DNA from: a virus
Strand: one strand, 5' to 3'
IMG/VR virus record: IMGVR_UViG_3300025276_000023
Coordinates: 1-64,000 of that record
Length of the DNA stretch: 64,000 nucleotides
The notes under the pieces are model-generated. The model saw only the letters and a list, made by a program, of their open reading frames with translations, did not search any database and was not told the DNA's origin. This document shows, one piece after another, positions 1-64,000 of this stretch. Made by a program: the position numbers and the translations under genes. Position 1 is the first letter of the stretch, and each line of letters begins with the position of its first letter.

Positions 1-624
1 AGTAATCACATAGACTCACTGGACCATTACGTGGACCACATGATGATTGCCAAGCTACAATCAATAGGCTGTTACGCCGAAGATATATACGAACTGTTTA
101 TCTACATTCTTCAAAACATAGATGAACTGTATATTACCATCGACCCAGCTTCCATGGATGAAAAACGAATTGCCACTAGAGAATATGTATTGTTAGACGT
201 CTTCAAGAAAATTAACAATTTCACATATTCGGTATTCAAACCATCGCATAGAGCCTTAGATGAACGAGCAATAAGACAGAAGCTTGCTACTAACATACCA
301 CGGTCAACTACTTTAGAAGTAGAACGTCATGGTGAAGTATCAGTTGTCTCATTTGTTGGTGATAATAAAATGCTTAAATATGCAACAGCAATGGTTTCAC
401 AAGTTGAGGCTACTGCAACAGGCAAACCTAAAAAGACACTAACAGACCCAGCTAGTAGATTCCATCCTACTATCATTGGTATATGTAGTCACTTGAACCA
501 AACAAAACCAAATCCACCTGGCAAGGGTAAACTCAACCCGTGTGTGGAAATCGATGAATACAATAGTTTAAGCTATAGAAAAGAATTAAAGCCGATCTTT
601 GAAAAGATCATTAAACAGATATAA
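1..624 (+). CDS. Hypothetical phage protein, 5' end outside the window
   Basis: The reading frame is open from base 1 to the stop at 622-624. No good SD precedes the internal GTG (31) or ATG (40), so the gene most likely starts to the left of the window. The visible 207 or so residues are mixed alpha/beta with no signal peptide, membrane segment or motif I recognise. A Lys/Pro/Gly-rich stretch (around residues 130-175 from the GTG) looks like a loop or linker. The next gene starts 13 bases downstream with its own SD, so the two are probably co-transcribed. Function unknown; a structural role is only suggested by the neighbours. Confidence 0.75.
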   Translation, partial: SNHIDSLDHYVDHMMIAKLQSIGCYAEDIYELFIYILQNIDELYITIDPASMDEKRIATREYVLLDVFKKINNFTYSVFKPSHRALDERAIRQKLATNIPRSTTLEVERHGEVSVVSFVGDNKMLKYATAMVSQVEATATGKPKKTLTDPASRFHPTIIGICSHLNQTKPNPPGKGKLNPCVEIDEYNSLSYRKELKPIFEKIIKQI

Positions 625-637
625 AGGATATGGATTA

Positions 638-2455
638 ATGCAACTCACTCAACAAGACGTAGATTACATCGTAGACTATGTAATTAAGCAGGCAGAAACA
701 CAAGACATATATAATGCCGCTTTTGATATCCTAACTAACGGAGGGAGATTTTCATCTAACCGTTGGGATAGAATGATATCTGCCATGCCTTTAGCTATTG
801 GCTATTTCATGGACGTTGAAAGAAAGACTGAAAACGCAGCATTTGATGAAGCGTTACATTACGTCTCTTACTTCTCGTCTGTTAAAATCATTATGGAAGA
901 AGTGTCTATCTCTGATTCCCTAAGTGATCAAGACTATAACGCCATGAAGATTGAGAATGAAAAACGTATTTCATTTGAAGAACTATTGATGGAATATAAA
1001 CAAGCTGGTAATTCACGTAGTACTATCATGGATAGACGCGGTGGATCAAGTTCAAGTTACGGTGTCAACGAGCGTAACGTAGGTATGGGAATGGGTATGG
1101 GAATGGGCAACAGCAGACATGTTGAACCAGCCCCAGTTAGTCAACATTCGTCTTTTGGTAAGTCTACATCTGTAGCAGCTGCAACACGTTCAAATGTCAG
1201 TAAAGTACCTGAAGGTTTATCTGAAAACTCATTCAATAAACATGCTGAGCGACGAGCACCTAGCGTTGCTCCATCTAAAGTACATCGTGCTGAATGTAAA
1301 GAACCTGAAACGGTTGAAGTAATTAAGACGAAGGAATACACAGTTGTGAGTAATGAAAACTTTAATTTAGATCTCTATCCAGATCACTTCAAATTAGCGT
1401 TCAATGATAGAGAAGTTGCTAGAAACGATTCTAAGCGACTAGATGAACATCTTGACCGTTTATTGGCTGATACAGATAAAGTTGAACCAGGAACAAGTCA
1501 AGCGGTTCTAGGTATGAAAGTTAAAGCTGAGTCTCCGGATGTTACATTTGTACCTGTAGCACCTAGTCTTAAATATTGCTTAACAAGTGTAGAGTCAACT
1601 AAACATGGTCTTACTGATTTAATGGCTGAATCAGCTGACTATAAAGATGCTCCTATTGAAATAAAAGCAGTATGTTACAAACCGGTTTATACAAGTACTA
1701 GCGATAAAGTAATGACGTTCCTAATAGATAACTCTATTGGTGATATGGCAGAAGCTAAATCGTATCGTGAACTATTTAAACTAGTATCTAACTTACGTCA
1801 ATACTCTTCAGTTGAACATGTTAATGTAAACAACCTATTAAGTCGCCTAGCTCAAATAGCGGTAGGTAAATTAATAAACAATGCAATACCTGAACAGATA
1901 ACATCAAGTGACGTAATTGCAGACTGGGAAACTATTTATGAATCAGTTCTTAAATACGTTCAAGATTCTCAGTTATCTACTAAGCACATTTCTACTAGTG
2001 CAGAAACAGTTCTACATGAAAGTAAAACTGTACTAGACGATTACTTAGCAGGTTCTTTTGAGGAAGTACGTGATTTCATGGCTTGCCTTGAAACAGAAAA
2101 CTCATTAGAAGATGAAGAAGTATCGACGATTAAAACATTGTGGGGAATTCATAAGCACGCAGAATCAATCTGGCAGTCAAACACAGCAGCGATGTTGTAC
2201 CTACCGATATCTGCAAATGACTTAGGTCTGTATGTGAATAACCGTGAAACGTTTGATCTTCACCAAAGTAAAGCTGAAACATTATTTAGCATTATCGACA
2301 TGTTCGCATTGCGTACTACTAAATATGAAGATAAGTTCAATCCAGACTTTATCTTCATTAGCTTTTCTGAAAAAGATATTTACCGCATAGCACGAATTAA
2401 TATAAGTGCGACTGAATACTTTTACCGTCTAGTGTTAACTACAGATATTATCTAA
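638..2455 (+). CDS. Hypothetical protein, 605 aa, Met-Gly repeat
   Basis: I place the start at the ATG at 638 because an AAAGGAT SD precedes it. An in-frame ATG at 599 would overlap the previous gene and has no SD. The N-terminal ~120 residues are helical. They are followed by a low-complexity linker with a run of alternating Met-Gly (coded at about 1084-1107) and a Ser/Ala/Pro-rich region to about residue 230, then a long C-terminal domain. This layout suits an assembly or scaffold-type protein, but I recognise no family. A strong terminator follows directly, so this closes its transcription unit. Confidence 0.8.
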   Translation: MQLTQQDVDYIVDYVIKQAETQDIYNAAFDILTNGGRFSSNRWDRMISAMPLAIGYFMDVERKTENAAFDEALHYVSYFSSVKIIMEEVSISDSLSDQDYNAMKIENEKRISFEELLMEYKQAGNSRSTIMDRRGGSSSSYGVNERNVGMGMGMGMGNSRHVEPAPVSQHSSFGKSTSVAAATRSNVSKVPEGLSENSFNKHAERRAPSVAPSKVHRAECKEPETVEVIKTKEYTVVSNENFNLDLYPDHFKLAFNDREVARNDSKRLDEHLDRLLADTDKVEPGTSQAVLGMKVKAESPDVTFVPVAPSLKYCLTSVESTKHGLTDLMAESADYKDAPIEIKAVCYKPVYTSTSDKVMTFLIDNSIGDMAEAKSYRELFKLVSNLRQYSSVEHVNVNNLLSRLAQIAVGKLINNAIPEQITSSDVIADWETIYESVLKYVQDSQLSTKHISTSAETVLHESKTVLDDYLAGSFEEVRDFMACLETENSLEDEEVSTIKTLWGIHKHAESIWQSNTAAMLYLPISANDLGLYVNNRETFDLHQSKAETLFSIIDMFALRTTKYEDKFNPDFIFISFSEKDIYRIARINISATEYFYRLVLTTDII

Positions 2456-2463
2456 ACTAATTT

Positions 2464-2503
2464 GTACAGAGACTTCGGTCTCTGTACTTATTTCTTTTTT
2501 TTT
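2464..2503 (+). terminator. Rho-independent terminator
   Basis: A perfect 10-bp stem (GTACAGAGAC / GTCTCTGTAC) with a TTCG tetraloop is followed by a T-rich tract, 9 bases after the stop of the 605-aa gene. Confidence 0.93.
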
Positions 2504-2538
2504 GAATTGTATGATGAATTAACATAAAGGTTTCTAAG

Positions 2539-3441
2539 ATGATTAATATACCACGTGCTAAACGCGCTTTACAGGAAAGTTTCGAAAGCGCAATAGAAGA
2601 AGCTCAAGACACTACCGAACAGCAAGAAATAGAATATGAGATCTACGGTCGTTATGTAAATTTAAACGACATTGTCTCTAAGTCAAATGGTCTTGAATTT
2701 CAAGAGCAATATAACATACAGCAAGAGAACGGTTCATTGCGCGTACGTTACGTTAAACAAGAAGATGAAGAAGCATTCATAATGACGTCTAAACGTTACG
2801 ATGGTCCTGAGTCAGACTTAGGTGTTCCGGAAGTTAACATCCCAGTTAATGAAGGTATGTTCAATCACTTTAAAGCGATGGCTGTCAATGGAATGATAAA
2901 GAATCGTTACTTTGTTCCTATTGGTCATCAGCTATTGACTAGTGGTGAAAAAGTTGACATTCAATGGGAAGTTGATGTTTTCTTAGACGGTAAAGGCGAG
3001 CCTACAGGTTGGGTTAAAATAGATCTTCCAGTACTTGAAGAACTGAAAGAACTACCTGAATTGCCATTCGAACTAGAAGACAAGTTAATATTACCTCTCA
3101 AGTTCGCTGACAGGTCTCCTGAGGACAAAGCTAAGGTTCGTAAGATAATCGATAGCGTTGTTGTTAAAGGCGCTGAGGTTAGCTTAGAGAGCGGGGACAT
3201 GATGGCTTACAAACGAACAGAGCAAAACATCAATGATGGTGAATTTGTTACTGGTATGGAAATGGAATTTGAATCAGACCGTTACACTGACAAAGGTCCA
3301 TGTACTGCTACCTATATTGACAATGAAAAATCTTCTTTCCAATTCCAAGTGGGTGAAGATGAGTTTGAAGTTGATATCGATTTAGCAGATGTGTCTCTAG
3401 TTAAATCAAAAGATGGTAAAAACCTAATAATGGTTTCTTAA
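2539..3441 (+). CDS. Hypothetical acidic protein, 300 aa
   Basis: The start ATG has an AAAGG SD 8 bases upstream. The protein is very acidic, rich in Glu/Asp, with no membrane segment. The N-terminal 40 residues look helical; the rest alternates short beta-like segments. It lies between two terminators, so it is probably a single-gene transcript; the AT-rich stretch with a GTATGATGAA-like element at about 2508-2520 is the only promoter candidate. I recognise no domain. An acidic protein next to a probable portal could be a head assembly factor, but this is a guess. Confidence 0.82.
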   Translation: MINIPRAKRALQESFESAIEEAQDTTEQQEIEYEIYGRYVNLNDIVSKSNGLEFQEQYNIQQENGSLRVRYVKQEDEEAFIMTSKRYDGPESDLGVPEVNIPVNEGMFNHFKAMAVNGMIKNRYFVPIGHQLLTSGEKVDIQWEVDVFLDGKGEPTGWVKIDLPVLEELKELPELPFELEDKLILPLKFADRSPEDKAKVRKIIDSVVVKGAEVSLESGDMMAYKRTEQNINDGEFVTGMEMEFESDRYTDKGPCTATYIDNEKSSFQFQVGEDEFEVDIDLADVSLVKSKDGKNLIMVS

Positions 3442-3445
3442 CATG

Positions 3446-3481
3446 CATAAGGGAAGGGACTAAGTCCCTTCCTCTATGTTT
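3446..3481. terminator. Bidirectional terminator, CATA/TATG-bracketed stem
   Basis: A 9-bp stem GGAAGGGAC / GTCCCTTCC with a TAA loop lies between convergent genes. CATA precedes the stem and TATGTTT follows it, instead of a long T-run. The same 9-bp stem recurs at 62261. Confidence 0.85.
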
Positions 3482-5993
3482 AGTATTCCTGCGTGTCTTC
3501 TTCCTCAGGTTCTTCCCCATCGGTTTTACCCAATGAAGCATTGCGCTTAGCAGTGTCTTTAATGAAGTTATACAATGCAGATTCTAAACCAGTCTGACTA
3601 GTGAACTGATGTTCTAGATCTTTAAGTACGTCTGCATCGGATACAGATACAAGTTCTATAAGTTCTGGGAACACGTTATTCTTAGTCATGTACTGACGGA
3701 TTAGATAACCGCTTGCCATATCACGAATGGTATCAGCATAGTCACGAGAGTCTTCGCCTAACATAAGTACAATACGGTCATTGGTTAATAGTTTCTCAAC
3801 CACGGTTTCAACTGCTTGACTGTAAGATTCAAACAACTGAATCTGATTGCTTACTTTAGTTTCTTCTGGCGATGGTAGCTTACAACGAACCTTATCTAAG
3901 AAGTCTAGATAAAGAGACATTGTATTCTCTTTCGTTTTATCGTCTGCTTCTGTTTCTTCTTTAGTATCAAGCTTACGCTGTGTTGTTTCTTGATAATCGT
4001 CTACTAATTTAGAATCAGTAACAACATCGTGATTGGCAATGATTGTTAATAGCTCAGATGTTAATTTACCAGAGTTAATAACGTACTTAACAGAACTGTC
4101 AGTAATAGCTTCATTAGATATCTTCTGATACCCTTTAATTGTTTTACTGAACATTAAGTTACGGTTAGCTGCCTCTAATGCAAAGTCAACTGTACTGCCT
4201 GTATTGACAAGCTCTGGTATAAGTGTAAGACCTGCTGTTAAACGATCACTTACTGATTGCTCATACTCACGGTCAACTAATTGTTTCTCAGAACGTACCT
4301 CATTAGATTCAACTGTTGTATCATTGTACTCAGGATGACCAGTAACACTTATCTGTATAGCAGACATTAACATTGAGTTAACGATGCTCATTGGATTCGT
4401 ATCAGAGAACGGATAACCATTAGATAGACCTACGCCTATATTGGTCATTATCTGTTCCATTGTCTTATCTGGATTTTCATCTGTTGGATCAAAGTTGATC
4501 TTATATTCTTTACGAGGAACAGCGTTATTCATGTTAGCCATCGCATTAGAGAATACAATAACAGATTTAAGACTACTTAACATCTTATTCTTTTCTAACA
4601 ATGAAATGCCAACACCAATTTCATTATAGTTATAAGCAAGATAAGTCATTAACTGACTTGGTATATAAAGTATCTCAGTATTCGCATTTTGAAGAGTACG
4701 TGTAAACATGATACGGTAGAAATCATTCGTATCGCCTAGTTCAACGTTCTTATCGTAAAGACCATCGCGTAACTTACTAAGCGTATCATCTTCAACTGTT
4801 CGACTGAATTGAGTATATAGCTGGTCTACTGTACGTTCGCTTATTTCACCTTCTACAGCTTTACCAAACATCTGTTGATGAACACTGCTAATGGTTGCAG
4901 AGTTCTGAGAATGGTTCTTACGCATAGCTTCAAAATAATTACTACCACGGCTACGAGAAATTGGATTCTTATTCTCATCTAGAAGAACCAAGTAACCAAC
5001 TGCATTTTCTGGATCACCTGGATTAACTACCGGTGCTACAGATTCAGGAGGCAGGTACATATGTAAAGGATGTCCGATATTAGGACGGTCAGTTTGATCG
5101 GTTGCCTTTATCTTAACGAACTGACTTTTACCATGTGTACGACGAGCATGGAACATGGCTGCTAAATCAGATTTACTTATCTGACTTTCTTTACCGTCTG
5201 TCTTGCCAAACGATAATTTACTACCATCTTCAAAACTAGAGGAGATGTGAGACGCTGTATCATGTTCACGCTTCATTATGTTAAAGTTACCGACCTTTAA
5301 CTTATTAACGTCGCAGGTAATGTTAATGGTACCAACAGAGATTTTAGAATCTGCTTTACTTTTGAAACCCAACGATATATCAGATTCAAGACTGGCCGAT
5401 AGTCTATTGTTGTTTTTACCTTTAATTTTAGATACTTGATTAATGTAAGTTTCTTTACGTTTAAGTAAGTTCTTATCTATCTCATTTTCGGCACTTTCAA
5501 AAGAGAACTTCAATGGGTTATGCGATGGACCGTTTATCAAATCATCTAAGCTAGATTCCGGTATAACACAGATTGGAAACGAACCTTGAGTAAACAACGC
5601 TTTATATATCCAATCGTTTATCTTATCTTCAAGCTTATACTCATCTCTGAAAAATTTACGAACATGCTCAATTAATTTATTCGTTAACTCAGCATCTCCA
5701 ATGATATCTTCTGTTGTCCAGAATAGTTCAGTTGAAGTTAGATCGTTAGGCGATATTATGCAAGAGGTAAGTATTTTACCGGCTAATTCTAACTCTGGAT
5801 TTACTTCAAGAACATTTTTACTATCGTCCTGAGCCTGTCTGTTCTTATCGATAATGGTTCGGATAGAAGAAAAATCTGGATGTCTTCTTTGCGAGGTGCT
5901 TCTAGATGAAGTTACTAGCTTAGTGGCAGCCGCCATAGCGTCTCCACTACGGACTAATATATTGTTAGAAGCAACGGGGGCACGTTTAATCAT
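3480..5993 (-). CDS. Probable portal protein, 837 aa
   Basis: The start is supported by an AAGGAA SD about 7 bases upstream. The middle of the protein has the look of large-phage portal (T4 gp20-like) proteins: a long mixed N-terminal part, an ELFWTTEDI segment, then a core around residues 415-480 reading roughly ILYIPSQLMTYLAYNYNEIG with a following helix, matching the wing/clip layout of portals. The C-terminus is acidic (GEEPEEEDTQEY). Portals form the dodecameric DNA-packaging vertex. The gene is divergent from its upstream neighbour with only 29 bp between starts. The portal call rests on pattern recognition; a different large head or internal virion protein is the alternative. Confidence 0.55.
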   Translation of the reverse strand: MIKRAPVASNNILVRSGDAMAAATKLVTSSRSTSQRRHPDFSSIRTIIDKNRQAQDDSKNVLEVNPELELAGKILTSCIISPNDLTSTELFWTTEDIIGDAELTNKLIEHVRKFFRDEYKLEDKINDWIYKALFTQGSFPICVIPESSLDDLINGPSHNPLKFSFESAENEIDKNLLKRKETYINQVSKIKGKNNNRLSASLESDISLGFKSKADSKISVGTINITCDVNKLKVGNFNIMKREHDTASHISSSFEDGSKLSFGKTDGKESQISKSDLAAMFHARRTHGKSQFVKIKATDQTDRPNIGHPLHMYLPPESVAPVVNPGDPENAVGYLVLLDENKNPISRSRGSNYFEAMRKNHSQNSATISSVHQQMFGKAVEGEISERTVDQLYTQFSRTVEDDTLSKLRDGLYDKNVELGDTNDFYRIMFTRTLQNANTEILYIPSQLMTYLAYNYNEIGVGISLLEKNKMLSSLKSVIVFSNAMANMNNAVPRKEYKINFDPTDENPDKTMEQIMTNIGVGLSNGYPFSDTNPMSIVNSMLMSAIQISVTGHPEYNDTTVESNEVRSEKQLVDREYEQSVSDRLTAGLTLIPELVNTGSTVDFALEAANRNLMFSKTIKGYQKISNEAITDSSVKYVINSGKLTSELLTIIANHDVVTDSKLVDDYQETTQRKLDTKEETEADDKTKENTMSLYLDFLDKVRCKLPSPEETKVSNQIQLFESYSQAVETVVEKLLTNDRIVLMLGEDSRDYADTIRDMASGYLIRQYMTKNNVFPELIELVSVSDADVLKDLEHQFTSQTGLESALYNFIKDTAKRNASLGKTDGEEPEEEDTQEY

Positions 5994-6022
5994 TATTCAA
6001 TTCCTTAATTCCCGAGGTAAGT

Positions 6023-8065
6023 ATGTTTAAAAATTTCATGAGTTCGGTTTATGCTTTAGCGGGCTCTATGGTCATAAAAGATCATAACTTTGCTGAGGTC
6101 ATTGAGAACTCTATAATATCAAGTAAAATTAGGCTGGGTCTAGAAATGAACCCTAGTCATAGTAAATGGAAGTATTATCTAAATATATCTGGTGAGTACC
6201 ATCCTACCGACGAAGTCATGAAGATTATCTCACTTGACACGCTGGAGGAGATCGACTTCACTAAAGCAAACATGGTTATTCATAGGTCGACTAAAAAAGG
6301 TTATGCGACAGAAGGAAAGTACACGAAAGAACTTCTGGAGCGTTATCCAAATAATCATCTATTAGTTAAAAGTATCTTAAACCCAGTCGATATAGACATT
6401 GCAATATCCGCACCTAATTACACCATAATGCAATGGGATGCAAATGAAGTAGAAATACAGGAAGTTAGTTTAATAGGTGAGATACAAGAACGAATAGATA
6501 TCTTAGTCGATAACTGGTTCAATGCAGAATTTAAAATATTCGATGCAGGTTATGCCCAAGGTTTCTATAAACAGTTAATAGCCATGTTACCTTTATTCAT
6601 AATTCAATGTCGTGAAGTCAATGAGTTTACTTATAAAGTACATAGTTATTACCTGTGGTCGTATTTAGAAACGAAAGCTGGGTTATATAAATACAAGAAC
6701 TATTTGAACTTTCAACAGGCTAACTGGTTATATAGAAATATTAATTTCATTTTAACCAACTTAGGAAAGCAAGAGGTCTTAGATGAACTCATACGTATCC
6801 TACTGACCGATAAGAACATTCCGATAGGAAAGTACTTAACAGATCATTTAACAGAAGAGATGGATGCACAGCTCTCTCTGAAGCCAAAGGCAATTGTTAA
6901 AAAAGTACCGCTTAACTTACTCGATTTTGTTGGTAAAGAAGCGAAAGATAATAGTATCAGCTATTTGCTGAAAAAAGAAATATCGTTAGCTAGAAGTAAT
7001 GGCGATGATCTAGACGCAGTCACATCTGAAACAGAAGAACTGCTGGCGGGTTATATAGGTGCTCCTCTTAAAGTGCTTGAAACCGATGTACTGAGCTCTA
7101 ATGAAAATGCAATCTATTCATTAGAAGAAACACTTATCTATCACTGGGCTTTCTATAGTGACCAGAACATCTATCTATCAAGGTTCTTTATTAGAAATGG
7201 TAAGACAGGTGGAATGATGACCATGGATGCTAAAGAAGCATTTGTCCTTTACAGTTATCTTATCGCACTTAAATCAGGTCGTAAGCCAACTACCTTTCCA
7301 CACATTGAACTTAGAGACGTTGTTAATCCTTATTTCGATAAAGATTTACCAACCTACCTATTTGGAGAGGAGATCGATTCTAAGTACATAGATCTCTTTA
7401 ATGATACATATCCTCAAGTAACTGACTTTATCAGCTCTGAATCGTTCAGAGAAGCGTGTGTTGAATATCACCAATGGCTTGTATTGATGAACGCAGCAGT
7501 TGAGTTCCCGGAGAACCATATCGTTAGAAATAGATACGACGAATACATGCATCGTAGATTATTAAACGGTATTTTAGATATGTCAATTGGCAGTTATACT
7601 AACATTCAGAACTGGATAATTGGTAATAACTGGGATTTAGAAGATCTTGACTTTGCCTCTATAGAAGCAACTCTTCTAGAGATAGAGACTAAAGTACTTG
7701 CTATCGATAGCGGGATTGTAGATTCGGCTACTATACAGAAGAAGATGACTCAGTTACTTGATGAACTAACTAGTTACAATATCCAGATAATAAGTTCTGG
7801 CAACCTCGAAGACGCTAGGTTAAACCAAACTGTCGTTCCAGAGATTGGTAAGTACTGTGTTAAACAACATCATTTAATGTACTCAGAAACATCTTTAAAT
7901 ACATTCAAGTTGATTAAGAAGAGTACCATTAAGAGATCGGTTGAACTAGATCCAGGACAGTCGGACGTTTCAACTCACTCCACTTTCAATGCAGCCGTAG
8001 AGCTAGACATCAGTCCGGCAACGGTCAGTCTAGTATCTAATTTATCTAGCGTTGATATATTTTAA
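6023..8065 (+). CDS. Hypothetical large protein, 680 aa, probably virion
   Basis: The start has a GAGGTAAGT SD context and diverges from the probable portal gene. The protein is mostly helical and rich in aromatic residues, without a signal peptide or collagen/fibre repeats. Its C-terminal 50 residues are Ser/Thr/Val-rich and low in complexity. It is followed 9 bases later by the next gene, so the two form an operon closed by the hairpin at 8828. No family recognised; position suggests a structural or neck/tail role. Confidence 0.8.
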   Translation: MFKNFMSSVYALAGSMVIKDHNFAEVIENSIISSKIRLGLEMNPSHSKWKYYLNISGEYHPTDEVMKIISLDTLEEIDFTKANMVIHRSTKKGYATEGKYTKELLERYPNNHLLVKSILNPVDIDIAISAPNYTIMQWDANEVEIQEVSLIGEIQERIDILVDNWFNAEFKIFDAGYAQGFYKQLIAMLPLFIIQCREVNEFTYKVHSYYLWSYLETKAGLYKYKNYLNFQQANWLYRNINFILTNLGKQEVLDELIRILLTDKNIPIGKYLTDHLTEEMDAQLSLKPKAIVKKVPLNLLDFVGKEAKDNSISYLLKKEISLARSNGDDLDAVTSETEELLAGYIGAPLKVLETDVLSSNENAIYSLEETLIYHWAFYSDQNIYLSRFFIRNGKTGGMMTMDAKEAFVLYSYLIALKSGRKPTTFPHIELRDVVNPYFDKDLPTYLFGEEIDSKYIDLFNDTYPQVTDFISSESFREACVEYHQWLVLMNAAVEFPENHIVRNRYDEYMHRRLLNGILDMSIGSYTNIQNWIIGNNWDLEDLDFASIEATLLEIETKVLAIDSGIVDSATIQKKMTQLLDELTSYNIQIISSGNLEDARLNQTVVPEIGKYCVKQHHLMYSETSLNTFKLIKKSTIKRSVELDPGQSDVSTHSTFNAAVELDISPATVSLVSNLSSVDIF

Positions 8066-8074
8066 GGTAGGATA

Positions 8075-8818
8075 ATGAATAAACTTTTATCTAAATTTAA
8101 GAAAGCACTATTAGATTTAACTTCTGAGAATATCAATGACTTCGAGTTTAACTTTTTTCACAAGGTACATCAGCCAGAGTACATCTTTGCCAAAGCAACT
8201 AACAGATATAGAACATCGGAAGAATATGTTTTAAAAGTCGAGAAGCTCAACTTGACTACATATAGCAATCTAGTTAGTTGTTGCATTTCTAAACGAGTCA
8301 CATACAACATCAACGCACTTCGTGAATTGAATGATCAATATGAACTCTCTATTTTAGAATCGGACGTAGTCCCTCAAAGAGTCGAGGGCGATGAATTTGA
8401 ATTAGTGGCTAAGGCAGATTCACCTTTCTATTACGGTACTCTAAAATGTTCTATACGCTGTCCTAGACAAGACCTGATAGGTTTCTTTGATAATAAGACA
8501 GAGATCCGTTACAAGGCACCTGACGGACTCGATGTTAAACATATGTTAAGACATCTAACGTTTACTTATATGTCAGATTTCCTAGAAGGTTTGGAAGTAG
8601 GTAAAGGTGTAGATAATAGAACATTAGATCTCTTACTGAGACGCTTACCTAATTTCAATGTGTCTGAAAAAACCTGCGTCAATAACTTAAAAGGATCTGT
8701 TGTGGTCTCTAATATCGCATGTGAACTATCGTTTACTAAAGCTACTAGAGTACTGAAACTAGGGTTAAATAAAAAGTTATGTTCTAACTTAAAGGGCATA
8801 ATAGAGATTTATTATTAA
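8075..8818 (+). CDS. Hypothetical virion-associated protein, 247 aa
   Basis: The start has a strong AAGGTAGG SD. Residues 85-130 hold a module of the form LRELNDQYELSILESD followed by a beta segment ending in YYGTLK. Related modules are in the 171-aa and 200-aa proteins flanking the long fibre gene (19660 and 23547). Such a module (a short helix, then Y-x-I/L-x-L-x-x-x-D, then a beta strand) occurs in large-phage proteins, from memory. Role unknown; probably a tail or baseplate accessory protein. Last gene before a strong terminator. Confidence 0.8.
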   Translation: MNKLLSKFKKALLDLTSENINDFEFNFFHKVHQPEYIFAKATNRYRTSEEYVLKVEKLNLTTYSNLVSCCISKRVTYNINALRELNDQYELSILESDVVPQRVEGDEFELVAKADSPFYYGTLKCSIRCPRQDLIGFFDNKTEIRYKAPDGLDVKHMLRHLTFTYMSDFLEGLEVGKGVDNRTLDLLLRRLPNFNVSEKTCVNNLKGSVVVSNIACELSFTKATRVLKLGLNKKLCSNLKGIIEIYY

Positions 8819-8827
8819 TAGTAACAT

Positions 8828-8860
8828 AGGAGGACCCTATAGGGTCCTCCTTTATTTTTT
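8828..8860 (+). terminator. Rho-independent terminator
   Basis: A perfect 10-bp stem AGGAGGACCC / GGGTCCTCCT with a TATA loop is followed by TTATTTTTT. It separates the 6.0-8.8 kb unit from the appendage operon. Confidence 0.93.
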
Positions 8861-8899
8861 AGCCAGTCTATCGTATGAATAGATTTTGAGGAGTATTAA

Positions 8900-11794
8900 A
8901 TGAGCATTAAAGTGAATATGAAAACTGTCTCTGTATCCGCAGAGGTGGAAGACGATATTTTAACCATGATAAAATCTGATGGTTCTAAACAGTTAGTTGG
9001 AAGACTGTCGGGTTATTCTGATTCTGAGTTGGTAAATCCAACAATCGATGAAAACGGTTTTTTGATAACATACGGTCCTGAGAGGAACGTTACTTTAAAA
9101 ATCAAATTTAAACCAACGGCTTCTCGAATAGAAACCACTACTCAAGTGAAAGGTTTTGGTACGTACGAAGACAGTACAGATAAAGATTTTCTATCAGAAA
9201 GAATGGAATCTGGTGGCGATTTGTTAGGAATGACGAATGGTGAAAAATACCTTTACGTTAGAGATAGACCTTTAATGACTAGGGAAGGCGTCACCGCATA
9301 TAGGAACGGCGTCACATGTTCTATTTCATCAGCTACGACGACTTACCCGTACGTACTATCTGAAACCAACAGTACTAACGTCTCTATCTACAGTGCGGAG
9401 CACCATGCCACTTGGATTTTTCCACAGCCGATTAAATTAGCAGGCTTTGTACTTTTTAGTTACCACAACACCTATTTGAACGAAATCTACGTTGAAGTTA
9501 CAGACGATGGTGTAAACTGGTACGAGTTAGGTAATTTCAGACCTGGATATAACGGTCGACTAGCTGACCCTGATAAAATTAATTTCACATTAGATGCCGA
9601 TGGAAACGCTGACGGTATACATTTTCTTGAAAACGTTGTAGTGAGGGGATTGCGAGTAACACCACGTTACGGAAATATTTACCTTATAAAATTTAGCCCG
9701 TTTGTGAATGTTACCGATTTCATGACCGTTACAAACCACAACTATAAAGAAATTAGTATTGATGAAAATATATTTTCTTTAAACGAAACTAACTCAGACA
9801 TTTCTATAAGTTACGCAGATGTAAATAGTACACCGACAGATCTTGGAAATTGTAAGAGTGACGCTAGAAGAATATCTTTTAAGTTTAATAAAGGACAGGT
9901 CTTAAATACTATCTCTGCAATAATATTTGATCAGTTAAATGAATTTGCACCGGGCAAGTCTGCACTGTTTGAATACTCTAATTTTAGAGGGCGCATAACC
10001 TTAGAACCAGGCGACTATCTAATAGATCTGAACCTAGAAATTGTCTTCAGTAACGATTTCAGAAAAAGTAATGAAGATGAGCCAGCTTACTGGCTCATGT
10101 CCATACCTACGGCGTTAGCCATAGAAGATGTAAGTTCAGGTGAGTTATTAACAGATGTTCGTTACACTTATAGTAGAAGCTCTAGTCAATTAACCAATTT
10201 CGTCGACAAAATAACATCACCAGGGCAAAATAGCAATACGATAACGAACATGCTTCTAACTCACTCTAAAACTACGTCATATACTACTCTAAACTATCGA
10301 GGCACAATGGACCTACAATACGACCTGAAAGAGGAACTTGCGCTCACTGGGTTCGTAACTAGAAATCCACTTAGATACAATGGTTTCACGCACATTGAAG
10401 TACATGGAATTAACTCTACTGGTGAGGAAGAAATGCTCTATCCTAAAACAGCGAGGAATACCGCCACAAATGCGATTGAGAAAGTGACATTCGAAAATGA
10501 AAAAAAATACCTTAGTTATAAAGTAAAATTTTATACTCCTAACTCTAATAATGGAATTCTACATTGTCTACCATTGTTTTTAGACGAAAACGAAGAGCCG
10601 GTTCGCTTATCTAAAACCTTTGAATTGAGCTTAAAGGAAGCGACAACTATAGCTGTTCGCCCCATTATAAATTCAAGTGCCACTGCGGATAGAGGTACGC
10701 TAGATATCTACAAACTTAACTACGGTGCATTCGATACATTTACCATGATAAAAGACTTTCAGTTGCCTATTGCTAAATATGAAGAGCTGACTGAACAATT
10801 CACTGGGGAAGTCAGGAAATATAATACATATATAAACATGAATGAAGAAGACCTCGCTGAAAGTACCGGTTTTAGTAGGTTTTTATTAAATCATGAGTAT
10901 CCTCTTTACATAGAGTTGTTTAAAGATACGGTAATATGGCGAGAACCCGATGTCAATAATCGCATATATAACATGCGAAATATAGATATGTATAAATTAG
11001 AAGATGGCGAATTTGTAGATAAGTCTGATGATATATTCATTGAAGGATATAGTCCAATTCCAGGTTTATCTCTATATGACGGAATTAGTCAATATAGTAA
11101 AGTCGACACTGCACCGACAGTGACTACTAACGATTCAAATAAAAATATAAACTATTTGGTTTCCCCTGAAAGTTCTACATATAGATGGTTTTCAAAGTCG
11201 CAGGACGCTAAAGTTACTTTTTTAATTGTATACGATGAACCTATCGAAGTTAATGGATTCTACGAACAGAGTCCGGATAAGACCTTCGAACATTTAGGTA
11301 AAATGTCTGATAACGTATCTGTCTCATATTACGATGTTGAAAAAGGATTTGTAGATGTTGGTAAAATTTCTAAAGATGAAGTATCTTTAGACGGAAGTCG
11401 AAGAACGTGGAAAGAATCAATAACTAATTCTGATGGTGAAATCATTCTCGCGGCTGACATTTCTGAGGAGGATAGAATCTGGGATGAAAAATTAAGATTT
11501 TATCCTTTAGACTCAACGGTTACGTCTGATAGATTTCTCTTCACTCTCGAAGGCTTTCAAGGCAACCCGCTTGCCGTATCTAAATTGGGAGTTTTTTTAG
11601 CAGATGACTATAGTAAGACTTCACAGGTCCTTAATTTTAACGATCTGACAAATCTTGCAGGTGAACAGGTAGGTAAAATCATGCCTATGACAAATATCTT
11701 AACCCCAGGTATCTATAAGTTCGATGCCGCTCAAGGTATGAACTATAGAGTAGAGAAACGCTGGTTCTTAGAACAAGTTTTAAATGAGGATTGA
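8900..11794 (+). CDS. Large tail appendage protein with discoidin-like domains, 964 aa
   Basis: The start has a GAGGAG SD. Residues about 173-260 resemble a discoidin (F5/8 type C) galactose-binding fold: a strand with GFVLFSYHN, then EVTDDGVNWYELG, then RGLRVTPRYGN. Two further stretches look like degenerate copies: about 473-560 (LTGFVTRNPLRYNGF) and about 770-880 (VNGFYEQSPDKTFEHLG). Such domains bind glycans, so the protein is probably part of a baseplate appendage or receptor-binding complex. It is translationally coupled with the next gene, with which it nearly overlaps. The domain call comes from pattern, not from a profile search. Confidence 0.7.
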   Translation: MSIKVNMKTVSVSAEVEDDILTMIKSDGSKQLVGRLSGYSDSELVNPTIDENGFLITYGPERNVTLKIKFKPTASRIETTTQVKGFGTYEDSTDKDFLSERMESGGDLLGMTNGEKYLYVRDRPLMTREGVTAYRNGVTCSISSATTTYPYVLSETNSTNVSIYSAEHHATWIFPQPIKLAGFVLFSYHNTYLNEIYVEVTDDGVNWYELGNFRPGYNGRLADPDKINFTLDADGNADGIHFLENVVVRGLRVTPRYGNIYLIKFSPFVNVTDFMTVTNHNYKEISIDENIFSLNETNSDISISYADVNSTPTDLGNCKSDARRISFKFNKGQVLNTISAIIFDQLNEFAPGKSALFEYSNFRGRITLEPGDYLIDLNLEIVFSNDFRKSNEDEPAYWLMSIPTALAIEDVSSGELLTDVRYTYSRSSSQLTNFVDKITSPGQNSNTITNMLLTHSKTTSYTTLNYRGTMDLQYDLKEELALTGFVTRNPLRYNGFTHIEVHGINSTGEEEMLYPKTARNTATNAIEKVTFENEKKYLSYKVKFYTPNSNNGILHCLPLFLDENEEPVRLSKTFELSLKEATTIAVRPIINSSATADRGTLDIYKLNYGAFDTFTMIKDFQLPIAKYEELTEQFTGEVRKYNTYINMNEEDLAESTGFSRFLLNHEYPLYIELFKDTVIWREPDVNNRIYNMRNIDMYKLEDGEFVDKSDDIFIEGYSPIPGLSLYDGISQYSKVDTAPTVTTNDSNKNINYLVSPESSTYRWFSKSQDAKVTFLIVYDEPIEVNGFYEQSPDKTFEHLGKMSDNVSVSYYDVEKGFVDVGKISKDEVSLDGSRRTWKESITNSDGEIILAADISEEDRIWDEKLRFYPLDSTVTSDRFLFTLEGFQGNPLAVSKLGVFLADDYSKTSQVLNFNDLTNLAGEQVGKIMPMTNILTPGIYKFDAAQGMNYRVEKRWFLEQVLNED

Positions 11795-11796
11795 TG

Positions 11797-13329
11797 ATGG
11801 AAACAGGTAAAATGAGGTTGTTGCCAGACTACCTAATCGAGAACGATAGCAATGTAAATGAGTCTAGAGATAAATCAAAGGTTCTTCACTTTGATTACGG
11901 TACCAACGGGTCACTTGTCCGTAATCAAAATCCTTTAGATTCTGGTGACTATCTTCACACTGGCAGAAACGTAAATCTCGCAGTCGACGATGACTGGGAC
12001 CAAGATTATACATTAGAGGTACTTTATATAGGTTCTGTAAATATACTTAATTTCAGAGGCGATAATAAAACTGTTTCAAATACCAGCATAACGGTAAGTA
12101 GAACCAGGCTAACTTACCGTTACTGGACTAGTCAGGTAAATATAGATATAGATCGATATATGACTGACCCTGATTCAGACGGATATACATCACTAACGGT
12201 CGTCAGAGAAGGTAATTACGTACGTTTCTATCAGTACAATAGACAAATATACGGTCTTGCTGTAAGTAATAGATTCACTAGTAAAGCTGTAACTGCTCTA
12301 TCAGGAAGCTACAATATAAAACGCTTTTCTCTTTCAATGGGCGTGGCTCTTCCCCGTGAATTACATTACGATAAGGTTGAGCGTTATACTTCACGTGGCG
12401 CTGCTAACATTAAACTAATCAATCTAAATGAAGATGTTTATGATTCGTCAGTTTTTGATACACGAATGGTAAAAGATGTTTATTCATATACCCAGTATAT
12501 CTTCGTTATCTATAATAATGGTGACGTCGATGCTGCATATCGACCTAGAGGACTCGATAGCGGTGAGAGCATCCGCAATGTTAGCTATGACTATGAGACA
12601 GGGACGTTGTCCATGGGTCTTACGATAGATGGTGCTACTAAAGGTTTTAGCTTTAAACCTGAAATCATCTCCGCTGAAACAAAAGCGATACCTGAGGGTA
12701 AAGGAGTGCTTTCCCAAGAAGGTGTTCATAAACCTTTGCAGTTTGGTGAGGGTTTTAATGTAAGTGATTATGAGGGCGATGACGTTCGCCTCGCCCTACC
12801 GTCAGAAATACAACCAGTCGTAAAAGAAACGCCAAGTATCGTAACGTCTACTGACAATGCGTCTGGACTCCTAGACTATAGAAAACGACTTCTAATGCTA
12901 AGAAGAATTGTTCCGGGCGACGGTTTCCATCCTAAGTTAAATCAGCGTACTGAAACCGGTGAAGAGAAATGGGAAACATTGATGTATGAAACTAATGTGA
13001 CGACCATGCGTTACTTCGACTACATCGACGGTAAATGGATAATTAAAAAGGGTAAATATTATCTGAAAGGCGACTATCCGATATACCGAAACGATAGACG
13101 AACCCATTCCTTTAGAATAAAAGTAGGTAATGCTACAATATTTTCAAGAACGACAGCGACTGAATATCTTGAAAACGCATATGTCTGTAGCGACATAGCC
13201 TTTGAAAAAGTTATTTATATTCTAGAAGACGGCGAGATTACGGTTGAAGAATTTACGCCTGATTTTGGTGGTCTATCTGTCACCAATATAAGTGTCCTGA
13301 TATCTAAAATAGAATTCTTTAAAATTTAA
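11797..13329 (+). CDS. Tail appendage protein with LamG/concanavalin-like domain, 510 aa
   Basis: Three candidate starts (TTG 11791, ATG 11794, ATG 11797) follow a GAGGA SD; 11797 has the best spacing. Residues about 25-200 look like a laminin-G/concanavalin-type jelly roll: YLHTGRNVNLAVDDDW, then DYTLEVLYIG, then TSLTVVREGNYVRFYQYN, the usual order of strands in such domains. The C-terminal part (about 340-510) is a separate beta-rich domain. With the flanking discoidin-containing genes this makes a set of probable glycan-binding appendage proteins. Confidence 0.65.
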   Translation: METGKMRLLPDYLIENDSNVNESRDKSKVLHFDYGTNGSLVRNQNPLDSGDYLHTGRNVNLAVDDDWDQDYTLEVLYIGSVNILNFRGDNKTVSNTSITVSRTRLTYRYWTSQVNIDIDRYMTDPDSDGYTSLTVVREGNYVRFYQYNRQIYGLAVSNRFTSKAVTALSGSYNIKRFSLSMGVALPRELHYDKVERYTSRGAANIKLINLNEDVYDSSVFDTRMVKDVYSYTQYIFVIYNNGDVDAAYRPRGLDSGESIRNVSYDYETGTLSMGLTIDGATKGFSFKPEIISAETKAIPEGKGVLSQEGVHKPLQFGEGFNVSDYEGDDVRLALPSEIQPVVKETPSIVTSTDNASGLLDYRKRLLMLRRIVPGDGFHPKLNQRTETGEEKWETLMYETNVTTMRYFDYIDGKWIIKKGKYYLKGDYPIYRNDRRTHSFRIKVGNATIFSRTTATEYLENAYVCSDIAFEKVIYILEDGEITVEEFTPDFGGLSVTNISVLISKIEFFKI

Positions 13330-13338
13330 GGAACTAAA

Positions 13339-16300
13339 ATGTCAAGTAAAACAAACTTAACTGATTTTGACCCAGAACTATTGGGTGAATACTCAGATCT
13401 ACATATAAAAAATATAGTGACGGTAAATGACGGAGATACGTTAGCGATAATCGATTCTAACGACGTCGTTAAAGAAATGGGAGACCTACTTCCCGTACCT
13501 GCAAAAAATCTGACAGATATAGAAGTTAACGAAGATGGCGACCTTATCTTTACTATGGATAACGGTGAGAGTTCGTTCAATGCCGGAATGTTCAATGTAG
13601 TTGAGGACGTAGAAGAGAACTTCCCTCCAGGAGCGGGGGTACTTACTGACAGCGGTATTTTAAAACAGTTCGTCGACACAGATATCTTCAAAGTAGAAGA
13701 GAGCGACGATAAGTTTACAGTTTCTATTAAACCCAATGAAAATGCAGTCGAGATAGACTATGTTAACTTCGAGAATGTTAATAACAAAACACTTCTAGAA
13801 GCGACGACTGAAATAGAAACATATACTGCCACTCGTTTTATTAAAATAGAGGGCAGTAATTATCTCTTTAAAGAAAAAGTTAAATTATTGAAAGGGGATA
13901 ATAAATTTACATTAACCCTAACCTCGTCTGATTCAGTCACTGTCGATGTACTCTTCAAGAGAAGTGGGACAGATACTCTATTTAAGAACTTCCCAATATC
14001 AGTGGGAGTCAGCGCTATAAGTGGCGGCAGTCCTATTGTCAGGTTCTTTAAAGTCCCTGAAGATATGGAAGTTGACATCACTTTCAGATACTCTAGTGAG
14101 AAAGGAACTGCACTATATATAGACTATGATGAAACTTACGCATTTAAGAAAATACAAGTTGCGACGATGTTGATTGAAAAAATTGATATCGATGTTTCCG
14201 ATGTTCCACAGTTCGTAGAGCCTCAAGAATTTGTAAAAATCAAGGAGGACATAGAAGCGGTTGATGCTTATTATGAAATAGCACCAGTCGAGTTTGAAGC
14301 AGAACAGGTACTCACCGGCGTAACTAAGTGGGCATATCGTGAGATGTTTCATCATGGTGATAAAGTATTTTTTATGTGGCATAACGGTGACGATATACAC
14401 GTATTAGATACCGTCACTGGAGAAACAGAGAACATACCGGTCGATGAAGCTAACTATATTCCAGGCAATATGTTCAAGAAAGGAAATTTAATATATATCA
14501 TTGAATACAACAAAGGTAAGGTGAGGACCTTCAATCTCGATACATATGAAATTAAATATACCGACTATAACCGAGCAGGTGGTCCGGGTTTTTGGAACTA
14601 TGCTGAAAATACACCAAGTTACTTTTACTCTTCTGCTAGTGACAATGCCTACCCTTATTACTACAGCCTCGATCCAGAGACAGGTGCGATTGTAGCTAGA
14701 AGTAAAAATGATATTATAAACAACGCACTGAATCGTGAGGCTCTTTTATACTCTGATACATCGTTTGGAACGTCATTCAATCAGTTTCCCGTTTTATATA
14801 CCGTTGGTAACTACGAGTTCGTAGAACGTTGGTGCACTATGGGAAAACTATCCGACGGCTTTAACTGTAACTTTCTTTATGAAAACGATACTGAGATTGG
14901 AGTAATTAAAACCCTACTTCCAGCACCTAGACATAGCGGTAAGAATAACGATGACTATAATTTACATGGCGGATTTACATTTGAAGGTAACGGTGCTGGT
15001 TATATTTCCCCAGCCTGTGATGTATTCACTAGAGAAACTTACGTAATCACTACTAGTGCATATACACCTGATGACATCCATTGGTGGCGAACCTCAACCT
15101 CAGATAATCGCGATATGGTTATAAAAGGTTTTGACTATAAAAATACCATAAGTGAAGCCTCGGCTCGTTCTAGAAATACAGTTAAGGAAATGGGGATATA
15201 TGTAAGTGACAAACCCACCCTTCTTTCTAGTGGATTTTCAATAAGTAGAGGAGAGGGTGTTGCAGCTCCGGTTGGGAACAACGCTGAAGAAAACATGTTG
15301 GGCGATTCTGAGCCTTTAGACAATAGAGATACGTTTGCAGTCCTTAGTGGGATGAAACCGGTTGTGGTGAACCTAAATGCCGACATATTGGTTGAAAGTT
15401 TATCCTTCTCCTCAGTCGATGTCGATGCCAGTAGATATTTAGGAGGACCTGATGACTGTATCGTAGAAACCTCATCTGACGGTGAGACGTGGGAATTTCA
15501 AGAATTTGTGAAAGAGTCCGGAATCATTACTGGCCATCCCGCTAGAAATAATTTCCCAGAGATTGAAGTACTTGGTCTTCGAGTTACTAATTCCGATAGT
15601 TCATTGAGATTTTCGATGACAGGCATATCTCCAATTGAAGTAGTCGATGGCGTGTCTAAGAAAAGAAACATCTTCCCTATAAAGTCGTTTGAAGATACAG
15701 TGGATGGTGAAGATATTGAAATGTCCGACGGTTCCATTTGGAGCAGTAGTCTTGCCCAAGGTCCGACATACGGTATACATACTTTGTTTTCTGATAAGAA
15801 ACAATTGTTATTAGCAAGAAATGGAGAAGATCCGGACTCAGTGCATTTGAAAATAATGTATCCTGAAAAGAGAACGCTGAGTGGAATTTACATCTCTGCT
15901 TATGATGATTATAATCTAGAATATACTCTAGATGGAGAGACGTGGGAACAGTTTCTTGTAACCAATGGGAGCTCAAATAGTAGAAACACGTATACGTCTG
16001 CTATGGGGAACAATACACTTGAAAAAGGACCTGGCGTTCCTGACGATGGTTTATATAGAACAATCACTCTTGAAAATAAGGTACTGTGTTCCCACATAAG
16101 ACTTACCTTTATTAACAGAGCTGGTCGTTCTGTGTTTATTTCACGGTTACGTGTAAATAAACCTAAATTCTCTGACTATCGCTTAATCGATACATTCACG
16201 TCGTCTAGAACTACTTTAGATGAAGGACCAGTGACCAGACATTTGTTCGACGAACCCGTTGTTTGTAAATCAATGATGCTCTCTGTTTTATCTACGTATG

Positions 16301-18333
16301 CTCCAAATATCAAGAGCATACACATTGGCCAATATACACTCCTATCAGACGAGTCTGTTAAATTCACAGGAACTATTTTCAATAAAGAAACTTTCGAATC
16401 TAGAGAGTATCTAAAAGAAATGTCAGTGAGTGAAGAAGGGATTAATATACTTTCAAGCTATATGGTAGAAGGTTGGCGAGGTAATTTCTATAGTTTTTTT
16501 GTAGATGATTCAGATAACTTAAAGGCGATATTAGATTATCGTAATCGCGGCTTAAAAGTTGTTGAAGGAAACTTTGAACAAGTAAGTCAATTGCCCATGG
16601 CCGCTGTAATTTCGCAGAATACTCGACTAATTGTCGGTGACACTGTCTATACAGGAGGTAGTGAACAGGACATCATTGTAAGTAAAATGAACGGTTACTA
16701 TTTTCAGTATAAATTCAAAAGGAAGAACCTGTTATCGCCCTGGGGAAATCTTTCAACGGCCACTGTAACTACTGTGACTGAAGATGAACTCAATCCAGGT
16801 AATTTTTTAATAAATTTAGGTTCATCAGACTTAATCTACGCCAATCCAGTTGAAAATACCATACAACCTATAAACAGGCCAGTGTCGGAAAACTCATTGG
16901 TATGGCAAGCATTTGCTTACCTGGAACCTATTTATGATCATGTGAGAAAGATATACGTCTTAGCGCCAAGGTACGACGAAAGGCTTGTAGCCATCCATGA
17001 AATAGGCGTTGAGGCTAAAAGAAGAAAACGTATAAATCCAATAGACGGTAGCGTAGGATATATGGCGCTTCCTGACTCATTAGATTATCCAGATTCTTTT
17101 GTGCAGATGTTTTTCAATCGACTACAGTACTTAACGTCACCATTTTATGTCAGTAAGCCATTGAATAGAACCGTGCACAACAGTCAGCAATATGGGGAGA
17201 ACTACGGCTTCGCTAGAAGATATATATCTCAACCTGAGTTAATTTTGAAATTTGCTAAACCATTTACTTTAAATGCATTTGACATATTTTCAGAAAAGTA
17301 TATCAGCAACGAACGGTTAACGCCTACAGATTTAAAAATCTACTCTTCAATAGATGGCGTGGACTGGACTCTATTGTTAGATCTCGATTTAAAAGCCATG
17401 GGATATAACAATGCCGCTATATGGTACGAAAGACAGAATGTCCCTAGGACGACTGTAAAATATCTTAAACTGACTAGTACGACTTCTCAATACGCTACTT
17501 CAATTGACTTTGGAGCCGTAGTACCATTGATAGATGAAGAAATGTTCATAACCGATGAATACAACAGATCTACTATTTACGGGGATGAGATATTGGAAGA
17601 GAACTTCCCTAATGGAGCGTTCCCATCTAACAAAACCAAATTCAGAAGTGTTTCAAAGGCATCGGATACTAAATACATACTGAGGGGTCCGATAAGTGCC
17701 ATATACGACATTGAAACCGGTCTATTAAGTGAATTGTCAGACGTTGACGCAAAGCCTGATATTCTGGTAATAAAAAGCTTCCAGGGCACCGATGGTAGAA
17801 CTATCTTGCTAGATAATAACGGTTTTCTATTCTATCAATTAGAGAACGGTTTACTTGAGAAGATAGACATAGAACTGCCTTATGATCTGTATAGAGTAAC
17901 GCCATTACTATATGGAAATTATTTCTTTACAGGCCACAGCAAAACAGATGCCTTCATTATCAATTTTGTTACCGGCGAGTTAAAAAAATTCACCATAGGT
18001 GCTGCCCACATACCTAAAAATACCGGACCCGTAACCTATGTTTCTGGCGATGATGTTTACGCAATACCCATGAAGTCGATTGGTACTGGTGGTGACATTT
18101 TAAAATTTGATATCTCAGGTGGTCCTAGAGTTGAGACTTTAAACGCCATTAACGTATCTAACCCCTATGGATTTAACTTTAGTAGAATATTGTCAAATGG
18201 AGATATTTTACTCATTACTCACGTAACCAACTCAGTTCCACTCGCTAATAACTACATTCTAAAAGCAAAGGACTATGTTTTACCGGAAGGATATGAAGAG
18301 GTGATTAAAAGAATTAATAAAATGGGGTCTTAA
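13339..18333 (+). CDS. Giant tail appendage protein with propeller-like and discoidin-like domains, 1664 aa
   Basis: The start has an AAGGAA SD. The N-terminus has a DGDLIFTMDNGESSFNAG unit like those repeated in the 1108-aa fibre. Residues about 325-480 repeat short blade-like units (KVFFMWHNGDDIHVLDTVTG, then a NLDTYEIKYTD unit), suggesting a beta-propeller. Discoidin-like regions lie at about 675-780 (ETSSDGETWEFQEF), 820-945 (EYTLDGETWEQFL) and 1290-1390 (IYSSIDGVDWTLLLDLD). A second propeller-like region covers about 1400-1640. It is probably a host-surface-contacting baseplate or fibre protein. No proteolytic or hydrolytic motif was seen. Confidence 0.72.
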   Translation: MSSKTNLTDFDPELLGEYSDLHIKNIVTVNDGDTLAIIDSNDVVKEMGDLLPVPAKNLTDIEVNEDGDLIFTMDNGESSFNAGMFNVVEDVEENFPPGAGVLTDSGILKQFVDTDIFKVEESDDKFTVSIKPNENAVEIDYVNFENVNNKTLLEATTEIETYTATRFIKIEGSNYLFKEKVKLLKGDNKFTLTLTSSDSVTVDVLFKRSGTDTLFKNFPISVGVSAISGGSPIVRFFKVPEDMEVDITFRYSSEKGTALYIDYDETYAFKKIQVATMLIEKIDIDVSDVPQFVEPQEFVKIKEDIEAVDAYYEIAPVEFEAEQVLTGVTKWAYREMFHHGDKVFFMWHNGDDIHVLDTVTGETENIPVDEANYIPGNMFKKGNLIYIIEYNKGKVRTFNLDTYEIKYTDYNRAGGPGFWNYAENTPSYFYSSASDNAYPYYYSLDPETGAIVARSKNDIINNALNREALLYSDTSFGTSFNQFPVLYTVGNYEFVERWCTMGKLSDGFNCNFLYENDTEIGVIKTLLPAPRHSGKNNDDYNLHGGFTFEGNGAGYISPACDVFTRETYVITTSAYTPDDIHWWRTSTSDNRDMVIKGFDYKNTISEASARSRNTVKEMGIYVSDKPTLLSSGFSISRGEGVAAPVGNNAEENMLGDSEPLDNRDTFAVLSGMKPVVVNLNADILVESLSFSSVDVDASRYLGGPDDCIVETSSDGETWEFQEFVKESGIITGHPARNNFPEIEVLGLRVTNSDSSLRFSMTGISPIEVVDGVSKKRNIFPIKSFEDTVDGEDIEMSDGSIWSSSLAQGPTYGIHTLFSDKKQLLLARNGEDPDSVHLKIMYPEKRTLSGIYISAYDDYNLEYTLDGETWEQFLVTNGSSNSRNTYTSAMGNNTLEKGPGVPDDGLYRTITLENKVLCSHIRLTFINRAGRSVFISRLRVNKPKFSDYRLIDTFTSSRTTLDEGPVTRHLFDEPVVCKSMMLSVLSTYAPNIKSIHIGQYTLLSDESVKFTGTIFNKETFESREYLKEMSVSEEGINILSSYMVEGWRGNFYSFFVDDSDNLKAILDYRNRGLKVVEGNFEQVSQLPMAAVISQNTRLIVGDTVYTGGSEQDIIVSKMNGYYFQYKFKRKNLLSPWGNLSTATVTTVTEDELNPGNFLINLGSSDLIYANPVENTIQPINRPVSENSLVWQAFAYLEPIYDHVRKIYVLAPRYDERLVAIHEIGVEAKRRKRINPIDGSVGYMALPDSLDYPDSFVQMFFNRLQYLTSPFYVSKPLNRTVHNSQQYGENYGFARRYISQPELILKFAKPFTLNAFDIFSEKYISNERLTPTDLKIYSSIDGVDWTLLLDLDLKAMGYNNAAIWYERQNVPRTTVKYLKLTSTTSQYATSIDFGAVVPLIDEEMFITDEYNRSTIYGDEILEENFPNGAFPSNKTKFRSVSKASDTKYILRGPISAIYDIETGLLSELSDVDAKPDILVIKSFQGTDGRTILLDNNGFLFYQLENGLLEKIDIELPYDLYRVTPLLYGNYFFTGHSKTDAFIINFVTGELKKFTIGAAHIPKNTGPVTYVSGDDVYAIPMKSIGTGGDILKFDISGGPRVETLNAINVSNPYGFNFSRILSNGDILLITHVTNSVPLANNYILKAKDYVLPEGYEEVIKRINKMGS

Positions 18334-18343
18334 TGACCCCTTT
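18324..18343 (+). terminator. Weak hairpin overlapping a stop codon
   Basis: A 6-bp stem GGGGTC / GACCCC encloses the TAA stop of the 1664-aa gene and is followed only by TTT. It may attenuate rather than end transcription, since downstream fibre genes have no obvious promoter. Confidence 0.4.
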
Positions 18344-18371
18344 CCACAATACTTAAAGAAGAGGTAGTCAA

Positions 18372-18626
18372 ATGGCTAGTATAGATACAACTCGTTTCAA
18401 TGAGGCTATGGATAGAATAGAAGCCGATGAAGCAATATATAGCACATATCTAACTGGAAGTAGAGATACTTTAATTCCAGTTGAAGGTGGGAACTTAATG
18501 ACACTTAAGGGTGTTGAAGCAAGATTGTTACAGAGCGAATTAGATGCCAATCAGTTCGTTGTCCAGATATCTGAAAAGATGGACGGTGTAGTAATTACAG
18601 AAACAGAAACACCTGACGCAGGTTAA
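18372..18626 (+). CDS. Small hypothetical protein, 84 aa
   Basis: The start has an AAGAGG SD. The protein is an acidic, soluble, probably helical polypeptide. It sits between the giant appendage gene and a fibre gene with a 14-base gap to the latter, so it is likely an accessory or chaperone-like virion gene, but no motif supports this. Confidence 0.72.
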   Translation: MASIDTTRFNEAMDRIEADEAIYSTYLTGSRDTLIPVEGGNLMTLKGVEARLLQSELDANQFVVQISEKMDGVVITETETPDAG

Positions 18627-18640
18627 TTGGAGATTCCTTA

Positions 18641-19645
18641 ATGTCATTAATAAACGAAGAAAACAAAACTAAGTTTTTCTCATCTTTTCAATCGCTTGTC
18701 GATTACTTACTAGAGAATTCAGGAATTCAAGAAGAAGACTTACCTCCTATTCTTACGGCTTTCTTAACGAGTAATTTGGCAAGTGAAGAAGATGTTAGCA
18801 ACTTTACCAATGTAGATAAAGTAATTACTGTAGCGACAGCTCAGCAATCTGCTCGTAAAGCAATTGAAGAATGGGTACAATTAGCACCTGATTCTCTAGA
18901 CACTCTACAGGAGATTGCAACGGCTTTACAGAACGATCCTGATATCTTACAAAAGATGTTTGACTTAATAGCTGGCAAAGCCAATCAGTCTGATATAGAT
19001 AAGCGTCAAGTCTATTCTAATATAGATTTCAGCTCAGCTAGTTGGGATGCGTTCTTTACATTCGGGGCAGGTGGTCTATCATCTAAGCCATCAGCGATAT
19101 ACCACGGCGTTGCTACTACTAAACGTCTTAGAATTGCAGATCAGTACCCGAACGTTCCAGAAGCTGAAAAGTGTAATGTTACGGTCAGTATTTCTACTGA
19201 GCAATATCGAATACTAACGCTAACCGAAGGTAATGTTATTGGTGACGCTATACGTTTGCCAGTAAATCATTTAAATCAAGTTGCAAAACTTCACTTCGTT
19301 AAGAACGACGTACTTTACCCAGTCGAGTTAGACGCTATCGATTCGTCAAGTGAAACTGAATTATTAATCACCGGTACGGATTGGATTGCAGACGACGTAA
19401 TTACAATGATTTTCATTACCCATGTAAATATGGAAATGACAAAGCGCGTATTCGTAAATGTTGCGACTCAAGCTCAAGGTGCTGATTTTTACAGAACTGC
19501 TAAGATCCATAACGGTTCTTTACAGACAGAGAACATCCTTGAAGCTAACGTGTGGCGCAGTAGTTCACTTGATTTATCGTATACGATAGAGACGATAATT
19601 TCTGCAATCAACGAAGCCATCCCAGACACGGACGAACCGACTTAA
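18641..19645 (+). CDS. Tail fibre-type protein, 334 aa
   Basis: The start has a GGAG SD. Residues about 69-115 carry a motif of the form AIEEWVQLAPDSLDTLQEIATAL-QNDPD, typical of phage tail fibre proteins, in which a helical segment with LDTLxEIAxAL and NDP recurs between beta domains. The C-terminal half is beta-rich and lacks a known tip domain. Its place directly before the long fibre operon suggests a distal or connector fibre subunit. Confidence 0.68.
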   Translation: MSLINEENKTKFFSSFQSLVDYLLENSGIQEEDLPPILTAFLTSNLASEEDVSNFTNVDKVITVATAQQSARKAIEEWVQLAPDSLDTLQEIATALQNDPDILQKMFDLIAGKANQSDIDKRQVYSNIDFSSASWDAFFTFGAGGLSSKPSAIYHGVATTKRLRIADQYPNVPEAEKCNVTVSISTEQYRILTLTEGNVIGDAIRLPVNHLNQVAKLHFVKNDVLYPVELDAIDSSSETELLITGTDWIADDVITMIFITHVNMEMTKRVFVNVATQAQGADFYRTAKIHNGSLQTENILEANVWRSSSLDLSYTIETIISAINEAIPDTDEPT

Positions 19646-19659
19646 TTAGGAGGTAGACC

Positions 19660-20175
19660 ATGTCTAGTAAATTAGATTTATTGAACATAATAAACCAGTT
19701 CCTCATTCAGAAAGGAGAAAGTTTACAGGAAGAAGAAGTTACATTACATCCTCCTGTAAAGCTTTCTGAAGTAGTGGCTAGAGCGTACGATAGAAATACC
19801 AGGATTAAAATTTCATCAATTGCTGATCCGGAAGACGTCGCTGTAGTCTACTATAATCGTTTAGATTTACCAATTTTATTCGGAGCTGAACAAGTTCCCG
19901 TAGATATAGATTTTTATACAGTAGAGGAAGCAGTTGCAAGACTCAACTCTCTCTACGACATTGAAATCGAAATGGGCGATTTAAAGAATTTCGAAATGCT
20001 GACTGGTTACAAAGCAAAAATAGTCATTGGCCAGTCATATAAGTTCATTGAAGATAGTGAACTCATAATTTATCCCAAAACAGATTTAACATACATTGAA
20101 GACTTCTCTGATCGTTTTCATAACTATATACATTTTACCCTACCAACTACTCTAGAAGGAGTTCCAGATGAGTGA
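19660..20175 (+). CDS. Hypothetical protein next to long fibre gene, 171 aa
   Basis: The start has an AGGAGG SD, the strongest in this block. Residues about 88-125 hold RLNSLYDIEIEMGDLK followed by a beta segment, a module shared with the proteins at 8075 and 23547. The last 8 bases overlap the start of the 1108-aa fibre gene, so the two are translationally coupled. It may be a small adaptor or assembly factor for that fibre. Confidence 0.75.
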   Translation: MSSKLDLLNIINQFLIQKGESLQEEEVTLHPPVKLSEVVARAYDRNTRIKISSIADPEDVAVVYYNRLDLPILFGAEQVPVDIDFYTVEEAVARLNSLYDIEIEMGDLKNFEMLTGYKAKIVIGQSYKFIEDSELIIYPKTDLTYIEDFSDRFHNYIHFTLPTTLEGVPDE

Positions 20176-23100
20176 ACCAATACTCAACGATAGAAGCCCA
20201 GTACAGCAACTCCTGCATAGAGAGCTCGTTGAAGGTCTGAGTCGATTACTGCAAAAAGCAAGCGATAACCAAGATGCGATAGTCGGAGGCGAAATAGATG
20301 AACTTACTCGTGAATTTCATTTAATTACTAAATCCGGCGAACGTCAGTACGTGGGCATCATAGCCCCTAAAGGTGAAGTTGGTGACGACGGTGTTTCAAT
20401 CATTGATGTACAGTTGGTTGAAGATCCTGAACAGCCAGGTCGTGTTTTCTTTGAGACCGAGTTAAGTAACGGTCTAATATTACAAACACGTAACTCGATT
20501 GAAGGTTATCACGGAAAATCAGTTGAAGCAGCAAGCGTAGTGAACGATACGATTGTCTTTACTCTTGAAGGCGGCGTGTCTCTTGAACCTATCCCTGTTT
20601 CAGGTCTTACGCCAATAAGCATTAGCGGTGCTAGAATAAATCCAGAACGAGAGGTGATCGTATCTCTTACTGATGGAACGGAATTTGAATTAGGTCTTGC
20701 GTCGGATCTGAAAGGTGTCGGTATTGCTGAGGTTTATCGTGAAAATGGTAAACTTTACGTTAAATACGACGAAGAAGGTAATGGTAAAGTAACTGATCTA
20801 GGTCGACTAGTCGGACTTAGATCAATGTCTATCGTTGACGGTAATCTTGAGTACGTTAACGACAATAGCGAAACCAACACCATTGGTCCACTTACAATGG
20901 TAACGCGAGGAGCGGTTGAAGAAAACCATCTTATACTTTATACCAACCAATCTGAAGATGGCGATAATTATCGCTGGGACTTAGGTCCGGTTGAAAATCT
21001 TCGTGGTGATGATGGTATCGATGGTATCGATGGCCTTGACGGTGCCGACGGTGCCGACGGTCTTTCTATAGCAAAGATGGCTGTTGAAGACAATATTATC
21101 AAGGTAACGTTATCCGATGATAGTACATTGCCAGAAATACCAGTAACCGGACTCAGACCAATACACGTAATAGGCGCAGCTTATATCGAAGAAGAAAGCG
21201 AACTTTTCTTCACGTTAAGTAATGGTGATAAAATTTCATCGGGAATTGGCGCTGACTTTAAAGGCGTGGGTGTCGAAGATATTGTTTTTAATGCAGAGAC
21301 CGGTGAAATAACGTTACAGTATTCAGATGAAGAAGAACCTACAGTCATAGGTACTATCCCTACCTTGACTGGTTTCTCTGTAAGTGAAATTGGTGAAATA
21401 CAGGTAACATGGTCACATCTTCTAGAACCAATGACTGTCGGAAACATGCGTTCGATACAAGGCATTGATAGAACCGAGCAGGGCATCATTCAAGTTACGT
21501 TTAACGATGAAGAAATCGTTGAACTAGGTTCTATTAAATCGATTGAAGAAATTAGCATTGATGGCGACAATCTCTTAATCCGACTTACAGGTGAAGAACC
21601 TTTAATCGTAGGTTCTCTACGCGGTGAACAGGGTGTTCCAGGTAGAAGTATTTCGACAGCTGGCGTTAACGATACGGGCAACCTTATCTTAAGCTACGAC
21701 GATGGTGAAGAACAGGATGTTGGGTATGTACGTACTACCATTCAAAACTTCTTGGGTCAGACTAAAAGTTTTAAATGGTCTGAAGGGCCTGAATTCCCAG
21801 CAGCGCATATTGGGAACGTCATTGTCTTCATTGGCGATGAAGTAGTTCCAATGTCAGATCTTGACTTAAATGTTGGCGATGTTGTTAAATATACCGGTGA
21901 TGCAACACACGAAGATGAAACCTCAGTGACTATACTTAGTTTCATTATGGCACCTGTAGATGAAACCAGTCGCGGTGTTTTTGAAATAAAAGCCGTTTCA
22001 GATACAGCTTATCAAATATCTTTAGAAGACGGTACTCTATTTACACTTGAGACAGAGACCCCTATAGATTTAGAAGCACTGCCTCCAGGTATTGCGGACG
22101 CGGCTATTGATCCTACTACTAGTGTATTGACCATTACTAAAACCGATGGCGAAGTAATAAACGTAGGTAAGGTAAACTCATCTGATAATACCGAGACCGT
22201 TTACATCAGCGACAAAGGAGAGCTACACGTAGTTCTTAACAGTGGTTTGGATTTAAACGCCGGTAGTGTCGTTAGCAACATGACCATTGACGACGTTTCT
22301 ATAGACCCTGACGGTAATCTTCTCGTTTATCTTAAAGGTGCAAGTGAACCATTCAATGCTGGTCCAACTGCTAACTATGTTACAGATAGCTTTATAGATG
22401 ACAATGACCGTTTAATCATACAGACGTCTGATGGTCGTGAAATCGACGCTGGTGTAGTGCGTAGCCCTTTATTAGGTACTATATATGAATTCACAGGCAC
22501 GGCTGGACAAACACGTTTCAGACTAGACCATAGCGAATTTAAAGTTGACGTATCGCTTCAAGGTATCGGTTTATTTGACGATCAAATAATCCTTACCAAT
22601 CCTCAATATGTTGAACTAGTCAATCCGATAGTAAGAGACGGTCAGCGTCTTAGAGTGGTGTTATATTCTAGAGGTACTTTCAAAGTAACCGGTTTAGACT
22701 CTGCTAAAGATGCGCCACCAGATACTTACTACGGTATTGATACAGATGGCAATGAAGGTTTCCATCCTAAGTTCAGTAAACTTGCAGGCATGCCGTTAGA
22801 CTTAGCTGTTAGAAATAATGGCTCGACGGAACTTTCACATGCTAACAGTGGTCTCATAGACGTATTTGTCAATGGTAAACTATTACATGAAGGGTATCGC
22901 AATAACGATGACAATACAAAACTTATATTTGACGAACCTTTAGATACAACTGACAAAATACGAGTAGTTGACTATAGTAGACCTCAGGTTGCAAATGGTT
23001 TACTCGCTGCTAACTATGGCCGTGTTATCTATCAGACGTTATCTCCAGGCGGTACTTTCTCAGCTGGAGATTGGAGAGTTCGAAGCGTAAATGCAATTTT

Positions 23101-23494
23101 AGACAATCAAATAAATGTTGACGTTAGAAATAACAGAATCATTTTACAGCCTGGGATTTACTACGTTAAAGGTTATGCTACATGTAAAGGCGTAGGTCAG
23201 AACGTATTGAAGCTTTACGATCAAACCAATCAAATGGATCTTCTAGTAGGCGGTGCGCAATTTTCACCACTTACCACTGGTAGACCATATCAGCAAGCGG
23301 ATGACAAAACCGAGATCTCTGGCTATTTTGAAGTGACTAGCCTTACAGCGGTCATTCTAATGCATAAGGGAACTATTTCCAGTTCTGCTTACGGTTTCGG
23401 TTCTGGCAATCCGAATGGCGGTGCTCCAGGTCGTTTCACGACTAGTTTCAACGTACCTGGACGATTAGTCGACCTAGAGTTTTGGAGAATGTGA
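20168..23494 (+). CDS. Long tail fibre protein with collagen-like segments, 1108 aa
   Basis: The start has an AAGGAG SD. After an N-terminal helical attachment region, the shaft is made of many ~25-residue units with cores like EVIVSLTDGTEFELG and GKLYVKYDEEG, a beta repeat common in phage fibres. Gly-X-Y collagen-like stretches occur near residues 72-80 (PKGEVGDDGVS), 279-300 (GDDGIDGIDGLDGADGADG) and about 480 (RGEQGVPGRS). The C-terminal ~150 residues look like a jelly-roll tip (GIYYVKGYATCKG, later GRLVDLEFWRM), probably the receptor-binding end. The extended trimer is inferred from the collagen-like and beta-repeat parts. Confidence 0.85.
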   Translation: MSEPILNDRSPVQQLLHRELVEGLSRLLQKASDNQDAIVGGEIDELTREFHLITKSGERQYVGIIAPKGEVGDDGVSIIDVQLVEDPEQPGRVFFETELSNGLILQTRNSIEGYHGKSVEAASVVNDTIVFTLEGGVSLEPIPVSGLTPISISGARINPEREVIVSLTDGTEFELGLASDLKGVGIAEVYRENGKLYVKYDEEGNGKVTDLGRLVGLRSMSIVDGNLEYVNDNSETNTIGPLTMVTRGAVEENHLILYTNQSEDGDNYRWDLGPVENLRGDDGIDGIDGLDGADGADGLSIAKMAVEDNIIKVTLSDDSTLPEIPVTGLRPIHVIGAAYIEEESELFFTLSNGDKISSGIGADFKGVGVEDIVFNAETGEITLQYSDEEEPTVIGTIPTLTGFSVSEIGEIQVTWSHLLEPMTVGNMRSIQGIDRTEQGIIQVTFNDEEIVELGSIKSIEEISIDGDNLLIRLTGEEPLIVGSLRGEQGVPGRSISTAGVNDTGNLILSYDDGEEQDVGYVRTTIQNFLGQTKSFKWSEGPEFPAAHIGNVIVFIGDEVVPMSDLDLNVGDVVKYTGDATHEDETSVTILSFIMAPVDETSRGVFEIKAVSDTAYQISLEDGTLFTLETETPIDLEALPPGIADAAIDPTTSVLTITKTDGEVINVGKVNSSDNTETVYISDKGELHVVLNSGLDLNAGSVVSNMTIDDVSIDPDGNLLVYLKGASEPFNAGPTANYVTDSFIDDNDRLIIQTSDGREIDAGVVRSPLLGTIYEFTGTAGQTRFRLDHSEFKVDVSLQGIGLFDDQIILTNPQYVELVNPIVRDGQRLRVVLYSRGTFKVTGLDSAKDAPPDTYYGIDTDGNEGFHPKFSKLAGMPLDLAVRNNGSTELSHANSGLIDVFVNGKLLHEGYRNNDDNTKLIFDEPLDTTDKIRVVDYSRPQVANGLLAANYGRVIYQTLSPGGTFSAGDWRVRSVNAILDNQINVDVRNNRIILQPGIYYVKGYATCKGVGQNVLKLYDQTNQMDLLVGGAQFSPLTTGRPYQQADDKTEISGYFEVTSLTAVILMHKGTISSSAYGFGSGNPNGGAPGRFTTSFNVPGRLVDLEFWRM

Positions 23495-23502
23495 TAAACT
23501 AA

Positions 23503-23532
23503 TAGAGGGGAGGTTTTCTCCCCTCTATGTTT
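23503..23532 (+). terminator. Terminator, stem followed by TATGTTT
   Basis: A 10-bp stem TAGAGGGGAG / CTCCCCTCTA with a GTTTT loop lies 8 bases past the fibre stop. TATGTTT overlaps its end. Confidence 0.85.
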
Positions 23533-23546
23533 AAAAGGTAAGTTTT

Positions 23547-24149
23547 ATGAATACAGTAGAAAAGTTATTTGCTCACATCGGTTATGTGGCAACAGATAAG
23601 ATAGACGTTTCCAAAATCATTATCAGCAAACCTGCAGAGTTGGCGGGTTTGAATGACATGATAAATACTCAAGTGGTTGTAGAAAGCAACATTTCTCAAG
23701 TTATAATTAACTACGAGCGAATAGATATAGGTTCTCTAATAAAGTTTTCTTTCTCTGCTCTAGAACAGATAGGAAGAAATAAAGAACAGTTTCAACGTTA
23801 CGTTAGAGAATTTTACGACGTGGAATTGGAACTTTCTGATTTTGAGATAGTTAGGAATGAAGTAATAATCGATCCGTTGTGCTATTTGTATGTTGGAAAA
23901 GCAAAGCTGAAAGCACATACACAGAGTATTCAGTTTAAAGTTAATTATGTCGACTATTGTAAGATTGGAACTATACTTCAAGAAAACAATAACTCTATTC
24001 TCTATGAAACGTTAACTGTTGCTATCGAAGATTTTAAATCACTTGATGTAGGTAATGTCAATGAGTTGTTCTCTTTTAATATTAAAGACGACTACATTGA
24101 ACTTACGTTAATGGACCATACAAAAATTATTTTATCAATGGAGCTGTAA
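23547..24149 (+). CDS. Hypothetical protein, 200 aa, fibre-block accessory
   Basis: The start has an AAAAGG SD. Residues about 82-112 hold VREFYDVELELSDFEI followed by a beta strand ending YVGKAKL, the same module as in the proteins at 8075 and 19660. It shares its last base boundary with the next gene (TAA directly followed by ATG). Probably a small virion-associated or assembly protein; exact function unknown. Confidence 0.78.
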   Translation: MNTVEKLFAHIGYVATDKIDVSKIIISKPAELAGLNDMINTQVVVESNISQVIINYERIDIGSLIKFSFSALEQIGRNKEQFQRYVREFYDVELELSDFEIVRNEVIIDPLCYLYVGKAKLKAHTQSIQFKVNYVDYCKIGTILQENNNSILYETLTVAIEDFKSLDVGNVNELFSFNIKDDYIELTLMDHTKIILSMEL

Positions 24150-25004
24150 ATGGCTAAGAAAATACAAAGAAGCTTAACGACTAATGACTTGATTGTTCAT
24201 CAGTATTTAAAGCGCCCATATCCCCTTTACGAAAACAGTACAATAAACCAGCTTTTAAAAATTCAGGAAAATGCTGAATTGAGCGATGGTGAGTACCCGT
24301 ACATTAATGCTATTACCATTGGTATTAAAGGTCATGTAATTGAAACAAGTACAGCCGGAGGTGGTTATCCTAGCAGTCGCAGACATCAAGCTACAGACAC
24401 TACACTTCGTCAACATATTCCTTTCGTTCTAAGAAAGCTTAACGATGACTTGTCTGAAGAACAGCGTCGCTTCTATGGTCTGCGTCGTATTGAAAAACAT
24501 ATGGGTGAAGATCACGTTGCGTACTATGCTAAAGACTTAGATCTTAGCGGCGTTACGGTTCAGAAGAAAGCACTTAAAATGCGAGAAGGTAAACTTGAAT
24601 CTGAAACAACATTCAACTTCTCAAGCGAAAACCAATCTCCTGCTATTCCAGAAGAATCACTTGACCTTATAGATGCGCTTAAAAACGGCGACTCTATCAG
24701 AACATCGGGCATGACTAAAATCGTTCTTGATTCTTTTGATCTATCTGAACTTATTAATGTATTTAAAATTAAGTTCGGTGACGATGAAGGTGCATTGATT
24801 TCTGAAATAGGCTACTGCACAAGTGTTCGTCGCATCGTATCCGTTCCAGGTGCTGATGGTGAAAATATTGCGTTCAGTGAAATGGTTGGTTGTCAGGTGG
24901 GTACGTTTGTGTCTCAGTTCCACAAAATCGAATCTAAAGATGACATCATAGATCTATCAATGGACTTTGGTGCCACTGCTACCAGAGCCACTGTTAGTGA
25001 GTGA
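24150..25004 (+). CDS. Probable virion structural protein, 284 aa
   Basis: It starts right after the upstream stop, with GGAG in the preceding codons as SD. The protein is soluble, mixed alpha/beta, with a Gly-rich TAGGGYPSSRRH loop near residue 70. I cannot assign a family. Its length, lack of enzyme motifs and position at the end of the structural block suggest a head or tail structural protein, for instance a tail-tube or decoration protein. Confidence 0.7.
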   Translation: MAKKIQRSLTTNDLIVHQYLKRPYPLYENSTINQLLKIQENAELSDGEYPYINAITIGIKGHVIETSTAGGGYPSSRRHQATDTTLRQHIPFVLRKLNDDLSEEQRRFYGLRRIEKHMGEDHVAYYAKDLDLSGVTVQKKALKMREGKLESETTFNFSSENQSPAIPEESLDLIDALKNGDSIRTSGMTKIVLDSFDLSELINVFKIKFGDDEGALISEIGYCTSVRRIVSVPGADGENIAFSEMVGCQVGTFVSQFHKIESKDDIIDLSMDFGATATRATVSE

Positions 25005-25653
25005 TGTGTATCGAATAGTTGCCATTGATCCAGGGACGGTTACATTAGGGTTTGCAGTATTGGATATCGACATGGACGACCTTTCTATAATCGTCCAAGA
25101 AGTCTTTACGTTCAATGCAGGTAAACACTTTAAAAACAAAGATCAGTTTAAAGAAATCTTTGGTGCTAGAACTACTCGATTGAAATTCTTATCTGAAAGA
25201 ATCTATGAAAAACTAGTTGACTGGTCTCCGGATTGCGTTATTGCTGAAAGTTCATTCTTAAGTAGAAACGTCATGTCTTTTGAATCTTTGATTGAATGTA
25301 AAGTTTATATTCGAGATGCGGTAACTAGATACGATGAAAGCTTACCACTTACTTTAATAGATCCTTTATCTGTTAAATATGGAATAGGCGCATTAGTAAA
25401 AGGCGATAAAAAGAAAACCAAGCGAGTTAAAGGTAAACGCGTTAAAGGCGTGGATAGTAAACTGGCTGTAAGAAATAAAATAAATTCATTAGTCGATCTA
25501 CTATGGGCTGCTGGACTACCACCAATGGATTACTTAGACGAGCACAGTGTCGATGCAATATCTATTGGTTATTGGAAAGCAAGTCAGATAGTGGAGTATC
25601 TCAGATTCGATAATCAGAACTATATTGATTTTAGAGATAGCTTAAAAAGGTAA
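24997..25653 (+). CDS. RuvC-like Holliday junction resolvase, 218 aa
   Basis: RNase H-fold resolvase that would cut four-way DNA junctions during recombination or packaging. Catalytic acids fit RuvC: D11 in AIDPGTVTLGF, E84 in VIAESSF, and H183/D186 in EHSVDAIS, matching the RuvC HxxDA motif. A basic loop KRVKGKRVKG (about residues 140-150) probably contacts DNA. I place the start at GTG 24997, overlapping the previous stop; GTG 25006 and TTG 24967 are alternatives, and none has a clear SD. Followed 7 bases later by the SNF2 helicase, so the pair likely acts together. Confidence 0.88.
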   Translation: MSDVYRIVAIDPGTVTLGFAVLDIDMDDLSIIVQEVFTFNAGKHFKNKDQFKEIFGARTTRLKFLSERIYEKLVDWSPDCVIAESSFLSRNVMSFESLIECKVYIRDAVTRYDESLPLTLIDPLSVKYGIGALVKGDKKKTKRVKGKRVKGVDSKLAVRNKINSLVDLLWAAGLPPMDYLDEHSVDAISIGYWKASQIVEYLRFDNQNYIDFRDSLKR

Positions 25654-25660
25654 ATAAAAC

Positions 25661-27676
25661 ATGAGTATCCCTAGTCCGTTTTTAAGAATGTTAGGTGTAC
25701 TTGAGGTTAAAGAAGAAGGCGAATATATTACCGTATACAACATACGCTCTGATATGTTCGCTAACGACTTAAAAAAGGTATGGAAGACAAACCGAATCTT
25801 TGCACATATGTTTACAACTGTGTCGCGTAACAAGATGGTGTTTAATAAATTCTTTGCTATTGAGTTTTACTTCTTACTCAGGTCATTAAGTAAGTCAAGA
25901 GAAAAGCGTTTCATTAAATCAATGGTTTGTGAAAAAGTAATTGAACTGATGTATGAACACACGTGGTTAAAGAATGTGCGTTATGTATTTGGCGATGTTA
26001 TAGATAGAGTAGTGAATGAAGAAGTTCGATTACCGCTTAACTATAAAGCGTTAGATAAGTTCAACTTTAAACCATTTCCACATCAGTCTAGTTTCTTTGA
26101 AACGTATGCGCTACACAAAAAAGCATTCGACCTTCGTGGTTTCTATCTCACGGCTCCTCCAGGCAGCGGTAAGACGTTATCTGCGTTAATGTTACGTGAG
26201 CTACTCGGATTAGAGAAACTGATTGTAGTGTGTCCCAAGCCTGCTGCGTTGGAAGTATGGACTAAAGATACACTTAAGCATTATAAGAAGCCACCTAAGA
26301 TATGGGACTCAGTTACTAACTCAGGTCCAATTGATGTAAGTGCAGATATCATCATTGTACATTACCAATCACTTAATCGTCTTTTAGATGCGGTAGGTAA
26401 ACTTAATAAGTTTAAAACAATGGTTAATGTTGATGAAGGACATAACTTCAACGATATCAAATCTCAACAAACTCAAAACTTCATTGAGTTCTGTAAACTC
26501 CATACTGGCACTGACGATATCCTTTGGGGTTCAGGTACTCCGATTAAAAGTATTGGTACAGAAGCTATTCCATTTATGAGCACAGTGTGTGGTTCATTTG
26601 GTAAGCATCTAGTAGAACGCTTTAAAAAGATGTATGGTTCTTCCTCTAACGCATTGTCAGAGCTTTTAGCTAATCGTTTAGGTCTTAAGGTGTTTACAGT
26701 TCCTAAGTCCGATGTAGTTGATGGTACGCCTATTGAAGAAGTTATCAAAGTTCAGATGCCTAACTCGAATAACTACACATTAGAAAGTATTCAAGTTGAG
26801 ATGGTTGACTTCATCAAGGAGCGCATTGAGTTCTATGAAAAGAACGCACCTAGACTTAAACAAGAATATGAATTCGGCATTGCTGTGTTTGAAGCTAAAG
26901 GTTTAGACAGTCGAACCCAAGAAGCGTACAAGCAATACAAAGTTCATATCAACACATTAGTCAAGTCTAAAAGTTACATGCACTTATCTGATGAAATGGC
27001 TTACTGTAATCGTTTTGAAAAAGAAAACATCGAACCATTACTATCAGGTGCTAAACTTAAAGAGTTTAGAAATGCTAAGTCTGCTGTTAAATATACCTTG
27101 CTTAAGATTCGTGGTGAAGCACTGGGTCGCATATTAGGAAAGCGTCGTGTTGACTGTCATGTCGATATGATCAAGTACGCTGACCTTGCTGAGATTGTTA
27201 AAAACTCTATCAGCAAAACTATTATCTTTACGGACTATGTTGAAGTTGTTGATGAAACAGTTGACGTTATGAAGACGGAAGGTATGAAGCCATTGCAGAT
27301 TACCGGTAAGAACTCTTCTAACCTACCCTCAATCGTTAAACAGTTTGAATCGTCTAAAGAGTTAAACCCATTGGTTGCAACGCTTAAAACGCTTTCTACA
27401 GCGGTTCCTATGACGATGGCTAATACAGTTGTCTTTACTAATAAACCATTCAGAGTACATGTGCTAGAACAAGCAATAGCTCGCGTATGGCGAATAGGTC
27501 AAACAGAACAGGTGTACGTAGTTCATCTAGAATTAGACACAGGTGATTTACCAAACATCAATACACGTAATGCTGATATCATGGCGTGGTCTAAAGAGCA
27601 AGTCGATATCCTCACTGGGGTTACTACAACCGTCAGTATGGAAGGCGAGCTTTCTTTAGAATTTAAAGAAGATTAA
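25661..27676 (+). CDS. SNF2-family DEAD/DEAH-like helicase, 671 aa
   Basis: Superfamily 2 ATPase. Visible motifs: Walker A APPGSGKT (165-172), Walker B DEGH (258-261), motif III-like WGSGTPIKS (about 287), motif IV IIFTDY (about 524) and motif VI QAIARVWRIGQ (604-614), the RxxRxGQ form of SNF2/Rad54 enzymes. Such proteins translocate on duplex DNA and remodel protein-DNA complexes or branched DNA. The start has an AAAGG SD. It lies directly after the RuvC-like gene and ends at a strong terminator. Confidence 0.93.
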   Translation: MSIPSPFLRMLGVLEVKEEGEYITVYNIRSDMFANDLKKVWKTNRIFAHMFTTVSRNKMVFNKFFAIEFYFLLRSLSKSREKRFIKSMVCEKVIELMYEHTWLKNVRYVFGDVIDRVVNEEVRLPLNYKALDKFNFKPFPHQSSFFETYALHKKAFDLRGFYLTAPPGSGKTLSALMLRELLGLEKLIVVCPKPAALEVWTKDTLKHYKKPPKIWDSVTNSGPIDVSADIIIVHYQSLNRLLDAVGKLNKFKTMVNVDEGHNFNDIKSQQTQNFIEFCKLHTGTDDILWGSGTPIKSIGTEAIPFMSTVCGSFGKHLVERFKKMYGSSSNALSELLANRLGLKVFTVPKSDVVDGTPIEEVIKVQMPNSNNYTLESIQVEMVDFIKERIEFYEKNAPRLKQEYEFGIAVFEAKGLDSRTQEAYKQYKVHINTLVKSKSYMHLSDEMAYCNRFEKENIEPLLSGAKLKEFRNAKSAVKYTLLKIRGEALGRILGKRRVDCHVDMIKYADLAEIVKNSISKTIIFTDYVEVVDETVDVMKTEGMKPLQITGKNSSNLPSIVKQFESSKELNPLVATLKTLSTAVPMTMANTVVFTNKPFRVHVLEQAIARVWRIGQTEQVYVVHLELDTGDLPNINTRNADIMAWSKEQVDILTGVTTTVSMEGELSLEFKED

Positions 27677-27677
27677 T

Positions 27678-27700
27678 GAGAGGGCTTCGGCCCTCTCTTT
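27678..27700 (+). terminator. Rho-independent terminator
   Basis: An 8-bp stem GAGAGGGC / GCCCTCTC with a TTCG tetraloop plus TTT starts 2 bases after the helicase stop. Confidence 0.9.
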
Positions 27701-27711
27701 ATGCAAATAAC

Positions 27712-27740
27712 TTGAGTTATATATCATTAACACGATATGA
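27712..27740 (+). promoter_or_regulatory. Candidate phage promoter (TTGA-TATATCATTAA type)
   Basis: TTGAGTTATATATCATTAAC matches the recurrent element in this genome. It lies just after a terminator and before the 128-aa gene. TTGA and TATAT are only a few bases apart, so it is not a host sigma-70 promoter with normal spacing. Confidence 0.6.
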
Positions 27741-27765
27741 CTTACAATAAACTAAGGAACAAGAT

Positions 27766-28152
27766 ATGTCACAAATAGCAAAAGCAGTTATCGGTACAAT
27801 CGAAGCACAAAAAACACAAATCGCATTAGCAGACTGTTTCCATAGCTGGGACGGTACTGTTGATATTGGTGTTATCGTGTCTGGTTTATCTGATCGTTTC
27901 ACGGCCATGGGTAAAGACGTGGAAGAGATTTCTTTCGAACGTAAAGAATTGAAATCATTGACTGTCTTAGTTGATGGTCGTAGATCAATTGTTTTAACGA
28001 AGACTGATCAGTACATAGGTGGTGCTGGTTATGACTTTAAGAAAGACAATGTCTTTTACACATGGTTCTCTGCAAAGTACGATAACCTCTTCAATAAAGA
28101 AGAGAAAGAGTTAATGACCGAGTGGTTAATGAATAACATGCATAACCTATAG
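27766..28152 (+). CDS. Small hypothetical protein, 128 aa
   Basis: The start has the CTAAGGA SD context seen before many genes under the TATAT-type promoter. The protein is soluble, with no signal peptide; it has a Gly-rich YIGGAGYDF segment near residue 87 and a helical acidic C-terminus. It forms a one-gene unit between promoter 27712 and terminator 28161, as expected for an early or host-takeover gene. Function unknown. Confidence 0.8.
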   Translation: MSQIAKAVIGTIEAQKTQIALADCFHSWDGTVDIGVIVSGLSDRFTAMGKDVEEISFERKELKSLTVLVDGRRSIVLTKTDQYIGGAGYDFKKDNVFYTWFSAKYDNLFNKEEKELMTEWLMNNMHNL

Positions 28153-28160
28153 GTATAATT

Positions 28161-28191
28161 AACCAGTGCTAAAGCGGCGCTGGTTTTTTTT
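28161..28191 (+). terminator. Rho-independent terminator
   Basis: A 9-bp stem AACCAGTGC / GCGCTGGTT (one G-T pair) is followed by eight or more T, 9 bases after the stop. Confidence 0.93.
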
Positions 28192-28203
28192 AAGGAGAAT
28201 CAA

Positions 28204-28713
28204 GTGGCTAAGCTAGTTAGAATTATAAATTTAGAAGACGATACAGTTAATGAGTTTCTAATCGAATGGCCTGTTAAATCATTGGAAATATTAAGTCGTC
28301 AAATGGCTTACTGTTTATCCAATGCAACAGAACATTTATTTGACTTCTCCGACTTCGTTAAATATAAAGCGAACATTAATAACCTTTATCTCTATAAAGT
28401 AATGGCAATGCAAAACTTCAAAATAGAACTTGAAGATATAGCAGATGAGCCTTGTTATATTGAGATAAAAGTCCATCCTAGTTCGCCACCAATATACAGA
28501 ACGTTAAACGATATGTCCTACCAGATAGAAGACATCGTGAGACTTCCTGTATCGTGCGACATGACAGATAAAGATCAAATCAATACAATGATAACCAATT
28601 TCCTAAACACCACTTACATTGCGTTACAGGGCGGTTCATTGAGTTTAAACAAAGTTGGTAAGACACTGTGTGACATTACAGTGGTTCCTAAATTAATTAC
28701 TAAGGTTTCATAA
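28204..28713 (+). CDS. Hypothetical protein, 169 aa
   Basis: GTG start with an AAGGAG SD 7 bases upstream. Soluble mixed alpha/beta protein with no motif I recognise. Its stop overlaps the start of the next gene (TAATG), so the pair is translationally coupled. No promoter of the TATAT type precedes it; it may rely on read-through of terminator 28161 or an unseen promoter. Confidence 0.78.
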   Translation: MAKLVRIINLEDDTVNEFLIEWPVKSLEILSRQMAYCLSNATEHLFDFSDFVKYKANINNLYLYKVMAMQNFKIELEDIADEPCYIEIKVHPSSPPIYRTLNDMSYQIEDIVRLPVSCDMTDKDQINTMITNFLNTTYIALQGGSLSLNKVGKTLCDITVVPKLITKVS

Positions 28714-29150
28714 TGACTAAGAAAGTATCTCTCATCGAATATCAAAAAGACTTCTTCCTTGGAATGGATCATCTGTTCCAACTGTCTCCAGAAGAGATAA
28801 TTGAAGAAGGCGCTAACCATCGCCATATTGCAGTAGACTGTAAAGTAGATGTTAAACCCATGGCTCGTAAAGTTAACTACTCAGTTAACCTAGTGCTTAA
28901 TAAAGACATTGACTGGTCAGGTCTTAATTTCATTAAGCTGGACGTACCACAGTTTACTCAAGCATTGCGAGCACAGTTTGCTTATTCTTTTACACCAGCT
29001 GTTCTAGAGAAGTTGATTCAGAGCATTGAGTCATACTTTGAAGAATCAATTGAAGACATGCCTATTGACTTCATCGAAGGTGTATTCCGTATACATTCTA
29101 AAGAAGGTTACTGGGTTGTTATAACCTCTCCTAAGTACTTAGAATTTTAA
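28713..29150 (+). CDS. Hypothetical protein, 145 aa
   Basis: Coupled to the preceding gene by a one-base overlap. Acidic, soluble, with a helical region at about residues 85-115 flanked by beta-like segments. No motif recognised. The next 95 bases hold a candidate promoter and no gene. Confidence 0.78.
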   Translation: MTKKVSLIEYQKDFFLGMDHLFQLSPEEIIEEGANHRHIAVDCKVDVKPMARKVNYSVNLVLNKDIDWSGLNFIKLDVPQFTQALRAQFAYSFTPAVLEKLIQSIESYFEESIEDMPIDFIEGVFRIHSKEGYWVVITSPKYLEF

Positions 29151-29179
29151 TCTACGTCTTTTCTTTAAATGGAAAGATT

Positions 29180-29208
29180 TTGAAGTATATATAGTAAAGG
29201 TGAGATAG
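29180..29208 (+). promoter_or_regulatory. Candidate phage promoter (TTGA-TATATAGTAA type)
   Basis: TTGAAGTATATATAGTAA followed by GGTGAGATAGA is among the best matches to the recurrent element and closely resembles the copy at 44031. It precedes the tiny membrane-peptide genes. Confidence 0.65.
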
Positions 29209-29245
29209 ATAACTTAAACACTTTAACACTATAGGAAAATAGATT

Positions 29246-29386
29246 ATGTCAGCGTTCAATAAAGGTTTCTTAATCGGTGCAGTTGTTACAACTATGTGTG
29301 CACCTTTCACGTATAAACTCTTCAAGTCAATTGGCGCAGCAGCCGCAGACATTGAAGCAGAAGCAAAGAAAGAAGGAGAGAAGTAA
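29246..29386 (+). CDS. Tiny membrane peptide, 46 aa
   Basis: The ATG follows CTATAGGAAAATAG, a usable SD. The peptide has one hydrophobic segment (about residues 8-30, FLIGAVVTTMCAPFTYKLF), then an Ala-rich, Glu/Lys-rich tail. It resembles phage small membrane proteins of unknown role. The stop overlaps the next start (TAATG). Real because of SD, coupling and amino-acid pattern shared with the following peptides. Confidence 0.72.
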   Translation: MSAFNKGFLIGAVVTTMCAPFTYKLFKSIGAAAADIEAEAKKEGEK

Positions 29387-29526
29387 TGGGAGCACTTAGA
29401 TTCATTGATGGTTACATGGCAGCGGGTTTAGTAATTGGTCTAACTGTTCACTGCACTGCCGCAGTTGTCGGTTTCAAATCGGGTAAGAAAAAAGCTAAGA
29501 AAGAAGCTGAGATTCAAGCCAAGTAA
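29386..29526 (+). CDS. Tiny membrane peptide, 46 aa
   Basis: Overlaps the previous stop and uses AAGGAGAG in that gene's last codons as SD. One hydrophobic segment (about residues 10-31), then a Lys-rich tail GKKKAKKEAE. Same size and layout as the preceding peptide, suggesting a duplicated gene pair. Function unknown; membrane association inferred. Confidence 0.72.
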   Translation: MGALRFIDGYMAAGLVIGLTVHCTAAVVGFKSGKKKAKKEAEIQAK

Positions 29527-29531
29527 ACAAT

Positions 29532-29556
29532 AGGGACTCCGGTCCCTTTCATTTTT
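29532..29556 (+). terminator. Rho-independent terminator
   Basis: A 6-bp stem AGGGAC / GTCCCT with a TCCG tetraloop is followed by TTCATTTTT. Confidence 0.85.
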
Positions 29557-29598
29557 AGAATACAAAACATTTTAACAAAACTTATTAGGAATTACATT

Positions 29599-29775
29599 AT
29601 GAAATTAGCATCAAAAATAGCACTAGGTTTAGCAGGTATCACAGTAACAGCAGCAGCAGTAGTAGTTGCAATGTACTATGGTGAAGACGACAACGATACA
29701 GCAGTTGATTCAGTTGTTGAAGATGTTACTGAAACAGTAGAGTCGGAAGTTGAAGCGACTGTTGAAACTAAGTAA
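29599..29775 (+). CDS. Small membrane peptide with acidic tail, 58 aa
   Basis: The start has a TTAGGA SD about 8 bases upstream. An N-terminal Lys-flanked hydrophobic helix (about residues 7-27, Ala/Val-rich) is followed by a strongly acidic tail full of Asp, Glu, Thr and Val. This looks like a membrane anchor with an acidic tail outside or inside the cytoplasm. It sits between two terminators, so a separate promoter is expected in 29557-29590, but I see no clear match. Confidence 0.72.
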   Translation: MKLASKIALGLAGITVTAAAVVVAMYYGEDDNDTAVDSVVEDVTETVESEVEATVETK

Positions 29776-29781
29776 TCAATC

Positions 29782-29835
29782 GGTAACACCATCTTAACGG
29801 ATGGTGTTACCACCTCTTCTATACTTTATTTTTTT
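29782..29835 (+). terminator. Strong hairpin terminator
   Basis: A 12-bp perfect stem GGTAACACCATC / GATGGTGTTACC with loop TTAACG is followed, after a short gap, by a run of seven T. Confidence 0.85.
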
Positions 29836-29893
29836 GTAACTTTTCATCCATCTAACATATTGTTTGAAACTAACCTTATTATGGAATTTATTA

Positions 29894-30418
29894 ATGCAAG
29901 CAATATTAGCTATATCGCAAGACGGAGCCATTGGTACAGATACTGGTTTACCGTGGAAATGTTCTTTTGATTTGAAATACTTCAAACACTGTACGGAAGG
30001 TAAGACCATCTTAATGGGTCGTAAGACGATGGATACATTAGGTACTCCTTTACCTAATAGAACAAATCTAGTACTGAGTAAGACGTTGCCAGTTGGTGAT
30101 TATAATGGTTTCCAAATCATCGGGTGTCCTAGTCAGTTACCAGAAGACATGAGTGAAATCGTAATCATTGGTGGATTAGAAATATATAAACTGTTTAGAA
30201 AAGACATTAAGAAGATGTCCGTTTCTGTCATCGATGTTTATGACACAGACGCTACAGTCTTTGCAGACATAGCTGCTCTGACTCAAGGTATGAAGTTAAC
30301 AGATATGGTAATGCACCGTCAACGTGGTTTCACTGACATTGGTCGCTCTTTAGGACTAACTAAAAAACAAATCGAAGACACCAACCTTTATTCAATTAAA
30401 ACATACGAGCGTTTCTAA
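29894..30418 (+). CDS. Dihydrofolate reductase, 174 aa
   Basis: Reduces dihydrofolate to tetrahydrofolate with NADPH, supporting thymidylate synthesis. Visible features: N-terminal ILAISQDGAIG, the substrate-site LPWKCSFDLKYFK with the acid D26 (E. coli D27), the cofactor-binding GRKTM (42-46) and IIGGLEIYKLF. Length is normal for bacterial/phage DHFR. I start at ATG 29894 because it gives the canonical N-terminus, although an upstream in-frame ATG exists. Coupled by TAATG to the next gene and followed by thymidylate kinase. Confidence 0.95.
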   Translation: MQAILAISQDGAIGTDTGLPWKCSFDLKYFKHCTEGKTILMGRKTMDTLGTPLPNRTNLVLSKTLPVGDYNGFQIIGCPSQLPEDMSEIVIIGGLEIYKLFRKDIKKMSVSVIDVYDTDATVFADIAALTQGMKLTDMVMHRQRGFTDIGRSLGLTKKQIEDTNLYSIKTYERF

Positions 30419-30984
30419 TGTTAAGAGTCATAACCAGAGAACAGGTAATCCGTGTACTACAGCTAGAAGACATCGCAGACGATCTTAGCAATGCAAAGCT
30501 TGAAGAACTATATTACGATGCAAAAGGTTTACCTACCATCATCGGGTCGCTCTGTCCAATCACTAAAGATAAAGTACGTTACACGTTAGCGATGTCAACT
30601 GCACAGTTACCACTTGATATGCAAACAGCTATCTTAGATTTACCAGATGAACTAAAACCTAAGTTTGTTATGCGTAATCCTGCTACTGAACAAGTGACTA
30701 TTGAACAGTCTATCTTTTACATGTTCTTAAAGAAAGTTGTTAGCGGTAACTACGAAGGTAAGAATCCAGAAAAGACAATGAAGTTAATGGAGCAAAGTAA
30801 AATACTTCGTACCAATATCGGCACTGATAAAATAGAAGATGAGTTAGTTGTTGTCTTCCCTAAAAACACAAAGCGCGTAACTGATAGATTCTTAAGTGCC
30901 TTTGTAGAACAAGAAATCAAAACTATTAAAGTAGTTAAAAACGGCAAGGTCATAAAAGAGGTTAAACACGATGTTGAATACTAA
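30418..30984 (+). CDS. Hypothetical protein in the DHFR-thymidylate kinase operon, 188 aa
   Basis: Starts on the last base of the DHFR stop and overlaps the thymidylate kinase start by 14 bases, so all three are translationally coupled. The protein is soluble, with charged helical N- and C-terminal parts and a very Lys/Val-rich C-terminus. I recognise no enzyme motif. Tight coupling suggests a role in nucleotide metabolism or its control, but this is inference only. Confidence 0.82.
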   Translation: MLRVITREQVIRVLQLEDIADDLSNAKLEELYYDAKGLPTIIGSLCPITKDKVRYTLAMSTAQLPLDMQTAILDLPDELKPKFVMRNPATEQVTIEQSIFYMFLKKVVSGNYEGKNPEKTMKLMEQSKILRTNIGTDKIEDELVVVFPKNTKRVTDRFLSAFVEQEIKTIKVVKNGKVIKEVKHDVEY

Positions 30985-31585
30985 ACCACGTTTAATATTT
31001 GTAGACGGAATCGATGGAAGCGGTAAGAGCACAACTGTCTCTCAGCTAAAGGTTATATTAGGTGGGGATAATCCTGAGAACATTAAGACGTGTTCATTCC
31101 CAGGACATAATGACTTTGGTCAGATGACTCGACCTTGGTTTGTTAATGACAGTCAACCAGAACACATTAAGTTATTTGCTATCCTTACTGAGTTCTCCAT
31201 TTTCATGGAAGACTACTTAAACGGTAAGTACAACGATTACACTCACGTTATCTGTGACCGTTTCATTTTATCTACTATTCATCAGACTAACTCAGATAGT
31301 CGTTTCATTGAAACAGTGAAAGAGATAGTTAAACATTACGATTTACATTACTATCTATATTTCATCACTACCCTTACATCTGACGATTGTCTTAAACGTT
31401 TAGAGCAGCGCGGTGATATCAATGGGGGCGATAGAAAGGCATTGGCCGAAGCAGAACGTACCAACTTCATTGATTATGCTGATAGATTAGGTTTCCGTTG
31501 TTCTCTTGTACAGTTAGAAAACTCAGGTACCAAACTAGATCTATTCAATCGTCTAGATTCATTCTTTGAGCAAAATCCAAAATAG
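30971..31585 (+). CDS. tmk: Thymidylate kinase, 204 aa
   Basis: Phosphorylates dTMP to dTDP. The P-loop DGIDGSGKST (12-21) and the DR motif CDRFILSTIHQTN (D96, R97) are those of thymidylate kinases, and the length is normal. An AGAGG SD in the preceding gene's 3' end supports the start. With DHFR it shows that the phage supplements host dTTP production; no thymidylate synthase is in the window. Confidence 0.92.
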   Translation: MLNTKPRLIFVDGIDGSGKSTTVSQLKVILGGDNPENIKTCSFPGHNDFGQMTRPWFVNDSQPEHIKLFAILTEFSIFMEDYLNGKYNDYTHVICDRFILSTIHQTNSDSRFIETVKEIVKHYDLHYYLYFITTLTSDDCLKRLEQRGDINGGDRKALAEAERTNFIDYADRLGFRCSLVQLENSGTKLDLFNRLDSFFEQNPK

Positions 31586-31588
31586 AAA

Positions 31589-31620
31589 GAGAGGAGCGCA
31601 ATGCTCCTCTCCTTATGTTT
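31589..31620. terminator. Bidirectional terminator
   Basis: A 9-bp stem GAGAGGAGC / GCTCCTCTC with loop GCAAT, followed by CTTATGTTT, lies between the convergent thymidylate kinase and holin genes. Confidence 0.87.
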
Positions 31621-31963
31621 GTTTCTTTGGTTGTTCATCTGCTTCTGTGACCAGTAACGTTTTAGTATTAGAACGATTCTTCTCTCTGTAGCCAAACGTA
31701 AGTACCGCACCGAACGCTAGATGGATTATACTTCCACTATCTAGCGTAATGGGTATGTAATTCTTACGTCGCTTTAGAAACGCTATCTGTTCCTCTGAGG
31801 ACATTAGTTTAATTATCTCCATCTCATCATCACTGAATGTTATCTCTCTATTTTCATAGTAGAAAGGTAACACCAGCAAGTCAAAGACAACGACCATCGT
31901 ATAAATAAACGCAACGCCTCCAAGCCACTTCTCAGTCATCCAATTAAAAACATTACCCTTCAT
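31613..31963 (-). CDS. Probable holin, 116 aa
   Basis: Two hydrophobic segments: about residues 12-37 (WLGGVAFIYTMVVVFDLLV) and about 68-93 (GSIIHLAFGAVLTFGY), with a charged helix between them and a charged C-terminus. The pattern and place directly downstream of the Rz/Rz1 genes fit a phage holin of the 3TM or GTA type, which forms the membrane hole that releases endolysin. I start at 31963, where a GGAGAGG SD lies 4 bases upstream; the longer frame (31999) lacks one. It overlaps the Rz stop by 11 bases. Confidence 0.65.
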   Translation of the reverse strand: MKGNVFNWMTEKWLGGVAFIYTMVVVFDLLVLPFYYENREITFSDDEMEIIKLMSSEEQIAFLKRRKNYIPITLDSGSIIHLAFGAVLTFGYREKNRSNTKTLLVTEADEQPKKQT

Positions 31964-32513
31964 TGACCTCTCCAGTAATTGATCTGTTATATTTATCAAC
32001 TAACTCAAGATAAAGTTTAACTGTATTTTGACAGGCCGTTAGTTTTTCAACGACTCCGTTTGCTGCGGTTGCTTCTCTGATAAGGAATCGAGAAGTTTCT
32101 GTAGGAAGATAGGTTGTTCTGTTTCCATCATCGCAGGACTGGGGAGTGGTAGATATAGCGGTTCCTGTTTCAATGGGGTCTCCCTCACCGATGTTGACTC
32201 GCAACCTAAAATTGTCAGACTCAAGACCGTCAATAGCAGACTCATACTTTTCTTGCTGTTCATTTATTCTCTCCTGATATTGTTTAGTTAACAGTTCACT
32301 TGCAGTTATACCTGCTTGGCGTTCTTGTGCAAGGTCATTCTTTAATTTAAGTATCGCATCTTCTTTTTCTGAAACCATTTGGTTGTATTTTAAAAGAAGT
32401 TTATCTTTCATGGTACTGGCACCGTGATTATAAATCAGCGTAGTGTATATACCAAGTACCACTAGCGTGATAATAGATATGGCCAGACGACTGCTGAGAA
32501 AGGACTTTATCAT
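31953..32513 (-). CDS. Rz: Inner-membrane spanin (Rz-like), 186 aa
   Basis: An N-terminal membrane anchor (about residues 10-28, LAISIITLVVLGIYTTLI) is followed by a long periplasmic coiled coil (about 38-100, rich in Glu, Gln, Lys). The rest is a looser C-terminal part. This is the layout of Rz-type i-spanins, which join the outer-membrane o-spanin to fuse the envelope membranes in the last step of lysis. A GGAG SD precedes the start. The o-spanin gene is nested inside it in another frame, as in classical Rz/Rz1 pairs. Confidence 0.88.
   Translation of the reverse strand: MIKSFLSSRLAISIITLVVLGIYTTLIYNHGASTMKDKLLLKYNQMVSEKEDAILKLKNDLAQERQAGITASELLTKQYQERINEQQEKYESAIDGLESDNFRLRVNIGEGDPIETGTAISTTPQSCDDGNRTTYLPTETSRFLIREATAANGVVEKLTACQNTVKLYLELVDKYNRSITGEVNEG
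32039..32263 (-). CDS. Rz1: Outer-membrane lipoprotein spanin (Rz1-like), nested in Rz
   Basis: Seventy-four codons lie wholly inside the Rz gene in a different frame. The start has an ideal AGGAGAG SD. The N-terminus is a lipoprotein signal peptide: KK, then a hydrophobic stretch, then the lipobox ILGC, so Cys21 would be lipidated. The mature part is Pro-rich and short (PLYLPLPSPAMM), typical of Rz1 o-spanins. It would be easy to dismiss as a shadow ORF, but SD, lipobox and context support it. Confidence 0.88.
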   Translation of the reverse strand: MNSKKSMSLLLTVLSLTILGCESTSVRETPLKQEPLYLPLPSPAMMETEQPIFLQKLLDSLSEKQPQQTESLKN

Positions 32514-32514
32514 T

Positions 32515-33711
32515 CTATTCTCCGTGGATTAAGTATTCGTAGAGGTGTTCAGTGTCGATTCTATCAACTGGCTTCTTAACCATTTTAACTGTTTTCTGCA
32601 ATTTCCATCTGCTATCAGACAAACGATAATCTTCTAATAGACAAGTTGTGCTATATGCTATCGTATTTGCATTGTCTTCTTTTCTGTAGATATGCTTTAT
32701 TATCTGACCAGTGGCATTTAGTATTGGATTGTTTAACTTAGTCCCTATAAAGGCGATGTTAGTATTTGCCATGTTTTCTAACTTACGCTTTCTCACATAA
32801 ACAGTTTGTCTGTTGATATAGCCAGCAAATGTATGTGGTAGATCCATTACACGTTTAAACGTATCGTCCGATAATAATTCTTTAACTGAATAAATATCGT
32901 TATCGCCAATTGTCAAGCCTACATCTTCTGGTTTTATGATACCGTCCGCAATGGCACGTAGAATACGTTCACCAATGTTGTCTATATCTATTTCGATATA
33001 TCTATCTGCCACTAGCTTTATAGATTGACTATTTTCAGTTAATATGAACAATTGCCCCAAGATTACAATAAACGGAGTAATTCCTTTAGTCACTTCCTTA
33101 CCTAAACGATAGTAGCATGTGCCGTCTGATATGTTCGATACATTCTCCGATGTAACGTCCGTCAGTGCAATCCCGCCTAAGTTAGTGAAATCTAAAACAT
33201 CTAAATCTAACATACCTCCTTTTAAATAAGAACGGTTAGCTCCTAACAGATATAGATAGTCTGTATTGCTAAGTTGTCTGTGTATATATCCGTTTACGCT
33301 GAACAGTGCATTGTTAGCCACTTCCTGAGCAATGTCAGGTAATCTCATTGCAATGTCATCAAACAGCTCAATGGGACGTTTGTCTTCAATTGAACCGGTT
33401 GCATTGGTAGGTATTAGTAAATGCATTGCAGTGCTTAGGTTTTGTTGTTTAACGGTCTTAGTAGTGACAAGCTCTGGATCAGCAACTGTATCATAACCGT
33501 CATAGGTTCTATCCGCCATCCATTCATAAAAAGGAATATCTAACTCAGTTAAGTTAGGTAATTTCTTAAGGTTGAGATAACGATGGTCTTTACCAATTAA
33601 TACCTGAAACATACATACATCGTACTGGTACAAATCCTTTAAAGACGTCCCTACGCTAATCGTATAGAATTCATTTTCTTTAGGGTCGATTACGTGAATT
33701 GCTAATAACAT
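32515..33711 (-). CDS. Hypothetical protein upstream of the spanins, 398 aa
   Basis: I start at 33711, where AGGAAG lies about 7 bases upstream; the open frame continues to 33819 but would overlap the divergent fibre gene. The protein is beta-rich, with FSVNGYIHRQ and YLLGANRSYLKGG segments in its middle and no signal peptide or membrane segment. The Rz start follows its stop by one base. Probably a virion structural protein; it could also be an accessory expressed with the lysis genes. Confidence 0.75.
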   Translation of the reverse strand: MLLAIHVIDPKENEFYTISVGTSLKDLYQYDVCMFQVLIGKDHRYLNLKKLPNLTELDIPFYEWMADRTYDGYDTVADPELVTTKTVKQQNLSTAMHLLIPTNATGSIEDKRPIELFDDIAMRLPDIAQEVANNALFSVNGYIHRQLSNTDYLYLLGANRSYLKGGMLDLDVLDFTNLGGIALTDVTSENVSNISDGTCYYRLGKEVTKGITPFIVILGQLFILTENSQSIKLVADRYIEIDIDNIGERILRAIADGIIKPEDVGLTIGDNDIYSVKELLSDDTFKRVMDLPHTFAGYINRQTVYVRKRKLENMANTNIAFIGTKLNNPILNATGQIIKHIYRKEDNANTIAYSTTCLLEDYRLSDSRWKLQKTVKMVKKPVDRIDTEHLYEYLIHGE

Positions 33712-33757
33712 ATTTTTACTTCCTGATTTTATGACAATTTGAATATAAGGCATCGTT

Positions 33758-35554
33758 ATGAACGACTTACTGATAATATATCCATACGACCCTAACGGTA
33801 CAATTTCTGTAAACTTCATTAAAGAAGAAAAGCATAAATTAACAGCGTCACAGGGTTTGGATTACGCGTTCTTGAATTTACGTAAAGGACCTTTCCATGA
33901 GAAAGATTTATCAATCGTAGATCAAAGAACTCGAAAGAAATTAATATTGAATGAAGATTATAAATTAACCCTTCCATTCATCAATGATGGTACTAGAAAA
34001 GAGTGCTTTAGAATTGTTGAGATTCTAAATAAATCTTACTTCGATTCCATCTTACTTGTAGATTATCGCACGCTAGGTTCTGATCTTGTTTTCGATGAAC
34101 TTGAAATAATACAATACCTAGCTACGAGAGAAATCAGTCCAAGAGAAATACTTTGGAGTGAGATTGTAGAGAAACCAGGTCGCTACGATGTAGAAGAACA
34201 TTTACACCACATCAAAGACTTTTTTGGCATGAATGAACTAGTCACTGCTTTAACTAACCGAGTAGAGTTAGTTAAGGTTCAGTATCAGGATTTAGTCGAC
34301 AGTGTGAATAATCACATTTTAGAACCTAACGCTCATAACATAACTTTAATCGATCTAAGATTACAGCGTTTAGCGAATCTTTTTCCTTCTGAATTATCTT
34401 ACTTTGCTAAAAGTAGACTGACTATAGTAGAGAAGCTCTCATACTTAACACCTCGCGTTTTAAATGATTTCCTTGACCAAACGTACCTTAAAATAGAAGA
34501 GCTTGTTAAAGTACATCTAGAAGGTCCACGACAAGTAACGCAAGCTTCTGTTGCCACATGGAGAATTACAAACTTCGATTCGTTTAGCCGTTATTTAATA
34601 GAGTCAACTGCTGGAACGTTTACTAGAACTGATGAGTTCATCTACGGTGAGTTTTATGTTACAGATTCTTTAGGTAAGAAAACATTTACTGTTTTAAAAA
34701 ATGATATACCTACTGAGTTTGAAATAGACATTAAAGAAGCAGGTATTGAAGCACCTATAATTGCAGGCATAACAAATAATGCTAAAGGAGTATCTCTATC
34801 TGCTAAGTTTAACTCTACTCCTATTAGAACAGTTCCAGTTAATAAAGATGCGCTGAAAGAATGTATCTATCAAATATCGACTGAACCTACTTTTTCAGAC
34901 ATTATTTTCTTCAGTACAGTTACTTCAACAGACGACGTTCAGACAGCTAAATTGAATAAGTTAAGTACCTACTATATAAGATGTAGACACGTAGGTACTA
35001 TCTACAGTTCTCAGTGGAGTCCTACCGTTAAGTTCACTACCATCGACATTGTCGCACCGTCAGTTGTTTTCAATCCTAGAACTACCATCTTATCAGGCGG
35101 TAGATTAGCACATGATTTTGTGGCAGGTGCCAGTATCTTTAGTGAATATGCAAATGAAAGAATTATATCGGGGATAGAATATAAATTAATGTTGTCTGTA
35201 CCTAATTCAACTCAGCGACCAGTAGTCGCTTACAGCGGTGTTAAAGCAATTGATTTTTCAGATATAGTTAAGTCGATGGCGTGGACTCCTCTGTCTTCTT
35301 CCGAGAATGGGGACTATGGACAATATGGACCAGGTGGGTACAATACGGAAAATAAACATTTTAAAGCAAGTACGTTTTATGAACTCGTCTGTAGGATTCG
35401 TCTGGGTAACGATGACTGGTCAGATTGGTCAGATCCTAGGTCTATTAAAACATCGCTGGTTACTAATAAAGTAATTCAAGAATCAGAAACAATAGGTGAG
35501 GGCGACGGTGCATATCTTCGCTATTACGATAAAGAAATTCAAATTTACAGCTAA
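33758..35554 (+). CDS. Tail fibre protein, YPYD family member 1, 598 aa
   Basis: The start has an ATAAGG SD. It starts with the motif IIYPYDPNGT shared with the next two fibre genes, has VDYRTLGSDL at about residue 105 and EEHLHHIKDFFG at about residue 147, and also a fibronectin III-like domain at about 345-425 (ISTEPTFSDIIFF, then YYIRCRHVG, SSQWSPTVKF). The N-terminal YPYD region is likely the virion attachment domain and the C-terminal part the binding domain. Divergent from the lysis operon across 46 bp. Confidence 0.8.
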   Translation: MNDLLIIYPYDPNGTISVNFIKEEKHKLTASQGLDYAFLNLRKGPFHEKDLSIVDQRTRKKLILNEDYKLTLPFINDGTRKECFRIVEILNKSYFDSILLVDYRTLGSDLVFDELEIIQYLATREISPREILWSEIVEKPGRYDVEEHLHHIKDFFGMNELVTALTNRVELVKVQYQDLVDSVNNHILEPNAHNITLIDLRLQRLANLFPSELSYFAKSRLTIVEKLSYLTPRVLNDFLDQTYLKIEELVKVHLEGPRQVTQASVATWRITNFDSFSRYLIESTAGTFTRTDEFIYGEFYVTDSLGKKTFTVLKNDIPTEFEIDIKEAGIEAPIIAGITNNAKGVSLSAKFNSTPIRTVPVNKDALKECIYQISTEPTFSDIIFFSTVTSTDDVQTAKLNKLSTYYIRCRHVGTIYSSQWSPTVKFTTIDIVAPSVVFNPRTTILSGGRLAHDFVAGASIFSEYANERIISGIEYKLMLSVPNSTQRPVVAYSGVKAIDFSDIVKSMAWTPLSSSENGDYGQYGPGGYNTENKHFKASTFYELVCRIRLGNDDWSDWSDPRSIKTSLVTNKVIQESETIGEGDGAYLRYYDKEIQIYS

Positions 35555-35564
35555 GAGGTGACGA

Positions 35565-37232
35565 ATGGCTACTGTATATCCTTACGATATAAACGCTTCG
35601 CTCGATTCAAACAGAATCGTAAATGAAATACAAACATTTCCAAGTGCAAGCGCTAAAGGGTTCAGCGTAATAGCGCCTAAGCTTGCGCCGTTTCATAAAA
35701 AGACGTTTGAACTAAAATTAACAAACGGTACTAAACTTATTCCTAATGTAGATTATGAATTTGGCTGGTACTACGATGGACTTTCTAACCGTGCTGATGC
35801 GCCTGAAATATTTATGGTCATCGTACTTAAGAACGTGTCTTACATAGCTCAGAATGTTGTACTGGCTTACCATACCGTTGGTGCTGAGTTTACTATGGAA
35901 AACGCTGCATGGCAAGACTTTGCTCGGTCACAGCCAGTTAATCCAATTGATTCGGTATGGGATGTACTTGACGACCGTCCAGGTTTATATTCTACAGACC
36001 CTAACCTAGTACTAATGAAAGATGCTGTTGGTTGGGACAGATTCATTTCAGTTACCAAAGAACTGGTTGATGAAGGTACGTTGGTACATAATCGCATTCG
36101 CCGAATGATCGATCTTCATGTAAACAATGAAGTAAATGCGCATGACATCGACGTCGGACGTTTAGGTCTAGATCGTTTCTTATCATTAAAGAAAGCAACG
36201 TTAGCTACTCTAATACAAGGTACCGATTCAAATCAGTATCTTGGAGTGATTGAAACCCGCGCTTTCCTTAAAGAACGTTACGTAGAACTTGGTAAGGCAG
36301 CAGTAATAAATTTAATCGGCCCAACAGTAGCATATCAAGGCTCTAGTGCCAGCTGGGTTATTTCAGATTACGATTCGTTTAGCACATATGAAGTTTCTGC
36401 TAGTTTCTTAGACATAACTTTGAGAGACTCTAATATTGTCACCACCGTAAAGGACGAAGCTCCTATAGGTAAGTCTATAATGACCATCTATAAAAACGGC
36501 GCACCTAGACTCTTTGAGATCAATATTTTAGGTATCGGTATCGGCCAACCTTCTATTATCGGCATAATGGACAATGAAAGCAATGTAAGTCCATTAGTAT
36601 CAGTTAATACATCTAGTTTCTTTACAGAACCTACTGGTGCAGATACATTTGCCAATGTTCAATATGAAATATCAAGAACAGAAACGTTCTCTGATATCAT
36701 CTTTAGTTTCACGAGCAATTCGACAGGCAGTGTAACGACCGACCTTCCGGATAGAACCCGTCTCTATGCTCGTGCTAAACATATAGGTAAATCAAACAGA
36801 TCGTCTGCATGGTCTCCTGTCATTTCATTCATTACTGGTGATAGACCAATTAAGGTAACTAAGCCAGTGAGAGCATCCATTGGTTGGCAAGATAGAGTTA
36901 CTATATTTACTGATCAAACAACGGGCAAGAAGAGCAATGCACAAGTTGAAATGGCAATACGCGTTTCTTCATTGTCTCAAATGTCTGATGAGACACTGTT
37001 CTTGGAAGTTACAGATGATTCACAAACACGTACCGTCAGTAACAGAGCGTATAGCGGTGCGGTGGCTAGTAACCAGTCACTCATCCTATTCTCCTTCACG
37101 GTACTCGATCATTTACGAGGTCCTCGTGAGGCGACCTTTAAAGCTCGTTACGGTAGAGATGTGGACGGTGTCATTACATATGGCGATTGGTCGTATGATT
37201 ATAACATGGATACCATTAGCTACATGGATTAA
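35565..37232 (+). CDS. Tail fibre protein, YPYD family member 2, 555 aa
   Basis: The start has an AGAGG SD. A paralog of the previous gene: VYPYDINASL at the start, LAYHTVGAEF at about residue 105, and a fibronectin III-like domain at about 360-430 (YEISRTETFSDIIF, LYARAKHIG, SSAWSPVISF). The last ~110 residues differ from paralog 1, so duplication with divergence at the distal end is likely. The gene ends before a hairpin. Confidence 0.8.
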   Translation: MATVYPYDINASLDSNRIVNEIQTFPSASAKGFSVIAPKLAPFHKKTFELKLTNGTKLIPNVDYEFGWYYDGLSNRADAPEIFMVIVLKNVSYIAQNVVLAYHTVGAEFTMENAAWQDFARSQPVNPIDSVWDVLDDRPGLYSTDPNLVLMKDAVGWDRFISVTKELVDEGTLVHNRIRRMIDLHVNNEVNAHDIDVGRLGLDRFLSLKKATLATLIQGTDSNQYLGVIETRAFLKERYVELGKAAVINLIGPTVAYQGSSASWVISDYDSFSTYEVSASFLDITLRDSNIVTTVKDEAPIGKSIMTIYKNGAPRLFEINILGIGIGQPSIIGIMDNESNVSPLVSVNTSSFFTEPTGADTFANVQYEISRTETFSDIIFSFTSNSTGSVTTDLPDRTRLYARAKHIGKSNRSSAWSPVISFITGDRPIKVTKPVRASIGWQDRVTIFTDQTTGKKSNAQVEMAIRVSSLSQMSDETLFLEVTDDSQTRTVSNRAYSGAVASNQSLILFSFTVLDHLRGPREATFKARYGRDVDGVITYGDWSYDYNMDTISYMD

Positions 37233-37238
37233 CATAAA

Positions 37239-37260
37239 TAGGAAGCACGGACGCTTCCTA
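37239..37260 (+). terminator. Hairpin, weak terminator
   Basis: An 8-bp stem TAGGAAGC / GCTTCCTA with loop ACGGAC lies 7 bases past the stop, without a T-run. A GTATGA element follows, possibly part of a late promoter for the next fibre gene. Confidence 0.6.
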
Positions 37261-37302
37261 AATCGTATGAAATAAAGATTATATTCAACCTGAGGAAATG
37301 AC

Positions 37303-38622
37303 ATGAGTGAAGCTTATAATTATCCCTATGACCCAACTGGGGCTAAGGTGTCTAATTTAGTCAAAGATTTTCCTATTACTTTAGATAGAACTAAGGCAAG
37401 AGCATTTGCTTTATCTGGTCCATTTTACGGAAAAACATTAAAAGTTCGTAATACACTTAATCAATCTATTGTTTTAGAAGAAAATAAAGATTACCGATTA
37501 CTATATATACATGAAGAATTGTTTGGTATTACAGACGGTCCTGTATTCAGCATTGTTCATTTTTACAACAGTGAAATTAACGGTGAGTACCTAGCCGATT
37601 TCCAAATGTTAGGCGGTAACAACCAAGGTAACGCGTCTATAATCGATCAGATGATTAATAACATCGAAAACGATTCACGTGATGTTTACCTAGAAAACAT
37701 TATTGATTTCCCATCGGTTCTTCCACCAGAGGGACATTTACATCACATATCTAATACCTACGGGTATGAAAATGCAATTGATGTATTTAAACAAATACTT
37801 GCATATCTACGTGCGGCGGATGTTGACTTAGGCTTAAATATCACTAACCAAGTCAACGGCATTAATGATAAGTACAATTACTTAATACAGTTAATTTCAG
37901 ATCTTGAACAAACCGGTGATGATTCAACTCAGTCAGTTAGCGAAACTATTTTAGATTTACAAGAAGCAATAACTGACCTTACTGAACGCGTCGCTACACT
38001 TGAGCGTGACACTGTTAACTTTAAAACAGTTACTAATTCTACCTTAGATAAGTTTAATTCAGAAATAAAAGCTAACCGCGATAACCTAGCTACCTTTATA
38101 GGTACTACTAACTCGGCTATAGAGAGAATCGATGCTGTACTGGAAGTCTTTGCAAAGCAGTTCAGTGATCTGAACAAAGACCTTGCCAATATCTTAATTA
38201 CGCTAGATCAACATTCTAGTACGTTCACTAACCATCAAGAACAGATAAATGCTCTAAAATTAAAAATAGAACAGAATGTACAGGCCATGGATGCTCTAGG
38301 TCAGCGCATAGATGAGAACGAACAGAAATCACTATTAGTTACCTGGCTTCTAGATAAAGCAACGGTACTCCCTTTGACGCATAGCCATTTCGTAGCAAGG
38401 CACCGAGGGAACCATACACTTCCGGATCTAACGGCAACACCTACTGGTCATACTATTCGAATAATGAAACATGTGGGCATCGATCCTATTTTCGTTGTTA
38501 AGAAAACAAGTAGCGAAAGAATCCAATATCTAGGTCAAACTGATACCTCTGTAAAATTAACAGATGTCTATTCAATGACTTTCGTTAAATTATCATCCAC
38601 TATCTGGGGACTATACGTATGA
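37303..38622 (+). CDS. Tail fibre protein, YPYD family member 3 with coiled coil, 439 aa
   Basis: The start has a TGAGG SD. The N-terminus NYPYDPTGAKV, the segment YLADFQMLGG and the EGHLHHISNTYG motif at about residue 146 link it to the two preceding genes. Residues about 195-345 are a long coiled coil (heptads in ITDLTERVATLER and later segments), replacing the fibronectin-like part of its paralogs. The C-terminal ~85 residues are beta-like. It overlaps the next fibre gene by 4 bases (ATGA). Confidence 0.82.
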   Translation: MSEAYNYPYDPTGAKVSNLVKDFPITLDRTKARAFALSGPFYGKTLKVRNTLNQSIVLEENKDYRLLYIHEELFGITDGPVFSIVHFYNSEINGEYLADFQMLGGNNQGNASIIDQMINNIENDSRDVYLENIIDFPSVLPPEGHLHHISNTYGYENAIDVFKQILAYLRAADVDLGLNITNQVNGINDKYNYLIQLISDLEQTGDDSTQSVSETILDLQEAITDLTERVATLERDTVNFKTVTNSTLDKFNSEIKANRDNLATFIGTTNSAIERIDAVLEVFAKQFSDLNKDLANILITLDQHSSTFTNHQEQINALKLKIEQNVQAMDALGQRIDENEQKSLLVTWLLDKATVLPLTHSHFVARHRGNHTLPDLTATPTGHTIRIMKHVGIDPIFVVKKTSSERIQYLGQTDTSVKLTDVYSMTFVKLSSTIWGLYV

Positions 38623-39707
38623 TTACTGTTAGCGATTTACCAGGGCTAGCCAAACACTTAGAGGCTAGAGACCCGCACGACCTAGGAAAGGGCGATGTTG
38701 ATTTAGAAAACGTACAGAACTTCGCACTTGCTTCCACTGCCGAAGCTAGGGCTGGTTCTAGCAATACGAAGTACATGACTCCACTGCTTACAAAGTATGC
38801 AATCGAAGAGCTAACAAGTGAAGAAGGTCTTGCTAATCACCTTAAAGCTTCTAACCCGCACAACATCTCTAAGAGCACCATTGGTCTAGATAAAGTACAA
38901 AACTATACCATGTCCAATGCAGTGGAAGCTAGAGCGGGGACACGCAACGATGTTTACATGACTCCCCAACGTGTTAAAGAAGCGTTTGAAGCTTTAGTGG
39001 ATACAGATGCGCTGGATAACCACCTTAAAGCTTCTAACCCGCACAGCATAACTAAGACAACCGTTGGGTTATCTGATGTACAAAATTATGCTGTGGCGTC
39101 GACCAGTGAAGCTCAAGCAGGTACTCGTACTGATCGATATATGACGCCTCAACGTGTTAAAGATGCTATTGGTGCTTTAGTAGACACTGATAAAATAGAT
39201 AACCACCTTAAAGCCTCTAACCCGCATGGCATAACTAAGACAACCGTTAAGTTATCTAATGTGCAAGACTATCCTATGGCCACACAAAACGACGCTACGA
39301 ACGGCACTAGAACGGATCGTTACATGTCTCCTAAGAGAGTCGTTCAGGCGGTTGAAAAGTACATTAATTCTAATAAGGAACCGGCAGAGAAACCTTGGAC
39401 ATTATTGAGGAGTGGTACAGAGTCAGGTTCTTTTTTCTCATCTGTTGACTTGCGAGGGAAGGAGGTTTGTTTCATCTCAAGCGATGTGAGTAACATTGAT
39501 GAAATTGCAGTCGTCAAAGGTTTCATACCTCTTGTTTCAGGGTTCTCCAATGATCTGCAATGTTATTTTGCAAATGGTTATAGCGACATCGAATATCGTT
39601 ATTCTGATCGTAGGATAAGTACCAATGGAGACCTTGGAAATAGACAAGTCTGGTATCGAGAAGCTAGTGAAAACGCTTACCCTCCTATGGGAACTATAAA
39701 AGCTTAA
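38619..39707 (+). CDS. Tail fibre protein with four tandem 61-residue repeats, 362 aa
   Basis: Translationally coupled to the previous fibre. Residues about 13-256 contain four copies of a unit like HLKASNPHSITKTTVGLSDV plus QNYAVAS...GTRTDRYMTPQRV. This is a well-known phage tail fibre repeat. The last ~90 residues form a distinct domain ending in YPPMGTIKA, probably the receptor-binding tip. Together with the YPYD genes it forms the fibre operon. Confidence 0.88.
   Translation: MITVSDLPGLAKHLEARDPHDLGKGDVDLENVQNFALASTAEARAGSSNTKYMTPLLTKYAIEELTSEEGLANHLKASNPHNISKSTIGLDKVQNYTMSNAVEARAGTRNDVYMTPQRVKEAFEALVDTDALDNHLKASNPHSITKTTVGLSDVQNYAVASTSEAQAGTRTDRYMTPQRVKDAIGALVDTDKIDNHLKASNPHGITKTTVKLSNVQDYPMATQNDATNGTRTDRYMSPKRVVQAVEKYINSNKEPAEKPWTLLRSGTESGSFFSSVDLRGKEVCFISSDVSNIDEIAVVKGFIPLVSGFSNDLQCYFANGYSDIEYRYSDRRISTNGDLGNRQVWYREASENAYPPMGTIKA
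38655..39386 (+). repeat. Four tandem in-frame 183-bp repeats
   Basis: Repeat cores begin at 38655, 38838, 39021 and 39204 (exact 183-nt period), each with CACTTAGAGGC or CACCTTAAAGC followed by AACCCGCA or a variant. Copies 2-4 are closest to one another. They encode the 61-residue fibre repeats and could recombine to change fibre length. Confidence 0.93.
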
Positions 39708-39740
39708 TTGGTGAACCATTTATTCACAAAAGGAACATGA

Positions 39741-40361
39741 ATGCAGTTATATAAAATCAAACCTTCTGAATTGGCAGTACAGGTCATTAAAGAATGTACT
39801 GCTGTTGAAGCGGGCTGGGTCAACCACAAGGATGATCTAGGTAAAGAAACAGCTCACGGCATTACTTACGCTACATCGCGTGACCATGAGTTACTATGGC
39901 CTTTATATAACTGGGATGGTGATATGAAAACCCTTCCAGTTGAATTGGCTTATCACATCTACTACATTAGTTGGTGGCGTAAGATGAAACTAGATAGAGT
40001 TGCAATATACTCTCCTAGCCTTGCCCGTTTAATGTTTGACTTCGGCGTAAACGCTGGTCGTACTACGTGTATTAGAGAACTGCAAAGAATTCTAACAGTG
40101 CACAATCGTAAAGGTGAGTTATACGCTGACCTTGAACCAGATGGTTATATCGGCGGTTTAACGTTAACTGCTGTTGAAGAATATCTACAACAGAACTATC
40201 CAAAGCAGAAAGAGAAGTTATTGTTTCACATGCACAGTGCCCGTGACTATCACTACCTCTCAATCTCATTGGAACGTGAAGATAATGAATCATTTACCAA
40301 TGGTTGGAGCGACCGTGCTTACAACATGGCTAATCAAGATTCTAAGATAATGTTTCCATAA
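39741..40361 (+). CDS. Endolysin, glycoside hydrolase 108-type lysozyme, 206 aa
   Basis: Cuts peptidoglycan for host lysis. The N-terminal catalytic motif VEAGWVNHKDDLGKETAHGI matches the GH108 pattern E-x-G-[YW]-x-N-x-x-x-D-x-G; E23 is the likely catalytic acid. The C-terminal half, with SFTNGWSDRAYNM at the end, fits the peptidoglycan-binding domain usual in this family. No signal peptide is seen, so release depends on the holin encoded 8 kb away. The start has an AAAGGA SD. It ends the fibre operon. Confidence 0.93.
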   Translation: MQLYKIKPSELAVQVIKECTAVEAGWVNHKDDLGKETAHGITYATSRDHELLWPLYNWDGDMKTLPVELAYHIYYISWWRKMKLDRVAIYSPSLARLMFDFGVNAGRTTCIRELQRILTVHNRKGELYADLEPDGYIGGLTLTAVEEYLQQNYPKQKEKLLFHMHSARDYHYLSISLEREDNESFTNGWSDRAYNMANQDSKIMFP

Positions 40362-40365
40362 TAAA

Positions 40366-40397
40366 CATAGCTGGAGGGACTTGTTCCCTCCTCTATG
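40366..40397 (+). terminator. Terminator, CATAG/CTATG-bracketed stem
   Basis: A 7-bp stem GGAGGGA / TCCCTCC is extended at its base by complementary CATAG and CTATG. It follows the endolysin stop directly and lacks a T-run. Confidence 0.8.
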
Positions 40398-40446
40398 CAT
40401 GTTTATGCAAAATGATATGATGTAGTTTAAAAGGGAGGAAAAGGAG

Positions 40447-40917
40447 ATGGCACATGAGACTAACATTCAAACGTTAGACGCCATGGTACCACAACTATTT
40501 AGAAGTCTATTTAGAACAAGTCATTATAATCATGTTATCGGAGAACCCTCTGGTAGAGTGCTTAATTTAAATATGATTTTAATAGAAGATGATGCGTCTA
40601 GTACAGATGCATTGTACTACATACGCCCGTTAGGAAAGACGGTCAGAATGATGGACTATTCTATAAATTTAGTTATAGGAGAAGAGTATGTAAAGCACAA
40701 TAAAGCAAAACGTATATATCCAGAAGATCTCTCTTACCATATACGTAGAAAATTTGATTTCATGAAAGAGTCGTGCTTCGATTACCTTATGGAGTTATTC
40801 AGTCAATACGCTCAACGTAATGCTTACCAGTGTGAGTTGTATGCTAGTTCTAGTTCAATCATTGTAACGTCATGTGAGATGACCCTCGTCGTTAAGAATA
40901 AGTCCATCGCAGATTAG
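40447..40917 (+). CDS. Hypothetical protein, 156 aa
   Basis: The start has a GGGAGG and AAGGAG SD context, very strong. Soluble, with an aromatic and basic middle (YHIRRKFDFMKESCFDY). No family recognised. It lies after the endolysin terminator and before the promoter at 40931, so it may be the single gene of its unit; the GATATGATG sequence near 40411 is the only upstream promoter candidate. Confidence 0.8.
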   Translation: MAHETNIQTLDAMVPQLFRSLFRTSHYNHVIGEPSGRVLNLNMILIEDDASSTDALYYIRPLGKTVRMMDYSINLVIGEEYVKHNKAKRIYPEDLSYHIRRKFDFMKESCFDYLMELFSQYAQRNAYQCELYASSSSIIVTSCEMTLVVKNKSIAD

Positions 40918-40930
40918 CAATCAAAGTTTA

Positions 40931-40959
40931 TTGAAAACTATATCATTAACAGGATAACA
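40931..40959 (+). promoter_or_regulatory. Candidate phage promoter (TTGA-CTATATCATTAA type)
   Basis: TTGAAAACTATATCATTAAC followed by AGGATAAC matches the copy at 27712 in CTATATCATTAAC-like core and in the downstream AATAAACTAA. Confidence 0.62.
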
Positions 40960-40991
40960 ATAAACTAAACACTGCGAACTAAGGACTACTA

Positions 40992-41348
40992 ATGAACTCA
41001 GAACAAATTAAAGTGCAACTCACACTTTTTTGCGAAATGTATGATCTAAAGCCAACTGATTTCCTAATCAAAGGCGAAGCTAACTGGACTCTACGTGGAG
41101 AGATATTCACAACAGATGAAATAGAGTTAGTGGCTAGTAAGAAAACAATTGATAAGATGTTTAAAGAGCACGGTACTCTTCGTCGCTTTGAAACATTTTC
41201 TTCTCCACCAGTTAAAGCATGTAAAAGCATTTACTTCACTGGACTTACAATTGAAGTAGGTACAGTTAAAGACTTTAGTACAGAAGATGGTATTCAATTA
41301 CTATTGACTAAAGAAGAAGAAATTCAAATGGGAATGACATCATGGTAG
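40992..41348 (+). CDS. Hypothetical protein, 118 aa
   Basis: The start has the CTAAGGA SD. Soluble, mixed; short strand-like repeats in the C-terminal half (IYFTGLTIEVGTV). First gene of a four-gene unit ending at terminator 43294. Overlaps the next gene by 7 bases. Function unknown. Confidence 0.78.
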   Translation: MNSEQIKVQLTLFCEMYDLKPTDFLIKGEANWTLRGEIFTTDEIELVASKKTIDKMFKEHGTLRRFETFSSPPVKACKSIYFTGLTIEVGTVKDFSTEDGIQLLLTKEEEIQMGMTSW

Positions 41349-41752
41349 ATAGACCTAGTTTTAGACATGAATTGAAAGAAGCAGATTCTTTTCAGTTCAT
41401 TTTATTATTCAGCCCTTACGGTAGAGACGGAAGTGAGTTCCGTCTTCTATGTCCCGATTCAACATTTAATTTACATACTCGTGATGGTCAATACGGTTTC
41501 TCAATAGCTAGAACGTTGAGGTTACACATCGACTCAATGAAAGAACTAGATGTCGATACAGAGGCTCTAGAATCGTTTCTAAGAGGAGATATTGATAACG
41601 TTACTCAATCCTTCTCTAAACACATTTCACACTGTCACGGCTTCTATGGGAGCGGCGACAGTAACTATGAAGACGTACCTAAGTTTCTCAATGAACATTA
41701 CGGTACAAAACTCAATGAAGAACTTGATGTTACTTCACTAATCATACTCTAA
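41342..41752 (+). CDS. Hypothetical protein, 136 aa
   Basis: Overlaps the preceding gene. A soluble protein with HISHCHGFYGSGD near residue 95, a His/Cys cluster that could bind metal, although no known motif fits. It is 9 bases from the next gene and shares its promoter. Confidence 0.78.
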   Translation: MVDRPSFRHELKEADSFQFILLFSPYGRDGSEFRLLCPDSTFNLHTRDGQYGFSIARTLRLHIDSMKELDVDTEALESFLRGDIDNVTQSFSKHISHCHGFYGSGDSNYEDVPKFLNEHYGTKLNEELDVTSLIIL

Positions 41753-41761
41753 GGATTCACA

Positions 41762-42475
41762 ATGAATAAATTAATACTTGTACTCAATGCACCTGATGAA
41801 CAGTTCTTTCTAGAAGAGATCATTCTTGATAAAGACCGTTCACCTAAAGTAGATCAATTACTTAACCAGTTAAAGCTTTCATTTGTCAATACAGATAAGA
41901 ACATTGAATCGCCCAATGAAACAATGGCTTTCAGCGTAAACGCCTATAAGAACACTACAGCTAGTTCTTTACTACGTGCCATGAAGTCACTTTACATTGT
42001 CTTAACTGCGATAGTGTCTGTTCGCGATGTTAAATTCAATATGGTGACGGAGGAAGATAAAGTAATCATTTCTTCTTCTACGCGTTATGGAACTCCAGCT
42101 TACCCTAGAGTTCCACTTACTGAATCTGGACTACCATTAAACTTCCTTTCAAATAAAGGACATTTAATGTTACCCGTTGGCAATGAGAAATTTAAACAAT
42201 TCTTTATTGGTGGCAGATGTCCAATAGAAGTGACTTGCATCAATGAAATCTTTTCATATAGCACAACGCCTAGAACTGACCTAGAGCAAAGCTGTCTATC
42301 TATCGATGATGATAACATAACACTTAGCTACAATACAGATGCAGGCTACACTAGCATTGATTATCGACGTGACGTACTGATTCCTTTAATGGATCTTGAC
42401 AAAAACCTTTTTGCTCTTGATGAAAATGCAGCTGTTCATGCAAATGCACTTAAGACAATCCACTCTACTCTATAA
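41762..42475 (+). CDS. Hypothetical protein, 237 aa
   Basis: The start has the CTAAGGA SD. Mixed alpha/beta; no membrane segment. Strand-rich C-terminal half. Third gene of its operon. I see no motif or paralog. Confidence 0.78.
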   Translation: MNKLILVLNAPDEQFFLEEIILDKDRSPKVDQLLNQLKLSFVNTDKNIESPNETMAFSVNAYKNTTASSLLRAMKSLYIVLTAIVSVRDVKFNMVTEEDKVIISSSTRYGTPAYPRVPLTESGLPLNFLSNKGHLMLPVGNEKFKQFFIGGRCPIEVTCINEIFSYSTTPRTDLEQSCLSIDDDNITLSYNTDAGYTSIDYRRDVLIPLMDLDKNLFALDENAAVHANALKTIHSTL

Positions 42476-42484
42476 GGAGCCCTC

Positions 42485-43285
42485 ATGGCTTTAGTAAACG
42501 AAACGAAAACAAGCGCTCCTCCAAAGACCTCTTTATTAAAAGAGTTCTCTCCGAAATTATTGAAGGTGGTACTTCTCAATCCTATTGGTGAAAGAAGTGA
42601 TCTTAGTGCTGAGACTGCAATTAGCATCCCACTTGACCGTAAATTAATGAAAAGACAAACCTCTTTCTTACATCGTCTCTCTGATGTGTTAAAAGACCAT
42701 GTTGACTATGATGACATACTTGGTTACTTTACGATAACGTTTGAAGACTTTCGCAGACATTATCAAGTAAGTACTTTTTACAATCCTATTTCGTTACTTG
42801 AATTGTTTCTTCAAAACATATTGAACAATAGCAGTGTCGGTACTTCAGTCATCGGAATTGAAGGTCTGAGTGCTTTCAAACTTTATGACATTGATACAGG
42901 TAAAATAATCACTTACGATACACGACTAGCTAACCGTCTAATGCATATAGGTGCTTTTAAATCTCAGAACTATTATAAGATTCCTTATAATTCAGTAGAT
43001 GGATTAATTGACGTTATCTCTAATGAAACAGGTACTCACAAACTAATCATTGAAAACGGTGAAGTGGTAGACATTGAAATGCTATTCAATACCCGTTGCT
43101 CAATGAATGAGGAAGGTTTGACTTTCCCCACTGCCTATGGTGAGACGTGTATTAAATTTGATGATGAGTTAGAGCTAACGATGGGTTCGCTTCGAACGTT
43201 ATCTGATAATCGTCTCGTTAAAGACTTTGTGGAATTATTGAAATACGGACTGGTTGAAAAAACAGTTGTAAGTGGTCGTTACTGA
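42485..43285 (+). CDS. Hypothetical protein, 266 aa
   Basis: The start has an AAGGAG SD. Soluble. A helical N-terminal third, then a strand-rich part. Last gene of the unit closed by terminator 43294. No family recognised. Confidence 0.78.
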   Translation: MALVNETKTSAPPKTSLLKEFSPKLLKVVLLNPIGERSDLSAETAISIPLDRKLMKRQTSFLHRLSDVLKDHVDYDDILGYFTITFEDFRRHYQVSTFYNPISLLELFLQNILNNSSVGTSVIGIEGLSAFKLYDIDTGKIITYDTRLANRLMHIGAFKSQNYYKIPYNSVDGLIDVISNETGTHKLIIENGEVVDIEMLFNTRCSMNEEGLTFPTAYGETCIKFDDELELTMGSLRTLSDNRLVKDFVELLKYGLVEKTVVSGRY

Positions 43286-43293
43286 TAATACGT

Positions 43294-43333
43294 AGAGGGG
43301 ATTGATTTCCCCTCTTTTATCAATGTTTTTTTT
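43294..43333 (+). terminator. Rho-independent terminator
   Basis: An 8-bp stem AGAGGGGA / TCCCCTCT, loop TTGATT, followed by TTTTATCAATG and a run of eight or more T. Confidence 0.88.
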
Positions 43334-43342
43334 TCGAAACAA

Positions 43343-43370
43343 TTTAACACACATATCCTAAACGTGAATT
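43343..43370 (+). promoter_or_regulatory. Candidate phage promoter (degenerate TATAT type)
   Basis: ACATATCCTAAACGTGAATT aligns with the copy at 58218 (TATATCATAACAGTGAGTT). It sits between a terminator and the start of the membrane-protein gene. Confidence 0.5.
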
Positions 43371-43392
43371 TAAACCAACTAAGGAATTAAAA

Positions 43393-43980
43393 ATGGTAAA
43401 TATAAGTTTAGAGAAGTATTCAGAGCTACAGAAAAGATACTTGTTAAAAGGTCTGGTTTCAGGCTTTACAGGTACGCTACTGATTGCTGTTCTAACGATG
43501 GAGATAGTAAGTAACTTTTCAACAGACATTATTCTACTAAAGAATTATCTAATGAATGTTCCAATGATACTAATCCTAGTACCTTGTATAAAACACCTGA
43601 TTAAGAAACATCCGATTAACTGTTACCGACTAAAAGGAATACTGAGCATAGCAGGTTTAGTCATGCTTGTGTTTGTAGAGATCTTTGGTCTAAGTAAGAA
43701 TTGGTATTTGGTAGATGCGGCTATCGTTAGCCTAGGAGGGTTGTTAATGATGACACATAACAGTTACTATAAAGCATGTGTTAATAATAAATGTAAAGAC
43801 TTCTCTGAGATGTGTGGCTATGTAGAACTATTCACTAATCTTACTTATGTATTTGTAGGTGTTGCCATTGTAGCTATGGATATACCCACTCTAGTAATAT
43901 TGTCGCTAGCCCTTCCATTGGAATGTATAGAACGTTATCTAGAAAACAAATGTGCGTATGAGGTATATACGACTAGTTGA
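43393..43980 (+). CDS. Multi-pass membrane protein, 195 aa
   Basis: The start has an AAGGAA SD. Hydrophobic stretches near residues 16-36, 48-65, 78-93, 100-117 and 147-178 suggest five or six membrane passes. Cys/Lys-rich loops (ACVNNKCKDFSEMCGYVE) lie in the C-terminal half. Such phage inner-membrane proteins are sometimes superinfection-exclusion or host-takeover factors, but nothing in the sequence shows this. It is alone between its promoter and a terminator. Confidence 0.82.
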   Translation: MVNISLEKYSELQKRYLLKGLVSGFTGTLLIAVLTMEIVSNFSTDIILLKNYLMNVPMILILVPCIKHLIKKHPINCYRLKGILSIAGLVMLVFVEIFGLSKNWYLVDAAIVSLGGLLMMTHNSYYKACVNNKCKDFSEMCGYVELFTNLTYVFVGVAIVAMDIPTLVILSLALPLECIERYLENKCAYEVYTTS

Positions 43981-43983
43981 ATA

Positions 43984-44014
43984 AAGGGGCATTGTGCCCC
44001 TTAGTTCTTTTTTG
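43984..44014 (+). terminator. Rho-independent terminator
   Basis: A 7-bp stem AAGGGGC / GCCCCTT with loop ATTGT, followed by AGTTCTTTTTT, starts 4 bases after the stop. Confidence 0.88.
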
Positions 44015-44030
44015 TTTAAATGCAATTAAT

Positions 44031-44060
44031 TTGAGATCTATATAGTAAATATGAGATAAC
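44031..44060 (+). promoter_or_regulatory. Candidate phage promoter (TTGA-CTATATAGTAA type)
   Basis: TTGAGATCTATATAGTAA followed by ATATGAGATAAC is the closest match to the copy at 29180. It lies just after a terminator, and the leader contains CTTAAAC as in the 29180 unit. Confidence 0.66.
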
Positions 44061-44090
44061 TAACTTAAACAACCTTCTAAGGAATATAAC

Positions 44091-44423
44091 ATGAAAGAAT
44101 TTAACGTAACAGTAGTCGTTGGTAAAGAAAGCGAATTTGGCGGTCAAGACTTTGCAGAGTTTAATATTCCACTATTACTTATAGATAAACCAGATGACCT
44201 GTCTCTTTATCTTACGAGCGTTGACGTTGCTTCTACCTGGGCTGCTAATTCATTCGACCCTGATATGCTAGGTTGCTTACGTAAACAGTTACGTAAAGTA
44301 GCTAAGATAGATATCAGTGAATGTACTAGCGAACAAGAAGCGCTTGACGTTGTAGTTAACCATGAAGACTTCGATGCCATATATGAATATACGTTTGACC
44401 TTACCATCACAGCAATTAAATAA
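44091..44423 (+). CDS. Hypothetical protein, 110 aa
   Basis: The start has a CTAAGGA SD. Acidic, soluble; beta strands at the N- and C-termini surround a helical middle. One-gene unit between the promoter at 44031 and the hairpin at 44431. Function unknown. Confidence 0.78.
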   Translation: MKEFNVTVVVGKESEFGGQDFAEFNIPLLLIDKPDDLSLYLTSVDVASTWAANSFDPDMLGCLRKQLRKVAKIDISECTSEQEALDVVVNHEDFDAIYEYTFDLTITAIK

Positions 44424-44430
44424 TACTCGT

Positions 44431-44459
44431 AGGGTGACAATGGTGTCGCCTTACTTTTT
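44431..44459 (+). terminator. Hairpin terminator
   Basis: An imperfect 8-bp stem AGGGTGAC / GTCGCCTT (two G-T pairs) is followed by ACTTTTT. Confidence 0.7.
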
Positions 44460-44478
44460 AACAAACTAAGGAAATACC

Positions 44479-44895
44479 ATGAACTTATTTAAACAACTAG
44501 CAATCGCAACAGTAGCCGGTGCAGTAGTAGGCGCAGTAGTAGCAGGCGTTTATAATTCAAAAGCAGAGAAAGCAGTGGTTAAGAAAGATGAACCAGCTAA
44601 GGTTGTTCGCAGCCTTTTACTTTCAATAGATGCCGAGACTATAGAAGTTAACTATAGCGTCGACATTACCAGAGACGGTACTAACATCTCTGTTATTAAA
44701 GGTGATGAGTTCAAAACTACTGATGCGGTAGCATTGCGTGAAGTTGCGTTAGCGGTAATGAGCTTGGACGTTAACTACGCTAATTACATCGGCGAAGGTT
44801 CAATAGAAGACCGTACTCGTCGTGCTAAGTCTTATAAGTCAAGTACTCACTGTACTCTACGTAGTGGAGTTTCTATCGCTGTTAAAATGGGATAA
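44479..44895 (+). CDS. Membrane-anchored small protein, 138 aa
   Basis: The start has a CTAAGGA SD. The N-terminal helix (about residues 6-26, Ala/Val/Gly-rich) resembles those of the tiny peptides at 29246-29775, followed by Lys-rich residues and a soluble domain of about 95 residues. It may be a periplasm- or cytoplasm-facing anchored protein. First gene of a three-gene unit ending at terminator 45611. Confidence 0.78.
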   Translation: MNLFKQLAIATVAGAVVGAVVAGVYNSKAEKAVVKKDEPAKVVRSLLLSIDAETIEVNYSVDITRDGTNISVIKGDEFKTTDAVALREVALAVMSLDVNYANYIGEGSIEDRTRRAKSYKSSTHCTLRSGVSIAVKMG

Positions 44896-44900
44896 TTAAA

Positions 44901-45311
44901 ATGAGCTATACCCTAGATAAGATCAAAACTAAAATAAAACAAATGAGTCTTATGTATGCAGTTGACGATTTCAACATGGTACTTCTAGGGTGTTCATCTA
45001 ACGTGATGAAGGAGCATCTGGAAGACTGTGAAAGAATTGAGATCAAACTACCTACAGACGACTACGACCGCTTAAAGAAACACAGAGAGTTCTCTAATGG
45101 CATTATCATTGGAGACTTCGAATACATGACCTCAACTAAATTCCCTGGGGTTGTATTCTACCGTGGTTCTGAAAAGTACACTAGCTATGTTAAGATTTCT
45201 AGATGTAATGAACTATACTGTTACACCGAAGAATCAAACTGTAAACACACTAAATTAATTTCTCTAGTTCAACAAAAGATTAGAGAACGTCGCAAAGCTT
45301 CTAAAGCATAA
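44901..45311 (+). CDS. Hypothetical basic protein, 136 aa
   Basis: Six bases after the previous stop, weak SD. Basic, with Lys/Arg-rich ends (KTKIKQ, RERRKASKA), and several Cys residues near residues 96-115 (CNELYCYTEESNCKH), which could chelate metal. No family recognised; nucleic-acid binding is possible. Confidence 0.75.
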   Translation: MSYTLDKIKTKIKQMSLMYAVDDFNMVLLGCSSNVMKEHLEDCERIEIKLPTDDYDRLKKHREFSNGIIIGDFEYMTSTKFPGVVFYRGSEKYTSYVKISRCNELYCYTEESNCKHTKLISLVQQKIRERRKASKA

Positions 45312-45320
45312 GGAATTATC

Positions 45321-45605
45321 ATGTTAAAATTATTCACTTCTAAAGTAACAACTGTAGCACCATCTGTAGTAACTGGCTCTTTAAATATATCTACTGATGA
45401 ACAATACAGCTTCATCGTATCGACTAATGCTTCTGGTAAATTAGAATCATGTTCTGTAATAGGCAATCTTACGGTAACTGCTGACATTATCAGACAGCAG
45501 TTAGAAATAGCTGTAATGTCCGGCGCTAAGAAACTAGGTGACTTTATTACTATGGAGTTAGCTGTTGGTTTTGATGTTCCAACATCTGCAATCACAATAC
45601 ACTAA
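45321..45605 (+). CDS. Small hypothetical protein, 94 aa
   Basis: The start has an AAGGAA SD. Mostly Ser/Thr/Val-rich beta-like sequence, with a helix near residues 55-70. Last gene before terminator 45611. Function unknown. Confidence 0.76.
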   Translation: MLKLFTSKVTTVAPSVVTGSLNISTDEQYSFIVSTNASGKLESCSVIGNLTVTADIIRQQLEIAVMSGAKKLGDFITMELAVGFDVPTSAITIH

Positions 45606-45610
45606 ACATA

Positions 45611-45651
45611 AACAGCTTCCGCCATGGAAGCTGTTAGTTTTATTTTTTTTT
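45611..45651 (+). terminator. Rho-independent terminator
   Basis: A perfect 10-bp stem AACAGCTTCC / GGAAGCTGTT with loop GCCAT is followed by AGTTTTATTTTTTTTT. Confidence 0.93.
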
Positions 45652-45660
45652 ATGTAATAC

Positions 45661-45690
45661 ATTATAAATCTATATTATTGATGTAGTATA
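45661..45690 (+). promoter_or_regulatory. Candidate phage promoter (degenerate CTATAT type)
   Basis: ATAAATCTATATTATTGATGTAGTATATAACC shares the CTATATTAT core with the copy at 55541 but lacks a clear GTGAGAT box. It lies between a terminator and the next gene. Confidence 0.48.
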
Positions 45691-45710
45691 TAACCACTAA
45701 GGACTAAAGG

Positions 45711-46100
45711 ATGTGCATACTTAGACCAGTAAATGGTCAGGACGATTTAGAATATGTAGTTATCGTAACTCAGTTCACGCAAGAAGAATATGATTCTTTC
45801 TATAAATCTGGTTCAGTTACTTTGTTTATGATCGACTCCATAGAAACATTAAAACTGAAGATAGCTAAAATTTCTAAGATATTGTCAGATTCATTCACTG
45901 CTACATATTTCGGTGCAGATATCTTTCACTATTTACTATTGCTACCTTGTCTAGTGTCTAAAGAAGCAGAGGACCATGAAGCCAGTATAGTTAACATGAC
46001 TGTTATGTTTTTAGATTCTGTGCTGAGAATAAGAGTGTCCCATAACGATGAAGAATACCAAGACATGACTGTCCATACAAGAACCAAAACACTACACTAA
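45711..46100 (+). CDS. Hypothetical protein, 129 aa
   Basis: The ATG follows an ACTAAGGA SD 8 bases upstream. Soluble, mixed; a helical middle and basic C-terminus. First of a cluster of four (45711-47494). Function unknown. Confidence 0.76.
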   Translation: MCILRPVNGQDDLEYVVIVTQFTQEEYDSFYKSGSVTLFMIDSIETLKLKIAKISKILSDSFTATYFGADIFHYLLLLPCLVSKEAEDHEASIVNMTVMFLDSVLRIRVSHNDEEYQDMTVHTRTKTLH

Positions 46101-46115
46101 TAAGGAATTGTGTAA

Positions 46116-46568
46116 ATGAGTAAAATTTCTGATAGTTACATTCTATCAAAACTCCACCTCAATAAACATAAAAAGAAACTTGACAAAGAATCTTATCCTT
46201 TCAAAGGAACCGTCAAGTTATTAATAGAAGATATTTTTGAAGGTAGTTCTACTAAATTCACAGATCGTTTAAATGAATACATCGCTGTTGATCCAGTTCT
46301 GTTTAGTATCTTCTACGCATTCCATTTAATAGGTAGAGAAAATAAATACCTTTTCATGGAAATTCTAATAGAAGCGCGTGAAGATAAGTCCACTTTTAAA
46401 ATGGAGAAGTACCGTAAAGATCATAGAAGTGAAATATCGAAGCTATTAAATAAGTCTGTGTCCGCACTTCATATAGAAGGACTTGGGTTAACTGAAACTC
46501 AAGTCCTAGTAACGTGTATTTCAAAACATGCTAGATACATAATAGAAAAAATAGAAGAGAGAGTTTAA
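46116..46568 (+). CDS. Hypothetical basic helical protein, 150 aa
   Basis: The start has a TAAGGA SD. Helical and Lys-rich in both the N-terminal 30 residues and around residues 85-105. Lies directly upstream of the exonuclease and might assist it, but there is no domain to show this. Confidence 0.77.
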   Translation: MSKISDSYILSKLHLNKHKKKLDKESYPFKGTVKLLIEDIFEGSSTKFTDRLNEYIAVDPVLFSIFYAFHLIGRENKYLFMEILIEAREDKSTFKMEKYRKDHRSEISKLLNKSVSALHIEGLGLTETQVLVTCISKHARYIIEKIEERV

Positions 46569-46571
46569 GTT

Positions 46572-47309
46572 ATGAAGAAGTTAGTCATCTCACTTGACAT
46601 GGAAACAAACAATCACAACAAGCCTCGTTTAGATATAGGCGGTAACGTTGAGATAGGTGTTTTAAAAACAGCGCTATTGGAAATAGGCTTTATAGTTTAT
46701 GAACAAGAAATACAAAACGGTAAAGTAACACTTACTGAAGTATTGCGCCATCAGTCTTATATATATAACCCCGCTCCAGCAGTATGGGTAGAAGCTCCTC
46801 CAATCGTTCTAGAGTTACATACCAAGTCTGGTTTCAAGCCATTGTACGATCAGTTCGTTAAAGACTGTGAATATAACTCAGTTGCTAAAAACACATACAG
46901 CGAACAAGTAGTTGATGAGTATGCTGCTGCTATATTAGAAGATTTGTTACGTACTAAATATCCTAAGTTATTTGATCGTGCCCTATACGAATCAGGTAAT
47001 CTCCACGCACTGACTGTCGTCGGTAAAAACGTCCAGTTCGATATCGGTTTCATGAATACAAGATTGCCTAGAACAGCGATGTTCTTTAACTATCAGGTAA
47101 TCGATGTGTCTATGATGCGTAACATGCTCAGATCTTTGGGTAACGATAAGCTAAAAGGAATCAGTAAAACTAAATCTACTCACTTTGCAATAGATGACTG
47201 TGAATCGGCTACAGCTGACTATAAAGCTACCTTAGAAGTCTTCTTAGAGAAATTCCCTGATACTGTGGAATATTTCCAACAATACAAACAGAACCAGGAA
47301 CCGCTATGA
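46572..47309 (+). CDS. DEDDh-family 3'-5' exonuclease, 245 aa
   Basis: RNase T/DnaQ-type exonuclease fold. Motif I is SLDMETNNHN (D9, E11). Motif II is NVQFDIGFMNTRL (D157) and motif III HFAIDDCESATADY (H204, D208/D209), the HxAxxD form of DEDDh enzymes. It may degrade RNA or DNA ends, process phage transcripts, or proofread; the substrate is not told by the sequence. The next gene overlaps its stop by 4 bases. Confidence 0.92.
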   Translation: MKKLVISLDMETNNHNKPRLDIGGNVEIGVLKTALLEIGFIVYEQEIQNGKVTLTEVLRHQSYIYNPAPAVWVEAPPIVLELHTKSGFKPLYDQFVKDCEYNSVAKNTYSEQVVDEYAAAILEDLLRTKYPKLFDRALYESGNLHALTVVGKNVQFDIGFMNTRLPRTAMFFNYQVIDVSMMRNMLRSLGNDKLKGISKTKSTHFAIDDCESATADYKATLEVFLEKFPDTVEYFQQYKQNQEPL

Positions 47310-47494
47310 GAAATTTCGAATATCGCCTTCACCATGCAAGTGGTCGAGTTACTAAGATCGTTTTACTTGGCAACACTAAACGTGAAGCAGAAGATAAGAT
47401 TAAAAAGTTTCATCCTAAAATAGCAGAAAGTAAAAGCTATTGTTTCTTAGGTGAAATAACACTTCAGTATTCGACACAGTCTCGTCGTCGTTAA
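47306..47494 (+). CDS. Small basic protein, 62 aa
   Basis: Coupled by ATGA overlap to the exonuclease. Very basic (Lys/Arg in REAEDKIKKFHPK and SRRR at the C-terminus). Nucleic-acid contact or an accessory role with the exonuclease is possible. Ends before terminator 47506. Confidence 0.75.
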   Translation: MRNFEYRLHHASGRVTKIVLLGNTKREAEDKIKKFHPKIAESKSYCFLGEITLQYSTQSRRR

Positions 47495-47505
47495 ACTAAA
47501 CTCTT

Positions 47506-47537
47506 TAAAGGAAGGCGAGTTGTCTTCCTTTATGTTT
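47506..47537 (+). terminator. Terminator, stem followed by TATGTTT
   Basis: A 9-bp stem TAAAGGAAG / CTTCCTTTA with a 9-base loop is followed by TATGTTT overlapping its end. Confidence 0.78.
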
Positions 47538-47553
47538 GCTATAGGAGCAGAAT

Positions 47554-48189
47554 ATGAAATTTGAAGTAAGCGATACAGAAGGAGAGTTGGCTGTAACATT
47601 TGAATTAACGTTACCTCAAAATCCTAATTTAGATGTTGTTGTAAAGAGACGTATTAAAACCCTCACAGAGCTTCTAGGAGCTACTGTACGCTTCCCATAC
47701 TTCGATACTGGTACAACTGAGTTAGTTATACCTACCGACTGGTTACGACGCTATTCAGAGTACATTGAGATTCTAGTACTTAACTGCTGTGATTTTAAAT
47801 CAGTAGATGGTGAGTTCATTAGATTGAACAATCCAGAATTACAAACTCTCCAATTCCTGATGAAGAGCGATGTTCCTAGGAGTTGTCTTAACACGGAATA
47901 CTTAAGAGATAACGGGTTCTTTATCGTAGGTTTCTCAGAAGATACTATAAGCCCTCATATGTACACACTAAGGAACGATAACGTATTACATAGAGCGTAT
48001 GTATTCGAAGAAGGTGGCGTTACTTACATTGGCTTTAAGGAAGTTGTATCGTTGTCTATAGAACCGAGTATGTCTAATTTCTTTAACCATCGTGAGTTGG
48101 TTGATTTATTAGAACAAGCTACTGGTAGGAGTTATTACCCTAAGTCATTTCCTAATGGCTACCTTACAGCATTAGAATTGTTTTACTAA
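47554..48189 (+). CDS. Hypothetical protein, 211 aa
   Basis: The start has a TAGGAG SD. Soluble, mixed; beta-rich N-terminal 90 residues, helical in places. No family recognised. A one-gene unit between the terminator at 47506 and the structured intergenic region at 48190. Confidence 0.78.
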   Translation: MKFEVSDTEGELAVTFELTLPQNPNLDVVVKRRIKTLTELLGATVRFPYFDTGTTELVIPTDWLRRYSEYIEILVLNCCDFKSVDGEFIRLNNPELQTLQFLMKSDVPRSCLNTEYLRDNGFFIVGFSEDTISPHMYTLRNDNVLHRAYVFEEGGVTYIGFKEVVSLSIEPSMSNFFNHRELVDLLEQATGRSYYPKSFPNGYLTALELFY

Positions 48190-48320
48190 AAAGTATTATT
48201 TTACACACCCTCGATATAGTTTGAGGAATTTATTTCTCCCCATTGTTTGTCAAAACAATGGTAGAGGGAGGAGCGAAGCGACAACAACAGAACTAAGTTA
48301 ACACTTAGAAGGAAAGAGTT
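48190..48320 (+). other. Structured intergenic leader with hairpin and AT-rich element
   Basis: This 131-base gap holds TCGATATAGTTTGAGG (48211-48226), a loose match to the TATAT-type promoter, then a 9-bp stem CCATTGTTT / AAACAATGG (48240-48261, loop GTCA), whose flanks CTCCC and GGGAG can extend it. No T-run follows, so it looks like a 5' leader structure rather than a terminator. Confidence 0.55.
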
Positions 48321-48857
48321 ATGCTAATGATTACATCTGCTAGAGAATTAAATGACATCAATATCCATTTATCTATAGCGAGACAGGTATTGAAACTATA
48401 CCTTACTGATCACAATGCCCATGCGTTATATGGTAATCTAGCTTACAGTTTAGCTAAGATGGAATTCCCTCCAATCAATAAAGAACAAGGGAAGAGTAAA
48501 TTCCTAACAGAAGAAGAACGTTCAGGTTTTAAAGAAGCCGAAGGGTATACGTTAGATATGTTTAAATCTCACTATACTGGCACTGTAGGTCCAAACGCTA
48601 TGTACAGTTATATCGGTACCTATGTCATTACAGATATGTTACTCATGGACTATTGGAATAACCCAGTAACAGGTGAAGGGTTAGCTAGTTACATACAGGA
48701 TACATTTTCATTGTCTACAACAAACTATGGTGATGTATTAGACGAGCAACATGAGAGTATTAAATTTGCTATTGCGAATGACAATACTTCATTCACTATA
48801 TACGAGCCATTGAAGTATTTTATCAATGGGCTAATAAAAGAAATTAGAGGGAAGTAA
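48321..48857 (+). CDS. Hypothetical protein, 178 aa
   Basis: The start has an AGAAGGAA SD. Helical, acidic N-terminal half. No motif recognised. First of a tightly packed run of seven genes up to 52166, spaced by one or two bases or overlapping, that ends at terminator 52173. Confidence 0.78.
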   Translation: MLMITSARELNDINIHLSIARQVLKLYLTDHNAHALYGNLAYSLAKMEFPPINKEQGKSKFLTEEERSGFKEAEGYTLDMFKSHYTGTVGPNAMYSYIGTYVITDMLLMDYWNNPVTGEGLASYIQDTFSLSTTNYGDVLDEQHESIKFAIANDNTSFTIYEPLKYFINGLIKEIRGK

Positions 48858-48858
48858 T

Positions 48859-49578
48859 ATGTATCAGATAGGTGAGAGAACAGCAGGTGCGTATGTTCAA
48901 ACTTTGCAAGAGAAAATTAAATATCTTAAAGCAGCTAAAGAAGAACCGTTCGTTATTGAGCCGCATTTCAAAAAGATCTGGAGCGAGATGCAAACGCTTG
49001 TGCCGTATCTTAAGATGATTTCATCTTTCTCTAAGCGTTACTGTGGGTTTGTCGAGTACGGCTTCCCTAGCACGTTAGAGAGATCAGAATGGGTAGGTTA
49101 TTGCAATACAGCAGATGAGGGTTACGGCTTTCCATTTGCAGATGGACCAGCGAGACGAAGCGCAGGGGTTTATATTAAAGTACTGATGAGTAAGATCGAG
49201 CAAAGAACCAATTTAAGATTTCCAGTAAAATGGGGAGATAGAAAGTGGGTATATGAAGATCTATACTTCGATGTTTCTAGTGACTTTAAATACACCTATG
49301 AAAAGTTCTTAGAAGATAGCGACTTAAAGGACGAAGCAACCGCAACCATCCTTTATGATTTCATATTAAAGAATTCGTGGGAAGAGGATTACGTTAAAAC
49401 CCTAGAGCAGGTAAATAAATTCACCCTTGATATCATGAATGAAGACGATATAGACAGAAAGATTATGCGCATTGAGAACATGATTTCAATCTTTAAGCGA
49501 ATGAACAAAATAAGAGCAATGTCAGTAACACTTACTGCTGACCTTGCTAAAGAACTTGAGGGATTTATAAATGACTAG
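48859..49578 (+). CDS. Hypothetical protein, 239 aa
   Basis: The start has an AGGGAAG SD. An aromatic/Gly-rich segment CGFVEYGFPSTLERSEWVGY lies at residues 55-74. The C-terminal 120 residues are helical. No family recognised. Overlaps the next gene by 8 bases. Confidence 0.78.
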   Translation: MYQIGERTAGAYVQTLQEKIKYLKAAKEEPFVIEPHFKKIWSEMQTLVPYLKMISSFSKRYCGFVEYGFPSTLERSEWVGYCNTADEGYGFPFADGPARRSAGVYIKVLMSKIEQRTNLRFPVKWGDRKWVYEDLYFDVSSDFKYTYEKFLEDSDLKDEATATILYDFILKNSWEEDYVKTLEQVNKFTLDIMNEDDIDRKIMRIENMISIFKRMNKIRAMSVTLTADLAKELEGFIND

Positions 49579-49870
49579 ACTATTAGATAAATTTGCATTC
49601 TTTACAGGCAAGGCTGTAGAGTCCGTAGAAGCCATGGAAAATAAAAAGGTAATAGAAGCTATCTTAATTGAATCGGAGACGGTGGGAGAACGTACAGCGC
49701 TTTCTTGTTCTATTAACTTCCAACATCGAATCAATGTAGCTATAAACGATGCCTTGCGTTTAAACTGTATTGAAAAAGGGGATAGTAAACATCTTGCATT
49801 GATAGAGATGAGAGATAGAGTACTGGATTTGGAAACCGATTACTTCTTAAGCAACGTAAAGGACTTTTAA
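49571..49870 (+). CDS. Hypothetical helical protein, 99 aa, paralog of the gene at 50491
   Basis: The start has a GAGGGA SD. All-helical. Residues about 50-90 (INVAINDALRLNCIEKGDSKHLALIEM) align with a stretch in the 102-aa protein encoded at 50491, so the two are likely paralogs. The unit is expressed with neighbours. Function unknown. Confidence 0.76.
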   Translation: MTRLLDKFAFFTGKAVESVEAMENKKVIEAILIESETVGERTALSCSINFQHRINVAINDALRLNCIEKGDSKHLALIEMRDRVLDLETDYFLSNVKDF

Positions 49871-49871
49871 A

Positions 49872-50507
49872 ATGGAACTGATCTTTACACCAGAAGAGTT
49901 AGACAACTTGCTAGATAAGGTTATGCTATCTGTCTTTTCAATCTATACTCGCAACAGAGAACAGCCCAAGGTAAGTGATTATGGTTTTGCTATAGATCAG
50001 TTAACTAAACTCACTAAGAAAGTTACACCTTATCTATTACAGTTACATTGGTATCAGAACACGGCATGTAACAATGCTAACTCGTATGCAGAATGTCATG
50101 AACATATGAAATCAGAAATTGAAAACATAATAGACATGGACATCATTTGCTATACAGGTAAGTTCTTTAAGCAAAAACCTGAACATATGTATCGCATAAT
50201 GGGCTTTGGTTTATACCCAAGAACTCATAGTGAATTCAGTAAAGAAAAAATGCTTTCTTTATTTGAAAATCATACGGCTATACCAGAAACAGTATTTGAT
50301 AAAGTAATGTGTGCGAACGTACCAGCCGACGAATGGGTTGACGATAAAGTAATCGATGCAATGGGGGCTGTTAAATTATTTGACCTAGCTCCAATAGAGG
50401 AACTAGTTAAAAGACTTGAGAAGTTAAGAGAGTTTAACGTTTCAATAAAACTAGACGAAGAGTCCATTAATTTAATTAAAGGAGCGTTGGATGAAATCAG
50501 TAATTGA
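49872..50507 (+). CDS. Hypothetical protein, 211 aa
   Basis: Starts one base after the previous stop, with weak SD. Largely helical; several Cys and His in CNNANSYAECHEH (near residue 68) could coordinate metal, but no known motif fits. It overlaps the next gene by 17 bases, so expression is coupled. Confidence 0.76.
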   Translation: MELIFTPEELDNLLDKVMLSVFSIYTRNREQPKVSDYGFAIDQLTKLTKKVTPYLLQLHWYQNTACNNANSYAECHEHMKSEIENIIDMDIICYTGKFFKQKPEHMYRIMGFGLYPRTHSEFSKEKMLSLFENHTAIPETVFDKVMCANVPADEWVDDKVIDAMGAVKLFDLAPIEELVKRLEKLREFNVSIKLDEESINLIKGALDEISN

Positions 50508-50799
50508 TAATATTAAAAGTCCTCTTTTATTTAACCATGAATTTAAACATGTTTTAGAGAAGCTACGAGATTCACTTAACTGGGCAGCTAACTATGAGGT
50601 AGATGAAACGGGTTCTTATTTTTCAGATATGATAACCAATGTAATGACTTTGTTCCAAGGTAGAATAAACGATGCTGTAGAAGCAGGATGTTTCAATGAA
50701 CAAGACGGTACCTATCTCGCCGTTAGAAAAGAATTCAACGATTCACTAAAACGTATCATCTCAGACTTACTGAAAAAAATACATGATGAAAATAAATGA
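50491..50799 (+). CDS. Hypothetical helical protein, 102 aa, paralog of the gene at 49571
   Basis: The start has an AAAGGAG SD. Helical. Residues about 55-85 (GRINDAVEAGCFNEQDGTYLAV) resemble the 99-aa protein at 49571. It overlaps the previous gene by 17 bases and the next by 17. Confidence 0.76.
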   Translation: MKSVIDNIKSPLLFNHEFKHVLEKLRDSLNWAANYEVDETGSYFSDMITNVMTLFQGRINDAVEAGCFNEQDGTYLAVRKEFNDSLKRIISDLLKKIHDENK

Positions 50800-51106
50800 A
50801 CTAATGTGCACACTGAATGCTAAAGCAGAGAAGTGTGCTTTTTTTAAAAATAGCAAAGCTGAATGCTTAAAAGCGTTAGAAGTTACATTCGGATGCAATA
50901 GTATAATAGCTAAGACTATTTTTGAATGCTTTTATAAAACTTACTATCTAGAAATAGATGAACTAAATAAACTTATCTCATATACGCTGAATATACAAGC
51001 ACGTGAGATAGTACACTATTACGATGAGGATTTCGAGAAGCTACCAGATAAACAACAAGTACTATTCTTGTTATACGTAGCACTGGAATCTAATCTAGGA
51101 AAATAA
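50783..51106 (+). CDS. Hypothetical protein, 107 aa
   Basis: The start overlaps the previous gene; SD is weak. Acidic with several Cys; helical. No family recognised. Sits next to the 352-aa protein. Confidence 0.73.
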   Translation: MMKINELMCTLNAKAEKCAFFKNSKAECLKALEVTFGCNSIIAKTIFECFYKTYYLEIDELNKLISYTLNIQAREIVHYYDEDFEKLPDKQQVLFLLYVALESNLGK

Positions 51107-51107
51107 C

Positions 51108-52166
51108 ATGACTACTTTAAATACATCAAGAATTATCTTCAACCTATATGCCAAGCGCCTGGTTGCCAATTACGGCACAATGTCAGAACACATTGGCTCT
51201 TTAACCGAAGAAGAACGTTACGATGCACTGCACTCAGAGATTATGGGCAAACATAAAACGTTACGTTACATTCGCAACTTAGTAAACGCGGAAGTTAAAT
51301 CTCACTACCCACGTTGGTTAGATCTAGCTGATGACAGTGAGCTTAACAATGAAGAACTTAAAAGTACTTATCTTTATTATCTAACCACGCAAGATCCAGA
51401 GTTTTCAATTGATCTTAGAAACGAGCGTCGTAAGTTTATAAACGATAGAGAGATGGCTAGCATTGTAGATAACATGACGGGTTTACGTTTACCTAAGAAC
51501 AATGTATCGGCAAGCAATGCTTTATATGACTACGCAATGATAATCAGCGAGCTAGATGTATTAGCAGCAGGTGAATCATATCGTGGCAATGCATCTCTTA
51601 TAGATTCTGCTCAGGCAATGTTTAACAACATGAGTACTGAAGATCCATTAGTGAGTGCCGTTCCATTACCTTTAAAACGTCACTTTAATAAAGACATGTC
51701 TTATTTTGAAATAGATAAGAGTAAACTGTCTAAAGTCAAATGTCGTCTAGAAGGTAGTTTTGCAACGGTTAAGAAAGGAACCGATAAAATGATTGGACGT
51801 CCTCACAACAAGGGACATACATTCGTAATTAAAGATATTCATTTCGTAATTGTTAATGAAAAACCAGAAGGTAGTCTGATTGAAGCTGACGATATTCGTA
51901 TTGTTAGAAAATCATTACATGCAACCATGGGTATTCCTGGTAAGAACCTAGCTCCTTGCATGGCTATCTTATTTTCTGATTCAGAAATAGCAGTTAAATC
52001 GACAGCAGCTGAAGTTGAAGAAAACTACTTAGCATTGGTTGAATACGTATTGGGATTACGTGAGATCTCTGACGTAAAAACAGATACCCCATTCGGTAGA
52101 GTAAGAGCTCGTTTTACTAATAAACGTTTATTACCTTACTTTGATTTTTACGCACGGTGCATCTAA
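51108..52166 (+). CDS. Hypothetical protein, 352 aa
   Basis: The start has an AGGAAA SD. Largest protein of the unit. The N-terminal 120 residues are helical; the rest is mixed, with strand-rich part near 240-270 (GHTFVIKDIHFVIVNE). No motif recognised. Ends at a strong terminator. Confidence 0.8.
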   Translation: MTTLNTSRIIFNLYAKRLVANYGTMSEHIGSLTEEERYDALHSEIMGKHKTLRYIRNLVNAEVKSHYPRWLDLADDSELNNEELKSTYLYYLTTQDPEFSIDLRNERRKFINDREMASIVDNMTGLRLPKNNVSASNALYDYAMIISELDVLAAGESYRGNASLIDSAQAMFNNMSTEDPLVSAVPLPLKRHFNKDMSYFEIDKSKLSKVKCRLEGSFATVKKGTDKMIGRPHNKGHTFVIKDIHFVIVNEKPEGSLIEADDIRIVRKSLHATMGIPGKNLAPCMAILFSDSEIAVKSTAAEVEENYLALVEYVLGLREISDVKTDTPFGRVRARFTNKRLLPYFDFYARCI

Positions 52167-52172
52167 ACTACT

Positions 52173-52202
52173 ATGACTCTACTCCGGTAGAGTCATTTAT
52201 TT
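52173..52202 (+). terminator. Hairpin terminator
   Basis: A perfect 10-bp stem ATGACTCTAC / GTAGAGTCAT with a TCCG tetraloop is followed by TTATTT. Confidence 0.85.
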
Positions 52203-52213
52203 AAGGAAAGATT

Positions 52214-52876
52214 ATGGAAATGTCAGTTACCATCAATAAAAAATATGTAGAGAATTTCATTGACTTGCTAACTCGTGAAATGGAATCACATGAAGAAGTT
52301 CCTAGTATATCACCTCTTGAGTACTATGCTGTTATACGTAAATCTCTAGAAGAGAAATTCATTGCTTTAAGTAATTTCAATAACAGTATGCGAATGTTTG
52401 AAAGATCCATTCCTTCTGATCTGACGGACGAAACATATGTAGTCAGACGAATTGAAGATATGTTGACTAAGAAAACCGGTTTGATACTAAATAAAGACAA
52501 ACCGGCAGGTGAACTTTCTACTTTAAAGCTCAATGGTAATTTTTACACAGTACCCGATTCAGCAGCCATTAGTCTTCCATCATTCCTAGAGTCGGCTAAA
52601 GAAGTTATACCGTATAAGAATTGTTCTCTAGAAAGTATCTACGAATACACTAAAGATACATTCGAAGCTTTTCTACTTAGACCTAACGCAACACATGCAG
52701 AGTTTAAAGCCTCGGAGTCTAAGATTAGCATTCTACCTTATCTAAACAACAGTACTAACTTCTTTGACGTTGAACGTCTTAAAGAACTTAAAGATATGTT
52801 ATTAGTTGGTTTAGATGAGGCGATTGAAACAATTACTTTACCTAGAACTGTTTACATGGAGCTCAGAGACCTATGA
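52214..52876 (+). CDS. Hypothetical protein, 220 aa
   Basis: The start has a TAAGGAA SD. Soluble, mainly helical, with VRRIEDMLTKKTGLILNKD near residue 80, faintly like the Y-x-I-x-L-x-x-D modules of the virion-associated proteins. The next gene overlaps by 4 bases. No promoter element is visible between the terminator and the start. Confidence 0.77.
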   Translation: MEMSVTINKKYVENFIDLLTREMESHEEVPSISPLEYYAVIRKSLEEKFIALSNFNNSMRMFERSIPSDLTDETYVVRRIEDMLTKKTGLILNKDKPAGELSTLKLNGNFYTVPDSAAISLPSFLESAKEVIPYKNCSLESIYEYTKDTFEAFLLRPNATHAEFKASESKISILPYLNNSTNFFDVERLKELKDMLLVGLDEAIETITLPRTVYMELRDL

Positions 52877-53202
52877 GTCATATAAAAGAAGTGACTTCTC
52901 TTTTAAGAGAAATAGATGCCTTAGTACAGAGTAAGTCTAAAATGCGTCGTAACGTAGACGATATTGAATTATGGCAGCCGTTGATGAATGTGGATTACTA
53001 CCAGGTTAATGGTGAACATCAGCTAGTAGATTTCTTAGCTGAACTCAATGCGGCTTATTACGCATTCTTATCTAGCACCTATATTAAAACTGAAAGGTTT
53101 GGAAAAATCTTAGCTAAGATAAAAGAAATAATTACCTTAGTTATTGAACACGATGCTTACAGTCCCCTGGCTAAACTTAAAGGAAACGTATTACCATGGT
53201 AA
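52873..53202 (+). CDS. Hypothetical protein, 109 aa
   Basis: ATGA coupling with the previous gene. Basic, helical; two or three helices. Overlaps the next gene by 7 bases. Unknown function. Confidence 0.76.
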   Translation: MSHIKEVTSLLREIDALVQSKSKMRRNVDDIELWQPLMNVDYYQVNGEHQLVDFLAELNAAYYAFLSSTYIKTERFGKILAKIKEIITLVIEHDAYSPLAKLKGNVLPW

Positions 53203-53828
53203 ATGAACAATTAGAAATGAGTGAAGCGCAGCTGGTAGACTTGAAGCGCCTGATAACAGAAGAAGGTAAGTTGACTTATGAGTTTTTTAATCTAACTCTA
53301 ACATTTAACTCTCCTATTCTAACAGGTGCTTTAGAGAAGATCATTGAACTGGAAAACATTTCAGTAATAGATGCTGACTATGTTAAGAAAGCGTCGGTGA
53401 TTGAAGAATACTTAGATGATAATTATGGCATCGAAGTAATGAATGGTCAAGTACTGGGTACTGAACATGCGGAAATGATGTCAACTGGTAAAACAACACT
53501 TGCTTTCAAAGACAATGGTTTTTTCTATAACGAGCTTTATAAACAAATACGATCTAAGGTTTGTTATTCTGTTTCGCCAACCGCTCTGTATTATGTTTAC
53601 TTAGCTTTCTTTAAAGAAGCCGTCGTTAAACAAGTGCCTAAGATTGATGTTATCAATTCTAGACATCGCGATTACTTTGAAAAGTCATTTGCTGAGCTAA
53701 CAGGGGTAATGATACTTGAACTAGATAAACATTATGAAGGTATAGCTTATAGAGATTTGAAGACAGAAGAAGATCGGATGATCAAAGAAGTCATCCAGTT
53801 ATATAAAGAAAACAACGGGACCCTATAG
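53196..53828 (+). CDS. Hypothetical protein, 210 aa
   Basis: An AAAGGA SD lies about 11 bases upstream. Acidic, mainly helical; the segment EEYLDDNYGIEVMNGQVLG (around residue 70) resembles the modules at 8075/19660/23547. Overlaps the next gene's GTG start by one base. Confidence 0.76.
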   Translation: MVNEQLEMSEAQLVDLKRLITEEGKLTYEFFNLTLTFNSPILTGALEKIIELENISVIDADYVKKASVIEEYLDDNYGIEVMNGQVLGTEHAEMMSTGKTTLAFKDNGFFYNELYKQIRSKVCYSVSPTALYYVYLAFFKEAVVKQVPKIDVINSRHRDYFEKSFAELTGVMILELDKHYEGIAYRDLKTEEDRMIKEVIQLYKENNGTL

Positions 53829-54217
53829 TGAAGATTTTATACCTATTAATAATTGCCATCTTAGCATCTGTAAGTTACGATTATTATACTCGTTACAATG
53901 AACTGTACGACAATGACATCATACGTTTCTATATAACGTATGACATTATCTCAGTGGAAGACTGTAATGAGAAAGGCTGTGAGGCGATTGTACAGCAGTC
54001 AGGAGAAAATAAACAAGAGTTACTTTTTATCAAAAGTCTATCTTCCATGCCTTTTATTATACGCAAGCCTGTCGTGCGTCAATGTAGCAATGTAATCTCC
54101 ACTAAAGTAGTGACGTGTGAAAAAGACTTACGTTCTCTAGAAGACCTAGAACTTAAGTATGCTAAACATAAAGACTGGGATCTTCGCCCAGCCGCTTCTC
54201 AGATAATTTATCAATAA
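53828..54217 (+). CDS. Single-pass membrane or exported protein, 129 aa
   Basis: GTG start overlapping the previous stop. N-terminal hydrophobic segment (about residues 3-16, ILYLLIIAILASV) followed by a soluble, Cys-containing domain with paired Cys (CNEKGCE and later CSNVIS, CEK). A signal anchor or uncleaved signal peptide is likely, giving an inner-membrane protein with a periplasmic domain that could hold disulfides. Confidence 0.76.
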   Translation: MKILYLLIIAILASVSYDYYTRYNELYDNDIIRFYITYDIISVEDCNEKGCEAIVQQSGENKQELLFIKSLSSMPFIIRKPVVRQCSNVISTKVVTCEKDLRSLEDLELKYAKHKDWDLRPAASQIIYQ

Positions 54218-54228
54218 GGAATAGAAAG

Positions 54229-54567
54229 ATGGAAACAGAACAACAGAAGATTCTCCGTTTGCTAGGTGTGAGCGCAACATCATTTTATACAGATGAATAT
54301 CAGCGTATCTTCACCACCTTATCAAATAGTAATGTTGATGTGGTGTTCTCAAATGAACATCAAGGGTTGGGTAATCGTGAGAACTGCATAAATAAAGGCT
54401 TTGCTTACGTACAGCTACATTACTTATTTTCATTAGTGATCAATGAACAGTTCATTGAAGAAAATGCAATAGAATACATTAATTGTGAAAGAGAGTCGTT
54501 CACAATTGCTCTTGTGTTCAATGGTCAGTATGTGACCGTAACATTTAAAGCAAATGTCGACTCCTGA
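54229..54567 (+). CDS. Hypothetical protein, 112 aa
   Basis: The start has a TAAGGA SD. Soluble, mixed; a Cys/Arg-rich middle. Overlaps the next gene by 14 bases. No motif recognised. Confidence 0.76.
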   Translation: METEQQKILRLLGVSATSFYTDEYQRIFTTLSNSNVDVVFSNEHQGLGNRENCINKGFAYVQLHYLFSLVINEQFIEENAIEYINCERESFTIALVFNGQYVTVTFKANVDS

Positions 54568-55225
54568 TAGACGAAGGTATAGAGGCGTCACTAAGTCATT
54601 AGGTGGCGTCTTATATACTGGCATTTCACCAGAGATGGGTAGGGAACTATATCTCACGGTAAGCGCGCGGCTAGAACTATTCAATGAAGATCTATTTTGG
54701 TACGATAAACTAAATACCTTTCCTTTATGGAAGGCTAAGTTTAAGACCATCAAAGAAGCATATATCCAATTGGATACAGAATACGTTAGAGACAAAACAT
54801 TTTTAGGTTCTTCTAAAATGGAAAGACAGTTAACGATATCTAAAATCCTAAACCAGCACTACTCTAAAATATTTAAAGTTGAACTGTCAGACAAGCCATG
54901 TCAAAACGACGTACATGCGTCACATGAATATGGATTAGCAAGCTATCTTCTCGAAGCGAAAGAACACTTAAAGTTACCCGATAAGTATATCAAATTAGCT
55001 AAAAGTTTCTACTCTTCATCGACATCCACTGACAACTTCAATCAACCAGCAATCGTAGCTCTTTCTAGATTAGAAAATGGTTTTACTTTAGGTAAATATC
55101 AAGCCCTTAAAACTTTAAACTATAGACTTGAGGCTCTGGCTAATGGGAGACTAGAAAATCTTCTAATTGAAGTCAAACAGCTTGAGATGATAAGAGGATG
55201 GAAAGATGGAAACAGTTCAGTCTAA
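54554..55225 (+). CDS. Hypothetical protein, 223 aa
   Basis: Coupled to the previous gene by overlap; weak SD. Basic N-terminus (RRRYRGVTKS), then mixed, mainly helical. Could bind nucleic acid through its basic N-terminus, but there is no motif. Overlaps the next gene by 20 bases. Confidence 0.75.
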   Translation: MSTPDRRRYRGVTKSLGGVLYTGISPEMGRELYLTVSARLELFNEDLFWYDKLNTFPLWKAKFKTIKEAYIQLDTEYVRDKTFLGSSKMERQLTISKILNQHYSKIFKVELSDKPCQNDVHASHEYGLASYLLEAKEHLKLPDKYIKLAKSFYSSSTSTDNFNQPAIVALSRLENGFTLGKYQALKTLNYRLEALANGRLENLLIEVKQLEMIRGWKDGNSSV

Positions 55226-55481
55226 ACTACTCAACGCGGTTAATGTAGCATTTAGTAACAATCCCCTTCCTTGGCTAGCGTTTCATAAACGACGTCAGCG
55301 AAAAGAAGTGCTACGCATAATCGATGTAAGCTATGAAAACGGTTTTCATGAATATAGAACTTCTCTAGAGGAACTACATAATCTAAATGAACTGGGTCAC
55401 TTCACTAAAGACTCTCGCTCATTTCAGTCAGTCATGGCGGTCATTGAAACGGGCGTTCAAGGTACAGCCAGTATCTACTAA
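55206..55481 (+). CDS. Hypothetical protein, 91 aa
   Basis: The start has an AGAGG SD in the previous gene. Basic patch HKRRQRKEVLRI near residue 27, possibly nucleic-acid binding. Last gene before terminator 55483. Confidence 0.74.
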   Translation: METVQSKLLNAVNVAFSNNPLPWLAFHKRRQRKEVLRIIDVSYENGFHEYRTSLEELHNLNELGHFTKDSRSFQSVMAVIETGVQGTASIY

Positions 55482-55482
55482 C

Positions 55483-55524
55483 ATAGAAGCTCCCATTATG
55501 GGGGCTGTCTATTTTTTTATTTTT
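55483..55524 (+). terminator. Rho-independent terminator
   Basis: A 7-bp stem AGCTCCC / GGGGGCT (one T-G pair) with outer complementary ATAGA/TCTAT is followed by ATTTTTTTATTTTT. Confidence 0.9.
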
Positions 55525-55540
55525 GTGTAATAGAATATTT

Positions 55541-55570
55541 TTTAAAACTATATTATAACTGTGAGATAGA
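55541..55570 (+). promoter_or_regulatory. Candidate phage promoter (CTATATTATAA type)
   Basis: TTTAAAACTATATTATAACTGTGAGATAGA has the CTATAT core and the GTGAGATAGA box shared with the 29180 copy. It directly follows a terminator. Confidence 0.62.
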
Positions 55571-55602
55571 AGTCTCATTACTGTTTAACTTAAGGAGAGT
55601 TC

Positions 55603-55641
55603 ATGTTATACCATTTATTAATCTAGAGGAATTAATCCTCT
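55603..55641 (+). promoter_or_regulatory. Leader mini-ORF (7 codons) overlapping an attenuator-like hairpin
   Basis: An AAGGAG SD is followed by ATG and six sense codons (MLYHLLI), then TAG. The stop lies in a 6-bp stem AGAGGA / TCCTCT with loop ATTAA (55625-55641). Ribosomes reading or stopping at the mini-ORF would open or leave the hairpin, which precedes the SD of the 182-aa gene. Regulatory role is inference. Confidence 0.4.
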
Positions 55642-55659
55642 TAGTTTGAGGAAACGATT

Positions 55660-56208
55660 ATGATACAACAACACCAAGCAAATAGTTCAGTTTTACAAAA
55701 TGAGCTATGGAGTAAAATAACACATCTAGTAACTGATTTAGATGTTAATCCATTAAAGCGTTCTGACAGTATTTATGAACTAGCTTCCCTTTCACAGCTT
55801 TACCATGAAAGACAAGCTAAAATAAATACAGTAGACGTTACACGATTTAAAGATAATGAAACATTACTTAAATCAACAATGCGACGTAAGATAGTTTTAC
55901 ATTATTCGGATAACCCTGCTGAGCAAGGTGAATGGATAGTGGACTTTCTAAAAATTAACCGTAAACGTATATCTACAACAGAACTGACTGCTAAGAAGTT
56001 TGACTTTAAAAAGCAACTAATAGTTGAATACATCTTTTGTAATATACAATCACTTGACGTTATACCTGAGTTGTTTAATGTGTATGGAACCGAATTTAGC
56101 AACTGTGAACTCTATCTTATCATTGACGATAAGGTACAGCCAGTCTATAGTAAATATCGTTCATTCACCGTAAAGAATGCAGGAGACCTAGTAAGGAAAT
56201 TTAACTAA
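55660..56208 (+). CDS. Hypothetical protein, 182 aa
   Basis: The start has a TGAGGAA SD. Soluble, mainly helical, Gln/Asn-rich N-terminus (IQQHQANSS). No family recognised. The stop overlaps the next start (TAATG). Preceded by the mini-ORF leader. Confidence 0.77.
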   Translation: MIQQHQANSSVLQNELWSKITHLVTDLDVNPLKRSDSIYELASLSQLYHERQAKINTVDVTRFKDNETLLKSTMRRKIVLHYSDNPAEQGEWIVDFLKINRKRISTTELTAKKFDFKKQLIVEYIFCNIQSLDVIPELFNVYGTEFSNCELYLIIDDKVQPVYSKYRSFTVKNAGDLVRKFN

Positions 56209-56597
56209 TGAAGAATGCCTTAACCAGGGCGGAACTGAAGCGCAGCCGCGCTTCAGAACTCACCATAGTTTTAATAGTGGGAACAGGACCAACGTATCAG
56301 CAGAGAGCAGCAGTATCTATCATTGAAGCGTTGATAGCAAAACATGAACGTACTACATTCAATACTCTATTTGACCCAGATGTAGTTAATCATTTATTTG
56401 AATTAAGACGACAGGCTATATTGAAAAGATTCTTAATTGTTCGCGTTGAAGAAAACATGTTGGAAGAAGCTATCCAATTCATCGACCGAGGCTTTGTAAA
56501 CTTTAAAAGTCAAATAAAGCAGTATAAAGATATTGATATACTGAATAAAGTATCGTTCAATCGAGACCTTGCAAGAAAAGAAATCCATAGCAGATAA
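56208..56597 (+). CDS. Hypothetical protein, 129 aa, with an in-gene GC hairpin
   Basis: The start has an AAGGAA SD. Basic, with VLIVGTGPTYQQRAAV around residue 23, a Gly-rich loop that superficially resembles a nucleotide loop but is not a P-loop. The 5' end of the gene (56235-56256) forms a perfect 9-bp GC-rich stem CTGAAGCGC / GCGCTTCAG, unusual in this AT-rich sequence. Function unknown. Confidence 0.76.
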   Translation: MKNALTRAELKRSRASELTIVLIVGTGPTYQQRAAVSIIEALIAKHERTTFNTLFDPDVVNHLFELRRQAILKRFLIVRVEENMLEEAIQFIDRGFVNFKSQIKQYKDIDILNKVSFNRDLARKEIHSR

Positions 56598-56669
56598 AAA
56601 CATTAATCGAAAAGATTTCATGTATTTAATATTAACATGGCGATGATGCCATTGGGGGGTACCTTAAAA

Positions 56670-57287
56670 ATGAAAGAACCAATGACTCCGTTAGTTAAAC
56701 AGCTAATGGTCTTCGATCACACCTATCGGTACAGTGATTCTTTATCTACTTATAACCATTGGGAAGCAGTTGAACGGAAGCTTAAAGCTAATATAGCTGA
56801 GATTCCAGATAAAGCTACTCGTGACATATATACAGCAGCCCTGTGCGGTAACGTAGAGCCTTTAATAGCTAAGTATGGTACATTGAGTCAGGAGACTGTA
56901 CGAGTCTGTCAGGAAGAACTACAGGAACGATTAAGCACTATAAAAAGTTATCATCTATTCTTAGCTTTTCTAAATGATCTTGCAAACATCATGGGAAAGT
57001 ATATCCCACCACAGCAAGGTATCGTTTATACCAAATATGCTCCAGCAGCACAGAAGATTGACGGTAAGATTTCAATACCTGAAAGTCAGCAGTTGGAACT
57101 AAATGATTTAATAGAGAGAACGAACACTACCCTCTTTAGAGACGTGGAGAAAATACGTTTCAAATTAAAGTTACCATCGACTACTGTTTCATTATCCTGT
57201 TATACTCGAACAGATAATTTAACTCATTTCAGATTCATAACAGCAGAGAATAATACTCATGCTGACTTTGAATTATATTTAAACTAA
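56670..57287 (+). CDS. Hypothetical protein, 205 aa
   Basis: I start at 56670, with a GGGGGG SD 10 bases upstream; an in-frame ATG at 56637 lacks an SD. Soluble, mixed; the helical first two thirds are followed by a strand-rich end. No motif recognised. Coupled to the next gene through a 9-base gap. Confidence 0.76.
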   Translation: MKEPMTPLVKQLMVFDHTYRYSDSLSTYNHWEAVERKLKANIAEIPDKATRDIYTAALCGNVEPLIAKYGTLSQETVRVCQEELQERLSTIKSYHLFLAFLNDLANIMGKYIPPQQGIVYTKYAPAAQKIDGKISIPESQQLELNDLIERTNTTLFRDVEKIRFKLKLPSTTVSLSCYTRTDNLTHFRFITAENNTHADFELYLN

Positions 57288-57296
57288 GGAAACAAA

Positions 57297-58211
57297 ATGT
57301 ATATACTTAACAGCATCGATTTAAATGGAACGTCACTAGTTAGTCTAGCACTTCGTTTAGAGGATTCAATTGAGAATGTTCTACTACAATGGGTAGACGA
57401 GGACGACGTTACAGAGGACATGGTCTGTTGTCTTTTCAATGAAGACACTAAGATGCTTGAATCTCCAGAAGGCATTGTACTGGCAGAAGTTATTAGCGTT
57501 ACAGAAGATGATGGTACTTATCATTTAGCATCTGGCGTTTATCCTGGTGCTGGTTTGTTTTCAGTGGTTGAAGAACTTAACTTCACATTCTGCACTCACT
57601 TAGGGTCTCATCTTCCATCTGATGTAAAGAGCATTGACTGCGATTACTCGCCAGTAACGATGTCACCATTAGCTTACACTGAAACACTTGAGTGTAAGAA
57701 GTTGATGGATGAAAGTACAGAAGAGTACTTCGCTATTTCTTTTGAACCAGCTACTCGTAACAGCATGAGTTCTGAAGACGCCGCAATTAGTATTGCGTTT
57801 AATAACCATATGTTCTATCAGTATTTTGGACATGTGACATTACCTGGCAATAGACATCGCTTTGTAAGTTTCGATGTGCCGATATCTGTCAACCAAACAA
57901 CTGCCCTGCTTTCTTTGCAGAACGATGCAGAAATATTTGAACGTAAAGCAGACATTAAGATAAACTTCATTGCCGAAGAACTCAAGGTAACTAAGTTGCT
58001 AGATGTTTATACGGTTAAAGCTACAGTGATGTTAATCTATCCATTCGTAGTAGAAAAAGAAATCCTACAATACAGAAGCCTAGACGATATTGTTTCTAAT
58101 CCTTTTGAGTTGGATGAAGATATAATTTCTATACTGGTAGAATCAGCAGCAAGTGAAAGCTTACATTCATTGAAGTCTGCTATCCATGAAAAATCAATTG
58201 ATAATTTATAA
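57297..58211 (+). CDS. Hypothetical protein, 304 aa
   Basis: The start has an AAGGAAA SD. Acidic, mainly beta-rich, no signal peptide. Several VSVTED-like strand segments suggest repeated beta-domains. No family recognised. Last of its unit before the promoter at 58218. Confidence 0.78.
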   Translation: MYILNSIDLNGTSLVSLALRLEDSIENVLLQWVDEDDVTEDMVCCLFNEDTKMLESPEGIVLAEVISVTEDDGTYHLASGVYPGAGLFSVVEELNFTFCTHLGSHLPSDVKSIDCDYSPVTMSPLAYTETLECKKLMDESTEEYFAISFEPATRNSMSSEDAAISIAFNNHMFYQYFGHVTLPGNRHRFVSFDVPISVNQTTALLSLQNDAEIFERKADIKINFIAEELKVTKLLDVYTVKATVMLIYPFVVEKEILQYRSLDDIVSNPFELDEDIISILVESAASESLHSLKSAIHEKSIDNL

Positions 58212-58217
58212 TGCAAA

Positions 58218-58250
58218 TTAAGTAAGGTATATATCATAACAGTGAGTTAA
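58218..58250 (+). promoter_or_regulatory. Candidate phage promoter (TATATCATAAC type)
   Basis: TTAAGTAAGGTATATATCATAACAGTGAGTT contains the core and GTGAG box. Only about 85 bases separate it from a hairpin at 58336, so a short RNA or leader is possible. Confidence 0.58.
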
Positions 58251-58335
58251 TTGGAAATAACAGAACCAATGTAACTTAAGAAGCAATTTAATATTAACTT
58301 ATTATACAGTTTCCGCAAACAGAAAAAAGCTAAAC

Positions 58336-58364
58336 AAAGGCAGGGCCTCCACTCTGCCTTTTCA
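58336..58364 (+). terminator. Hairpin in the 41-aa gene leader
   Basis: An 8-bp stem AAAGGCAG / CTGCCTTT with a 10-base loop ends in TTTT. It could end a short RNA started at 58218 or attenuate the 41-aa gene. Confidence 0.65.
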
Positions 58365-58389
58365 TCTCTCAATTACTAAGGACGTCCTC

Positions 58390-58515
58390 ATGACTCTTAA
58401 AGAAGAATTAATCCGAGCAGCAGCAAAAACGCTAGTAGTAACAACCGTTGCCTTTACAACAAAGTTGGCATTAGACAAAATTAAACAAGCAGTAGAAAAA
58501 GATAAAAATAAATAA
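58390..58515 (+). CDS. Tiny membrane peptide, 41 aa
   Basis: The start has an AAGGA SD. One amphipathic to hydrophobic helix (about residues 9-29, AAAKTLVVTTVAFTTKLAL) followed by Lys-rich tail. Similar in size and layout to the peptides at 29246-29775. Located between two terminators, so expressed on its own from promoter 58218 or another. Function unknown. Confidence 0.7.
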   Translation: MTLKEELIRAAAKTLVVTTVAFTTKLALDKIKQAVEKDKNK

Positions 58516-58558
58516 TTCTACTGTAAGATTTTCCACCTCGTGTACACGTGGTCTTTTA

Positions 58559-58586
58559 GGTGGGGAGGAGTCCCCACCATTTTTTT
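58559..58586 (+). terminator. Rho-independent terminator
   Basis: A perfect 8-bp stem GGTGGGGA / TCCCCACC with loop GGAG is followed by ATTTTTTT. Confidence 0.9.
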
Positions 58587-58610
58587 ATTCCTTAGTGTTT
58601 AAAAGCACCC

Positions 58611-58657
58611 ATAGAGAAGGACATTAGTCCTTCTCTATTTTTCTTTTATTTTTTTGT
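58611..58657. terminator. Hairpin between plus-strand peptide and minus-strand spike gene
   Basis: A perfect 12-bp stem ATAGAGAAGGAC / GTCCTTCTCTAT with loop ATTA is followed on the plus strand by TTTTCTTTTATTTTTTT. It may serve both strands. Confidence 0.85.
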
Positions 58658-58658
58658 A

Positions 58659-59657
58659 CTAGATTGAATCATTAGGACCCTTGATAGGTGCCGCTGAAAC
58701 AATCCCGTTAGCAGTCATAGGTGCAGAGAATGTAGAAGTGCCCATTACTGATAATGTACCTTTAGATTCCATGGTAGCAGCATCGACTCCCTTAACGACA
58801 GTGACAGCGCCAGTAAACGTAGTAGTTGGAATATCGAAAGTACCTTTCTGAGCAGTTACTTTGAAATCAGCGTTACAGTTCATCGTAAAGTTTTCACATT
58901 GAACAATGATGTCTTTATCAGCGGTTATATCAATATTCTCAGGAGCGTAGATCTCAATGTTCTTCTCATGCAATACAACTCTAGTCTCATCTTTATTCTC
59001 TAAAAGAATCTTAGTATTGGCTGAGTCTATTCTTATTACGTTACCTACATCATCAACTATTGTAAACGAACCCTTTTCCGTATCGAGTTCGATCGTATAT
59101 GTAAAAGGTTCACCGTTAAGATTAGTCGTTGTGAATCTGACTATTCTGTCATGTGTTGAGATGTGTAACGCATAACTATTGTCAGCGTTCCTAGGTGTGT
59201 TGCTAGTGCCGTCTGGATCAGCACTGAATAGTAACGTACGGGTTTCAAGTCTACGTAGATGAGAGTCTAAATTAGAAGGTACCCAATATAGCGTCTCACT
59301 ATCTGCCCATCGATAAATAAACACGCGTTCATTCTTTCTAACGTCTGGTGCATTTTCAGACCTATCGCCCATTGGCAACCAGATTGCTTTAACGGCAGTT
59401 GTATGGGTAATCTTAATAGTTACGTCATTTTCTTCTTCATCTTTAAAGGTAACTTCTTCTTCTCTATCTTCAACACTTCCCTTACCTGACATTTCAGCCA
59501 TGTGAGTAGGAAGGTAAACTAATATGTCATTTGTACTTCTGGATTTGTTTTCAGCTACTCGACCTATGTCATAGAACTTCCAATCATCAACCATAGATTC
59601 GAGACTGGCTATCTTCTTTAACATCTGTTCGAGAACGGCTGCTGTTTTCTTTTCCAT
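58659..59657 (-). CDS. Baseplate spike / tail-tip puncturing protein, 332 aa
   Basis: The start has an AGGA SD. Residues about 90-170 suggest an OB-like domain (FKDEEENDVTIKITH and RVFIYRWADSETLYWV). The following ~130 residues are short strand repeats with DVGNVIRIDSANTKI and NIEIYAPENIDITADKDII, the pattern of the beta-helix in gpV/gp5C-type spikes. Such proteins form the trimeric needle under the tail tube that pierces the outer membrane. The His-x-His iron-binding tip found in some spikes is absent. The gene is monocistronic on the minus strand. Confidence 0.78.
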   Translation of the reverse strand: MEKKTAAVLEQMLKKIASLESMVDDWKFYDIGRVAENKSRSTNDILVYLPTHMAEMSGKGSVEDREEEVTFKDEEENDVTIKITHTTAVKAIWLPMGDRSENAPDVRKNERVFIYRWADSETLYWVPSNLDSHLRRLETRTLLFSADPDGTSNTPRNADNSYALHISTHDRIVRFTTTNLNGEPFTYTIELDTEKGSFTIVDDVGNVIRIDSANTKILLENKDETRVVLHEKNIEIYAPENIDITADKDIIVQCENFTMNCNADFKVTAQKGTFDIPTTTFTGAVTVVKGVDAATMESKGTLSVMGTSTFSAPMTANGIVSAAPIKGPNDSI

Positions 59658-59687
59658 AATCTTAAGTCCTGTGTTTTTTCAAATACC

Positions 59688-59711
59688 CTTCATATATAAT
59701 GAGAGACATTC
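59688..59711 (+). promoter_or_regulatory. Possible promoter before the Rad50-like gene
   Basis: CCTTCATATATAATGAGAGAC holds a TATAAT-like core and GAGAGA. It is a loose match to the TATAT-type element and could also be a host-type -10 sequence. Only 17 bases lie between it and the start. Confidence 0.35.
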
Positions 59712-59727
59712 AAATTGAGATTCACTA

Positions 59728-62259
59728 ATGCACATACTAGATCTATATATCCGCAACAATAAACGTTTGATGGATAAAAAAACTAACGTTATTCATTGGA
59801 CTATACATAGCGACGTACAGCTTCTAATTGGCGGTAATGGGTTTGGTAAGAGTACGCTGCAAAATGAGTTCAGTCCTCTTCCAGCTAATCCTAAGCACTA
59901 TTTGAAGACAGGCTGTAAGAAAGTACTTGTTGAACATGAATCTAAGCGCTATCGTTTGGAATCAGATTTTGGTAAAAAGCATAAACATTCATTCTTTGAT
60001 ATTGAGCAAGATAAAGAATTGAATGATGGGGGTACGGTTACAGTACAGATGGATTTATGTAAACGTATTTTAGGTTACGATAATGAAATACATAACTTCT
60101 TAAAAGGTAAAGTTAAACTAACGACTATGTCTTCTAAGGAGCGTAAAGATTTCTTTAGTAAAGTAAGTGATGTTCCAATTGACTTCGCTTTAAAAGTGTA
60201 TGATAGTTTGAGGGTGGAAGCTAGAAACTTAGCAGGGGTACAGAAGTATAATAAACAGAAAGTATTCGATGAGACTAAGAAGCTGTTATCGGACGAGAAG
60301 AAGAAGGAGTTCCAAGATGAGATTGTTGATTTAAAAGCAACGGTTGCAGAACTCACAGGGGCTAGGTTTAATAATCACTCACCAGCTCCCGTCCATATCC
60401 AAGATCTACATTCTAAAATAGATAAGATGAGCGACTACATCGTATCTAACCATTTGACCTACACTGGCTATTCTTCAATAGCTGAGTTAGAAGCTGAAAT
60501 ACAAACAGCCGATAAACAAAAAACATCGTGTAGTGATAAGTTACGTTTCTTATTAGAGAAGATGGAATTACATAAACGTAAGCTAGAGTTTGTTAATTCA
60601 GTAACTGAGTATCCAACTGCTAAAGTTAAAGAAGATCTATTTGAATTAAAAGAACAGATAGAGACGGTTGAACATGAAGAGTCTTTACATGACCTATCTT
60701 TAGTTCATGATTTTAGAGACAAGCAACAGATTGAGATCATTCTACGTGCCTTTGAAGAAGCTAAACGTACTCTTCAAGAATCCTTAATTACATTACCTGT
60801 GAATGTGAATAAGAACATGGCAGATGAATCTCTTTATATTCATGTCCAGAACAAACGCAGTCAAGCTGTTACTGCACTCAATGAGCTAGACAACGAGATT
60901 CAAAATAGACGCGCTACCATTACACACATCGAGTCTCACGATAGCGTAACCTGTGAAGAATGTAACCATGTCTTCACTCCGGGGGTGGATGTTAAAAGCA
61001 TTCCTAGACTTAAACAGACGAATGAGCAAGCGGCTGTTGAGATGGAAGCATTTGAACTCAAGATAAAGAAATGTGATGATAAACTAGCTGAGTTACGAGA
61101 TTACAGAATGAAGCATGAGAACATCTTGCGTTCACTTAATCATTACAACTTAGATCAATTATCATTAGACATCGACAGTAATCCTTGCAGTGTACGAACG
61201 TTCATAACGACAGATGAGTTATACTTCACTTCTCCTTCTAGTTTAGCTCCTAGACTAGATAAGATACATGAGTTAATAAAGGTTAAGGTTAAGTGGTTTG
61301 TCCTTAAAGAGAAACATGACCATATAGCGTCTATACTTCAACACCGTGAACGTTTAGGCATAACCGATGAAGATGCTCAGTATACAACAGAGGTTGTTAA
61401 AACGCTTGAGAACGAATATCATGAGACAGCTAACCTACATGCTAGTTTCACCGATACTTTTACTCAACTGACCAAGATGAAGAATCGACTAGGTCAGGAA
61501 CGTACTCAACAACAGCAATTGATGGAGATGGTTAAGAAGTTAAATCACTATTACGTAGACTCTGTTAAAAGTAAAGTTAACAGTGGTATAGATGAGAAAG
61601 TAAATGAACTGTCTATGAAGCTTTATCGTTTGAATGAAACATTGACTAGCTGTAGCATTACAGAAGGAATAATAGATCATTTAGAAAACGCATTGAAGCA
61701 AGTGGATGATGATATTATTATCTACGCTAAACTGATAGAGAAGCTAGGTCCTCAAAAAGGATTGATTGGTAAAAGTCTAATTTCATTTACTAACTATTTC
61801 ATTGAACGAATGAATGAAGTAATCGCTGCTATCTGGACTACACCTTTGTCAGTAATGCCCATGACTGTATCAGAGAAAGGCTTTAGCTACATGTTCCCTG
61901 TAGTTACCTATCTAGAATCTAATGCATCTGAGGATGTGTCTGGAACGTCGTCTGGCGAAGCTGAGATAATAGACTTTGCATTCATGTTAATTACGGCAAG
62001 TTGTTTAGGTCTTTCAAACTATCCACTATTGCTAGATGAAGTTGGGAAATACTTTAAGTTAGAACACAAGGTAAGACTTTACGATTATCTAAAGCTTTTG
62101 TCAGAACACAATAAAGCAAGTACGATAGTATTAATCTCTCACTTTAAAGGTACGTACGAGGCACTTACTAGAGCAGACGTTTGTAGAATAGACCCAACCG
62201 GTTTAGAGATACAAGACCATGAGAATAAGTTCTTCAACATAAACCCAGTAGAAGCATAG
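59728..62259 (+). CDS. Rad50/SbcC-like recombination ATPase, 843 aa
   Basis: DNA double-strand-break processing subunit, usually paired with an SbcD/Mre11 nuclease. The Walker A GGNGFGKST is at 35-43. A long coiled coil follows to about residue 400, then the zinc-hook CEEC (C409, C412), then the second coiled coil. The ABC signature SSGE is at 741-744 and Walker B LLLDE ends at E771. Size and order match SbcC/Rad50/T4 gp46. No nuclease partner is seen in this window. The start has a GAGAT SD context. Confidence 0.93.
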   Translation: MHILDLYIRNNKRLMDKKTNVIHWTIHSDVQLLIGGNGFGKSTLQNEFSPLPANPKHYLKTGCKKVLVEHESKRYRLESDFGKKHKHSFFDIEQDKELNDGGTVTVQMDLCKRILGYDNEIHNFLKGKVKLTTMSSKERKDFFSKVSDVPIDFALKVYDSLRVEARNLAGVQKYNKQKVFDETKKLLSDEKKKEFQDEIVDLKATVAELTGARFNNHSPAPVHIQDLHSKIDKMSDYIVSNHLTYTGYSSIAELEAEIQTADKQKTSCSDKLRFLLEKMELHKRKLEFVNSVTEYPTAKVKEDLFELKEQIETVEHEESLHDLSLVHDFRDKQQIEIILRAFEEAKRTLQESLITLPVNVNKNMADESLYIHVQNKRSQAVTALNELDNEIQNRRATITHIESHDSVTCEECNHVFTPGVDVKSIPRLKQTNEQAAVEMEAFELKIKKCDDKLAELRDYRMKHENILRSLNHYNLDQLSLDIDSNPCSVRTFITTDELYFTSPSSLAPRLDKIHELIKVKVKWFVLKEKHDHIASILQHRERLGITDEDAQYTTEVVKTLENEYHETANLHASFTDTFTQLTKMKNRLGQERTQQQQLMEMVKKLNHYYVDSVKSKVNSGIDEKVNELSMKLYRLNETLTSCSITEGIIDHLENALKQVDDDIIIYAKLIEKLGPQKGLIGKSLISFTNYFIERMNEVIAAIWTTPLSVMPMTVSEKGFSYMFPVVTYLESNASEDVSGTSSGEAEIIDFAFMLITASCLGLSNYPLLLDEVGKYFKLEHKVRLYDYLKLLSEHNKASTIVLISHFKGTYEALTRADVCRIDPTGLEIQDHENKFFNINPVEA

Positions 62260-62291
62260 AGGAAGGGACTTCGGTCCCTTCCCTTATGTTT
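62255..62291. terminator. Bidirectional terminator, CATA/TATG-bracketed stem
   Basis: A 9-bp stem GGAAGGGAC / GTCCCTTCC with a TTCG loop lies between convergent genes. CATAG precedes and TTATGTTT follows. The stem is identical to the one at 3446. Confidence 0.88.
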
Positions 62292-62292
62292 G

Positions 62293-62892
62293 TTATTCTA
62301 ACGTATTGCTTTCAAAGAAACGAATGTACTCTTCTAGTTTCGCCACTTTAGTAGTAAGTTCTTGAATAGTTTTGTAAGGATTGATTTCAGCATTAACGTT
62401 AATCAATCTTTCCTGCTCTAGCGTGTCATGAATCTCCTGAGTTATGAGCTCAACGACTTCCCCTTCAACAATAAAGCATTCTAATTCTTTCCCCACCAAC
62501 TGAGAAGCCAATGTCTTCATCTCATTTAAAACATGTTCAGTACTTAAAGACTTAGGTATAGCGCCTATATCGATACATAGCGTTTCTGTTTTATATTCAA
62601 CAATACTTGATTGTACATAGCTAGTAAAATAGTTTACCGGTATATAGATTTCATTACCGTCGCTCTGAATCATCAATGCAATTTGAATGTCTTTCTCGGA
62701 AGCTTCGTCATAAACGTCTTGTTCTAAACCAATCTTAGCGTAAACTGATTGTTGTACGTCTATACTGAAACCTAACTCTGATAGTCTACTTACACGAATA
62801 CATTCAATGCGAGTAGTTTGTAGGTGTTCGTAGGGAGCTTTAAATCCATAGAAACCTACATCGCCAACTTTAGGTAAATATAAACCCATCAT
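62293..62892 (-). CDS. Hypothetical virion-type protein, 199 aa
   Basis: The start overlaps the previous stop (TAATG), and a second ATG follows immediately. Beta-rich first two thirds, then a helical coiled coil at the C-terminus (about residues 165-195, QELTTKVAKLEEYIRFFE). Coupled to the next gene upstream. Probable tail or baseplate protein by context only. Confidence 0.76.
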   Translation of the reverse strand: MMGLYLPKVGDVGFYGFKAPYEHLQTTRIECIRVSRLSELGFSIDVQQSVYAKIGLEQDVYDEASEKDIQIALMIQSDGNEIYIPVNYFTSYVQSSIVEYKTETLCIDIGAIPKSLSTEHVLNEMKTLASQLVGKELECFIVEGEVVELITQEIHDTLEQERLINVNAEINPYKTIQELTTKVAKLEEYIRFFESNTLE

Positions 62893-64000
62893 TAGTGAAG
62901 TATTCCGTCATTAGGATCGTTTCCACCATCGTTTCTTCGATCAGCAAATGTTCCAGCGAACGTACCATGATTAGAAACGTAGTCACCTAATCTGGCAGTC
63001 ACGACTACCTCATAACCGTTATAAGGAATGCTATACTCGGCGAACATGAAAGCCGCGTCGCTACCCGATGAGAAAGCTGTTTCTACAGCGGTTGGTTCAC
63101 CTATCTGAGTTAAATGAGCGTACCAGTAGATGGGTCCATCAAAAAAGTATGCATCCATATTACCAGTTTCCGGATTGAACTTCACCAATCTTACAACCAG
63201 TGAGTTTGTATCGTACTTATCTGAACCAAATGAACACTCTATCTCCGGCAATCCTATGAATCCATCTCCAGGTCCTGGACCAATAACAGGACCGTCGTCA
63301 TCACCGTCTCCAGGAAATTCAGGAATGGGTGGTTCGATTATTACATTTGAACGGACAGATATTAAGTAATTTACTTTCTCGTAATTAAATACGATGTAAG
63401 TATTATCACCTCGCTCTACTGTACTGAAATCATTTGGTAGATTGACGTATCCATCACCGTCCCAACGTTCTGCGTAATAAAAAGCAGATGTTAACTGCTG
63501 CATGAATCCGCGAGTATAAGGTGATAGGCGATCGTAATAAGCATCTAAGGTAGATACAGAAGCAAACTCTGGCATCTGATCTCTAAAGCGCGTTATGCCG
63601 GTCTGGTTCTTTTCATTACCAATTGCTACAAAGCCAATGGATTTAAATGTGAATGCGCTATGTTCAAGATTATTGTAGACATAGTCTATATCTAAACCGT
63701 GGAACGTACTGAAACCATATTTAAACATTAGCTCCATATCAGCAGTAGGTGAATAAATACCGAAGATAGACTGTAAGTTTTCAACAGATATCTCATTCCA
63801 CATTGGGCTGATGTAGAACTCATTAGGTAGGAACAGTTCAGGTAATATCTTTTCCCATTCAGATCTTGGGTATTCAGAATTGGCCAGTATATGTTCAACT
63901 AAGCTATTTTTAATAAGATCAATGTTCTTACCAGCGTTACCATATATAAGCGCTGTGAACGTTATTTTGTGAGTGACCTCAGGATCATTCTTATCGACCC
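62892..64000 (-). CDS. Probable virion structural protein, partial, at least 369 aa
   Basis: The frame stays open from its stop to the right edge of the window, so the N-terminus is outside. An internal ATG at 63803 has no clear SD. Near the C-terminal third there is a Pro/Gly/Asp linker (PPIPEFPGDGDDDGPVIGPG), followed by a beta-like domain. Part of a minus-strand structural unit with the previous gene. No family recognised. Confidence 0.78.
   Translation of the reverse strand, partial: VDKNDPEVTHKITFTALIYGNAGKNIDLIKNSLVEHILANSEYPRSEWEKILPELFLPNEFYISPMWNEISVENLQSIFGIYSPTADMELMFKYGFSTFHGLDIDYVYNNLEHSAFTFKSIGFVAIGNEKNQTGITRFRDQMPEFASVSTLDAYYDRLSPYTRGFMQQLTSAFYYAERWDGDGYVNLPNDFSTVERGDNTYIVFNYEKVNYLISVRSNVIIEPPIPEFPGDGDDDGPVIGPGPGDGFIGLPEIECSFGSDKYDTNSLVVRLVKFNPETGNMDAYFFDGPIYWYAHLTQIGEPTAVETAFSSGSDAAFMFAEYSIPYNGYEVVVTARLGDYVSNHGTFAGTFADRRNDGGNDPNDGILH

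Follow-up and report, generated by a model that had tools for sequence, protein, structure and literature searches.

The recurrent intergenic elements described here are very probably early promoters of a phiKZ-like jumbo phage, read by the phage's own virion RNA polymerase (vRNAP). We analysed a window of 64,000 bases, comprising bases 1-64000 and thus about half of a 129,102-base IMG/VR fragment, together with the remainder of the record. The element is enriched in this DNA, is confined in strand and place, and matches known promoters, and vRNAP genes are present in the same record. The initial annotation had proposed a promoter class ahead of small genes in the window; its observation largely holds and is partly confirmed. 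The element is a new case of a known type of switch, as reviews of such phages predict, and it defines a candidate early regulon for an uncultured phiKZ-like phage that lacks close database relatives.

The record derives from a phiKZ-like phage

The source of the DNA is an uncultured phiKZ-like jumbo phage. Homologues of several phiKZ proteins are encoded in the record: the terminase, tail sheath, portal, baseplate protein and protease, together with the RecA-like protein gp152, RNase H and the helicase gp203. Gene calling with a simple home-made script, rather than Prodigal, gave 133 genes, 114 of them on the plus strand. The contig begins inside the gene for the homologue of gp123, a subunit of the second phage polymerase (nvRNAP). 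The initial annotation had named a virion RNA polymerase as a possible reader of the element and suggested looking for polymerase genes elsewhere in the genome; a BLAST-type comparison with phiKZ found homologues of three vRNAP subunits.

40-624, plus strand: C-terminal part (last third) of a homologue of phiKZ gp123, nvRNAP beta subunit (BLASTP E=3e-15)
3480-5993, minus strand: homologue of the phiKZ portal/virion structural protein gp129 (PHROG 3004 E=1.7e-160; BLASTP E=1.9e-75)
Record 70712-71410: homologue of gp149, vRNAP subunit (E=1e-31)
Record 89046-90719: homologue of gp180, vRNAP subunit (E=4e-83)
Record 90700-94896: homologue of gp178, vRNAP subunit (E=2e-167)

A homologue of gp80, searched for alongside these subunits, was not found in the 129-kb fragment. 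One of the vRNAP subunits is at most 40% identical to those of known phages (Proteus phage 10), and the terminase reaches at most about 40% (Xanthomonas phage LucasX, Erwinia phage SNUABM_54, Vibrio phage pVa-21). The phage collection held no near DNA match to the record. Among viral contigs, we found no set of close relatives for phylogenetic footprinting: one carries an identical vRNAP subunit and the rest are distant. Since this identical subunit lies on a 42.8-kb contig of a separate IMG/VR record (IMGVR_UViG_3300009428_000016), the phage recurs. A search of the record for Rfam families found none.

A shared element precedes small genes

A shared stretch can be read at all eight positions that the initial annotation had listed, and the following elements were delimited in the window.

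27712-27734, plus strand: candidate early promoter TTGA-GTTA-TATATCAT-TAACAC-G, aligned on the core (profile 23.4 bits); predicted +1 at 27734, then gene 27766-28152 (128 aa, unknown)
29180-29202, plus strand: candidate early promoter TTGA-AGTA-TATATAGT-AAAGGT-G (29.5 bits); predicted +1 at 29202, then two 46-aa ORFs from 29246
40931-40953, plus strand: candidate early promoter TTGA-AAAC-TATATCAT-TAACAG-G (27.4 bits); predicted +1 at 40953, then gene 40992-41348
43344-43366, plus strand: weaker element TTAA-CACA-CATATCCT-AAACGT-G, a member of the de novo motif that lies below the final profile threshold and fits the 6N-G layout; predicted +1 at 43366, then gene 43393-43980
44031-44053, plus strand: candidate early promoter TTGA-GATC-TATATAGT-AAATAT-G (32.5 bits; also compared with phiKZ); predicted +1 at 44053, then gene 44091-44423
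45663-45685, plus strand: weaker element TATA-AATC-TATATTAT-TGATGT-A, a member of the de novo motif (sub-threshold profile score 13.5); then gene 45711-46100
55541-55563, plus strand: candidate early promoter TTTA-AAAC-TATATTAT-AACTGT-G (29.7 bits); then gene 55660-56208
58222-58244, plus strand: candidate early promoter with a poor TTGA part, TATATCAT-AACAGT-G (26.7 bits); predicted +1 at 58244, then a 41-aa ORF at 58390
Record, beyond the window: 73155, 78683, 98155 (weak), 103325, 103779 and 128257

The consensus first written for these sites proved too narrow. The strict form TTGA-N(2-5)-TATATNNTAA has just two exact matches in the window, at 29180 and 44031; TTGA is weak or missing at 45661 and 58218, and 43343 has CATAT. 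The element is better described as TTnA-N4-TATATNNT-N6-G. Because the strict pattern fits only two of the eight sites, the main test was run without it.

As had been suggested, the upstream intergenic regions were subjected to a de novo motif search, with hairpins masked and a home-made expectation-maximisation script in place of MEME. The ribosome binding site and TTGAaAtCTATAT..TAAA.GTGA came out as the two strongest motifs, the second of them with a log-likelihood of 107.7, compared with 74-84 for the best motif in each of ten dinucleotide-shuffled sets. Six strong sites then seeded a profile that was iterated along the whole record on both strands, with gene positions ignored. It found 12 sites on the plus strand and none on the minus strand, with 0.2 expected per strand in order-3 Markov sequence; this null model, like the shuffles, retains only short-range composition. 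Eleven of the 12 sites are intergenic, although intergenic DNA makes up only about 5% of the record. The remaining match, at 121583 inside the terminase gene, was treated as probably due to chance. Three weaker sites (43352, 45671 and 98155) have the same layout. A strict IUPAC search of viral contigs with CTATATNNTAANNNTGAGAT returned 94 stretches; those listed are single matches and mostly chance, and the search was discarded as evidence.

The 14 sites have the cores TATATCAT (five), TATATAGT (four), TATATTAT (four) and CATATCCT (one). The sixth base after the core, the predicted +1, is G in 12 sites and A in two, and T precedes it in 11. In 13 of the 14 sites, a start codon with a ribosome binding site follows 21-48 bases downstream of the predicted start. 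The GTGAGAT that had been said often to follow the element is exact only at 29180 and 55541; judging from the alignment, it would comprise the last bases before the predicted start and the first transcribed bases. No element precedes the portal homologue at 3480-5993 or the sheath, terminase (TerL), tail and vRNAP genes, in line with the earlier remark that the appendage, fibre and portal genes lack it. None of the scanned proteins encoded behind or close to the elements matched a Pfam or PHROG family. A 245-aa protein (46572-47309) within the operon behind the 45663 element weakly resembles exonuclease subunits of phage DNA polymerases.

It had also been claimed that most elements directly follow a terminator. 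The hairpin scan bears this out for five of the eight sites and found no clear hairpin before 29180, 40931 and 58218. Hairpins relevant to the elements include the following.

27678-27697, plus strand: terminator hairpin, then TTTATG, upstream of the 27712 element
43294-43315, plus strand: terminator hairpin upstream of the 43344 element
43984-44002, plus strand: terminator hairpin with T-run upstream of the 44031 element
45611-45635, plus strand: terminator hairpin with T-run upstream of the 45663 element
58559-58638, plus strand: two T-run hairpins, predicted end of the transcript from 58244

The element has the layout of known early promoters

In phiKZ, the octamer TATATTAC occurs 33 times on the plus strand and nine times on the minus strand, and with G after six bases 25 times versus once. 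A refined phiKZ profile gave 32 sites, all on the plus strand and 30 of them intergenic, which is close to the 28 phiKZ early promoters given in a 2026 review (PMC13282480). The consensus of 22 phiKZ sites and that of the window align at zero offset, with a score reached by none of 5000 column permutations. Both phages share TTnA-N4-TATAT, the 6-base spacing to G(+1), T at -1 and the intergenic position on the plus strand ahead of small genes. The window element at 44031 and the phiKZ site at 57984, upstream of gp68, have TTGAGATCTATAT in common, including TTGAGATC-TATAT; phiKZ 44922 reads TTGAGATC-TATATCAT, a core also present in this record. The likeness to phiKZ claimed at the outset thus holds for the layout but not for the literal core: phiKZ almost always has TATATTAC, which is found in none of the 14 sites, whereas here TATAT is followed mostly by AGT, CAT or TAT, so that the core is less uniform. 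From +1 onwards, the sites here often read GAGATA or GATA, unlike phiKZ.

According to a review of these polymerases, every jumbo phage that encodes RNA polymerases has an AT-rich motif near -10 that varies by phage, and those tested turned out to be early promoters (PMC7598289). The promoter sets of AR9 and phiR1-37 are backed by RNA-seq (PMC5312081, PMC4848604). Counting the promoters that are annotated within the first 50 kb of the two records, eight of eight AR9 early promoters and eight of nine phiR1-37 promoters have G after exactly six bases. These phages share the TATATTAT core with four sites here, among them the 55541 element, whose core is the phiR1-37 early core. The upstream TTnA part is not common to them, and AR9 has AAAT directly before the core. 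In both genomes, uracil replaces thymine. LucasX and Special G showed no TATAT-N6-G motif in their first 50 kb; these phages may rely on a different early motif, or that part of their genomes may contain few early genes.

Vibrio phage pVa-21 resembles the left end of the window in gene order, with an RNAP beta subunit followed by a portal-type protein on the opposite strand. A de novo search of its first 50 kb returned the motif TATATCAT-TAaGTG, and the whole-genome profile found 24 sites, 22 intergenic and 23 on the plus strand. This motif, itself predicted from sequence, shares TATATCAT-N6-G, T at -1, intergenic position and plus strand with the element here, where five sites carry TATATCAT, but its upstream part is TTCAGATA or similar and not TTGAnATC. 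In pVa-21, operons that contain RNAP beta-type subunits and lie outside the vRNAP cluster follow the sites at 12253, 191802 and 204768, and the profile placed no site before the virion-RNAP-matching genes at 149360-155165. The nvRNAP genes are early in phiKZ. The pVa-21 arrangement, with elements ahead of nvRNAP operons, is as in phiKZ; the present record starts inside the gp123 homologue.

Together with the three vRNAP subunit homologues, the match to the early-promoter layout supports the phage polymerase as reader. We infer the reader, the exact start site and the early timing from these comparisons. The vRNAP would be packed into the phage head, enter the cell along with the DNA, recognise the AT-rich element through TTnA at about -22 to -19 and TATATNNT at -14 to -7, and start RNA at the G six bases past TATATNNT. 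Short operons of small, mostly unknown proteins would thereby be transcribed at the onset of infection. Phages with polymerases of only about 33% identity have kept TTnA-N4-TATAT, the 5' half of the early promoter, along with the spacing of six bases, while the core has drifted in its 3' half; this pattern helps to predict the first-acting genes in the cell.

Host or late polymerases are improbable readers

Recognition by the bacterial polymerase through a sigma-70 -10 box alone would account for part of the core. TATAGT, TATCAT and TATTAT each match TATAAT in five of six bases, TATNNT at -12 to -7 does so in 13 of the 14 sites, and the predicted +1 lies at the normal distance. The earlier case against sigma-70, that TTGA and TATAT are too close, is therefore weaker than proposed: spacing alone is insufficient, since TATNNT itself resembles a -10 box. 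What stands is that no -35 box rises above background, as the best match to TTGACA at a spacing of 15-19 averages 3.07 of 6 compared with 2.98 at random intergenic positions. The extended -10 TG is absent, and neither the conserved TTnA (-22 to -19) nor the first TA of TATAT has a role in sigma-70 recognition. Moreover, transcription of phiKZ early genes, which have the same promoter layout, is independent of the host polymerase (PMC7598289). We consider host promoters very unlikely.

The phage does possess an nvRNAP gene (the gp123 homologue at 40-624), and the elements could in principle be its late or middle promoters. However, the known late promoters of nvRNAP carry just TATG at the start, and the middle promoters of phiKZ have AAanTTACc at about -24 (PMC4666361); the element is unlike both classes and fits the early one, which makes this assignment highly improbable. 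The stretch lies some tens of bases ahead of start codons, and some leaders have AACTTAAACA in common, which might instead point to an operator or an RNA leader signal. Against this, the same stretch is an early promoter in three related phages, the core is constant while the leader sequence downstream varies, and no feature was found that favours such a signal over a promoter. It is hardly credible as an explanation, and vRNAP early promoters remain our preferred reading.

TATG follows hairpins in phiKZ-like phages

GC-rich hairpins followed by TATG within a few bases occur at 3452-3472, 27678-27697, 31589-31611, 40373-40391 and 62261-62282, and at about 20 more places in the record. TATG, which forms the core of phiKZ late promoters, follows 28 of 88 hairpin sides here (1.7 expected; 16-fold) and 81 of 272 in phiKZ (6.4 expected). 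In 50-kb samples, the counts were 17 versus 0.6 expected for LucasX, 6 versus 0.5 for pVa-21 and 10 versus 0.3 for Special G. The excess is thus 11-38-fold across five phiKZ-like phages, in which TATG ranks first or second among the 4-mers enriched after hairpins; it is absent in T4 (0), AR9 (1) and phiR1-37 (0). A late promoter was weighed as an explanation and not preferred. A terminator suits the pattern better, because hairpin-TATG is commonest between converging genes (30 of 48 sides in phiKZ), often on both sides of the hairpin; moreover, the best-studied phiKZ late promoter, p119L, has no hairpin at its TATG.

With early operons classed by promoter type, the ratio of T-run to TATG hairpins at the ends of early versus other operons was 8:6 versus 6:40 in phiKZ (Fisher 0.0018), 4:2 versus 6:17 in this record (Fisher 0.14) and 16:1 versus 23:6 in pVa-21 (Fisher 0.23, not significant alone). 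As the contrast was first noticed in this record, phiKZ and pVa-21 are the fairer tests. Pooled, TATG rather than a T-run marks non-early operon ends with an odds ratio of 6.5 (p=0.00025), mainly from phiKZ. Hairpins at 80223 and 107687, between converging genes, have a T-run on the plus side and TATG on the minus side.

A tentative reading is that the two phage polymerases use separate signals: vRNAP may start at TTnA-N4-TATATNNT-N6-G and stop at T-run hairpins, and nvRNAP may start at TATG and stop at a hairpin that has TATG within about four bases after it. If so, a single four-base motif would serve both start and stop of the second polymerase. The pattern bears on how a polymerase that needs only TATG picks its sites, and this side result may be more important than the promoter finding. 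We found no mention of it in the literature searched, which covered few subscription journals and not the main paper on the phiKZ transcriptome.

Further features of the record

An exact 86-base repeat occurs at 48215-48300 and at record 104280-104365, with 56 kb between the copies. It has a strong predicted hairpin, and each copy lies upstream of a small gene, the two genes being unrelated. The repeat had no match among phage records, nor its 21-base core among viral contigs.

Small ORFs directly behind early elements at record 103376 (42 aa) and 73194 (156 aa) were missed by the length and overlap rules of gene calling. The predicted early transcript at 58244-58640 is about 350-390 bases long, with a long leader, an internal hairpin and two T-run terminators, and its 41-aa ORF at 58390 looks membrane-bound. 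This region may be a small-protein or RNA gene overlooked by ordinary annotation.
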